Assembly: GCA_946811695.1 (NCBI GenBank)
Contig: OX328126.1
Coordinates: 1,468,009-1,532,008, forward strand
Direction: 5' to 3'
DNA from: Gonocerus acuteangulatus
Lineage: Eukaryota > Arthropoda > Insecta > Hemiptera > Coreidae
DNA length: 64,000 nt
Position numbers and translations under genes: made by a program. Under the pieces are notes generated by a model, which was not told where the DNA came from, did no database searches, and saw only the letters and a list, made by a program, of their open reading frames with translations. Shown here piece after piece: positions 1 through 64,000 of the stretch (positions are counted from its first letter, which is position 1; each line of letters opens with the position of its first letter).

Positions 1-57
1 GGAGTTGATCCTCTCGTATTTCATATAGAAGAATCTAGGAGAACCAACATGGTCGAC

Positions 58-72
58 GCCTCGAGCCGAGGC
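58..72. other. Hairpin in the 86-bp monomer (first copy given)
   Basis: GCCTCG, loop AGC, CGAGGC is a perfect 6-bp inverted repeat with a 3-nt loop, present in nearly every monomer. A recurrent monomer subtype reads CGACGC on the right arm, which breaks one stem pair; that subtype also carries gtatag in place of catatag (for example near 883, 1571, 2003, 2520, 10648, 12112, 13919 and 15121). Cruciform formation or protein binding is only a possibility. Confidence 0.8.
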
Positions 73-1420
73 TGTACCAAGAAAATGGGAGTTGAGCCTC
101 TCGGATTTTATATAGAAGAATCTAGGAGAACCAACATGGTCGACGCCTCTAGCCGAGGCTGTACCAAGAACAGGGAGTTGATCCTCTCGGATTTCATATA
201 GAAGAATCTAGGAGAAACAACATGGTCGACGCCTCGAGCCGAGGCTGTACCAAGAACAGGGAGTTGATCCTCTCGGATTTCTTATAGAAGAATCTAGGAG
301 AACCAACATGGTCGACGCCTCGAGCCGAGGCTGTACCAAGAACAGGGAGTTGATCCTCTCGGATTTCATATAGAAGAATCTAGGAGAAACAACATGGTCG
401 ACGCCTCGAGCCGAGGCTGTACCAAGAACAGGGAGTTGATCCTCTCGGATTTCTTATAGAAGAATCTAGGAGAACCAACATGGTCGACGCCTCGAGCCGA
501 GGCTGTACCAAGAACAGGGAGTTGATCCTCTCGGATTTCATATAGAAGAATCTAGGAGAAAAAACATGGTCGACGCCTCGAGCCGAGGCTGTACCAAGAA
601 CAGGGAGTTGATCTTCTCGGATTTCATATAGAAGAATCTAGGAGAACCAACATGGTCGACGCCTCGAGCCGAGGCTGTACCAAGAACAGGGAGTTGATCC
701 TCTCGGATTTCATATAGAAGAATCTAGGAGAAAAAACATGGTCGACGCCTCGAGCCGAGGCTGTACCAAGAACAGGGAGTTGATCTTCTCGGATTTCATA
801 TAGAAGAATCTAGGAGAACCAACATGGTCGACGCCTCGAGCCGAGGCTGTACCAAGAACAGGGAGTTGATCCTCTCGGATTTCGTATAGAAGAATCTAGG
901 AGAACCAACATGGTCGACGCCTCGAGCCGACGCTGTACCAAGAACAGGGAGTTGATCCTCTCGGATTTCATATAGAAGAATCTAGGAGAACCAACATGGT
1001 CGACGCCTCGAGCCGAGGCTGTACCAAGAAAATGGGAGTTGATCCTATCGGATTTTATATAGAAGAATCTAGGAGAACCAACATGGTCGACGCCTCGAGC
1101 CGAGGCTGTACCAAGAACAGGGAGTTGATCTTCTCGGATTTCATATAGAAGAATCTAGGAGAACCAACATGGTCGACGCCTCGAGCCGAGGCTGTACCAA
1201 GAACAGGGAGTTGATCCTCTCGGATTTCATATAGAAGAATCTAGGAGAACCAACATGGTTGACGCCTCGAGCCGAGGCTGTACCAAGAACAGGGAGTTGA
1301 TCCTCTCGGATTTCATATAGAAGAATCTAGGAGAACCAACATGGTCGACGCCTCGAGCCGAGGCTGTACCAAGAACAGGGAGTTAATCCTCTCGGATTTC
1401 ATATAGAAGAATCTAGGAGA

Positions 1421-2282
1421 AACAACATGGTCGACGCCTCGAGCCGAGGCTGTACCAAGAACAGGGAGTTGATCCTCTCGGATTTCATATAGAAGAATCT
1501 AGGAGAACCAACATGGTCGACGCCTCAAGCCGAGGCTGTACCAAGAACAGGGAGTTGATCCTCTCGGATTTCGTATAGAAGAATCTAGGAGAACCAACAT
1601 GGTCGACGCCTCGAGCCGACGCTGTACCAAGAACAGGGAGTTGATCCTCTCGGATTTCATATAGAAGAATCTAGGAGAACCAACATGGTCGACGCCTCGA
1701 GCCGAGGCTGTACCAAGAAAATGGGAGTTGATCCTATCGGATTTTATATAGAAGAATCTAGGAGAACCAACATGGTCGACGCCTCGGGCCGAGGCTGTAC
1801 CAAGAACAGGGAGTTGATCCTCTCGGATTTCATATAGAAGAATCTAGGAGAAACAACATGGTCGACGCCTCGAGCCGAGGCTGTACCAAGAACAGGGAGT
1901 TGATCCTCTCGGATTTCATATAGAAGAATCTAGGAGAACCAACATGGTCGACGCCTCAAGCCGAGGCTGTACCAAGAACAGGGAGTTGATCCTCTCGGAT
2001 TTCGTATAGAAGAATCTAGGAGAACCAACATGGTCGACGCCTCGAGCCGACGCTGTACCAAGAACAGGGAGTTGATCCTCTCGGATTTCATATAGAAGAA
2101 TCTAGGAGAACCAACATGGTCGACGCCTCGAGCCGAGGCTGTACCAAGAAAATGGGAGTTGATCCTATCGGATTTTATATAGAAGAATCTAGGAGAACCA
2201 ACATGGTCGACGCCTCGAGCCGAGGCTGTACCAAGAACAGGGAGTTGATCCTCTCGGATTTCATATAGAAGAATCTAGGAGA
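1421..2282. repeat. 431-bp (5-mer) higher-order repeat, two copies
   Basis: The same ordered series of monomer variants recurs with a 431-bp period: an aacaacatgg monomer, a cctcaagccg monomer, a gtatag/cgacgc monomer, an aaaatggg junction, and a ctatcgg/tttatatag monomer. Landmarks at 1421, 1852 and 2283 are 431 bp apart (5x86+1). This shows segmental duplication inside the satellite. Boundaries are placed at the marker and could slide by tens of bases. Confidence 0.75.
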
Positions 2283-3110
2283 AACAACATGGTCGACGCC
2301 TCGAGCCGAGGCTGTACCATGAACAGGGAGTTGATCATCTCGGATTTCATATAGAAGAATCTAGGAGAACCAACATGGTCGACGCCTCGAGCCGAGGCTG
2401 TACCAAGAACAGGGAGTTGATCCTCTCGGATTTCATATAGAAGAATCTAGGAGAACCAACATGGTCGACGCCTCGAGCCGAGGCTGTACCAAGAACAGGG
2501 AGTTGATCCTCTCGGATTTCGTATAGAACAATCTAGGAGATCCAACATGGTCGACGCCTCGAGCCGACGCTGTACCAAGAACAGGGAGTTGATCCTCTCG
2601 GATTTCATATAGAAGAATCTAGGAGAACCAACATGGTCGACGCCTCGCGCCGAGGCTGTACCAAGAACAGGGATTTGATCCTCTCGGATTTCATATAGAA
2701 GAATCTAGGAGAACCAACATGGTCGACGCCTCGAGCCGAGGCTGTACCAAGAACAGGGAGTTGATCCTCTCGGATTTTATATAGAAGAATCTAGGAGAAA
2801 CAACATGGTCGACGCCTCGAGCCGAGGCTGTACCAAGAACAGGGAGTTGATCCTCTCGGATTTCATATAGAAGAATCTAGAAGAACCAACATGGTTGACG
2901 CCTCGAGCCGAGGCTGTACCAAGAACAGGGAGTTCATCCTCTCGGATTTCATATAGAAGAATCTAGGAGAACCAACATGGTCGACGCCTCGAGCCGAGGC
3001 TGTACCAAGAACAGGAGTTGATCCTCTCGGATTTCATATAGAAGAATCTAGGAGAACCAACATGGTTGACGCCTCGAGCCGAGGCTGTACCAAGAGCAGG
3101 GAGTTGATCA

Positions 3111-3121
3111 TCTCGGATTTC
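3111..3121. repeat. Target-site duplication, left copy
   Basis: TCTCGGATTTC occurs here just before the element and again at 9349-9359 just after its poly(A) tail. The uninterrupted sequence is kept in a paralogous monomer at 15712-15722. The last C could instead be the first base of the element. Confidence 0.93.
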
Positions 3122-3318
3122 CAGTCTTGCTCTGGCAGTCATCAGGAGAGGATCTACCTGCTCTAGGCTCCTGCGGATTAAGGCTTCTGATAAGTACACC
3201 TTATCGCACTCCCTTATTTACTTGTAGCATCTATTCTATTTTATTATTTTTCTTCCATTTTCTATTTGTTTTCTATTTTATTTTTAAGTTGAGTGTGTGT
3301 AGTTTTCCAGGCTTGGGG
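3122..3318 (+). promoter_or_regulatory. 5' UTR and internal promoter with Inr-like start
   Basis: The element begins CAGTCTTG, preceded by TTTC from the target, which resembles the arthropod initiator (TCAGTY) that many LINEs use so that transcription starts at their first base. The 197-nt leader ends at ATG 3319, which has G at -3 and G at +4. A 126-codon open frame covers this leader from a non-ATG start at 3127; its 5' part is unlikely to be coding. Confidence 0.6.
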
Positions 3319-4665
3319 ATGGAAAAATCCCCAAGCCCGAAGCGACGGAAGAAACTCTTTCCGCTGCAGCGGGATGAAGAAAACTATACTTATGTTGCAC
3401 AAACAGTGAAATTTGTTCAAATTAAAAAAGAAGGCGAAGGTACCCTCAGCAATGTGTCCCCCCTTTTTAATAGGAAAAGTGATTCACAGTCAAGCAGGCA
3501 AAGTTAAAGCTGTAAGGAAATTACGCGACGGGTCTGTACTTGTCGAAGTGTTTAACGATACGCAAGCAAACCAATTATTAAAAATTAGGTCATTAAATGA
3601 ACAAATACCCGTAACTGCTGAACCACATATTTCGCTAAATAAAAGTAAAGGGGTAATTAGAAGTATGGAGTTAATGTGTGTACCACCCCTAGAAATACTT
3701 TCTAATTTAAATAATCAAAACGTTATAGAGGTAAAACAGATAATTTCAAAGAAAGATAACAACCCTGTGCCTACACCTTCCTACATATTAACCTTCTCTA
3801 CCCCCACCACCCCTAAAGAAATCAAAGCAGGTTATCTAACATTACCTGTTCGTAAATATATCCCTGCCCCTTTACGATGTTTTTCATGTCTTCGTTTCGG
3901 CCACCCGACCACGGGTTGTAAGGTGAAAGTCTGTAAGAGGTGCAGTTCCAAAGAACATGAAAATTGCAATAATGATCCCTTCTGTGCTAATTGTAAACAG
4001 AACCATTCCCCACTTTCTCGCGACTGTCCCACTTGGTTGAAAGAGAAAGAAATCAAAGCTATTCAAATAAACGAAGATAAAAGTCCAGCTGAAGCGAGGA
4101 AAATTTATAACGCGAGAAAAGCGCCAACATTTTCTAAATCGTATGCTATGGTAGCAAATAATAATCAAAACTTAGCAACTACGTCATTAGCCAGCCACAG
4201 TAGTGGTGTTGAAAAAAAATCTATTTCTATCCAAACGGATACATTTATTTCGGGGTCTACTATAACCCCCCACGTACTCCACACCCCCCACCCAACAGAG
4301 CAGTGCCCTTCCCTCCCCCCTCCCCTCGCCCCTTCCCCTCTACCTGATCCAACCCCCCCTCCCACTTCCTTTTTACCTGACCCGTCCCCCAATCCCCTCC
4401 CTCCCTCCTCTCTACCCGATCCTTCCCCCCCTCCCCCCTTGCATCCCAACCCGACCCCCCCCCTACAACATCACCCCCACTCCCACCCCCCCTGCAGTCA
4501 GGGGTTGACCCCCCTCCCCCCACTATAAATTCGCCCCACCCCACCACGTCTGATGACAGGTGGACAGATACTTTAAACAGGCGAAGGAAACAGCCTGATA
4601 AGAGTAACCCAGCTAAAACACGAAGCCGATCATCCTCTCATAATAGAGATAAGAACAATGCCTAG
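3319..4665 (+). pseudogene. ORF1 (gag-like nucleic-acid-binding protein), broken by two frameshifts
   Basis: This is the retrotransposon gag, which binds element RNA in the RNP. The likely start is ATG 3319 (M-E-K-S, then a basic K/R cluster). Frame 1 runs to the C-run at 3458-3463; conserved gag sequence then continues one frame over (F-L-I-G-K), so one extra base is present there. Frame 2 carries the gag domain and three CCHC knuckles: CFSCLRFGHPTTGC (codon 3878 onward), CKRCSSKEHENC, and CANC...H...C. It then enters a proline-rich C-run tract and stops at 4526-4528. A plausible basic, Ser/Arg-rich tail (D-D-R-W-T-D, R-R-R-K-Q) continues in frame 1 to TAG 4663-4665, implying a second compensating shift within the C-runs. 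Both breaks lie in homopolymers, so consensus error is as likely as decay. Confidence 0.8.
4263..4526 (+). repeat. C-rich low-complexity tract coding a Pro-rich linker
   Basis: Long C-runs interrupted by T and A give imperfect L-P-D-P-S-P type repeats in frame 2. The reverse-strand Gly-rich open frames here are shadows of it. This is the probable site of the second ORF1 frameshift. Confidence 0.8.
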
Positions 4666-5188
4666 CTTGATAAGCACCTATTCCTATCTCTTATACTACA
4701 AGAGGCTTAGGCTAGTCTCTCACATAGCTATAGATATCTACAGCTGGATATTAAAAATATATCTCAATCAAATAAAGTATTTTAATAAATACGAAGCAAT
4801 TCTAACTCCGATTTATATTTACGATTGTTACACATATATACATATTTTCAATTATAAATATTGTATATATGAAATCTATCTTTTAATATCAATAATATAT
4901 TTTCAGCAATTAAAAATATTTTTTTCAATTAAAATTATTAGTATGTATAATACTGGCTACAATTGTAATAATGAAAATTATTGCTGTTGTTATTACTGTG
5001 GTAGCTGTTACATATCACACTCCAATTATTTTTCTCCGCATGCTACAATATTCTTATCACCTTTTTCAATATATATCACTCATAAAATTTTAATATTTTT
5101 TATTAACTTCATTTATATGTTACACATGATATTCAACCTCTCCTATTATTTTAAAAGGCGTTTTAATTACTTTTACACAAATGTATGA
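4658..5188 (+). CDS. Unrecognised 176-aa open frame between ORF1 and ORF2
   Basis: I recognise no family. The frame fills the spacer exactly: its ATG (4658) overlaps the ORF1 tail stop (4663-4665), and its TGA (5186-5188) overlaps the ORF2 ATG in the string ATGA. The spacer is about 76% A+T (114 G/C in 480 bases counted), where stops should occur roughly every 11-12 codons, so 176 open codons is unexpected. The product is rich in Tyr, Ile, Phe and Asn, with hydrophobic stretches near residues 72-82 and 141-160 that could span a membrane, and a Cys cluster at 103-117 (CCCYYCGSC). It may be a real third protein, a device for ribosome delivery to ORF2, or a chance opening in T-rich sequence. Composition is strikingly unlike ORF1 and ORF2. 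Confidence 0.4.
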   Translation: MPSLISTYSYLLYYKRLRLVSHIAIDIYSWILKIYLNQIKYFNKYEAILTPIYIYDCYTYIHIFNYKYCIYEIYLLISIIYFQQLKIFFSIKIISMYNTGYNCNNENYCCCYYCGSCYISHSNYFSPHATIFLSPFSIYITHKILIFFINFIYMLHMIFNLSYYFKRRFNYFYTNV

Positions 5189-8100
5189 CTATTTTACAAT
5201 GGAATTGCAATGGTATAAGATCTAGATTTAACGACTTAAAGCTCCTTATACAAGAGTATGATCCTATCTGTCTGGCTCTACAGGAGACCCGTCTGCGCAA
5301 TAGTGACAATTTCTCCTTAAGAGGATTTGATATCTACCGCCGAGACGGATCTGAGGGTGCTCGCGGGCATGGTGGGGTTATGAACGCGATTAGTTCGTCG
5401 GTTCTTTCCGATCCTATACCACTCCAGACAAATTTACAGGCAATAGCAACCAGAATCCACTCAAAAATCCCTTTCTCTCTCCTTAATATTTATCTTCCCC
5501 CAGATTTACAATTAAACCTCAATGACTTGAATAGTATTATTAGGCAGACTCCAGCACCTATTTTGCTTGTGGCCGACGCAAATGCTTACAATATAATCTG
5601 GGGTTCTGATACCACCAACTCGAAAGGTAATATTATAGAAGAAGCCCTCGACCTTAACCATCTAGTGCTTCTAAACTCAGGAGAAGCAACCTACTTAAGC
5701 TCTTCATATGGGACTTACTCAGCCATTGATATTGCTGCTATATCTCCACCCCTTTTCACTCAGACTGAATGGCTGCCTCTAGAAGAACTCCATGGAAGTG
5801 ATCATTTCCCTATAAAAATATCTATTACAAGAAGCTTTAAAATGAACAAAAAGAAGAAAACTTGGATCATAAATAAAGCAGATTGGTGCAAGTTTACAGA
5901 GCTAGCCAAACCGCCACAACAATCACCCGAAAACATAAATGTAAACAGCGCAAACTCCCTCATTACAGACGTAATCATGAATGCGGCTCATGAGAGCATA
6001 CCCATGAGCTCAGATGTACCTAGACGGCCCCCTGTCCCATGGTTCAATGAGGAATGCAAATTAGCTAGAAAGAACCGCAGGAGAGCTCTTAGAAACTTTA
6101 TGAATAATATGACTCCGGATAATCTAACCGAATTTAGACGGCAGCGTGCAATGTGCCGTAGAATTTTCAATCAAGCAAGGATCGAGTCTTGGCGAAATTT
6201 TACAGCCTCCTTGAATAAAGACACACCAGATAGAAAAGTCTGGAGCGCTATAAAAAATATTGAAGGAAAAAATAAATCGCACCCCTACACACTCCTCTGT
6301 GACAACCAGCTCTTAAGTGATCCAGTAAGAGTGGCCGAAGGATTTGGGTCCCACTACTCAAATCTATTTAATGCAGAGTATGATGAAGAATTTTCAAGGC
6401 ATATACAGGAACGAGAAATGCATCCCATAAATTTCACAAGTGACAATTCCGAAATGTACAATACTCCTTTCTCAGACTGGGAGCTCACTAATATCCTTAA
6501 AAATCTCAAGGGCTCATCTCCAGGACCAGACATGGTCCACTACTTAATGATAAAAAATTTGCCACACGAAACACGCCGCTGGCTTTTAAAACTGTACAAC
6601 GTTTGTTGGAAACGGGGACAGTTCCCAGACTCTTGGAGACTTGCAGAACTTATTCCATTACCAAAGGCTGGAAAAGACAACCGGAAAGCAGGAAACTATA
6701 GACCAATTTCCCTAACTAGTTGCCTCTGTAAAGTTCTTGAAAGGATGGTCAATAAAAGGTTAATGTGGGTACTAGAAAATAATAATATGATTCCTAAAAT
6801 CCAAAGTGGCTTTCGCAAAGGAAGATCCACAATTGATCACCTCGTCCAACTTGAAGCTGAACTCCAATATACATTCCTAAATAAAGAAGAAGGCATCGGA
6901 GTGTTCTTTGACGCAGAGTCAGCCTGTGACCGAATTTGGAGGTATGGAATATTACAAAAGCTGCAAAAAATGGGCTTCAAAGGCTCCCTCCCGACTTTTG
7001 TGAAAAACTTTCTAGCAGATCGAAAATTCCAGGTCCGCATTGGGAACGTGACATCCCGAATTTATGAACAGTTCAATGGAGTGCCACAAGGTTGCGTCTT
7101 GAGCACTACACTATTTACTCTCGCTACAACAGGGTTTGCCCAGAGCCTACCAAGGAACGTTAAAATATTTCAGTATGTAGACGACCTTGCCATATTTTGT
7201 CGAGATAAGGATATCAGGCAAATAAAGCAAAAAATTCAGGAGGCTATCCAAAGAATTTCAAGAACGGCCAAATCAACAGGGATGAAATTCTCGCCCGAAA
7301 AAACGAAATGTGTTCATTTCTCCAGGAAACGAAACTCCCAAGATTCCCCCCCACTCACTCTGAGCAATAATATCATACCCTATGCGGATAGTTGCAGATT
7401 TCTGGGACTCGTTTTTGATAGGCGACTAACCTGGAAACCCCAGATTGAAAGTCTACGCAAAAAATGCTCGAAAAAACTAAATTTACTAAAGGTTCTTAGC
7501 GGAACTAAATGGGGCTCTGATAGAACCACAATGCTTAGAGTCTATAATTCCGTTATTTGTGCAAAAATAGATTATGGGTCTTTTATATATGCCTCTGCCA
7601 AAACAACAACTCTTTGCCGCCTCGATGCTCTTCACCATGCTGGAATAAGGACTGCAACAGGCGCCTTCTGTACCAGCCCTGTGTTATCACTCTGTGCCGA
7701 TGCAGGAATCCCCCCTCTCCTATTTAGACGACAAAAACTAGCAATAGGATATGCGTCTAGAATATACTTCAATCCGGCAAACCCTGCGTATCCATATTTA
7801 TTTAAACCAAAATACTCCCGAAAATTCGATGAAAACAATTCCGCTACAAAACCAATGTCCTACAGGATATCAGCTGCTTTAGATGCAATTAAACAAACTA
7901 AACCAGAAAACAATTCTACACATATACCCCCTTGGAGGAGAGCCAGGCCAAAGTACAACGTCTCACTGTCCAGGCTGAAGAAAGATGAAACACCCGCGTC
8001 TTGGTACCAACAAAAATTAGATGAAATAGTGCGTGATCTGACAGACTACGAACTCATTTATACCGATGGATCTAAGAACGAACATGCAACTGGATACGCT

Positions 8101-8859
8101 GTAGTCACATCAAATGCCACTTACAAATTTAGACTACACAAATACTCTAATATATATACAGCTGAGTTATGTGCTATTTCTTCCGGTCTGTATAAATGCA
8201 TGACGACATCCAAAGCTAATATTGTCGTTGTAACGGACTCCCTGAGCGCACTGCAAGGATTGGACGATATTTACTCCAACCACCCTGGGGTTAATTCAGT
8301 GCAAGAACGAATAACGATGCTTGAAGAAATAGGAAAGTCTGTCCTGCTGCTCTGGGCCCCAAGCCATGTTGGGATCAGAGGAAACGAGCTAGCTGATGAA
8401 GCAGCCAAGTCTGCACTAACACTAGAACTGCCTATACACACAGTTGTTACGCCAAAAGACCTCATGTTACCCTTAAAGGAAACACTGTCTGAAAACTGGT
8501 TAAATATGTGGAAGGAAAGCCCACCGAGCAAATTGAAAGTTATAAAAAATACAGTGAAACAATGGCACTCGTCCATAAGACAGAACAGAAGGGAAGAGGT
8601 TGTAGTTGCCAGACTCCGTATTGGGCATTGTAGATTTACACATGGCTATCTAATATCAAAAGACGAACAACCAAAATGTCAAAAATGTCAGAAACCACTT
8701 ACAGTTGCTCACATACTTTTAGATTGCCCTGCACTTCACCGTTTACGCCAGAAATTTAATCTGCCAACAACAATAGACGCATTGCTAGGAAATACGGCCA
8801 CAAATATAAATAACTTAATTGAATACTTAAAAGAAATCGGATATTACAATAAAATATAA
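5185..8859 (+). CDS. ORF2: endonuclease, reverse transcriptase, RNase H polyprotein
   Basis: This intact 1224-aa polyprotein carries out target-primed reverse transcription. The APE-type endonuclease is N-terminal: QWNCNG (5-10), QETR (33-36), the D131/N133 pair (V-A-D-A-N-A), and S205-D206-H207. Reverse transcriptase: YRPIS at 505, motif A FFDAESACD with D576 (Cys581 where Phe/Tyr is usual), GVPQG at 632 (next residue Cys), and catalytic YVDD at 664-667. RNase H: D961 (YTDGS), E994 (AEL), D1018 (VTDS) and D1071 (ELADE), so all four acidic residues are present. A C-terminal CX2CX7HX4C motif uses C1165, C1168, H1176 and C1181. Length is normal for RNase H-bearing I/Jockey-group ORF2s. The first ATG is chosen because the endonuclease motif starts five residues later and because it overlaps the upstream stop as ATGA. 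No internal stop or frameshift is visible, so catalytic competence is plausible. Confidence 0.96.
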   Translation: MTILQWNCNGIRSRFNDLKLLIQEYDPICLALQETRLRNSDNFSLRGFDIYRRDGSEGARGHGGVMNAISSSVLSDPIPLQTNLQAIATRIHSKIPFSLLNIYLPPDLQLNLNDLNSIIRQTPAPILLVADANAYNIIWGSDTTNSKGNIIEEALDLNHLVLLNSGEATYLSSSYGTYSAIDIAAISPPLFTQTEWLPLEELHGSDHFPIKISITRSFKMNKKKKTWIINKADWCKFTELAKPPQQSPENINVNSANSLITDVIMNAAHESIPMSSDVPRRPPVPWFNEECKLARKNRRRALRNFMNNMTPDNLTEFRRQRAMCRRIFNQARIESWRNFTASLNKDTPDRKVWSAIKNIEGKNKSHPYTLLCDNQLLSDPVRVAEGFGSHYSNLFNAEYDEEFSRHIQEREMHPINFTSDNSEMYNTPFSDWELTNILKNLKGSSPGPDMVHYLMIKNLPHETRRWLLKLYNVCWKRGQFPDSWRLAELIPLPKAGKDNRKAGNYRPISLTSCLCKVLERMVNKRLMWVLENNNMIPKIQSGFRKGRSTIDHLVQLEAELQYTFLNKEEGIGVFFDAESACDRIWRYGILQKLQKMGFKGSLPTFVKNFLADRKFQVRIGNVTSRIYEQFNGVPQGCVLSTTLFTLATTGFAQSLPRNVKIFQYVDDLAIFCRDKDIRQIKQKIQEAIQRISRTAKSTGMKFSPEKTKCVHFSRKRNSQDSPPLTLSNNIIPYADSCRFLGLVFDRRLTWKPQIESLRKKCSKKLNLLKVLSGTKWGSDRTTMLRVYNSVICAKIDYGSFIYASAKTTTLCRLDALHHAGIRTATGAFCTSPVLSLCADAGIPPLLFRRQKLAIGYASRIYFNPANPAYPYLFKPKYSRKFDENNSATKPMSYRISAALDAIKQTKPENNSTHIPPWRRARPKYNVSLSRLKKDETPASWYQQKLDEIVRDLTDYELIYTDGSKNEHATGYAVVTSNATYKFRLHKYSNIYTAELCAISSGLYKCMTTSKANIVVVTDSLSALQGLDDIYSNHPGVNSVQERITMLEEIGKSVLLLWAPSHVGIRGNELADEAAKSALTLELPIHTVVTPKDLMLPLKETLSENWLNMWKESPPSKLKVIKNTVKQWHSSIRQNRREEVVVARLRIGHCRFTHGYLISKDEQPKCQKCQKPLTVAHILLDCPALHRLRQKFNLPTTIDALLGNTATNINNLIEYLKEIGYYNKI

Positions 8860-9270
8860 TCTTAACTTGCTGCTCATCATTAATGCTATACTTATATAAT
8901 AATAATGATATCAAACACATGTTATCCTGATGATCTATAGAAGATAATCTAAAATAATAACTTTCAAAGAGTAATGCGCATCCCCGCGTGGGTCCGCCGT
9001 GTCCATTGTGGTGCGTCTGGTCAGCGTTGTGGGGACTCGGATGCCGGCCTGGAGGGTGTGGATGGCCTGGTCCAACCATGCACACCCTCAGCCCCAGGCC
9101 TGGCCGCCAGATCTTCGTGGACCGTCAGAGGTACAGATGGCAAACCTTGTCCCTGCAGCGCGGCTGGTGGTGCCGCGGTGGGCTCGGGGTCTGGCGTGGG
9201 GGCACACTTGCTCCTTCCCTCCCTCTATCTAATACCAGATTTCTTATCTTGTTTCCAATTAATTTAAAAA

Positions 9271-9280
9271 AATAAATAAA
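9271..9280 (+). promoter_or_regulatory. Polyadenylation signals
   Basis: Two overlapping AATAAA hexamers (9271-9276 and 9275-9280) lie about 50 nt before the poly(A) tail, with the terminal hairpin between them. Confidence 0.6.
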
Positions 9281-9295
9281 TAACTAAACAAATCC

Positions 9296-9325
9296 AGGCG
9301 CTGGTAACCTAGACGTTAAGCGCCT
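9296..9325 (+). other. 3'-terminal stem-loop of the retrotransposon RNA
   Basis: AGGCGCT (9296-9302) pairs with AGCGCCT (9319-9325), and TAAC (9305-9308) pairs with GTTA (9315-9318). This gives an 11-bp stem with a 2-nt GG bulge and a CTAGAC loop. Its position directly before the tail suits a reverse-transcriptase recognition element, as in LINEs with stringent 3' recognition; that role is inferred. Confidence 0.65.
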
Positions 9326-9348
9326 ATAAAAAGAAAAAAAAAAAAAAA
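9326..9348 (+). other. Poly(A) tail of the retrotransposon
   Basis: An A-run with one G (9333) and one T (9327) ends exactly where the right target-site duplication begins, marking the 3' end of the insertion. Confidence 0.92.
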
Positions 9349-9359
9349 TCTCGGATTTC
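9349..9359. repeat. Target-site duplication, right copy
   Basis: TCTCGGATTTC repeats 3111-3121. Directly after it the satellite reads atagaggagaat where most monomers have atatagaagaat, a small private change next to the insertion. Confidence 0.93.
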
Positions 9360-9692
9360 ATAGAGGAGAATCTAGGAGAACCAACATGGTCGACGCCTCG
9401 AGCCGAGGCTGTACCAAGAACAGGGAGTTGATCCTCTCGGATTTCATATAGAAGAATCTAGGAGAACCAACATGGTCGACGCCTCGAGCCGAGGCTGTAC
9501 CAAGAACAGGGAGTTGATCCTCTCGGATTTCATATAGAAGAATCTAGGAGAACCAACATGGTCGACGCCTCGAGCCGAGGCTGTACCAAGAATAGGGAGT
9601 TGATCCTCTCGGATTTCATGTAGAAGAATCTAGGAGAACCAACATGGTCGACGCCTCGAGCCGAGGCTGTACCAAAAACAGGGAGTTGATCA

Positions 9693-11155
9693 TCTCGGAT
9701 TTCATATAGAAGAATCTAGGAGAACCAACATGGTCGAACCCTCGAGCCGAGGCTGTACCAAGAACAGGGAGTTGATCCTCTCGGATTTCATATAGAAGAA
9801 TCTAGGAGAAACAACATGGTCGACGCCTCGAGCCGAGGCTGTACCAAGAACAGGGAGTTGATCATCTCGGATTTCATATAGAAGAATCTAGGAGAACCAA
9901 CATGGTCGACGCCTCGAGCCGAGGCTGTACCAAGAACAGGGAGTTGATCCTCTCGGATTTCATATAGAAGAATCTAGGAGAACCAACATGGTCGACGCCT
10001 CGAGCCGAGGCTGTACCAAGAACAGGGAGTTGATCCTCTCGGATTTCATATAGAAGAATCTAGGAGAACCAACATGGTCGACGCCTCGAGCCGAGGCTGT
10101 ACCAAGAACAGGGAGTTGATCCTCTCGGATTTCATATAGAAGAATCTAGGAGAACCAACATGGTCGACGCCTCGAGCCGAGGCTGTACCAAGAACAGGGA
10201 TTTGATCCTCTCGGATTTCATATAGAAGAATCTAGGAGAACCAACATGGTCGACGCCTCGAGCCGAGGCTGTACCAAGAACAGGGAGTTGATCCTCTCGG
10301 ATTTCATATAGAAGAATCTAGGAGAACCAACATGGTCGACGCCTCGAGCCGAGGCTGTACCAAGAACAGGGAGTTGATCCTCTCGGATTTCATATAGAAG
10401 AATCTAGGAGAACCAACATGGTCGACGCCTCGAGCCGAGGCTGTACCAAGAACAGGGATTTGATCCTCTCGGATTTCATATAGAAGAATCTAGGAGAACC
10501 AACATGGTCGACGCCTCGAGCCGAGGCTGTACCAAGAACAGGGAGTTGATCCTCTCGGATTTCATATAGAAGAATCTAGGAGAAACAACATGGTCGACGC
10601 CTCGAGCCGAGGCTGTACCAAGAACAGGGAGTTGATCCTCTCGGATTTCGTATAGAAGAATCTAGGAGAACCAACATGGTCGACGCCTCGAGCCGACGCT
10701 CTACCAAGAACAGGGAGTTGATCCTCTCGGATTTCATATAGAAGAATCTAGGAGAACCAACATGGTCGACGCCTCGAGCCGAGGCTGTACCAAGAAAATG
10801 GGAGTTGATCCTCTCGTATTTCATATAGAAGAATCTAGGAGAACCAACATGGTCGACGCCTCGAGCCGAGGCTGTACCAAGAACAGGGAGTTGATCCTCC
10901 CGGATTTCATATAGAAGAATCTAGGAGAACCAACATGGTTGACGCCTCGAGCCGAGGCTGTACCAAGAACAGGGAGTTGATCCTCTCGGATTTCATATAG
11001 AAGAATCTAGGAGAACCAACATGGTCGACGCCTCGAGCCGAGGCTGTACCAAGAACAGGGAGTTGATCCTCTCGGATTTCATATAGAAGAATCTAGGAGA
11101 AACAACATGGTCGACGACTCGAGCCGAGGCTGTACCAAGAACAGGGAGTTGATCC
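9693..11155. repeat. 1463-bp (17-mer) higher-order repeat, copy 1
   Basis: Ordered monomer variants recur exactly 1463 bp later: cgaaccctcg at 9736/11199, the gtatag plus cgacgctct monomer at 10649/12112, aaaatgggag, tcccgg, and gacgactcg at 11112/12575. The 249-bp reverse open frame at 10576-10824 recurs unchanged at 12039-12287. Boundaries are uncertain by about 40 bp. Confidence 0.85.
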
Positions 11156-12618
11156 TCTCGGATTTCATATAGAAGAATCTAGGAGAACCAACATGGTCGA
11201 ACCCTCGAGCCGAGGCTGTACCAAGAACAGGGAGTTGATCCTCTCGGATTTCATATAGAAGAATCTAGGAGAAACAACATGGTCGACGCCTCGAGCCGAG
11301 GCTGTACCAAGAACAGGGAGTTGATCATCTCGGATTTCATATAGAAGAATCTAGGAGAACCAACATGGTCGACGCCTCGAGCCGAGGCTGTACCAAGAAC
11401 AGGGAGTTGATCCTCTCGGATTTCATATAGAAGAATCTAGGAGAACCAACATGGTCGACGCCTCGAGCCGAGGCTGTACCAAGAACAGGGAGTTGATCCT
11501 CTCGGATTTCATATAGAAGAATCTAGGAGAACCAACATGGTCGACGCCTCGAGCCGAGGCTGTACCAAGAACAGGGAGTTGATCCTCTCGGATTTCATAT
11601 AGAAGAATCTAGGAGAACCAACATGGTCGACGCCTCGAGCCGAGGCTGTACCAAGAACAGGGATTTGATCCTCTCGGATTTCATATAGAAGAATCTAGGA
11701 GAACCAACATGGTCGACGCCTCGAGCCGAGGCTGTACCAAGAACAGGGAGTTGATCCTCTCGGATTTCATATAGAAGAATCTAGGAGAACCAACATGGTC
11801 GACGCCTCGAGCCGAGGCTGTACCAAGAACAGGGAGTTGATCCTCTCGGATTTCATATAGAAGAATCTAGGAGAACCAACATGGTCGACGCCTCGAGCCG
11901 AGGCTGTACCAAGAACAGGGATTTGATCCTCTCGGATTTCATATAGAAGAATCTAGGAGAACCAACATGGTCGACGCCTCGAGCCGAGGCTGTACCAAGA
12001 ACAGGGAGTTGATCCTCTCGGATTTCATATAGAAGAATCTAGGAGAAACAACATGGTCGACGCCTCGAGCCGAGGCTGTACCAAGAACAGGGAGTTGATC
12101 CTCTCGGATTTCGTATAGAAGAATCTAGGAGAACCAACATGGTCGACGCCTCGAGCCGACGCTCTACCAAGAACAGGGAGTTGATCCTCTCGGATTTCAT
12201 ATAGAAGAATCTAGGAGAACCAACATGGTCGACGCCTCGAGCCGAGGCTGTACCAAGAAAATGGGAGTTGATCCTCTCGTATTTCATATAGAAGAATCTA
12301 GGAGAACCAACATGGTCGACGCCTCGAGCCGAGGCTGTACCAAGAACAGGGAGTTGATCCTCCCGGATTTCATATAGAAGAATCTAGGAGAACCAACATG
12401 GTTGACGCCTCGAGCCGAGGCTGTACCAAGAACAGGGAGTTGATCCTCTCGGATTTCATATAGAAGAATCTAGGAGAACCAACATGGTCGACGCCTCGAG
12501 CCGAGGCTGTACCAAGAACAGGGAGTTGATCCTCTCGGATTTCATATAGAAGAATCTAGGAGAAACAACATGGTCGACGACTCGAGCCGAGGCTGTACCA
12601 AGAACAGGGAGTTGATCC
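11156..12618. repeat. 1463-bp (17-mer) higher-order repeat, copy 2
   Basis: Second copy of the block starting near 9693. No difference between the copies was seen at the marker positions compared, so the duplication is recent or the result of conversion. A third copy is not present, because the cgaaccctcg marker is absent at the next expected place (12662). Confidence 0.85.
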
Positions 12619-15049
12619 TCTCGGATTTCATATAGAAGAATCTAGGAGAACCAACATGGTCGACGCCTCGAGCCGAGGCTGTACCAAGAACAGGGAGTTG
12701 ATCCTCTCGGATTTCGTATAGAAGAATCTAGGAGAACCAACATGGTCGACGCCTCGAGCCGACGCTGTACCAAGAACAGGGAGTTGATCCTCTCGGATTT
12801 CATATAGAAGAATCTAGGAGAACCAACATGGTCGACGCCTCGAGCCGAGGCTGTACCAAGAAAATGGGAGTTGATCCTCTCGGATTTTATATAGAAGAAT
12901 CTAGGAGAACCAACATGGTCGACGCCTCGAGTTGAGGCTGTACCAAGAACAGGGAGTTGATCCTCTCGGATTTCATATAGAAGAATCTAGGAGAAACAAC
13001 ATGGTCGACGCCTCGAGCCGAGGCTGTACCAAGAACAGGGAGTTGATCCTCTCGGATTTCATATAGAAGAATCTAGGAGAACCAACATGGTCGACGCCTC
13101 GAGCTGAGGCTGTACCAAGAACAGGGTGTTGATACTCCCGGATTTCATATAGAAGAATCTAGGAGAACCAACATGGTCGACGCCTCAAGCCAAGGCTGCA
13201 CCAAGAACAGGGAGTTGATCCTCTCGGATTTCATATAGAAGAATCTAGGAGAACCAACATGGTCAACGCCTCGAGCCGAGGCTGTACGAAGAACAGGGAG
13301 TTGATCCTCTCGGATTTCATATAGAAGAATCTAGGAGAACCAACATGGTCGACGCCTCGAGCCGAGGCTGTACCAAGAAGAGGGAGTTGATCCTCTCGGA
13401 TTTCATATAGAAGAATCTAGGAGAAACAACATGGTCGACGCCTCGAGCCGAGGCTGTACCAAGAACAGGGAGTTGATCCTCTCGGATTTCATATAGAAGA
13501 ATCTAGAAGAACCAACATGGTCGACGCCTCGAGCCGAGGCTGTACCAAGAACAGGGAGTTGATCCTCTCGGATTTCATATAGAAGTATCTAGGAGAACCA
13601 ACATGGTCGACGCCTCGAGCCGAGGCTGTACCAAGAACATGAGTTGATCCTCTCGGATTTCATATAGAAGAATCTAGGAGAACCAACATGGTTGACGCCT
13701 CGAGCCGAGGCTGTACCAAGAACAGGGAGTTGATCCTGTCGGATTTCATATAGAAGAATCTAGGAGAACCAACATGGTCGACGCCTCGAGCCGAGGCTGT
13801 ACCAAGAACAGGGAGTTGATCCTCTCGGATTTCATATAGAAGAATCTAGGAGAAACAACATGGTCGACGCCTCGAGCCGAGGCTGTACCAAGAACAGGGA
13901 GTTGATCCTCTCGGATTTCGTATAGAAGAATCTAGGAGAACCAACATGGTCGACGCCTCGAGCCGACGCTGTACCAAGAACAGGGAGTTGATCCTCTCGG
14001 ATTTCATATAGAAGTATCTAGGAGAACCAACATGGTCGACGCCTCGAGCCGAGGCTGTACCAAGAACAGGAGTTGATTCTCTCGGATTTCATATAGAAGA
14101 ATCTAGGAGAACCAACATGGTTGACGCCTCGAGCCGAGGCTGTACCAAGAACAGGGAGTTGATCCTCTCGGATTTCATATAGAAGAATCTAGGAGAACCA
14201 ACATGGTCGATGCCTCGAGCCGAGGCTGTACCTTGAACAGGGAGTTGATCCTCTCGGATTTCGTATAGAAGAATCTAGGAAAACCAACATGGTCGACGCC
14301 TCGAGCCGACGCTGTACCGAGAACAGGGAGTTGATCCTCTCGGATTTCATATAGAAGTATCTAGGAGAACCAACATGGTCGACGCCTCGAGCCGAGGCTG
14401 TACCAAGAAAATGGGAGCTGATCCTCTCGTATTTCATATAGAAGAATCTAGGAGAACCAACATGGTCAACGCCTCGAGCCGAGGCTGTACCAAGAACAGG
14501 AGTTGATCATCTCGGATTTCATATAGTAGAATGTAGGAGAACCAACATGGTCGACGCCTCGAGCCGAGGCTGTACCAAGAACAGGGTGTTGATCCTCCCG
14601 GATTTCATATAGAAGAATCTAGAAGAACCAACATGGTCGACGCCTCGAGCCGAGGCTGTACCAAGAATAGGGAGTTGATCCTCTCGGATTTCATATAGAA
14701 GTATCTAGGAGAACCAACATGGTCGACGCCTCGAGCCGAGGCTGTACCAAGAACAGGAGTTGATCCTCTCGGATTTCATATAGAAGAATCTAGGAGAACC
14801 AACATGGTTGACGCCTCGAGCCGAGGCTGTACCAAGAACAGGGAGTTGATCCTCTCGGATTTCATATAGAAGAATCTAGGAGAACCAACATGGTCGACGC
14901 CTCGAGCCGAGGCTGTACCAAGAACAGGGAGTTGATCCTCTCGGATTTCATATAGAAGAATCTAGGAGAAACAACATGGTCGACGCCTCGAGCCGAGGCT
15001 GTACCAAGAACAGGGAGTTGATCCTCTCGGATTTCATATAGAAGAATCT

Positions 15050-16286
15050 AGGAGAACCAACATGGTCGACGCCTCGAGCCGAGGCTGTACCAAGAACAGG
15101 GAGTTGATCCTCTCGGATTTCGTATAGAAGAATCTAGGAGAACCAACATGGTCGACGCCTCGAGCCGACGCTGTACCAAGAACAGGGAGTTGATCCTCTC
15201 GGATTTCATATAGAAGAATCTAGGAGAACCAACATGGTCGACGCCTCGCGCCGAGGCTGTACCAAGAACAGGGAGTTGATCCTCTCGGATTTCATATAGA
15301 AGAATCCAGGAGAACCAACATGGTCGACGCCTCGAGCCGAGGCTGTACCAAGAACAGGGAGTTGATCCTCTCGGATTTCATATAGAAGAATCTAGGAGAA
15401 ACAACATGGTCGACGCCTCGAGCCGAGGCTGTACCAAGAACAGGGAGTTGATCCTCTCGGATTTCATATAGAAGAATCTAGAAGAACCAACATGGTCGAC
15501 GCCTCGAGCCGAGGCTGTACCAAGAACAGGGAGTTCATCCTCTCGGATTTCATATAGAAGAATCTAGGAGAACCAACATGGTCGACGCCTCGAGCCGAGG
15601 CTGTACCAAGAACAGGAGTTGATCCTCTCGGATTTCATATAGAAGAATCTAGGAGAACCAACATGGTTGACGCCTCGAGCCGAGGCTGTACCAAGAGCAG
15701 GGAGTTGATCATCTCGGATTTCATATAGAAGAATCTAGGAGAACCAACATGGTCGACGCCTCGAGCCGAGGCTGTACCAAGAACAGGGAGTTGATCCTCT
15801 CGGATTTCATATAGAAGAATCTAGGAGAACCAACATGGTCGACGCCTCGAGCCGAGGTTGTACCAAGAACAGGGAGTTGATCCTCTCGGATTTCATATAG
15901 AAGAATCTAGGAGAACCAACATGGTCGACGCCTCGAGCCGAGGCTTTACCAAGAATAGGGAGTTGATCCTCTCGGATTTCATGTAGAAGAATCTAGGAGA
16001 ACCAACATGGTCGAAGCCTCGAGCCGAGGCTGTACCAAGAACAGGGAGTTGATCATCTCGGATTTCATATAGAAGAATCTAGGAGAACCAACATGGTCGA
16101 CGCCTCGAGCCGAGGCTGTACCAAGAACAGGGAGTTGATCCTCTTGGATTTCATATAGAAGAATCTAGGAGAACCAACATGGTCGACGCCTCGAGCCGAG
16201 GCTGTACCAAGAACAGGGAGTTGATCATCTCGGATTTCATATACAAGAATCTAGGAGAACCAACATGGTCGACGCCTTGAGCCGAG
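15050..16286. repeat. Satellite segment paralogous to the retrotransposon's flanks (empty site)
   Basis: The left flank of the element (about 2450-3121) matches here at an offset of 12,601 bp and the right flank (9349 to about 9923) at 6363 bp. Shared markers are gtatag/cgacgc, cctcgcgccg, tctagaagaacc, gagttcatcc, aacaggagttg, aagagcagg, catgtagaag with aataggg, and two gatcatctcgg monomers. The uninterrupted target reads through at 15712-15722. The segment was therefore duplicated before the insertion. Confidence 0.85.
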
Positions 16287-16480
16287 ATGTAAAGAACTAA
16301 TTGTTTTGGTCCAAAATAAAAATTATTTTTCCAAGGTAGGGATTGTCGGGGTTCGGTCACTGCTACTTAATAGAACTACATTTTATCATAAAAATGGTTT
16401 TATTGTGCCGACGTTTCGGCTTGAACTTCAAGCCTTCATCAGGGCTGTAAAAAACAAGTAGGACGGATGTAATACTGAAA
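16287..16480. other. Unassigned sequence between the satellite and the second retroelement
   Basis: This is AT-rich non-satellite DNA with no credible open frame. It contains the hammerhead-like motif described separately, and may be a fragment of a further repeat family. Nothing else was recognised. Confidence 0.5.
16405..16445 (-). ncRNA. Hammerhead-ribozyme-like motif
   Basis: On the minus strand the order is GCC, CTGATGA (16442-16436), an A, stem GGCTTG/CAAGCC with a 5-nt loop, GAAA (16417-16414), CGTC (16413-16410), then GGC. GCC and GGC can pair as the base of stem I. This is the order of a type I hammerhead core. Two departures matter: the extra A before stem II, and a stem III of only AC/GU with no loop, which could work only as a dimer. 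Similar short motifs are known from Penelope-like elements. Activity is unproven. Confidence 0.35.
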
Positions 16481-16497
16481 TATATATATATATATAT
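16481..16497. repeat. (TA)n microsatellite
   Basis: Seventeen bases of alternating TA lie directly before the CAGTCTTG that appears to start the second retroelement. It may be the insertion target, since some R1-clade LINEs favour microsatellites; this is inference. Confidence 0.8.
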
Positions 16498-16806
16498 CAG
16501 TCTTGTGCCAGACACGGTCAAGAGCAGACGTCCTAAGAGCCTCTCTGTCCGACCCTAAAGTGTTAAGGTATACTAGTGTTGTAGGGTACAGTCCAGGTAG
16601 GGATCGGCTTCCCTTTGAGGTAGGTGCTTCACCTCTTCTAGCTCTAGGTGCAAGTCTTTGTCCTCTCCGGGTGGTCTGAGACGCTATGGGAGCCCTGATC
16701 GATTAAATCGGAAGTGCATATTTAGTGTTCTCCTGTGTGCTTTAGTTCGCGGGGAGTGGTTCAGTGATAGGTTACTGATACAAGTGACATCTCATTCATC
16801 AATAAG
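16498..16806 (+). promoter_or_regulatory. Probable 5' leader of the second retroelement
   Basis: It starts CAGTCTTG, the same eight bases that begin the element at 3122, and runs 309 nt to the gag ATG at 16807. It has no long open frame, and its base composition is balanced, unlike the AT-rich DNA before it. Start and function are inferred from the Inr-like terminus and position. Confidence 0.45.
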
Positions 16807-17448
16807 ATGGCGGAAGTAAAAAATCTGATTGATAGTGCTCTTTCAAAGCTAATTGTTATCTCAAACTATCAGTTTCTAAAAGGCGAACTAAAGGAGAAGG
16901 CTCGAGAAACAATCGAGGAACTGAATAAAGCAGTCAGCATGCTAACACTCATAATTAGCAAAGAAACGATGCAGGGAAAACCACCATCTCAAACTCATCA
17001 CCAAGGAAATCAACCGCCTGACACTAGCTATTCTCGGATAGTAAGCAAGAAAATCACGGTCTCTATATCAAGACCCACATACAAATACATCGTAAAAACC
17101 GTTCCACAATCGAGTGTGAATGTTGAAAATGAGTTGAAAAGAGTCATAAAACCCAAGAACATGAAGGTTACAATTGATAAACTCGTACCCCTCAGAAATG
17201 GCGCTATAACGGTTCAAATCGACAACAAGGACGATGGCGAGAAAATAGAAGCAGAAATAAAGAAGGAAAGCCGGGAAATAACCATCGATAGAATCAGGAA
17301 GAAAAAACCACGAATCATTATTAAGGACATCGAAGAGGATTTCAATATTACCAACATTGTGGAAGAATTGATAGAACAGAATGAGGAAATCCCACTCGAC
17401 CGGGAGAATATCAAACCAATACTGGACAAGCACCAATACTGGAAGTGA
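16807..17448 (+). pseudogene. R1-clade-like gag, N-terminal part, frameshifted
   Basis: A 213-aa open frame begins at ATG 16807 (aagATGG context). Residues 1-57 look helical (F-L-K-G-E-L-K-E-K-A-R-E-T) as in R1-clade gag N-termini. Residues 58-75 are a Gln/Pro linker. Residues 76-200 carry the gag core, including V-P-L-R-N-G-A-I-T-V and K-K-P-R-I-I-I-K-D-I. Frame 1 ends in H-Q-Y-W-K-stop at 17446-17448. The expected continuation (I-L-E-V-N-G-M-N-R-K-T-L-L) is present from 17436 in frame 3, so a frameshift near 17436 separates the core from the zinc knuckle. Everything downstream of the first knuckle has been replaced by the 163-bp array, so no ORF2 is visible. Strongly supported as retrotransposon gag; the clade is likely but unproven. 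Confidence 0.75.
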
Positions 17449-17606
17449 ATGGAATGAACAGGAAAACACTTTTAAATAATAGGATAAAGCTGGGCTATAA
17501 AATAGTGGCTGTAGACAATTATTATTCAATTAGATGTTGCTTCAAATGTAACAAGTTTCATCATAAGCAGTCAGAGTGTCGGAGTGAAACAGTGTGCCCA
17601 TTGTGT
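17436..17606 (+). pseudogene. Gag zinc-knuckle segment, founder unit of the array
   Basis: In frame 3 the gag resumes and encodes a canonical CX2CX4HX4C knuckle, CFKCNKFHHKQSEC, at 17538-17579. The first half of a second knuckle (CPLC) follows before the sequence jumps back to the start of the unit. This first copy keeps private variants not usual in the array: acttttaaa, ggctgtagac and agatgttgc (Cys in place of Arg before the knuckle). That fits the position of an ancestral edge copy. It joins the gag core upstream without any other sequence between. Confidence 0.7.
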
Positions 17607-20600
17607 AGTGAATGGAATGAACAGGAAAACACTCTTAAATAATAGGATAAAGCTGGGCTATAAAATAGTAGCTATAGACAATTATTATTCAATTAGACGT
17701 TGCTTCAAATGTAACAAGTTTCATCATAAGCAATCAGAGTGTCGGAGTGAAACAGTGTGCCCATTGTGTAGTGAATGGAATGAACAGGAAAACACTCTTA
17801 AATAATAGGATAAAGCTGGGCTATAAAATAGTAGCTATAGACAATTATTATTCAATTAGACGTTGCTTCAAATGTAACAAGTTTCATCATAAGCAATCAG
17901 AGTGTCGGAGTGAAACAGTGTGCCCATTGTGTAGTGAATGGAATGAACAGGAAAACACTCTTAAATAATAGGATAAAGCTGGGCTATAAAATAGTGGCTA
18001 TAGACAATTATTATTCAATTAGACGTTGCTTCAAATGTAACAAGTTTCATCATAAGCAGTCAGAGTGTCGGAGTGAAACAGTGTGTCCATTGTGTAGTGA
18101 ATGGAATGAACAGGAAAACACTCTTAAATAATAGGATAAAGCTGGGCTATAAAATAGTGGCTATAGACAATTATTATTCAATTAGACGTTGCTTCAAATG
18201 TAACAAGTTTCATCATAAGCAGTCAGAGTGTCGGAGTGAAACAGTGTGTCCATTGTGTAGTGAATGGAATGAACAGGAAAACACTCTTAAATAATAGGAT
18301 AAAGCTGGGCTATAAAATAGTGGCTATAGACAATTATTATTCAATTAGACGTTGCTTCAAATGTAACAAGTTTCATCATAAGCAATCAGAGTGTCGGAGT
18401 GAAACAGTGTGTTCATTGTGTAGTGAATGGAATGAACAGGAAAACACTCTTAAATAATAGGATAAAGCTGGGCTATAAAATAGTGGCTATAGACAATTAT
18501 TATTCAATTAGACGTTGCTTCAAATGTAACAAGTTTCATCATAAGCAATCAGAGTGTCGGAGTGAAACAGTGTGTCCATTGTGTAGTGAATGGAATGAAC
18601 AGGAAAACACTCTTAAATAATAGGATAAAGCTGGGCTATAAAATAGTGGCTATAGACAATTATTATTCAATTAGACGTTGCTTCAAATGTAACAAGTTTC
18701 ATCATAAGCAATCAGAGTGTCGGAGTGAAACAGTGTGCCCATTGTGTAGTGAATGGAATGAACAGGAAAACACTCTTAAATAATAGGAAAAAGCTGGGCT
18801 ATAAAATAGTGGCTATAGACAATTATTATTCAATTAGACGTTGCTTCAAATGTAACAAATTTCATCATAAGCAATCAGAGCGTCGGAGTGAAACAGTGTG
18901 TCCATTGTGTAGTGAATGGAATGAACAGGAAAACACTCTTAAATAATAGGATAAAGCTAGGCTATAAAATAGTGGCTATAGACAATTATTATTCAATTAG
19001 ACGTTGCTTCAAATGTAACAAGTTTCATCATAAGCAATCAGAGCGTCGGAGTGAAACAGTGTGTCCATTGTGTAGTGAATGGAATGAACAGGAAAACACT
19101 CTTAAATAATAGGATAAAGCTGGGCTATAAAATAGTGGCTATAGACAATTATTATTCAATTAGACGTTGCTTCAAATGTAACAAGTTTCATCATAAGCAA
19201 TCAGAGTGTCGGAGTGAAACAGTGTGTCCATTGTGTAGTGAATGGAATGAACAGGAAAACACTCTTAAATAATAGGATAAAGCTGGGCTATAAAATAGTG
19301 GCTATAGACAATTATTATTCAATTAGACGTTGCTTCAAATGTAACAAGTTTCATCATAAGCAATCAGAGTGTCGGAGTGAAACAGTGTGTCCATTGTGTA
19401 GTGAATGGAATGAACAGGAAAACACTCTTAAATAATAGGATAAAGCTGGGCTATAAAATAGTGACTGTAGACAATTATTATTCAATTAGACGTTGCTTCA
19501 AATGTAACAAGTTTCATCATAAGCAGAGTGTCGGAGTGAAACAGTGTGCCCATTGTGTAGTGAATGGAATGAACAGGAAAACACTCTTAAATAATAGGAT
19601 AAAGCTGGGCTATAAAATAGTGGCTATAGACAATTATTATTCAATTAGACGTTGCTTCAAATGTAACAAGTTTCATCATAAGCAATCAGAGTGTCGGAGT
19701 GAAACAGTGTGTCCATTGTGTAGTGAATGGAATGAACAGGAAAACACTCTTAAATAATAGGATAAAGCTGGGCTATAAAATAGTGGCTATAGACAATTAT
19801 TATTCAATTAGACGTTGCTTCAAATGTAACAAGTTTCATCATAAGCAATCAGAGTGTCGGAGTGAAACAGTGTGCCCATTGTGTAGTGAATGGAATGAAA
19901 AGGAAAACACTCTTAAATAATAGGATAAAGCTGGGCTATAAAATAGTGGCTATAGACAATTATTATTCAATTAGACGTTGCTTCAAATGTAACAAGTTTC
20001 ATCATAAGCAATCAGAGTGTCGGAGTGAAACAGTGTGCCCATTGTGTAGTGAATGGAATGAACAGGAAAACACTCTAAATAATAGGATAAAGCTGGGCTA
20101 TAAAATAGTGGCTATAGACAATTATTATTCAATTAGACGTTGCTTCAAATGTAACAAGTTTCATCATAAGCAATCAGAGTGTCGGAGTGAAACAGTGTGT
20201 CCATTGTGTAGTGAATGGAATGAACAGGAAAACACTCTTAAATAATAGGATAAAGCTGGGCTATAAAATAGTGGCTATAGACAATTATTATTCAATTAGA
20301 CGTTGCTTCATATGTAACAAGTTTCATCATAAGCAATCAGAGTGTCGGAGTGAAACAGTGTGTCCATTGTGTAGTGAATGGAATGAAACGGAAAACACTC
20401 TTAAATAATAGGATAAAGCTGGGCTATAAAATAGTGGCTATAGACAATTATTATTCAATTAGACGTTGCTTCAAATGTAACAAGTTTCATCATAAGCAAT
20501 CAGAGTGTCGGAGTGAAACAGTGTGTCCATTGTGTAGTGAATGGAATGAACAGGAAAACACTCTTAAATAATAGGATAAAGCTGGGCTATAAAATAGTGA

Positions 20601-22301
20601 TTGTAGACAATTATTATTCAATTAGACGTTGCTTCAAATGTAACAAGTTTCATCATAAGCAGAGTGTCGGAGTGAAACAGTGTGCCCATTGTGTAGTGAA
20701 TGGAATGAACAGGAAAACACTCTTAAATAATAGGATAAAGCTGGGCTATAAAATAGTGGCTATGGACAATTATTATTCAATTAGACGTTGCATCAAATGT
20801 AACAAGTTTCATCATAAGCAATCAGAGTGTCGGAGTGAAACAGTGTGTCCATTGTGTAGTGAATGGAATGAACAGAAGAACACTCTTAAATAATAGGATA
20901 AAGCTGGGCTATAAAATAGTGGCTATAGACAATTATTATTCAATTAGACGTTGCTTCAAATGTAACAAGTTTCATCATAAGCAGTCAGAGTGTCGGAGTG
21001 AAACAGTGTGCCCATTGTGTAGTGAATGGAATGAACAGGAAAACACTCTTAAATAATAGGATAAAGCTGGGCTATAAAATAGTGGCTATAGACAATTATT
21101 ATTCAATTAGACGTTGCTTCAAATGTAACAAGTTTCATCATAAGCAGTCAGAGTGTCGGAGTGAAACAGTGTGCCCATTGTGTAGTGAATGGAATGAAGA
21201 GGAAAACACTCTTAAATAATAGGATAAAGCTGGGCTATAAAATAGTGGCTATAGACAATTATTATTCAATTAGACGTTGCTTCAAATGTAACAAGTTTCA
21301 TCATAAGCAATCAGAGTGTCGGAGTGAAACAGTGTGTCCATTGTGTAGTGAATGGAATGAACAGGAAAACACTCTTAAATAATAGGATAAAGCTGGGCTA
21401 TAAAATAGTGGCTATAGACAATTATTATTCAATTAGACGTTGCTTCAAATGTAACAAGTTTCATCATAAGCAATCAGAGTGTCGGAGTGAAACAGTGTGC
21501 CCATTGTGTAGTGAATGGAATGAACAGGAAAACACTCTTAAATAATAGGATAAAGCTGGGCTATAAAATAGTGGCTATAGACAATTATTATTCAATTAGA
21601 CGTTGCTTCAAATGTAACAAGTTTCATCATAAGCAATCAGAGTGTCGGAGTGAAACAGTGTGTCCATTGTGTAGTGAATGGAATGAACAGGAAAACACTC
21701 TTAAATAATAGGATAAAGCTGGGCTATAAAATCGTGGCTATAGACAATTATTATTCAATTAGACGTTGCTTCAAATGTAACAAGTTTCATCATAAGCAAT
21801 CAGAGTGTCGGAGTGAAACAGTGTGCCCATTGTGTAGTGAATGGAATGAACAGGAAAACACTCTTAAATAATAGGATAAAGCTGGGCTATAAAATAGTGG
21901 CTATAGACAATTATTATTCAATTAGACGTTGCTTCAAATGTAACAAGTTTCATCATAAGCAATCAGAGTGTCGGAGTGAAACAGTGTGTCCATTGTGTAG
22001 TGAATGGAATGAACAGGAAAACACTCTTAAATAATAGGATAAAGCTGGGCTATAAAATAGTGGCTATAGACAATTATTATTCAATTAGACGTTGCCTCAA
22101 ATGTAACAAGTTTCATCATAAGCAATCAGAGTGTCGGAGTGAAACAGTGTGTCCATTGTGTAGTGAATGGAATGAACAGGAAAACACTCTTAAATAATAG
22201 GATAAAGCTGGGCTATAAAATAGTGACTATAGACAATTATTATTCAATTAGACGTTGCTTCAAATGTAACAAGTTTCATCATAAGCAATCAGAGTGTCGG
22301 A

Positions 22302-25300
22302 GTGAAACAGTGTGCCCATTGTGTAGTGAATGGAATGAACAGGAAAACACTCTTAAATAATAGGATAAAGCTGGGCTATAAAATAGTGGCTATAGACAAT
22401 TATTATTCAATTAGACGTTGCTTCAAATGTAACAAGTTTCATCATAAGCAATCAGAGTGTCGGAGTGAAACAGTGTGCCCATTGTGTAGTGAATGGAATG
22501 AACAGGAAAACACTCTAAATAATAGGATAAAGCTGGGCTATAAAATAGTGGCTATAGACAATTATTATTCAATTAGACGTTGCTTCAAATGTAACAAGTT
22601 TCATCATAAGCAATCAGAGTGTCGGAGTGAAACAGTGTGTCCATTGTGTAGTGAATGGAATGAACAGGAAAACACTCTTAAATAATAGGATAAAGCTGGG
22701 CTATAAAATAGTGGCTATAGACAATTATTATTCAATTAGACGTTGCTTCATATGTAACAAGTTTCATCATAAGCAATCAGAGTGTCGGAGTGAAACAGTG
22801 TGTCCATTGTGTAGTGAATGGAATGAAACGGAAAACACTCTTAAATAATAGGATAAAGCTGGGCTATAAAATAGTGGCTATAGACAATTATTATTCAATT
22901 AGACGTTGCTTCAAATGTAACAAGTTTCATCATAAGCAATCAGAGTGTCGGAGTGAAACAGTGTGTCCATTGTGTAGTGAATGGAATGAACAGGAAAACA
23001 CTCTTAAATAATAGGATAAAGCTGGGCTATAAAATAGTGACTATAGACAATTATTATTCAATTAGACGTTGCTTCAAATGTAACAAGTTTCATCATAAGC
23101 AATCAGAGTGTCGGAGTGAAACAGTGTGCCCATTGTGTAGTGAATGGAATGAACAGGAAAACACTCTTAAATAATAGGATAAAGCTGGGCTATAAAATAG
23201 TGATTGTAGACAATTATTATTCAATTAGACGTTGCTTCAAATGTAACAAGTTTCATCATAAGCAGAGTGTCGGAGTGAAACAGTGTGCCCATTGTGTAGT
23301 GAATGGAATGAACAGGAAAACACTCTTAAATAATAGGATAAAGCTGGGCTATAAAATAGTGGCTATAGACAATTATTATTCAATTAGACGTTGCTTCAAA
23401 TGTAACAAGTTTCATCATAAGCAATCAGAGTGTCGGAGTGAAACAGTGTGTCCATTGTGTAGTGAATGGAATGAACAGGAAAACACTCTTAAATAATAGG
23501 ATAAAGCTGGGCTATAAAATAGTGACTGTAGACAATTATTATTCAATTAGACGTTGCTTCAAATGTAACAAGTTTCATCATAAGCAATCAGAGTGTCGGA
23601 GTGAAAGAGTGTGTCCATTGTGTAGTGAATGGAATGAACAGGAAAACACTCTTAAATAATAGGATAAAGCTGGGCTATAAAATAGTGGCTATAGACAATT
23701 ATTATTCAATTAGACGTTGCTTCAAATGTAACAAGTTTCATCATAAGCAATCAGAGTGTCGGAGTGAAACAGTGTGTCCATTGTGTAGTGAATGGAATGA
23801 ACAGGAAAACACTCTTAAATAATAGGATAAAGCTGGGCTATAAAATAGTGGCTATAGACAATTATTATTCAATTAGACGTTGCTTCAAATGTAACAAGTT
23901 TCATCATAAGCAATCAGAGTGTCGGAGTGAAACAGTGTGTCCATTGTGTAGTGAATGGAATGAACAGGAAAACACTCTTAAATAATAGGATAAAGCTGGG
24001 CTATAAAATAGTGGCTATAGACAATTATTATTCAATTAGACGTTGCTTCAAATGTAACAAGTTTCATCATAAGCAATCAGAGTGTCGGAGTGAAACAGTG
24101 TGCCCATTGTGTAGTGAATGGAATGAACAGGAAAACACTCTTAAATAATAGGATAAAGCTGGGCTATAAAATAGTGGCTATAGACAATTATTATTCAATT
24201 AGACGTTGCTTCAAATGTAACAAGTTTCATCATAAGCAATCAGAGTGTCGGAGTGAAACAGTGTGTCCATTGTGTAGTGAATGGAATGAACAGGAAAACA
24301 CTCAACAATAATAGGATAAAGCTGGGCTATAAAATAGTGGCTATAGACAATTATTATTCAATTAGACGTTGCTTCAAATGTAACAAGTTTCATCATAAGC
24401 AATCAGAGTTTCGGAGTGAAACAGTGTGGCTATTGTGTAGTGAATGGAATGAACAGGAAAACACTCTTAAATAATAGGATAAAGCTGGGCTATAAAATAG
24501 TGGCTATAGACAATTATTATTCAATTAGACGTTGCTTCAAATGTAACAAGTTTCATCATAAGCAATCAGAGTGTCGGAGTGAAACAGTGTGTCCATTGTG
24601 TAGTGAATGGAATGAACAGGAAAACACTCTTAAATAATAGGATAAAGCTGGGCTATAAAATAGTGGCTATAGACAATTATTATTCAATTAGACGTTGCTT
24701 CAAATGTAACAAGTTTCATCATAAGCAATCAGAGTGTCGGAGTGAAACAGTGTGTCCATTGTGTAGTGAATGGAATGAACAGGAAAACACTTTTAAATAA
24801 TAGGATAAAGCTGGGCTATAAAATAGTGGCTATAGACAATTATTATTCAATTAGACGTTGCTTCAAATGTAACAAGTTTCATCATAAGCAATCAGAGTGT
24901 CGGAGTGAAACAGTGTGTCCATTGTGTAGTGAATGGAATGAACAGGAAAACACTCTTAAATAATAGGATAAAGCTGGGCTATAAAATAGTGGCTATAGAC
25001 AATTATTATTCAATTAGACGTTGCTTCAAATGTAACAAGTTTCATCATAAGCAGTCAGAGTGTCGGAGTGAAACAGTGTGTCCATTGTGTAGTGAATGGA
25101 ATGAACAGGAAAACACTCTTAAATAATAGGATAAAGCTGGGCTATAAAATAGTGGCTATAGACAATTATTATTCAATTAGACGTTGCTTCAAATGTAACA
25201 AGTTTCATCATAAGCAATCAGAGTGTCGGAGTGAAACAGTGTGTCCATTGTGTAGTGAATGGAATGAACAGGAAAACACTCTTAAATAATAGAATAAAGC

Positions 25301-26045
25301 TGGGCTATAAAATAGTGACTATAGACAATTATTATTCAATTAGACGTTGCTTCAAATGTAACAAGTTTCATCATAAGCAATCAGAGTGTCGGAGTGAAAC
25401 AGTGTGTCCATTGTGTAGTGAATGGAATGAACAGGAAAACACTCTTAAATAATAGGATAAAGCTGGGCTATAAAATAGTGACTGTAGACAATTATTATTC
25501 AATTAGACGTTGCTTCAAATGTAACAAGTTTCATCATAAGCAATCAGAGTGTCGGAGTGAAACAGTGTGTCCATTGTGTAGTGAATGGAATGAACAGGAA
25601 AACACTCTTAAATAATAGGATAAAGCTGGGCTATAAAATAGTGGCTATAGACAATTATTATTCAATTAGACGTTGCTTCAAATGTAACAAGTTTCATCAT
25701 AAGCAATCAGAGTGTCGGAGTGAAACAGTGTGTCCATTGTGTAGTGAATGGAATGAACAGGAAAACACTCTTAAATAATAGGATAAAGCTGGGCTATAAA
25801 ATAGTGGCTATAGACAATTATTATTCAATTAGACGTTGCTTCAAATGTAACAAGTTTCATCATAAGCAATCAAAGTGTCGGAGTGAAACAGTGTGTCCAT
25901 TGTGTAGTGAATGGAATGAACAGGAAAACACTCTTAAATAATAGGATAAAGCTGGGCTATAAAATAGTGGCTATAGACAATTATTATTCAATTAGACGTT
26001 GCTTCAAATGTAACAAGTTTCATCATAAGCAATCAGAGTGTCGGA
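22302..26045. repeat. 23-unit (3744-bp) higher-order repeat, copy 1
   Basis: Within this block a 162-bp unit, a tcatatgtaac unit with gaaacgg, a 159-bp unit, a gaaagagtg unit, an actcaacaa unit and a gagtttcgg/tggctattg unit occur in fixed order. The same series returns 3744 bp later (23x163 minus 5 for the short units). A shorter relative of the first part is seen at 19862-20892. Confidence 0.85.
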
Positions 26046-29000
26046 GTGAAACAGTGTGCCCATTGTGTAGTGAATGGAATGAACAGGAAAACACTCTTAA
26101 ATAATAGGATAAAGCTGGGCTATAAAATAGTGGCTATAGACAATTATTATTCAATTAGACGTTGCTTCAAATGTAACAAGTTTCATCATAAGCAATCAGA
26201 GTGTCGGAGTGAAACAGTGTGCCCATTGTGTAGTGAATGGAATGAACAGGAAAACACTCTAAATAATAGGATAAAGCTGGGCTATAAAATAGTGGCTATA
26301 GACAATTATTATTCAATTAGACGTTGCTTCAAATGTAACAAGTTTCATCATAAGCAATCAGAGTGTCGGAGTGAAACAGTGTGTCCATTGTGTAGTGAAT
26401 GGAATGAACAGGAAAACACTCTTAAATAATAGGATAAAGCTGGGCTATAAAATAGTGGCTATAGACAATTATTATTCAATTAGACGTTGCTTCATATGTA
26501 ACAAGTTTCATCATAAGCAATCAGAGTGTCGGAGTGAAACAGTGTGTCCATTGTGTAGTGAATGGAATGAAACGGAAAACACTCTTAAATAATAGGATAA
26601 AGCTGGGCTATAAAATAGTGGCTATAGACAATTATTATTCAATTAGACGTTGCTTCAAATGTAACAAGTTTCATCATAAGCAATCAGAGTGTCGGAGTGA
26701 AACAGTGTGTCCATTGTGTAGTGAATGGAATGAACAGGAAAACACTCTTAAATAATAGGATAAAGCTGGGCTATAAAATAGTGACTATAGACAATTATTA
26801 TTCAATTAGACGTTGCTTCAAATGTAACAAGTTTCATCATAAGCAATCAGAGTGTCGGAGTGAAACAGTGTGCCCATTGTGTAGTGAATGGAATGAACAG
26901 GAAAACACTCTTAAATAATAGGATAAAGCTGGGCTATAAAATAGTGATTGTAGACAATTATTATTCAATTAGACGTTGCTTCAAATGTAACAAGTTTCAT
27001 CATAAGCAGAGTGTCGGAGTGAAACAGTGTGCCCATTGTGTAGTGAATGGAATGAACAGGAAAACACTCTTAAATAATAGGATAAAGCTGGGCTATAAAA
27101 TAGTGGCTATAGACAATTATTATTCAATTAGACGTTGCTTCAAATGTAACAAGTTTCATCATAAGCAATCAGAGTGTCGGAGTGAAACAGTGTGTCCATT
27201 GTGTAGTGAATGGAATGAACAGGAAAACACTCTTAAATAATAGGATAAAGCTGGGCTATAAAATAGTGACTGTAGACAATTATTATTCAATTAGACGTTG
27301 CTTCAAATGTAACAAGTTTCATCATAAGCAATCAGAGTGTCGGAGTGAAAGAGTGTGTCCATTGTGTAGTGAATGGAATGAACAGGAAAACACTCTTAAA
27401 TAATAGGATAAAGCTGGGCTATAAAATAGTGGCTATAGACAATTATTATTCAATTAGACGTTGCTTCAAATGTAACAAGTTTCATCATAAGCAATCAGAG
27501 TGTCGGAGTGAAACAGTGTGTCCATTGTGTAGTGAATGGAATGAACAGGAAAACACTCTTAAATAATAGGATAAAGCTGGGCTATAAAATAGTGGCTATA
27601 GACAATTATTATTCAATTAGACGTTGCTTCAAATGTAACAAGTTTCATCATAAGCAATCAGAGTGTCGGAGTGAAACAGTGTGTCCATTGTGTAGTGAAT
27701 GGAATGAACAGGAAAACACTCTTAAATAATAGGATAAAGCTGGGCTATAAAATAGTGGCTATAGACAATTATTATTCAATTAGACGTTGCTTCAAATGTA
27801 ACAAGTTTCATCATAAGCAATCAGAGTGTTGGAGTGAAACAGTGTGCCCATTGTGTAGTGAATGGAATGAACAGGAAAACACTCTTAAATAATAGGATAA
27901 AGCTGGGCTATAAAATAGTGGCTATAGACAATTATTATTCAATTAGACGTTGCTTCAAATGTAACAAGTTTCATCATAAGCAATCAGAGTGTCGGAGTGA
28001 AACAGTGTGTCCATTGTGTAGTGAATGGAATGAACAGGAAAACACTCAACAATAATAGGATAAAGCTGGGCTATAAAATAGTGGCTATAGACAATTATTA
28101 TTCAATTAGACGTTGCTTCAAATGTAACAAGTTTCATCATAAGCAATCAGAGTTTCGGAGTGAAACAGTGTGGCTATTGTGTAGTGAATGGAATGAACAG
28201 GAAAACACTCTTAAATAATAGGATAAAGCTGGGCTATAAAATAGTGGCTATAGACAATTATTATTCAATTAGACGTTGCTTCAAATGTAACAAGTTTCAT
28301 CATAAGCAATCAGAGTGTCGGAGTGAAACAGTGTGTCCATTGTGTAGTGAATGGAATGAACAGGAAAACACTCTTAAATAATAGGATAAAGCTGGGCTAT
28401 AAAATAGTGGCTATAGACAATTATTATTCAATTAGACGTTGCTTCAAATGTAACAAGTTTCATCATAAGCAATCAGAGTGTCGGAGTGAAACAGTGTGTC
28501 CATTGTGTAGTGAATGGAATGAACAGGAAAACACTTTTAAATAATAGGATAAAGCTGGGCTATAAAATAGTGGCTATAGACAATTATTATTCAATTAGAC
28601 GTTGCTTCAAATGTAACAAGTTTCATCATAAGCAATCAGAGTGTCGGAGTGAAAACAGTGTGTCCATTGTGTAGTGAATGGAATGAACAGGAAAACACTC
28701 TTAAATAATAGGATAAAGCTGGGCTATAAAATAGTGGCTATAGACAATTATTATTCAATTAGACGTTGCTTCAAATGTAACAAGTTTCATCATAAGCAAT
28801 CAGAGTGTCGGAGTGAAACAGTGTGTCCATTGTGTAGTGAATGGAATGAACAGGAAAACACTCTTAAATAATAGAATAAAGCTGGGCTATAAAATAGTGA
28901 CTATAGACAATTATTATTCAATTAGACGTTGCTTCAAATGTAACAAGTTTCATCATAAGCAATCAGAGTGTCGGAGTGAAACAGTGTGTCCATTGTGTAG

Positions 29001-29627
29001 TGAATGGAATGAACAGGAAAACACTCTTAAATAATAGGATAAAGCTGGGCTATAAAATAGTGACTGTAGACAATTATTATTCAATTAGACGTTGCTTCAA
29101 ATGTAACAAGTTTCATCATAAGCAATCAGAGTGTCGGAGTGAAACAGTGTGTCCATTGTGTAGTGAATGGAATGAACAGGAAAACACTCTTAAATAATAG
29201 GATAAAGCTGGGCTATAAAATAGTGGCTATAGACAATTATTATTCAATTAGACGTTGCTTCAAATGTAACAAGTTTCATCATAAGCAATCAGAGTGTCGG
29301 AGTGAAACAGTGTGTCCATTGTGTAGTGAATGGAATGAACAGGAAAACACTCTTAAATAATAGGATAAAGCTGGGCTATAAAATAGTGGCTATAGACAAT
29401 TATTATTCAATTAGACGTTGCTTCAAATGTAACAAGTTTCATCATAAGCAATCAAAGTGTCGGAGTGAAACAGTGTGTCCATTGTGTAGTGAATGGAATG
29501 AACAGGAAAACACTCTTAAATAATAGGATAAAGCTGGGCTATAAAATAGTGGCTATAGACAATTATTATTCAATTAGACGTTGCTTCAAATGTAACAAGT
29601 TTCATCATAAGCAATCAGAGTGTCGGA
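26046..29627. repeat. 23-unit higher-order repeat, copy 2 (one unit shorter)
   Basis: It repeats the marker series of 22302-26045. After the unit with an extra A (gaaaacag, about 28653) the offset falls from 3744 to 3582 bp, so one unit has been lost, as expected from unequal exchange. The match ends near 29627. Confidence 0.82.
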
Positions 29628-32600
29628 GTGAAACAGTGTGTCCATTGTGTAGTGAAAGGAATGAACAGGAAAACACTCTTAAATAATAGGATAAAGCTGG
29701 GCTATAAAATAGTGGCTATAGACAATTATTATTCAATTAGACGTTGCTTCAAATGTAACAAGTTTCATCATAAGCAATCAGAGTGTCGGAGTGAAACAGT
29801 GTGTCCATTGTGTAGTGAATGGAATGAACAGGAAAACACTCTTAAATAATAGGATAAAGCTGGGCTATAAAATAGTGGCTATAGACAATTATTATTCAAT
29901 TAGACGTTGCTTCAAATGTAACAAGTTTCATCATAAGCAATCAGAGTGTCGGAGTGAAACAGTGTGCCCATTGTGTAGTGAATGGAATGAACAGGAAAAC
30001 ACTCTTAAATAATAGGATAAAGCTGGGCTATAAAATAGTGGCTATAGACAATTATTATTCAATTAGACGTTGCTTCAAATGTAACAAGTTTCATCATAAG
30101 CAATCAGAGTGTCGGAGTGAAACAGTGTGTCCATTGTGTAGTGAATGGAATGAACAGGAAAACACTCTTAAATAATAGGATAAAGCTGGGCTATAAAATA
30201 GTGGCTATAGACAATTATTATTCAATTAGACGTTGCTTCAAATGTAACAAGTTTCATCATAAGCAATCAGAGTTTCGGAGTGAAACAGTGTGGCCATTGT
30301 GTAGTGAATGGAATGAACAGGAAAACACTCTTAAATAATAGGATAAAGCTGGGCTATAAAATAGTGGCTATAGACAATTATTATTCAATTAGACGTTGCT
30401 TCAAATGTAACAAGTTTCATCATAAGCAATCAGAGTGTCGGAGTGAAACAGTGTGTCCATTGTGTAGTGAATGGAATGAACAGGAAAACACTCTTAAATA
30501 ATAGGATAAAGCTGGGCTATAAAATAGTGGCTATAGACAATTATTATTCAATTAGACGTTGCTTCAAATGTAACAAGTTTCATCATAAGCAATCAGAGTG
30601 TCGGAGTGAAACAGTGTGTCCATTGTGTAGTGAATGGAATGAACAGGAAAACACTCTTAAATAATAGCATAAAGCTGGGCTATAAAATAGTGGCTATAGA
30701 CAATTATTATTCAATTAGACGTTGCTTCAAATGTAACAAGTTTCATCATAAGCAATCAGAGTGTCGGAGTGAAACAGTGTGTCCATTGTGTAGTGAATGG
30801 AATGAACAGGAAAACACTCTTAAATAATAGGATAAAGCTGGGCTATAAAATAGTGGCTATAGACAATTATTATTCAATTAGACGTTGCTTCAAATGTAAC
30901 AAGTTTCATCATAAGCAATCAGAGTGTCGGAGTGAAACAGTGTGTCCATTGTGTAGTGAATGGAATGAACAGGAAAACACTCTTAAATAATAGAATAAAG
31001 CTGGGCTATAAAATAGTGACTATAGACAATTATTATTCAATTAGACGTTGCTTCAAATGTAACAAGTTTCATCATAAGCAATCAGAGTGTCGGAGTGAAA
31101 CAGTGTGCCCATTGTGTAGTAAATGGAATGAACAGGAAAACACTCTTAAATAATAGGATAAAGCTGGGCTATAAAATAGTGGCTATAGACAATTATTATT
31201 CAATTAGACGTTGCTTCAAATGTATCAAGTTTCATCATAAGCAATCAGAGTGTCGGAGAGAAACAGTGTGCCCATTGTGTAGTGAATGGAATGAACAGGA
31301 AAACACTCTTAAATAATAGGATAAAGCTGGGCTATAAAATAGTGGCTATAGACAATTATTATTCAATTAGACGTTGCTTCAAATGTAACAAGTTTCATCA
31401 TAAGCAGTCAGAGTGTCGGAGTGAAACAGTGTGCCCATTGTGTAGTGAATGGAATGAACAGGAAAACACTCTTAAATAATAGGATAAAGCTGGGCTATAA
31501 AATAGTGGCTATAGACAATTATTATTGAATTAGACGTTGCTTCAAATGTAACAAGTTTCATCATAAGCAATCAGAGTGTCGGAGTGAAACAGTGTGTCCA
31601 TTGTGTAGTGAATGGAATGAACAGGAAAACACTCTTAAATAATAGGATAAAGCTGGGCTATAAAATAGTGGCTATAGACAATTATTATTCAATTAGACGT
31701 TGCTTCAAATGTAACAAGTTTCATCATAAGCAATCAGAGTGTCGGAGTGAAACAGTGTGTCCATTGTGTAGTGAATGGAATGAACAGGAAAACACTCTTA
31801 AATAATAGGATAAAGCTGGGCTATAAAATAGTGGCTATAGACAATTATTATTCAATTAGACGTTGCTTCAAATGTAACAAGTTTCATCATAAGCAGTCAG
31901 AGTGTCGGAGTGAAACAGTGTGCCCATTGTGTAGTGAATGGAATGAACAGGAAAACACTCTTAAATAATAGGATAAAGCTGGGCTATAAAATAGTGGCTA
32001 TAGACAATTATTATTCAATTAGACGTTGCTTCAAATGTAACAAGTTTCATCATAAGCAATCAGAGTGTCGGAGTGAAACAGTGTGTCCATTGTGTAGTGA
32101 ATGGAATGAACAGGAAAACACTCTTAAATAATAGGATAAAGCTGGGCTATAAAATAGTGGCTATAGACAATTATTATTCAATTAGACGTTGCTTCAAATG
32201 TAACAAGTTTCATCATAAGCAGTCAGAGTGTCGGAGTGAAACAGTGTGTCCATTGTGTAGTGAATGGAATGAACAGGAAAACACTCTTAAATAATAGGAT
32301 AAAGCTGGGCTATAAAATAGTGGCTATAGACAATTATTATTCAATTAGACGTTGCTTCAAATGTAACAAGTTTCATCATAAGCAATCAGAGTGTCGGAGT
32401 GAAACAGTGTGCCCATTGTGTAGTGAATGGAATGAACAGGAAAACACTCTTAAATAATAGGATAAAGCTGGGCTATAAAATAGTGGCTATAGACAATTAT
32501 TATTCAATTAGACGTTGCTTCAAAAGTAACAAGTTTCATCATAAGCAATCAGAGTGTCGGAGTGAAACAGTGTGCCCATTGTGTAGTGAATGGAATGAAC

Positions 32601-33599
32601 AGGAAAAAACTCTTAAATAATAGGATAAAGCTGGGCTATAAAATAGTGACTGTAGACAATTATTATTCAATTAGACGTTGTTTCAAATGTAACAAGTTTC
32701 ATCATAAGCAATCAGAGTGTCGGAGTGAAACAGTGTGCCCATTGTGTAGTGAATGGAATGAACAGGAAAACACTCTTAAATAATAGGATAAAGCTGGGCT
32801 ATAAAATAGTGGCTATAGACAATTATTATTCAATTAGACGTTTCTTCAAATGTAACAAGTTTCATCATAAGCAATGAGAGTGTCGGAGTGAAACAGTGTG
32901 TCCATTGTGTAGTGAATGGAATGAACAGGAAAACACTCTTAAATAATAGCATAAAGCTGGGCTATAAAATAGTGGCTATAGACAATTATTATTCAATTAG
33001 ACGTTGCTTTAAATGTAACAAGTTTCATCATAAGCAATCAGAGTGTCGGAGTGAAACAGTGTGTCCATTGTGTAGTGAATGGAATGAACAGGAAAACACT
33101 CTTAAATAATAGGATAAAGCTGGGCTATAAAATAGTGGCTATAGACAATTATTATTCAATTAGACGTTGCTTTAAATGTAACAAGTTTCATCATAAGCAA
33201 TCAGAGTGTCGGAGTGAAACAGTGTGTCCATTGTGTAGTGAATGGAATGAAGAGGAAAACACTCTTAAATAATAGGATAAAGCTGGGCTATAAAATAGTG
33301 GCTATAGACAATTATTATTCAATTAGACGTTGCTTCAAATGTAACAAGTTTCATCATAAGCAATCAGAGTGTCGGAGTGAAACAGAGTGTCCATTGTGTA
33401 GTGAATGGAATGAAGAGGAAAACACTCTTAAATAATAGGATAAAGCTGGGCTATAAAATAGTGACTATAGACAATTATTATTCAATTAGACGTTGCTTCA
33501 AATGTAACAAGTTTCATCATAAGCAATCAGAGTGTCGGAGTGAAACAGAGTGTCCATTGTGTAGTGAATGGAATGAAGAGGAAAACACTCTTAAATAAT

Positions 33600-36500
33600 A
33601 GGATAAAGCTGGGCTATAAAATAGTGACTATAGACAATTATTATTCAATTAGACTTTGCTTCAAATGTAACAAGTTTCATCATAAGCAATCAGAGTGTCG
33701 GAGTGAAACAGTGTGTCCATTGTGTAGTGAATGGAATGAACAGGAAAACACTCTTAAATAATAGGATAATGCTGGGCTATAAAATAGTGGCTATAGACAA
33801 TTATTATTCAATTAGACGTTGCTTCAAATGTAACAAGTTTCATCATAAGCAGTCAGAGTGTCGGAGTGAAACAGTGTGCCCATTGTGTAGTGAATGGAAT
33901 GAACAGGAAAACACTCTTAAATAATAGGATAAAGCTGGGCTATAAAATAGTGGCTATAGACAATTATTATTCAATTAGACGTTGCTTCAAATGTAACAAG
34001 TTTCATCATAAGCAATCAGAGTGTCGGAGTGAAACAGTGTGCCCATTGTGTAGTGAATGGAATGAAGAGGAAAACACTCTTAAATAATAGGATAAAGCTG
34101 GGCTATAAAATAGTGACTATAGACAATTATTATTCAATTAGACGTTGCTTCAAATGTAACAAGTTTCATCATAAGCAATCAGAGTGTCGGAGTGAAACAG
34201 TGTGTCCATTGTGTAGTGAATGGAATGAAGAGGAAAACACTCTTAAATAATAGGATAAAGCTGGGCTATAAAATAGTGGCTATAGACAATTATTATTCAA
34301 TTAGAAGTTGCTTCAAATGTAACAAGTTTCATCATAAGCAATCAGAGTGTCGGAGTGAAACAGTGTGTCCATTGTGTAGTGAATGGAATGAAGAGGAAAA
34401 CACTCTTAAATAATAGGATAAAGCTGGGCTATAAAATAGTGGCTATAGACAATTATTATTCAATTAGACGTTGCTTCAAATGTAACAAGTTTCATCATAA
34501 GCAATCAGAGTGTCGGAGTGAAACAGTGTGTCCATTGTGTAGTGAATGGAATGAAGAGGAAAACACTCTTAAATAATAGGATAAAGCTGGGCTATAAAAT
34601 AGTGGCTATAGACAATTATTATTCAATTAGACGTTGCTTCAAATGTAACAAGTTTCATCATAAGCAATCAGAGTGTCGGAGTGAAACAGTGTGTCCATTG
34701 CGTAGTGAATGGAATGAACAGGAAAACACTCTTAAATAATAGGATAAAGCTGGGCTATAAAATAGTGACTATAGACAATTATTATTCAATTAGACGTTGC
34801 TTCAAATGTAACAAGTTTCATCATAAGCAATCAGAGTGTCGGAGTGAAACAGTGTGTCCATTGTGTAGTGAATGGAATGAACAGGAAAACACTCTTAAAT
34901 AATAGGATAAAGCTGGGCTATAAAATAGTGGCTATAGACAATTATTATTCAATTAGACGTTGCTTCAAATGTAACAAGTTTCATCATAAGCAATCAGAGT
35001 GTCGGAGTGAAACAGTGTGTCCATTGTGTAGTGAATGGAATGAAGAGGAAAACACTCTTAAATAATAGGATAAAGCTGGGCTATAAAATAGTAGCTATAG
35101 ACAATTATTATTCAATTAGACGTTGCTTCAAATGTAACAAGTTTCATCATAAGCAATCAGAGTGTCGGAGTGAAACAGTGTGCCCATTGTGTAGTGAATG
35201 GAATGAACAGGAAAACACTCTTAAATAATAGGATAAAGCCGGGCTATAAAAAAAAAGCTATAGACAATTATTATTCAATTAGACGTTGCTTCAAATGTAA
35301 CAAGTTTCATCATAAGCAATCAGAGTGTCGGAGTGAAACAGTGTGTCCATTGTGTAGTGTATGGAATGAACAGGAAAACACTCTTAAATAATAGGATAAC
35401 GCTGGGCTATAAAATAGTGGCTATAGACAATTATTATTCAATTAGACGTTGCTTCAAATGTAACAAGTTTCATCATAAGCAATCAGAGTGTCGGAGTGAA
35501 ACAGTGTACCCATTGTGTAGTGAATGGAATGAACAGGAAAACACTCTTAAATAATAGGATAAAGCTGGGCTATAAAATAGTAGCTATAGACAATTATTAT
35601 TCAATTAGACGTTGCTTCAAATGTAACAAGTTTCATCATAAGCAATCAGAGTGTCGGAGTGAAACAGTGTACCCATTGTGTAGTGAATGGAATGAACAGG
35701 AAAACACTCTTAAATAATAGGATAAAGCTGGGCTATAAAATAGTAGCTATAGACAATTATTATTCAATTAGACGTTGCTTCAAATGTAACAAGTTTCATC
35801 ATAAGCAATCAGAGTGTCGGAGTGAAACAGTGTGTCCATTGTGTAGTGAATGGAATGAAGAGGAAAACACTCTTAAATAATAGGATAAAGCTGGGCTATA
35901 AAATAGTAGCTATAGACAATTATTATTCAATTAGACGTTGCTTCAAATGTAACAAGTTTCATCATAAGCAATCAGAGTGTCGGAGTGAAACAGTGTGCCC
36001 ATTGTGTAGTGAATGGAATGAACAGGAAAACACTCTTAAATAATAGGATAAAGCCGGGCTATAAAAAAAAAGCTATAGACAATTATTATTCAATTAGACG
36101 TTGCTTCAAATGTAACAAGTTTCATCATAAGCAATCAGAGTGTCGGAGTGAAACAGTGTGTCCATTGCGTAGTGAATGGAATGAACAGGAAAACACTCTT
36201 AAATAATAGGATAAAGCTGGGCTATAAAATAGTGACTATAGACAATTATTATTCAATTAGACGTTGCTTCAAATGTAACAAGTTTCATCATAAGCAATCA
36301 GAGTGTCGGAGTGAAACAGTGTGTCCATTGTGTAGTGAATGGAATGAACAGGAAAACACTCTTAAATAATAGGATAAAGCTGGGCTATAAAATAGTGGCT
36401 ATAGACAATTATTATTCAATTAGACGTTGCTTCAAATGTAACAAGTTTCATCATAAGCAATCAGAGTGTCGGAGTGAAACAGTGTGTCCATTGTGTAGTG

Positions 36501-39500
36501 AATGGAATGAAGAGGAAAACACTCTTAAATAATAGGATAAAGCTGGGCTATAAAATAGTAGCTATAGACAATTATTATTCAATTAGACGTTGCTTCAAAT
36601 GTAACAAGTTTCATCATAAGCAATCAGAGTGTCGGAGTGAAACAGTGTGCCCATTGTGTAGTGAATGGAATGAACAGGAAAACACTCTTAAATAATAGGA
36701 TAAAGCCGGGCTATAAAAAAAAAGCTATAGACAATTATTATTCAATTAGACGTTGCTTCAAATGTAACAAGTTTCATCATAAGCAATCAGAGTGTCGGAG
36801 TGAAACAGTGTGTCCATTGTGTAGTGTATGGAATGAACAGGAAAACACTCTTAAATAATAGGATAACGCTGGGCTATAAAATAGTGGCTATAGACAATTA
36901 TTATTCAATTAGACGTTGCTTCAAATGTAACAAGTTTCATCATAAGCAATCAGAGTGTCGGAGTGAAACAGTGTACCCATTGTGTAGTGAATGGAATGAA
37001 CAGGAAAACACTCTTAAATAATAGGATAAAGCTGGGCTATAAAATAGTAGCTATAGACAATTATTATTCAATTAGACGTTGCTTCAAATGTAACAAGTTT
37101 CATCATAAGCAATCAGAGTGTCGGAGTGAAACAGTGTGTCCATTGTGTAGTGAATGGAATGAACAGGAAAACACTCTTAAATAATAGGATAAAGCTGGGC
37201 TATAAAATAGTGGCTATAGACAATTATTATTCAATTAGACGTTGCTTCAAATGTAACAAGTTTCATCATAAGCAATCAGAGTGTCGGAGTGAAACAGTGT
37301 GTCCATTGTGTAGTGAATGGAATGAAGAGGAAAACACTTTTAAATAATAGGATAAAGCTGGGCTATAAAATAGTGGCTATTGACAATTATTATTCAATTA
37401 GACGTTGCTTCAAATGTAACAAGTTTCATCAATAGCAATCAGAGTGTCGGAGTGAAACAGTGTGTCCATTGTGTAGTGAATGGAATGAAGAGGAAAACAC
37501 TCTTAAATAATAGGATAAAGCTGGGCTATAAAATAGTGGCTATAGACAATTATTATTCAATTAGACGTTGCTTCAAATGTAACAAGTTTCATCATAAGCA
37601 ATCAGAGTGTCGGAGTGAAACAGTGTGTCCATTGCGTAGTGAATGGAATGAACAGGAAAACACTCTTAAATAATAGGATAAAGCTGGGCTATAAAATAGT
37701 GACTATAGACAATTATTATTCAATTAGACGTTGCTTCAAATGTAACAAGTTTCATCATAAGCAATCAGAGTGTCGGAGTGAAACAGTGTACCCATTGTGT
37801 AGTGAATGGAATGAACAGGAAAACACTCTTAAATAATAGGATAAAGCTGGGCTATAAAATAGTAGCTATAGACAATTATTATTCAATTAGACGTTGCTTC
37901 AAATGTAACAAGTTTCATCATAAGCAATCAGAGTGTCGGAGTGAAACAGTGTGTCCATTGTGTAGTGAATGGAATGAACAGGAAAACACTCTTAAATAAT
38001 AGGATAAAGCTGGGCTATAAAATAGTAGCTATAGACAATTATTATTCAATTAGACGTTGCTTCAAATGTAACAAGTTTCATCATAAGCAATCAGAGTGTC
38101 GGAGTGAAACAGTGTACCCATTGTGTAGTGAATGGAATGAACAGGAAAACACTCTTAAATAATAGGATAAAGCTGGGCTATAAAATAGTAGCTATAGACA
38201 ATTATTATTCAATTAGACGTTGCTTCAAATGTAACAAGTTTCATCATAAGCAATCAGAGTGTCGGAGTGAAACAGTGTGCCCATTGTGTAGTGAATGAAA
38301 TGAACAGGAAAACACTCTTAAATAATAGGATAAAGCTGGGCTATAAAATAGTGGCTATAGACAATTATTATTCAATTAGACGTTGCTTCAAATGTAACAA
38401 GTTTCATCATAAGCAATCAGAGTGTCGGAGTGAAACAGTGTGTCCATTGTGTAGTGAATGGAATGAAGAGGAAAACACTCTTAAATAATAGGATAAAGCT
38501 GGGCTATAAAATAGTGGCTATAGACAATTATTATTCAATTAGACGTTGCTTCAAATGTAACAAGTTTCATCATAAGCAATCAGAGTGTCGGAGTGAAACA
38601 GTGTGTCCATTGCGTAGTGAATGGAATGAAGAGGAAAACACTCTTAAATAATAGGATAAAGCTGGGCTATAAAATAGTGGCTATAGACAATTATTATTCA
38701 ATTAGACGTTGCTTCAAATGTAACAAGTTTCATCATAAGCAATCAGAGTGTCGGAGTGAAACAGTGTGCCCATTGTGTAGTGAATGGAATGAACAGGAAA
38801 ACACTCTTAAATAATAGGATAAAGCTGGGCTATAAAATAGTGGCTATAGACAATTATTATTCAATTAGACGTTGCTTCAAATGTAACAAGTTTCATCATA
38901 AGCAATCACAGTGTCGGAGTGAAACAGTGTGCCCATTGTGTAGTGAATGGAATGAACAGGAAAACACTCTTAAATAATAGGATAAAGCTGGGCTATAAAA
39001 TAGTGGCTATAGACAATTATTATTCAATTAGACGTTGCTTCAAATGTAACAAGTTTCATCATAAGCAATCAGAGTGTCGGAGTGAAACAGTGTGTCCATT
39101 GTGTAGTGAATGGAATGAACAGGAAAACACTCTTAAATAATAGGATAAAGCTGGGCTATAAAATAGTGGCTATAGACAATTATTATTCAATTAGACGTTG
39201 CTTCAAATGTAACAAGTTTCATCATAAGCAATCACAGTGTCGGAGTGAAACAGTGTGCCCATTGTGTAGTGAATGGAATCAAGAGGAAAACACTCTTAAA
39301 TAATAGGATAAAGCTGGGCTATAAAATAGTGGCTATAGACAATTATTATTCAATTAGACGTTGCTTCAAATGTAACAAGTTTCATCATAAGCAATCAGAG
39401 TGTCGCAGTGAAACAGTGTGTCCATTGTGTAGTGAATGGAATGAACAGGAAAACACTCCTAAATAATAGGATAAAGCTGGGCTATAAAATAGTGGCTATA

Positions 39501-41200
39501 GACAATTATTATTCAATTAGACGTTGCTTCAAATGTAACAAGTTTCATCATAAGCAATCAGAGTGTCGGAGTGAAACAGTGTGTCCATTGTGTAGTGAAT
39601 GGAATGAAGAGGAAAACACTCTTAAATAATAGGATAAAGCTGGGCTATAAAATAGTGGCTATAGACAATTATTATTCAATTAGACGTTGCTTCAAATGTA
39701 ACAAGTTTCATCATAAGCAATCAGAGTGTCGGAGTGAAACAGTGTGCCCATTGTGTAGTGAATGGAATGAACAGGAAAACACTCTTAAATAATAGGATAA
39801 AGCTGGGCTATAAAATAGTGGCTATAGACAATTATTATTCAATTAGACGTTGCTTCAAATGTAACAAGTTTCATCATAAGCAATCACAGTGTCGGAGTGA
39901 AACAGTGTGCCCATTGTGTAGTGAATGGAATGAACAGGAAAACACTCTTAAATAATAGGATAAAGCTGGGCTATAAAATAGTGGCTATAGACAATTATTA
40001 TTCAATTAGACGTTGCTTCAAATGTAACAAGTTTCATCATAAGCAATCAGAGTGTCGGAGTGAAACAGTGTGTCCATTGTGTAGTGAATGGAATGAAGAG
40101 GAAAACACTCTTAAATAATAGGATAAAGCTGGGCTATAAAATAGTGGCTATAGACAATTATTATTCAATTAGACGTTGCTTCAAATGTAACAAGTTTCAT
40201 CATAAGCAATCAGAGTGTCGGAGTGAAACAGTGTGTCCATTGTGTAGTGAATGGAATGAACAGGAAAACACTCTTAAATAATAGGATAAAGCTGGGCTAT
40301 AAAATAGTGGCTATAGACAATTATTATTCAATTAGACGTTGCTTCATATGTAACAAGTTTCATCATAAGCAATCAGAGTGTCGGAGTGAAACAGTGTGTC
40401 CATTGTGTAGTGAATGGAATGAAGAGGAAAACACTCTTAAATAATAGGATAAAGCCGGGCTATAAAATAGTAGCTATAGACAATTATTATTCAATTAGAC
40501 GTTGCTTCAAATGTAACAAGTTTCATCATAAGCAATCAGAGTGTCGGAGTGAAACAGTGTGTCCATTGTGTAGTGAATGGAATGAACAGGAAAACACTCT
40601 TAAATAATAGGATAAAGCTGGGCTATAAAATAGTGGCTATTGACAATTATTATTCAATTAGACGTTGCTTCAAATGTAACAAGTTTCATCATAAGCAATC
40701 AGAGTGTCGGAGTGAAACAGTGTGTCCATTGTGTAGTGAATGGAATGAACAGGAAAACACTCTTAAATAATAGGATAAAGCTGGGCTATAAAATAGTAGC
40801 TATAGACAATTATTATTCAATTAGACGTTGCTTCAAATGTAACAAGTTTCATCATAAGCAATCAGAGTGTCGGAGTGAAACAGTGTGTCCATTGTGTAGT
40901 GAATGGAATGAAGAGGAAAACACTCTTAAATAATAGGATAAAGCTGGGCTATAAAATAGTGGCTATAGACAATTATTATTCAATTAGACGTTGTTTCAAA
41001 TGTAACAAGTTTGATCATAAGCAATCAGAGTGTCGGAGTGAAACAGTGTGTCCATTGTGTAGTGAATGGAATGAAGAGGAAAACACTCTTAAATAATAGG
41101 ATAAAGCTGGGCTATAAAATAGTGGCTATAGACAATTATTATTCAATTAGACGTTGCTTCAAATGTAACAAGTTTCATCATAAGCAATCAGAGTGTCGGA
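33600..41200. repeat. Block A, first copy, of a large segmental repeat
   Basis: Its marker units are agactttgc, ggataatgc, agaagttgc, ctataaaaaaaaagc, tagtgtatgg, tgtaccc, gaatgaaatg and tttgatcat. The same order returns at about 52010-59770 with an offset of 18,411 bp, then 18,574 bp after one unit missing here (near 36963). A private change, catcaatagc at about 37428, marks this copy. Confidence 0.82.
35170..38103. repeat. Nested 9-unit (1467-bp) repeat inside block A
   Basis: The pair of units with an A-run (ctataaaaaaaaagc) followed by tagtgtatgg and tgtaccc recurs 1467 bp apart (35170 and 36637; also 53581 and 55048 in the second block A). This duplication happened before block A itself was copied. 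The right limit is approximate. Confidence 0.7.
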
Positions 41201-43156
41201 GTGAAACAGTGTGTCCATTGTGTAGTGAATGGAATGAACAGGAAAACACTCTTAAATAATAGGATAAAGCTGGGCTATAAAATAGTGGCTATAGACAATT
41301 ATTATTCAATTAGACGTTTCTTCAAATGTAACAAGTTTCATCATAAGCAATCACAGTGTCGGAGTGAAACAGTGTGCCCATTGTGTAGTGAATGGAATCA
41401 AGAGGAAAACACTCTTAAATAATAGGATAAAGCTGGGCTATAAAATAGTGGCTATAGACAATTATTATTCAATTAGACGTTGCTTCAAATGTAACAAGTT
41501 TCATCATAAGCAATCAGAGTGTCGCAGTGAAACAGTGTGTCCATTGTGTAGTGAATGGAATGAACAGGAAAACACTCCTAAATAATAGGATAAAGCTGGG
41601 CTATAAAATAGTGGCTATAGACAATTATTATTCAATTAGACGTTGTTTCAAATGTAACAAGTTTCATCATAAGCAATCAGAGTGTCGGAGTGAAACAGTG
41701 TGTCCATTGTGTAGTGAATGGAATGAACAGGAAAACACTCTTAAATAATAGGATAAAGCTGGGCTATAAAATAGTGGCTATAGACAATTATTATTCAATT
41801 AGACGTTGCTTCAAATGTAACAAGTTTCATCATAAGCAATCACAGTGTCGGAGTGAAACAGTGTGCCCATTGTGTAGTGAATGGAATGAAGAGGAAAACA
41901 CTCTTAAATAATAGGATAAAGCTGGGCTATAAAATAGTGGCTATAGACAATTATTATTCAATTAGACGTTGCTTCAAATGTAACAAGTTTCATCATAAGC
42001 AATCAGAGTGTCGGAGTGAAACAGTGTGTCCATTGTGTAGTGAATGGAATGAACAGGAAAACACTCTTAAATAATAGGATAAAGCTGGGCTATAAAATAG
42101 TGGCTATAGACAATTATTATTCAATTAGACGTTGCTTCAAATGTAACAAGTTTCATCATAAGCAATCAGAGTGTCGGAGTGAAACAGTGTGTCCATTGTG
42201 TAGTGAATGGAATGAAGAGGAAAACACTCTTAAATAATAGGATAAAGCTGGGCTATAAAATAGTGGCTATAGACAATTATTATTCAATTAGACGTTGCTT
42301 CAAATGTAACAAGTTTCATCATAAGCAATCAGAGTGTCGGAGTGAAACAGTGTGTCCATTGTGTAGTGAATGGAATCAAGAGGAAAACACTCTTAAATAA
42401 TAGGATAAAGCTGGGCTATAAAATAGTGGCTATAGACAATTATTATTCAATTAGACGTTGCTTCAAATGTAACAAGTTTCATCATAAGCAATCAGAGTGT
42501 CGGAGTGAAACAGTGTGTCCATTGTGTAGTGAATGGAATGAAGAGGAAAACACTCTTAAATAATAGGATAAAGCTGGGCTATAAAATAGTGGCTATAGAC
42601 AATTATTATTCAATTAGACGTTGCTTCAAATGTAACAAGTTTCATCATAAGCAATCAGAGTGTCGGAGTGAAACAGTGTGTCCATTGTGTAGTGAATGGA
42701 ATGAACAGGAAAACACTCTTAAATAATAGGATAAAGCTGGGCTATAAAATAGTGGCTATAGACAATTATTATTCAATTAGACGTTGCTTCAAATGTAACA
42801 AGTTTCATCATAAGCAATCAGAGTGTCGGAGTGAAACAGTGTGTCCATTGTGTAGTGAATGGAATGAAGAGGAAAACACTCTTAAATAATAGGATAAAGC
42901 TGGGCTATAAAATAGTGGCTATAGACAATTATTATTCAATTAGACGTTGCTTCAAATGTAACAAGTTTCATCATAAGCAATCAGAGTGTCGGAGTGAAAC
43001 AGTGTGTCCATTGTGTAGTGAATGGAATGAAGAGGAAAACACTCTTAAATAATAGGATAAAGCTGGGCTATAAAATAGTGGCTATAGACAATTATTATTC
43101 AATTAGACGTTGCCTCAAATGTAACAAGTTTCATCATAAGCAATCAGAGTGTCGGA

Positions 43157-43311
43157 GTGAAACAGTGTGTCCATTGTGTAGTGAATGGAATGAACAGGAA
43201 AACACTCTTAAATAATAGGATAAAGCTGGGCTATAAAATAGTGGCTATAGACAATTATTATTCAATTAGACGTTGCTTCAAATGTAACAAGTTTCATCAT
43301 AAGCAGTCGGA
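43157..43311. repeat. 155-bp deletion unit of the 163-bp satellite
   Basis: Eight bases are missing between ataagca and gtcggagtg, probably by slippage between the short direct repeats around cagagtgtcggag. It accounts for the 8-bp shortfall in the 113-unit offset between the two block A copies. Confidence 0.85.
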
Positions 43312-46300
43312 GTGAAACAGTGTGTCCATTGTGTAGTGAATGGAATCAAGAGGAAAACACTCTTAAATAATAGGATAAAGCTGGGCTATAAAATAGTGAC
43401 TGTAGACAATTATTATTCAATTAGACGTTGCTTCAAATGTAACAAGTTTCATCATAAGCAGTCAGAGTGTCGGAGTGAAACAGTGTGCCCATTGTGTAGT
43501 GAATGGAATGAAGAGGAAAACACTCTTAAATAATAGGATAAAGCTGGGCTATAAAATAGTGGCTATAGACAATTATTATTCAATTAGACGTTGCTTCAAA
43601 TGTAACAAGTTTCATCATAAGCAATCAGAGTGTCGGAGTGAAACAGTGTGTCCATTGTGTAGTGAATGGAATGAACAGGAAAACACTCTTAAATAATAGG
43701 ATAAAACTGGGCTATAAAATAGTGGCTATAGACAATTATTATTCAATTAGACGTTGCTTCAAATGTAACAAGTTTCATCATAAGCAATCAGAGTGTCGGA
43801 GTGAAACAGTGTGTCCATTGTGTAGTGAATGGAATGAAGAGGAAAACACTCTTAAATAATAGGATAAAGCTGGGCTATAAAATAGTGGCTATAGACAATT
43901 ATTATTCAATTAGACGTTGCTTCAAATGTAACAAGTTTCATCATAAGCAATCAGAGTGTCGGAGTGAAACAGTGTGTCCATTGTGTAGTGAATGGAATGA
44001 AGAGGAAAACACTCTTAAATAATAGGATAAAGCTGGGCTATAAAATAGTGGCTATAGACAATTATTATTCAATTAGACGTTGCTTCAAATGTAACAAGTT
44101 TCATCATAAGCAATCAGAGTGTCGGAGTGAAACAGTGTGTCCATTGTGTAGTGAATGGAATGAAGAGGAAAACACTCTTAAATAATAGGATAAAGCTGGG
44201 CTATAAAATAGTGGCTATAGACAATTATTATTCAATTAGACGTTGCTTCAAATGTAACAAGTTTCATCATAAGCAATCAGAGTGTCGGAGTGAAACAGTG
44301 TGTCCATTGTGTAGTGAATGGAATGAACAGGAAAACACTCTTAAATAATAGGATAAAGCTGGGCTATAAAATAGTGGCTATAGACAATTATTATTCAATT
44401 AGACGTTGCTTCAAATGTAACAAGTTTCATCATAAGCAATCAGAGTGTCGGAGTGAAACAGTGTGTCCATTGTGTAGTGAATGGAATGAACAGGAAAACA
44501 CTCTTAAATAATAGGATAAAGCTGGGCTATAAAATACTGGCTATAGACAATTATTATTCAATTAGACGTTGCTTCAAATGTAACAAGTTTCATCATAAGC
44601 AATCAGAGTGTCGGAGTGAAACAGTGTGCCCATTGTGTAGTGAATGGAATGAACAGGAAAACACTCTTAAATAATAGGATAAAGCTGGGCTATAAAATAG
44701 TGACTGTAGACAATTATTATTCAATTAGACGTTGCTTCAAATGTAACAAGTTTTATCATAAGCAGTCAGAGTGTCGGAGTGAAACAGTGTGCCCATTGTG
44801 TAGTGAATGGAATGAAGAGGAAAACACTCTTAAATAATAGGATAAAGCTGGGCTATAAAATAGTGGCTATAGACAATTATTATTCAATTAGACGTTGCTT
44901 CAAATGTAACAAGTTTCATCATAAGCAATCAGAGTGTCGGAGTGAAACAGTGTGTCCATTGTGTAGTGAATGGAATGAACAGGAAAACACTCTTAAATAA
45001 TAGCATAAAGCTGGGCTATAAAATAGTAGCTATAGACAATTATTATTCAATTAGACGTTGCTTCAAATGTAACAAGTTTCATCATAAGCAATCAGAGTGT
45101 CGGAGTGAAACAGTGTGTCCATTGTGTAGTGAATGGAATGAACAGGAAAACACTCTTAAATAATAGGATAAAGCTGGGCTATAAAATAGTGACTGTAGAC
45201 AATTATTATTCAATTAGACGTTGCTTCAAATGTAACAAGTTTCATCATAAGCAGTCAGAGTGTCGGAGTGAAACAGTGTGTCCATTGTGTAGTGAATGGA
45301 ATGAACAGGAAAACACTCTTAAATAAAAGCATAAAGCTGGGCTATAAAATAGGGGCTATAGACAATTATTATTCAATTAGACGTTGCTTCAAATGTAACA
45401 AGTTTCATCATAAGCAATCAGAGTGTCGGAGTGAAACAGTGTGTCCATTGTGTAGTGAATGGAATGAACAGGAAAACACTCTTAAATAATAGGATAAAGC
45501 TGGGCTATAAAATAGTAGCTATAGACAATTATTATTCAATTAGACGTTGCTTCAAATGTAACAAGTTTCATCATAAGCAATCACAGTGTCGGAGTGAAAC
45601 TGTTTGTCCATTGTGTAGTGAATGGAATGAACAGGAAAACACTCTTAAATAATAGGATAAAGCTGGGCTATAAAATAGTGGCTATAGACAATTATTATTC
45701 AATTAGACGTTGCTTCAAATGTAACAAGTTTCATCATAAGCAATCACAGTGTCGGAGTGAAACAGTGTGCCCATTGTGTAGTGAATGGAATGAAGAGGAA
45801 AACACTCTTAAATAATAGGATAAAGCTGGGCTATAAAATAGTGGCTATAGACAATTATTATTCAATTAGACGTTGCTTCAAATGTAACAAGTTTCATCAT
45901 AAGCAATCAGAGTGTCGGAGTGAAACAGTGTGTCCATTGTGTAGTGAATGGAATGAACAGGAAAACACTCTTAAATAATAGGATAAAGCTGGGCTATAAA
46001 ATAGTGGCTATAGACAATTATTATTCAATTAGACGTTGCTTCAAATGTAACAAGTTTCATCATAAGCAATCAGAGTGTCGGAGTGAAACAGTGTGTCCAT
46101 TGTGTAGTGAATGGAATGAAGAGGAAAACACTCTTAAATAATAGGATAAAGCTGGGCTATAAAATAGTGGCTATAGACAATTATTATTCAATTAGACGTT
46201 GCTTCAAATGTAACAAGTTTCATCATAAGCAATCAGAGTGTCGGAGTGAAACAGTGTGTCCATTGTGTAGTGAATGGAATCAAGAGGAAAACACTCTTAA

Positions 46301-48939
46301 ATAATAGGATAAAGCTGGGCTATAAAATAGTGGCTATAGACAATTATTATTCAATTAGACGTTGCTTCAAATGTAACAAGTTTCATCATAAGCAATCAGA
46401 GTGTCGGAGTGAAACAGTGTGTCCATTGTGTAGTGAATGGAATCAAGAGGAAAACACTCTTAAATAATAGGATAAAGCTGGGCTATAAAATAGTGGCTAT
46501 AGACAATTATTATTCAATTAGACGTTGCTTCAAATGTAACAAGTTTCATCATAAGCAATCAGAGTGTCGGAGTGAAACAGTGTGTCCATTGTGTAGTGAA
46601 TGGAATGAAGAGGAAAGCACTCTTAAATAATAGGATTAAGCTGGGCTATAAAATAGTGGCTATAGACAATTATTATTCAATTAGACGTTGCTTCAAATGT
46701 AACAAGTTTCATCATAAGCAATCAGAGTGTCGGAGTGAAACAGTGTGTCCATTGTGTAGTGAATGGAATCAAGAGGAAAACACTCTTAAATAATAGGATA
46801 AAGCTGGGCTATAAAATAGTGGCTATAGACAATTATTATTCAATTAGACGTTGCTTCAAATGTAACAAGTTTCATCATAAGCAATCAGAGTGTCGGAGTG
46901 AAACAGTGTGTCCATTGTGTAGTGAATGGAATGAAGAGGAAAACACTCTTAAATAATAGGATAAAGCTGGGCTATAAAATAGTGGCTATAGACAATTATT
47001 ATTCAATTAGACGTTGCTTCAAATGTAACAAGTTTCATCATAAGCAATCACAGTGTCGGAGTGAAACAGTGTGCCCATTGTGTAGTGAATGGAATGAACA
47101 GGAAAACACTCTTAAATAATAGGATAAAGCTGGGCTATAAAATAGTGGCTATAGACAATTATTATTCAATTAGACGTTGCTTCAAATGTAACAAGTTTCA
47201 TCATAAGCAATCACAGTGTCGGAGTGAAACAGTGTGCCCATTGTGTAGTGAATGGAATGAAGAGGAAAACACTCTTAAATAATAGGATAAAGCTGGGCTA
47301 TAAAATAGTGGCTATAGACAATTATTATTCAATTAGACGTTGCTTCAAATGTAACAAGTTTCATCATAAGCAATCAGAGTGTCGGAGTGAAACAGTGTGT
47401 CCATTGTGTAGTGAATGGAATGAACAGGAAAACACTCTTAAATAATAGGATAAAGCTGGGCTATAAAATAGTGGCTATAGACAATTATTATTCAATTAGA
47501 CGTTGCTTCAAATGTAACAAGTTTCATCATAAGCAATCAGAGTGTCGGAGTGAAACAGTGTGTCCATTGTGTAGTGAATGGAATGAACAGGAAAACACTC
47601 TTAAATAATAGGATAAAGCTGGGCTATAAAATAGTGGCTATAGACAATTATTATTCAATTAGACGTTGCTTCAAATGTAACAAGTTTCATCATAAGCAAT
47701 CAGAGTGTCGGAGTGAAACAGTGTGTCCATTGTGTAGTGAATGGAATCAAGAGGAAAACACTCTTAAATAATAGGATAAAGCTGGGCTATAAAATAGTGG
47801 CTATAGACAATTATTATTCAATTAGACGTTGCTTCAAATGTAACAAGTTTCATCATAAGCAATCAGAGTGTCGGAGTGAAACAGTGTGTCCATTGTGTAG
47901 TGAATGGAATGAAGAGGAAAACACTCTTAAATAATAGGATAAAGCTGGGCTATAAAATAGTGGCTATAGACAATTATTATTCAATTAGACGTTGCTTCAA
48001 ATGTAACAAGTTTCATCATAAGCAATCAGAGTGTCGGAGTGAAACAGTGTGTCCATTGTGTAGTGAATGGAATGAAGAGGAAAACACTCTTAAATAATAG
48101 GATAAAGCTGGGCTATAAAATAGTGGCTATAGACAATTATTATTCAATTAGACGTTGCTTCAAATGTAACAAGTTTCATCATAAGCAATCAGAGTGTCGG
48201 AGTGAAACAGTGTGTCCATTGTGTAGTGAATGGAATGAAGAGGAAAACACTCTTAAATAATAGGATAAAGCTGGGCTATAAAATAGTGGCTATAGACAAT
48301 TATTATTCAATTAGACGTTGCTTCAAATGTAACAAGTTTCATCATAAGCAATCAGAGTGTCGGAGTGAAACAGTGTGTCCATTGTGTAGTGAATGGAATG
48401 AAGAGGAAAACACTCTTAAATAATAGGATAAAGCTGGGCTATAAAATAGTGGCTATAGACAATTATTATTCAATTAGACGTTGCTTCAAATGTAACAAGT
48501 TTCATCATAAGCAATCAGAGTGTCGGAGTGAAACAGTGTGTCCATTGTGTAGTGAATGGAATGAAGAGGAAAACACTCTTAAATAATAGGATAAAGCTGG
48601 GCTATAAAATAGTGGCTATAGACAATTATTATTCAATTAGACGTTGCTTCAAATGTAACAAGTTTCATCATAAGCAATCAGAGTGTCGGAGTGAAACAGT
48701 GTGTCCATTGTGTAGTGAATGGAATGAAGAGGAAAACACTCTTAAATAATAGGATAAAGCTGGGCTATAAAATAGTGGCTATAGACAATTATTATTCAAT
48801 TAGACGTTGCTTCAAATGTAACAAGTTTCATCATAAGCAATCAGAGTGTCGGAGTGAAACAGTGTGTCCATTGTGTAGTGAATGGAATGAAGAGGAAAAC
48901 ACTCTTAAATAATAGGATAAAGCTGGGCTATAAAATAGT

Positions 48940-51900
48940 GGCTATAGACAATTATTATTCAATTAGACGTTGCTTCAAATGTAACAAGTTTCATCATAAG
49001 CAATCAGAGTGTCGGAGTGAAACAGTGTGTCCATTGTGTAGTGAATGGAATGAAGAGGAAAACACTCTTAAATAATAGGATAAAGCTGGGCTATAAAATA
49101 GTGGCTATAGACAATTATTATTCAATTAGACGTTGCTTCAAATGTAACAAGTTTCATCATAAGCAATCAGAGTGTCGGAGTGAAACAGTGTGTCCATTGT
49201 GTAGTGAATGGAATGAACAGGAAAACACTCTTAAATAATAGGATAAAGCTGGGCTATAAAATAGTGGCTATAGACAATTATTATTCAATTAGACGTTGCT
49301 TCAAATGTAACAAGTTTCATCATAAGCAATCAGAGTGTCGGAGTGAAACAGTGTGTCCATTGTGTAGTGAATGGAATCAAGAGGAAAACACTCTTAAATA
49401 ATAGGATAAAGCTGGGCTATAAAATAGTGGCTATAGACAATTATTATTCAATTAGACGTTGCTTCAAATGTAACAAGTTTCATCATAAGCAATCAGAGTG
49501 TCGGAGTGAAACAGTGTGTCCATTGTGTAGTGAATGGAATGAAGAGAAAAACACTCTTAAATAATAGGATAAAGCTGGGCTATAAAATAGTGGCTATAGA
49601 CAATTATTATTCAATTAGACGTTGCTTCAAATGTAACAAGTTTCATCATAAGCAATCAGAGTGTCGGAGTGAAACAGTGTGTCCATTGTGTAGTGAATGG
49701 AATCAAGAGGAAAACACTCTTAAATAATAGGATAAAGCTGGGCTATAAAATAGTGGCTATAGACAATTATTATTCAATTAGACGTTGCTTCAAATGTAAC
49801 AAGTTTCATCATAAGCAATCAGAGTGTCGGAGTGAAACAGTGTGTCCATTGTGTAGTGAATGGAATGAACAGGAAAACACTCTTAAATAATAGGATAAAG
49901 CTGGGCTATAAAATAGTGGCTATAGACAATTATTATTCAATTAGACGTTGCTTCAAATGTAACAAGTTTCATCATAAGCAATCAGAGTGTCGGAGTGAAA
50001 CAGTGTGTCCATTGTGTAGTGAATGGAATGAAGAGGAAAACACTCTTAAATAATAGGATAAAGCTGGGCTATAAAATAGTGACTATAGACAATTATTATT
50101 CAATTAGACGTTGCTTCAAATGTAACAAGTTTCATCATAAGCAATCAGAGTGTCGGAGTGAAACAGTGTGTCCATTGTGTAGTGAATGGAATGAAGAGGA
50201 AAACACTCTTAAATAATAGGATAAAGCTGGGCTATAAAATAGTGGCTATAGACAATTATTATTCAATTAGACGTTGCTTCAAATGTAACAAGTTTCATCA
50301 TAAGCAATCAGAGTGTCGGAGTGAAACAGTGTGTCCATTGTGTAGTGAATGGAATGAACAGGAAAACACTCTTAAATAATAGGATAAAGCTGGGCTATAA
50401 AATAGTGGCTATAGACAATTATTATTCAATTAGACGTTGTTTCAAATGTAACAAGTTTCATCATAAGCAATCAGAGTGTCGGAGTGAAACAGTGTGTCCA
50501 TTGTGTAGTGAATGGAATGAACAGGAAAACACTCTTAAATAATAGGATAAAGCTGGGCTATAAAATAGTGGCTATAGACAATTATTATTCAATTAGACGT
50601 TGCTTCAAATGTAACAAGTTTCATCATAAGCAATCAGAGTGTCGGAGTGAAACAGAGTGTCCATTGTGTAGTGAATGGAATGAACAGGAAAACACTCTTA
50701 AATAATAGGATAAAGCTGGGCTATAAAATAGTGGCTATAGACAATTATTATTCAATTAGACGTTGCTTCAAATGTAACAAGTTTCATCATAAGCAATCAG
50801 AGTGTCGGAGTGAAACAGTGTGTCCATTGTGTAGTGATTGGAATGAACAGGAAAACACTCTTAAATAATAGGATAAAGCTGGGCTATAAAATAGTGGCTA
50901 TAGACAATTATTATTCAATTAGACGTTGCTTCAAATGTAACAAGTTTCATCATAAGCAATCAGAGTGTCGGAGTGAAACAGTGTGTCCATTGTGTAGTGA
51001 ATGGAATGAAGAGGAAAACACTCTTAAATAATAGGATAAAGCTGGGCTATAAAATAGTGGCTATAGACAATTATTATTCAATTAGACGTTGCTTCAAATG
51101 TAACAAGTTTCATCATAAGCAATCAGAGTGTCGGAGTGAAACAGTGTGTCCATTGTGTAGTGAATGGAATGAAGAGGAAAACACTCTTAAATAATAGGAT
51201 AAAGCTGGGCTATAAAATAGTGGCTATAGACAATTATTATTCAATTAGACGTTGCTTCAAATGTAACAAGTTTCATCATAAGCAATCAGAGTGTCGGAGT
51301 GAAACAGTGTGTCCATTGTGTAGTGAATGGAATGAACAGGAAAACACTCTTAAATAATAGGATAAAGCTGGGCTATAAAATAGTGGCTATAGACAATTAT
51401 TATTCAATTAGACGTTGCTTCAAATGTAACAAGTTTCATCATAAGCAATCAGAGTGTCGGAGTGAAACAGTGTGTCCATTGTGTAGTGATTGGAATGAAC
51501 AGGAAAACACTCTTAAATAATAGGATAAAGCTGGGCTATAAAATAGTGGCTATAGACAATTATTATTCAATTAGACGTTGCTTCAAATGTAACAAGTTTC
51601 ATCATAAGCAATCAGAGTGTCGGAGTGAAACAGTGTGTCCATTGTGTAGTGAATGGAATGAAGAGAAAAACACTCTTAAATAATAGGATAAAGCTGGGCT
51701 ATAAAATAGTGGCTATAGACAATTATTATTCAATTAGACGTTGCTTCAAATGTAACAAGTTTCATCATAAGCAATCAGAGTGTCGGAGTGAAACAGTGTG
51801 TCCATTGTGTAGTGAATGGAATGAAGAGGAAAACACTCTTAAATAATAGGATAAAGCTGGGCTATAAAATAGTGGCTATAGACAATTATTATTCAATTAG

Positions 51901-54900
51901 ACGTTGCTTCAAATGTAACAAGTTTCATCATAAGCAATCAGAGTGTCGGAGTGAAACAGTGTGCCCATTGTGTAGTGAATGGAATGAAGAGGAAAACACT
52001 CTTAAATAATAGGATAAAGCTGGGCTATAAAATAGTGACTATAGACAATTATTATTCAATTAGACTTTGCTTCAAATGTAACAAGTTTCATCATAAGCAA
52101 TCAGAGTGTCGGAGTGAAACAGTGTGTCCATTGTGTAGTGAATGGAATGAACAGGAAAACACTCTTAAATAATAGGATAATGCTGGGCTATAAAATAGTG
52201 GCTATAGACAATTATTATTCAATTAGACGTTGCTTCAAATGTAACAAGTTTCATCATAAGCAGTCAGAGTGTCGGAGTGAAACAGTGTGCCCATTGTGTA
52301 GTGAATGGAATGAACAGGAAAACACTCTTAAATAATAGGATAAAGCTGGGCTATAAAATAGTGGCTATAGACAATTATTATTCAATTAGACGTTGCTTCA
52401 AATGTAACAAGTTTCATCATAAGCAATCAGAGTGTCGGAGTGAAACAGTGTGCCCATTGTGTAGTGAATGGAATGAAGAGGAAAACACTCTTAAATAATA
52501 GGATAAAGCTGGGCTATAAAATAGTGACTATAGACAATTATTATTCAATTAGACGTTGCTTCAAATGTAACAAGTTTCATCATAAGCAATCAGAGTGTCG
52601 GAGTGAAACAGTGTGTCCATTGTGTAGTGAATGGAATGAAGAGGAAAACACTCTTAAATAATAGGATAAAGCTGGGCTATAAAATAGTGGCTATAGACAA
52701 TTATTATTCAATTAGAAGTTGCTTCAAATGTAACAAGTTTCATCATAAGCAATCAGAGTGTCGGAGTGAAACAGTGTGTCCATTGTGTAGTGAATGGAAT
52801 GAAGAGGAAAACACTCTTAAATAATAGGATAAAGCTGGGCTATAAAATAGTGGCTATAGACAATTATTATTCAATTAGACGTTGCTTCAAATGTAACAAG
52901 TTTCATCATAAGCAATCAGAGTGTCGGAGTGAAACAGTGTGTCCATTGTGTAGTGAATGGAATGAAGAGGAAAACACTCTTAAATAATAGGATAAAGCTG
53001 GGCTATAAAATAGTGGCTATAGACAATTATTATTCAATTAGACGTTGCTTCAAATGTAACAAGTTTCATCATAAGCAATCAGAGTGTCGGAGTGAAACAG
53101 TGTGTCCATTGCGTAGTGAATGGAATGAACAGGAAAACACTCTTAAATAATAGGATAAAGCTGGGCTATAAAATAGTGACTATAGACAATTATTATTCAA
53201 TTAGACGTTGCTTCAAATGTAACAAGTTTCATCATAAGCAATCAGAGTGTCGGAGTGAAACAGTGTGTCCATTGTGTAGTGAATGGAATGAACAGGAAAA
53301 CACTCTTAAATAATAGGATAAAGCTGGGCTATAAAATAGTGGCTATAGACAATTATTATTCAATTAGACGTTGCTTCAAATGTAACAAGTTTCATCATAA
53401 GCAATCAGAGTGTCGGAGTGAAACAGTGTGTCCATTGTGTAGTGAATGGAATGAAGAGGAAAACACTCTTAAATAATAGGATAAAGCTGGGCTATAAAAT
53501 AGTAGCTATAGACAATTATTATTCAATTAGACGTTGCTTCAAATGTAACAAGTTTCATCATAAGCAATCAGAGTGTCGGAGTGAAACAGTGTGCCCATTG
53601 TGTAGTGAATGGAATGAACAGGAAAACACTCTTAAATAATAGGATAAAGCCGGGCTATAAAAAAAAAGCTATAGACAATTATTATTCAATTAGACGTTGC
53701 TTCAAATGTAACAAGTTTCATCATAAGCAATCAGAGTGTCGGAGTGAAACAGTGTGTCCATTGTGTAGTGTATGGAATGAACAGGAAAACACTCTTAAAT
53801 AATAGGATAACGCTGGGCTATAAAATAGTGGCTATAGACAATTATTATTCAATTAGACGTTGCTTCAAATGTAACAAGTTTCATCATAAGCAATCAGAGT
53901 GTCGGAGTGAAACAGTGTACCCATTGTGTAGTGAATGGAATGAACAGGAAAACACTCTTAAATAATAGGATAAAGCTGGGCTATAAAATAGTAGCTATAG
54001 ACAATTATTATTCAATTAGACGTTGCTTCAAATGTAACAAGTTTCATCATAAGCAATCAGAGTGTCGGAGTGAAACAGTGTACCCATTGTGTAGTGAATG
54101 GAATGAACAGGAAAACACTCTTAAATAATAGGATAAAGCTGGGCTATAAAATAGTAGCTATAGACAATTATTATTCAATTAGACGTTGCTTCAAATGTAA
54201 CAAGTTTCATCATAAGCAATCAGAGTGTCGGAGTGAAACAGTGTGTCCATTGTGTAGTGAATGGAATGAAGAGGAAAACACTCTTAAATAATAGGATAAA
54301 GCTGGGCTATAAAATAGTAGCTATAGACAATTATTATTCAATTAGACGTTGCTTCAAATGTAACAAGTTTCATCATAAGCAATCAGAGTGTCGGAGTGAA
54401 ACAGTGTGCCCATTGTGTAGTGAATGGAATGAACAGGAAAACACTCTTAAATAATAGGATAAAGCCGGGCTATAAAAAAAAAGCTATAGACAATTATTAT
54501 TCAATTAGACGTTGCTTCAAATGTAACAAGTTTCATCATAAGCAATCAGAGTGTCGGAGTGAAACAGTGTGTCCATTGCGTAGTGAATGGAATGAACAGG
54601 AAAACACTCTTAAATAATAGGATAAAGCTGGGCTATAAAATAGTGACTATAGACAATTATTATTCAATTAGACGTTGCTTCAAATGTAACAAGTTTCATC
54701 ATAAGCAATCAGAGTGTCGGAGTGAAACAGTGTGTCCATTGTGTAGTGAATGGAATGAACAGGAAAACACTCTTAAATAATAGGATAAAGCTGGGCTATA
54801 AAATAGTGGCTATAGACAATTATTATTCAATTAGACGTTGCTTCAAATGTAACAAGTTTCATCATAAGCAATCAGAGTGTCGGAGTGAAACAGTGTGTCC

Positions 54901-57900
54901 ATTGTGTAGTGAATGGAATGAAGAGGAAAACACTCTTAAATAATAGGATAAAGCTGGGCTATAAAATAGTAGCTATAGACAATTATTATTCAATTAGACG
55001 TTGCTTCAAATGTAACAAGTTTCATCATAAGCAATCAGAGTGTCGGAGTGAAACAGTGTGCCCATTGTGTAGTGAATGGAATGAACAGGAAAACACTCTT
55101 AAATAATAGGATAAAGCCGGGCTATAAAAAAAAAGCTATAGACAATTATTATTCAATTAGACGTTGCTTCAAATGTAACAAGTTTCATCATAAGCAATCA
55201 GAGTGTCGGAGTGAAACAGTGTGTCCATTGTGTAGTGTATGGAATGAACAGGAAAACACTCTTAAATAATAGGATAACGCTGGGCTATAAAATAGTGGCT
55301 ATAGACAATTATTATTCAATTAGACGTTGCTTCAAATGTAACAAGTTTCATCATAAGCAATCAGAGTGTCGGAGTGAAACAGTGTACCCATTGTGTAGTG
55401 AATGGAATGAACAGGAAAACACTCTTAAATAATAGGATAAAGCTGGGCTATAAAATAGTAGCTATAGACAATTATTATTCAATTAGACGTTGCTTCAAAT
55501 GTAACAAGTTTCATCATAAGCAATCAGAGTGTCGGAGTGAAACAGTGTACCCATTGTGTAGTGAATGGAATGAACAGGAAAACACTCTTAAATAATAGGA
55601 TAAAGCTGGGCTATAAAATAGTAGCTATAGACAATTATTATTCAATTAGACGTTGCTTCAAATGTAACAAGTTTCATCATAAGCAATCAGAGTGTCGGAG
55701 TGAAACAGTGTGTCCATTGTGTAGTGAATGGAATGAACAGGAAAACACTCTTAAATAATAGGATAAAGCTGGGCTATAAAATAGTGGCTATAGACAATTA
55801 TTATTCAATTAGACGTTGCTTCAAATGTAACAAGTTTCATCATAAGCAATCAGAGTGTCGGAGTGAAACAGTGTGTCCATTGTGTAGTGAATGGAATGAA
55901 GAGGAAAACACTTTTAAATAATAGGATAAAGCTGGGCTATAAAATAGTGGCTATTGACAATTATTATTCAATTAGACGTTGCTTCAAATGTAACAAGTTT
56001 CATCATAAGCAATCAGAGTGTCGGAGTGAAACAGTGTGTCCATTGTGTAGTGAATGGAATGAAGAGGAAAACACTCTTAAATAATAGGATAAAGCTGGGC
56101 TATAAAATAGTGGCTATAGACAATTATTATTCAATTAGACGTTGCTTCAAATGTAACAAGTTTCATCATAAGCAATCAGAGTGTCGGAGTGAAACAGTGT
56201 GTCCATTGCGTAGTGAATGGAATGAACAGGAAAACACTCTTAAATAATAGGATAAAGCTGGGCTATAAAATAGTGACTATAGACAATTATTATTCAATTA
56301 GACGTTGCTTCAAATGTAACAAGTTTCATCATAAGCAATCAGAGTGTCGGAGTGAAACAGTGTACCCATTGTGTAGTGAATGGAATGAACAGGAAAACAC
56401 TCTTAAATAATAGGATAAAGCTGGGCTATAAAATAGTAGCTATAGACAATTATTATTCAATTAGACGTTGCTTCAAATGTAACAAGTTTCATCATAAGCA
56501 ATCAGAGTGTCGGAGTGAAACAGTGTGTCCATTGTGTAGTGAATGGAATGAACAGGAAAACACTCTTAAATAATAGGATAAAGCTGGGCTATAAAATAGT
56601 AGCTATAGACAATTATTATTCAATTAGACGTTGCTTCAAATGTAACAAGTTTCATCATAAGCAATCAGAGTGTCGGAGTGAAACAGTGTACCCATTGTGT
56701 AGTGAATGGAATGAACAGGAAAACACTCTTAAATAATAGGATAAAGCTGGGCTATAAAATAGTAGCTATAGACAATTATTATTCAATTAGACGTTGCTTC
56801 AAATGTAACAAGTTTCATCATAAGCAATCAGAGTGTCGGAGTGAAACAGTGTGCCCATTGTGTAGTGAATGAAATGAACAGGAAAACACTCTTAAATAAT
56901 AGGATAAAGCTGGGCTATAAAATAGTGGCTATAGACAATTATTATTCAATTAGACGTTGCTTCAAATGTAACAAGTTTCATCATAAGCAATCAGAGTGTC
57001 GGAGTGAAACAGTGTGTCCATTGTGTAGTGAATGGAATGAAGAGGAAAACACTCTTAAATAATAGGATAAAGCTGGGCTATAAAATAGTGGCTATAGACA
57101 ATTATTATTCAATTAGACGTTGCTTCAAATGTAACAAGTTTCATCATAAGCAATCAGAGTGTCGGAGTGAAACAGTGTGTCCATTGCGTAGTGAATGGAA
57201 TGAAGAGGAAAACACTCTTAAATAATAGGATAAAGCTGGGCTATAAAATAGTGGCTATAGACAATTATTATTCAATTAGACGTTGCTTCAAATGTAACAA
57301 GTTTCATCATAAGCAATCAGAGTGTCGGAGTGAAACAGTGTGCCCATTGTGTAGTGAATGGAATGAACAGGAAAACACTCTTAAATAATAGGATAAAGCT
57401 GGGCTATAAAATAGTGGCTATAGACAATTATTATTCAATTAGACGTTGCTTCAAATGTAACAAGTTTCATCATAAGCAATCACAGTGTCGGAGTGAAACA
57501 GTGTGCCCATTGTGTAGTGAATGGAATGAACAGGAAAACACTCTTAAATAATAGGATAAAGCTGGGCTATAAAATAGTGGCTATAGACAATTATTATTCA
57601 ATTAGACGTTGCTTCAAATGTAACAAGTTTCATCATAAGCAATCAGAGTGTCGGAGTGAAACAGTGTGTCCATTGTGTAGTGAATGGAATGAACAGGAAA
57701 ACACTCTTAAATAATAGGATAAAGCTGGGCTATAAAATAGTGGCTATAGACAATTATTATTCAATTAGACGTTGCTTCAAATGTAACAAGTTTCATCATA
57801 AGCAATCACAGTGTCGGAGTGAAACAGTGTGCCCATTGTGTAGTGAATGGAATCAAGAGGAAAACACTCTTAAATAATAGGATAAAGCTGGGCTATAAAA

Positions 57901-59697
57901 TAGTGGCTATAGACAATTATTATTCAATTAGACGTTGCTTCAAATGTAACAAGTTTCATCATAAGCAATCAGAGTGTCGCAGTGAAACAGTGTGTCCATT
58001 GTGTAGTGAATGGAATGAACAGGAAAACACTCCTAAATAATAGGATAAAGCTGGGCTATAAAATAGTGGCTATAGACAATTATTATTCAATTAGACGTTG
58101 CTTCAAATGTAACAAGTTTCATCATAAGCAATCAGAGTGTCGGAGTGAAACAGTGTGTCCATTGTGTAGTGAATGGAATGAAGAGGAAAACACTCTTAAA
58201 TAATAGGATAAAGCTGGGCTATAAAATAGTGGCTATAGACAATTATTATTCAATTAGACGTTGCTTCAAATGTAACAAGTTTCATCATAAGCAATCAGAG
58301 TGTCGGAGTGAAACAGTGTGCCCATTGTGTAGTGAATGGAATGAACAGGAAAACACTCTTAAATAATAGGATAAAGCTGGGCTATAAAATAGTGGCTATA
58401 GACAATTATTATTCAATTAGACGTTGCTTCAAATGTAACAAGTTTCATCATAAGCAATCACAGTGTCGGAGTGAAACAGTGTGCCCATTGTGTAGTGAAT
58501 GGAATGAACAGGAAAACACTCTTAAATAATAGGATAAAGCTGGGCTATAAAATAGTGGCTATAGACAATTATTATTCAATTAGACGTTGCTTCAAATGTA
58601 ACAAGTTTCATCATAAGCAATCAGAGTGTCGGAGTGAAACAGTGTGTCCATTGTGTAGTGAATGGAATGAAGAGGAAAACACTCTTAAATAATAGGATAA
58701 AGCTGGGCTATAAAATAGTGGCTATAGACAATTATTATTCAATTAGACGTTGCTTCAAATGTAACAAGTTTCATCATAAGCAATCAGAGTGTCGGAGTGA
58801 AACAGTGTGTCCATTGTGTAGTGAATGGAATGAACAGGAAAACACTCTTAAATAATAGGATAAAGCTGGGCTATAAAATAGTGGCTATAGACAATTATTA
58901 TTCAATTAGACGTTGCTTCATATGTAACAAGTTTCATCATAAGCAATCAGAGTGTCGGAGTGAAACAGTGTGTCCATTGTGTAGTGAATGGAATGAAGAG
59001 GAAAACACTCTTAAATAATAGGATAAAGCCGGGCTATAAAATAGTAGCTATAGACAATTATTATTCAATTAGACGTTGCTTCAAATGTAACAAGTTTCAT
59101 CATAAGCAATCAGAGTGTCGGAGTGAAACAGTGTGTCCATTGTGTAGTGAATGGAATGAACAGGAAAACACTCTTAAATAATAGGATAAAGCTGGGCTAT
59201 AAAATAGTGGCTATTGACAATTATTATTCAATTAGACGTTGCTTCAAATGTAACAAGTTTCATCATAAGCAATCAGAGTGTCGGAGTGAAACAGTGTGTC
59301 CATTGTGTAGTGAATGGAATGAACAGGAAAACACTCTTAAATAATAGGATAAAGCTGGGCTATAAAATAGTAGCTATAGACAATTATTATTCAATTAGAC
59401 GTTGCTTCAAATGTAACAAGTTTCATCATAAGCAATCAGAGTGTCGGAGTGAAACAGTGTGTCCATTGTGTAGTGAATGGAATGAAGAGGAAAACACTCT
59501 TAAATAATAGGATAAAGCTGGGCTATAAAATAGTGGCTATAGACAATTATTATTCAATTAGACGTTGTTTCAAATGTAACAAGTTTGATCATAAGCAATC
59601 AGAGTGTCGGAGTGAAACAGTGTGTCCATTGTGTAGTGAATGGAATGAAGAGGAAAACACTCTTAAATAATAGGATAAAGCTGGGCTATAAAATAGT
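48940..59697. repeat. 66-unit (10,758-bp) higher-order repeat, copy 1 (C plus A)
   Basis: Marker units at 49180, 49343, 49995, 50484, 50810, 51951, 52114, 52603 and 52929 recur exactly 10,758 bp later (66x163), in order. The block consists of about 3.1 kb (C) followed by the second copy of block A. Ends are placed to within about one unit. Confidence 0.82.
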
Positions 59698-62600
59698 GGC
59701 TATAGACAATTATTATTCAATTAGACGTTGCTTCAAATGTAACAAGTTTCATCATAAGCAATCAGAGTGTCGGAGTGAAACAGTGTGTCCATTGTGTAGT
59801 GAATGGAATGAAGAGGAAAACACTCTTAAATAATAGGATAAAGCTGGGCTATAAAATAGTGGCTATAGACAATTATTATTCAATTAGACGTTGCTTCAAA
59901 TGTAACAAGTTTCATCATAAGCAATCAGAGTGTCGGAGTGAAACAGTGTGTCCATTGTGTAGTGAATGGAATGAACAGGAAAACACTCTTAAATAATAGG
60001 ATAAAGCTGGGCTATAAAATAGTGGCTATAGACAATTATTATTCAATTAGACGTTGCTTCAAATGTAACAAGTTTCATCATAAGCAATCAGAGTGTCGGA
60101 GTGAAACAGTGTGTCCATTGTGTAGTGAATGGAATCAAGAGGAAAACACTCTTAAATAATAGGATAAAGCTGGGCTATAAAATAGTGGCTATAGACAATT
60201 ATTATTCAATTAGACGTTGCTTCAAATGTAACAAGTTTCATCATAAGCAATCAGAGTGTCGGAGTGAAACAGTGTGTCCATTGTGTAGTGAATGGAATGA
60301 AGAGAAAAACACTCTTAAATAATAGGATAAAGCTGGGCTATAAAATAGTGGCTATAGACAATTATTATTCAATTAGACGTTGCTTCAAATGTAACAAGTT
60401 TCATCATAAGCAATCAGAGTGTCGGAGTGAAACAGTGTGTCCATTGTGTAGTGAATGGAATCAAGAGGAAAACACTCTTAAATAATAGGATAAAGCTGGG
60501 CTATAAAATAGTGGCTATAGACAATTATTATTCAATTAGACGTTGCTTCAAATGTAACAAGTTTCATCATAAGCAATCAGAGTGTCGGAGTGAAACAGTG
60601 TGTCCATTGTGTAGTGAATGGAATGAACAGGAAAACACTCTTAAATAATAGGATAAAGCTGGGCTATAAAATAGTGGCTATAGACAATTATTATTCAATT
60701 AGACGTTGCTTCAAATGTAACAAGTTTCATCATAAGCAATCAGAGTGTCGGAGTGAAACAGTGTGTCCATTGTGTAGTGAATGGAATGAAGAGGAAAACA
60801 CTCTTAAATAATAGGATAAAGCTGGGCTATAAAATAGTGACTATAGACAATTATTATTCAATTAGACGTTGCTTCAAATGTAACAAGTTTCATCATAAGC
60901 AATCAGAGTGTCGGAGTGAAACAGTGTGTCCATTGTGTAGTGAATGGAATGAAGAGGAAAACACTCTTAAATAATAGGATAAAGCTGGGCTATAAAATAG
61001 TGGCTATAGACAATTATTATTCAATTAGACGTTGCTTCAAATGTAACAAGTTTCATCATAAGCAATCAGAGTGTCGGAGTGAAACAGTGTGTCCATTGTG
61101 TAGTGAATGGAATGAACAGGAAAACACTCTTAAATAATAGGATAAAGCTGGGCTATAAAATAGTGGCTATAGACAATTATTATTCAATTAGACGTTGTTT
61201 CAAATGTAACAAGTTTCATCATAAGCAATCAGAGTGTCGGAGTGAAACAGTGTGTCCATTGTGTAGTGAATGGAATGAACAGGAAAACACTCTTAAATAA
61301 TAGGATAAAGCTGGGCTATAAAATAGTGGCTATAGACAATTATTATTCAATTAGACGTTGCTTCAAATGTAACAAGTTTCATCATAAGCAATCAGAGTGT
61401 CGGAGTGAAACAGAGTGTCCATTGTGTAGTGAATGGAATGAACAGGAAAACACTCTTAAATAATAGGATAAAGCTGGGCTATAAAATAGTGGCTATAGAC
61501 AATTATTATTCAATTAGACGTTGCTTCAAATGTAACAAGTTTCATCATAAGCAATCAGAGTGTCGGAGTGAAACAGTGTGTCCATTGTGTAGTGATTGGA
61601 ATGAACAGGAAAACACTCTTAAATAATAGGATAAAGCTGGGCTATAAAATAGTGGCTATAGACAATTATTATTCAATTAGACGTTGCTTCAAATGTAACA
61701 AGTTTCATCATAAGCAATCAGAGTGTCGGAGTGAAACAGTGTGTCCATTGTGTAGTGAATGGAATGAAGAGGAAAACACTCTTAAATAATAGGATAAAGC
61801 TGGGCTATAAAATAGTGGCTATAGACAATTATTATTCAATTAGACGTTGCTTCAAATGTAACAAGTTTCATCATAAGCAATCAGAGTGTCGGAGTGAAAC
61901 AGTGTGTCCATTGTGTAGTGAATGGAATGAAGAGGAAAACACTCTTAAATAATAGGATAAAGCTGGGCTATAAAATAGTGGCTATAGACAATTATTATTC
62001 AATTAGACGTTGCTTCAAATGTAACAAGTTTCATCATAAGCAATCAGAGTGTCGGAGTGAAACAGTGTGTCCATTGTGTAGTGAATGGAATGAACAGGAA
62101 AACACTCTTAAATAATAGGATAAAGCTGGGCTATAAAATAGTGGCTATAGACAATTATTATTCAATTAGACGTTGCTTCAAATGTAACAAGTTTCATCAT
62201 AAGCAATCAGAGTGTCGGAGTGAAACAGTGTGTCCATTGTGTAGTGATTGGAATGAACAGGAAAACACTCTTAAATAATAGGATAAAGCTGGGCTATAAA
62301 ATAGTGGCTATAGACAATTATTATTCAATTAGACGTTGCTTCAAATGTAACAAGTTTCATCATAAGCAATCAGAGTGTCGGAGTGAAACAGTGTGTCCAT
62401 TGTGTAGTGAATGGAATGAAGAGAAAAACACTCTTAAATAATAGGATAAAGCTGGGCTATAAAATAGTGGCTATAGACAATTATTATTCAATTAGACGTT
62501 GCTTCAAATGTAACAAGTTTCATCATAAGCAATCAGAGTGTCGGAGTGAAACAGTGTGTCCATTGTGTAGTGAATGGAATGAAGAGGAAAACACTCTTAA

Positions 62601-64000
62601 ATAATAGGATAAAGCTGGGCTATAAAATAGTGGCTATAGACAATTATTATTCAATTAGACGTTGCTTCAAATGTAACAAGTTTCATCATAAGCAATCAGA
62701 GTGTCGGAGTGAAACAGTGTGCCCATTGTGTAGTGAATGGAATGAAGAGGAAAACACTCTTAAATAATAGGATAAAGCTGGGCTATAAAATAGTGACTAT
62801 AGACAATTATTATTCAATTAGACTTTGCTTCAAATGTAACAAGTTTCATCATAAGCAATCAGAGTGTCGGAGTGAAACAGTGTGTCCATTGTGTAGTGAA
62901 TGGAATGAACAGGAAAACACTCTTAAATAATAGGATAATGCTGGGCTATAAAATAGTGGCTATAGACAATTATTATTCAATTAGACGTTGCTTCAAATGT
63001 AACAAGTTTCATCATAAGCAGTCAGAGTGTCGGAGTGAAACAGTGTGCCCATTGTGTAGTGAATGGAATGAACAGGAAAACACTCTTAAATAATAGGATA
63101 AAGCTGGGCTATAAAATAGTGGCTATAGACAATTATTATTCAATTAGACGTTGCTTCAAATGTAACAAGTTTCATCATAAGCAATCAGAGTGTCGGAGTG
63201 AAACAGTGTGCCCATTGTGTAGTGAATGGAATGAAGAGGAAAACACTCTTAAATAATAGGATAAAGCTGGGCTATAAAATAGTGACTATAGACAATTATT
63301 ATTCAATTAGACGTTGCTTCAAATGTAACAAGTTTCATCATAAGCAATCAGAGTGTCGGAGTGAAACAGTGTGTCCATTGTGTAGTGAATGGAATGAAGA
63401 GGAAAACACTCTTAAATAATAGGATAAAGCTGGGCTATAAAATAGTGGCTATAGACAATTATTATTCAATTAGAAGTTGCTTCAAATGTAACAAGTTTCA
63501 TCATAAGCAATCAGAGTGTCGGAGTGAAACAGTGTGTCCATTGTGTAGTGAATGGAATGAAGAGGAAAACACTCTTAAATAATAGGATAAAGCTGGGCTA
63601 TAAAATAGTGGCTATAGACAATTATTATTCAATTAGACGTTGCTTCAAATGTAACAAGTTTCATCATAAGCAATCAGAGTGTCGGAGTGAAACAGTGTGT
63701 CCATTGTGTAGTGAATGGAATGAAGAGGAAAACACTCTTAAATAATAGGATAAAGCTGGGCTATAAAATAGTGGCTATAGACAATTATTATTCAATTAGA
63801 CGTTGCTTCAAATGTAACAAGTTTCATCATAAGCAATCAGAGTGTCGGAGTGAAACAGTGTGTCCATTGCGTAGTGAATGGAATGAACAGGAAAACACTC
63901 TTAAATAATAGGATAAAGCTGGGCTATAAAATAGTGACTATAGACAATTATTATTCAATTAGACGTTGCTTCAAATGTAACAAGTTTCATCATAAGCAAT
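59698..64000. repeat. 66-unit higher-order repeat, copy 2 (cut by the window end)
   Basis: It repeats copy 1 for the 4.3 kb visible, including the gagtgtcc, tgattgg, agactttgc, ggataatgc and agaagttgc markers at the expected 10,758-bp spacing. A third start of block A begins near 62770. It continues past the window. Confidence 0.82.

Follow-up and report, generated by a model that had tools for sequence, protein, structure and literature searches.

The window, by which we mean the whole stretch of 64,000 nucleotides that was analysed, is a eukaryotic satellite-and-transposon neighbourhood. Its first part is occupied by an 86-bp satellite, which Tandem Repeats Finder (TRF) places at 1–3121 and 9349–16286, and this satellite is split by a LINE at 3122–9348 that is bordered by the target-site duplication TCTCGGATTTC (3111–3121 and 9349–9359). 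ORF2 of this LINE (5185–8859) has Pfam matches to endonuclease, reverse transcriptase, and RNase H, and its best relatives share 59–60% identity; the eukaryotes named among the 120 matches listed are two mosquitoes, a scorpion, and a spider, so that the DNA may be that of an arthropod. In ORF1 (3413–4525), CCHC knuckles were read by eye, and Pfam returned no family. Behind the 86-bp array, and before the remnant of a probable further LINE, the minus strand of positions 16287–16497 has a motif that resembles a hammerhead; an Rfam search over 1–18200 gave nothing at E ≤ 1 and did not call this motif. Minimal type I hammerheads occur in Penelope-like elements, according to the sections of PMC7229834 used here. 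The 86-bp unit had no match in viral contigs, and a search for tRNAs found none. The remaining and by far largest part of the window is a second satellite, which directly adjoins an open reading frame, and the features at this boundary are as follows:

16498–16806, plus strand: probable 5′ leader of the LINE to which the upstream ORF would belong, by direct reading
16807–17448, plus strand: 213-codon ORF, in all probability the N-terminus of a LINE gag (ORF1), ending 5 bases inside the array
17415–17443, plus strand: junction, where two direct copies of the 12-bp repeat ACCAATACTGGA, with a spacing of 17 bp, adjoin unit 1
17444–64000, plus strand: 163-bp satellite array, by TRF and segmentation, 285.8 copies, cut by the window end
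17445–17606, plus strand: 54-codon open frame of unit 1 with the zinc knuckle CX2CX4HX4C and then CPLC, read from the sequence, with five differences from the consensus

The array is a satellite, a long head-to-tail run of similar units, for which TRF counted 285.8 copies with 98% matches. An earlier note on this DNA had proposed about 286 copies of a 163-bp unit from 17444 onwards, and our segmentation, which yielded 286 units including the cut last one, agrees with this number. As the array runs past the window end at 64000 and its far end lies outside, the copy number is a lower bound. Exactly 163 bp are found in 276 units, and the others have 159 bp (four), 162 bp (three), 164 bp (one), or 155 bp (one), in addition to the last unit of which 128 bp are present. 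Among the 276 full-length units there are 79 distinct sequences, a unit deviates from the consensus of these 276 by 1.63 mismatches on average, and the exact peptide CFKCNKFHHKQSEC occurs 246 times. Units differ from each other by only 1–2%, and unit 1 deviates from the consensus at five sites, and therefore a founding unit is indistinguishable from a unit that later came to lie at the edge.

For the analysis of array growth, the 285 units were assigned to 84 sequence types, and blocks were compared unit by unit. Series of 26, 23, 21, and 10 units are found again with their order unchanged, whereas the longest such series in 20 shuffles comprised 4 units. Three duplicated blocks can be delimited:

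22325–25905, plus strand: older block W1, 22 units, with a copy that starts at 26069
33563–41223, plus strand: block X1, 47 units, with the copy X2 of 48 units at 51974–59797
48877–51973, plus strand: block Y1, 19 units, with the copy Y2 at 59635–62731

In the comparison of X1 and X2, 46 of the 47 paired units are identical, with two substitutions in 7661 bp and one extra unit that is present in X2 only. Y1 together with the next 7 units is identical to Y2 in all 26 units, without a single difference in 4238 bp, at a distance of 66 units, and the longest exact repeat in the array measures 4413 bp. The unit at 59635 is the last one of X2 and fits equally well as the first one of Y2. The W pair has diverged further, with 14 of 22 paired units being identical, 10 substitutions in 3418 bp, and one length difference. 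In control pairs at distances of 66 and 30 units, identity was seen for only 1 of 47 and 2 of 22 units, respectively. The order of blocks is X, Z, Y, X, Y, X (the last one cut), which indicates that the array was recently extended by a copied Y+X block of 66 units, or about 10.8 kb. A constant higher-order period was not detected, as the mean difference between units was 2.39–2.76 at lags 1–20, compared with 2.66 overall. The block copies point to unequal exchange or to a replication-based copying of large blocks.

The 54-codon frame begins with the second base of the unit (VNGMN...CPLC) and is free of stops in 273 of the 276 full-length units, to which these counts are restricted, with the ten units of other length left out. 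The earlier note had described a CX2CX4HX4C knuckle in the unit, and this spacing is indeed retained in 267 of the 276 units, while the final CX2C is found in 253. Pfam gave no family above the cut-offs with a 53-residue peptide from the unit. When the peptide was compared with ORF1 of the LINE at 3122–9348, 12 of 35 aligned residues were identical (BLASTP E 2e-5, a value that applies to one single comparison), and the alignment includes 19 residues N-terminal of the knuckle. None of 2000 full shuffles scored as high, and 8 of 2000 did so when every cysteine and histidine was held in place. The likeness thus exceeds what the common cysteine pattern would give, although it is modest; with the cysteines and histidines fixed, the support may be called good but not overwhelming. 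The unit therefore appears to be homologous to a part of a LINE ORF1 at the level of distant protein similarity, and the CX2CX4HX4C motif seems to stand in an ORF1 context that is common to the unit and to the neighbouring LINE. A parent of the unit at the DNA level was not found; the knuckle DNA had no match in viral contigs, nor, as a degenerate pattern, in genome contigs, and bases 17444–17900 had no match in plasmids. The unit is likely the zinc-knuckle segment of a LINE gag (ORF1), and the earlier assignment to a LINE gag was very probably right in view of the knuckle-region similarity (E 2e-5).

The ORF that precedes the array is part of 224 codons without a stop, which start at 16771. 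Among 2000 random sequences generated with the neighbour frequencies of 16287–17443, not one contained a stop-free stretch of this length (maximum 199). The leader at about 16498 opens with CAGTCTTG, and the identical eight bases open the LINE at 3122. Sequence searches were negative throughout: the upstream ORF combined with the knuckle had no homolog at E ≤ 0.001 among 620 candidates, and residues 90–267 of this combination had no relative at E ≤ 10 among 179 candidates. The sole Pfam match of the upstream ORF reached 13.2 bits, which is under its cut-off of 27, and a pattern search gave 49 matches in genome contigs and 1 in viral contigs, none of which was confirmed. The comparison with ORF1 of the LINE at 3122–9348 resulted in a BLASTP E of 1.2, and 161 of 500 shuffles scored as well. 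AlphaFold2 in single-sequence mode produced a best model with a mean pLDDT of 54.5, with the other four of the five models at 36–41. The better part of this low-confidence model, residues 91–166, is predicted as strand–helix–strand–strand–helix–strand, an arrangement of the beta-alpha-beta type, and RRM-like folds of this type occur in LINE ORF1 proteins. At E ≤ 0.001, a fold search with the model remained without a match; aspartate kinase chains made up many of the 50 rows listed, and these are uninformative with respect to gag. We infer from position, order, orientation, and shape that the upstream ORF is a gag. The claim that the N-terminal part of a gag is still attached to the satellite stands insofar as ORF 16807–17448, a putative gag that matched nothing in the searches made, adjoins the array. 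The R1-clade affiliation that had also been suggested has found no support, as within the window no reverse transcriptase is attached to the upstream ORF, and no relative appeared at E ≤ 10. The term exon in the note is likewise unsupported, as there was no sign of an intron.

At the junction, the frame of the upstream ORF and the knuckle frame are one base apart, and the knuckle frame would extend the upstream ORF after a one-base change of phase. Such a shift may have been caused either by a 17-base insertion, in line with the 12-bp repeat at 17-bp spacing, or by the alteration of a single base where an A run borders the array. Of 3000 random sequences, each 1157 bases long, 8 contained a 12-bp repeat at a distance of 6–30 bp. 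The left edge of the array at 17444 is sharp, as the preceding base is not the last base of the unit, and only 11 of 60 ungapped positions match; the left flank occurs once in the window. We take the joint between units, TTGTGT/AGTGAATGG, to be the breakpoint that the first duplication left behind, and the other parental sequence lies outside the window.

Taken together, these data suggest the following course of events. A LINE would have inserted beside the 86-bp satellite, a 163-bp zinc-knuckle segment inside the gag (ORF1) of this LINE would then have been duplicated in tandem, and unequal exchange or replication-linked copying of single units as well as of blocks of tens would have expanded it to about 285 copies or more. 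The end state would be a non-coding satellite, with a unit length that is not divisible by three. An expansion inside the LINE is the simplest account because the unit is LINE-gag-like and continuous with an upstream ORF that ends at the array start, and we consider it probable that a LINE gag was split by the expansion of an internal 163-bp segment and that block growth then generated a non-coding satellite. The array, the ORF that is joined to it, the knuckle similarity, and the block duplications are observed; the upstream ORF and the knuckle presumably once belonged to one gag gene, the first duplication would have taken place in the present LINE copy, and the remainder of the LINE is expected at the far end of the array. 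A more specific version is that the satellite still lies at its birthplace, i.e., that a piece of gag within one LINE copy grew on the spot to over 46 kb, flanked on one side by the 5′ half of the gene and, as a prediction, on the other by the 3′ half. The earlier note had spoken of a captured case of satellite birth, which the data so far do not support; to this version we give somewhat less than an even chance. If it is true, the sequence directly shows where the founding breakpoints lie and in which order the blocks were duplicated.

Other histories must be weighed against this account. The array may have formed elsewhere from another LINE copy, or the gag of the family may have a variable internal tandem repeat, so that the element at 16498–17443 arrived with its units already repeated and expanded later. 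This fits with the observation that a founding unit cannot be told from an edge unit (five differences in unit 1, units 1–2% apart), and short internal arrays of transposons are known to expand, as stated in the portion of PMC12628747 considered here. Since the segment is not a multiple of three, it would break the gag, and a working family with such repeats is not to be expected, which is why we regard a prior repeat as unlikely. Less likely again is that ORF 16807–17448 is unrelated, and that a chance rearrangement joined it to a general genomic satellite that happens to end here. No homology of the ORF to any gag was found, and the frames are mismatched at the junction, both of which speak for such an event; however, the ORF stops where the array begins, the unit is just what would be expected as the next part of a LINE ORF1, namely the knuckle region, and the coincidence of two independent gag-like pieces in matching orientation and order is improbable. 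The exact 4413-bp repeat and the 26 units without any difference could also raise the suspicion that the array length or the block duplications result from mis-assembled repetitive reads. Some paired blocks do, however, differ, X1 and X2 by two substitutions and an extra unit, and W1 and W2 by ten substitutions and a change of length, and there are 84 distinct unit types among 285 units that recur in order, which makes an artefact very improbable.

The open frames themselves could be taken to mean that a knuckle peptide or a repeat protein encoded by the array is under selection, as so many units (273 of 276) keep the frame and nearly as many (267 of 276) the knuckle spacing. The low divergence of the units already accounts for intact frames. 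As 163 equals 3 × 54 + 1, the frame shifts with every unit and stops follow, and in six frames the longest stop-free stretch within the array comprises 150 codons. Variants are distributed over codon positions 1, 2, and 3 as 23, 23, and 29, and 20 of 75 are synonymous, which agrees with an expected share of 0.21 (binomial P 0.25). Neither the synonymous share of the 75 variants nor their codon positions thus gave any sign of purifying selection on the knuckle peptide, and we attach almost no credence to a coding role. The array rather appears to be non-coding satellite DNA that serves no coding purpose. With respect to chromatin, no CENP-B box was found in the consensus unit, and the spectrum of AT dinucleotides has a minor component at 10.87 bp with 3.3% of the power, and larger ones at 163, 23.29, and 11.64 bp. 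The near-nucleosomal unit length by itself says little, and a centromeric role of the array is so far not supported.

The preferred account of an expansion inside a LINE gag is of general relevance, as the origins of satellites have mostly been inferred from old arrays without a remaining source. In the present case, an array is joined to its probable source, has a sharp left edge, and contains recent block copies, so that the first breakpoint becomes accessible to study, as does the way in which the array grew.

Satellites from LINEs have been described before, and the excerpts of PMC9659126 used here list HinfI/SCR1 of chicken, which comes from the CR1 3′UTR and part of ORF2, PROsat of Phodopus roborovskii, which comes from L1 ORF2, and the common cetacean satellite, which comes from the 3′ part of L1. 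Like the present array, these consist of tandem units from a part of a LINE, some of it coding; in contrast, their sources are ORF2 or the 3′ end, whereas the present unit looks like an ORF1/gag knuckle and has a probable upstream gag piece attached. The same excerpts include 18HT from the Y centromere of Drosophila melanogaster, which is derived from HeT-A and TART and is thus likewise an insect satellite from non-LTR elements, although its source is named as the 3′ non-coding region and its elements are telomeric in function (PMC9659126). E3900 of rye, from the gag of the LTR element Crwydryn, is likewise a part of a gag reading frame that turned into a satellite, but in this case of a plant LTR retrotransposon with another type of gag (PMC9659126, same excerpts). 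Satellites can also arise from short arrays inside transposons such as Helitrons, as reported in the sections of PMC12628747 that we draw on. This resembles our case as an array grows within a transposon copy, and differs from it in that those elements regularly contain the short array, whereas the source of the present array was apparently coding sequence. As satellite sources, the same sections name LINE untranslated regions, and gag or pol of LTR elements (PMC12628747). ORF1 of a LINE is not named in these sections, nor in the excerpts of PMC9659126, where the sources are ORF2, 3′ parts, and LTR gags, and none of the literature matches listed had a LINE-gag satellite as the subject of its title. 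A LINE fragment in trematode heterochromatin is not tandem according to its authors, as far as the part of PMC8392823 used here goes. In conclusion, LINE-derived satellites as such are already known, and the present array is apparently new in that it comes from ORF1, with its probable source attached; relative to the sources named in these sections, it would add ORF1 to the parts of LINEs that are able to become satellites.

A LINE interrupts a satellite of 86-bp units and leaves it in two parts, and a short hammerhead-like motif lies further downstream:

1–3121 and 9349–16286: 86-bp satellite, 96% matches
3122–9348: LINE with ORF1, ORF2, an A-rich tail and the target-site duplication TCTCGGATTTC
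16407–16445: motif on the minus strand that resembles a hammerhead ribozyme, with CTGATGA, stem II and GAAA

ORF2 of the LINE comprises 1224 codons and has matches to endonuclease, reverse transcriptase and RNase H, and ORF1 encodes CCHC knuckles, as read by eye, and a proline-rich tail; close to 3440, the start of ORF1 seems to be in another reading frame than its main part. Among the listed matches to the ORF2 protein, three relatives (P0004, P0043, P0093) are LINE proteins that carry bacterial names (Pantoea sp. Taur, Solemya gill symbiont, gammaproteobacterial symbiont), and they probably represent host DNA within symbiont assemblies.

Within the 86-bp satellite, a block of 16 units has an exact second copy 17 units away. 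A search of viral_contigs with a 26-base piece of the unit gave no match.

The hammerhead-like motif was not called by Rfam (positions 1–18200, E ≤ 1). The segment around it, roughly 210 bp long, may originate from a Penelope-like element, to judge by its resemblance to such elements.
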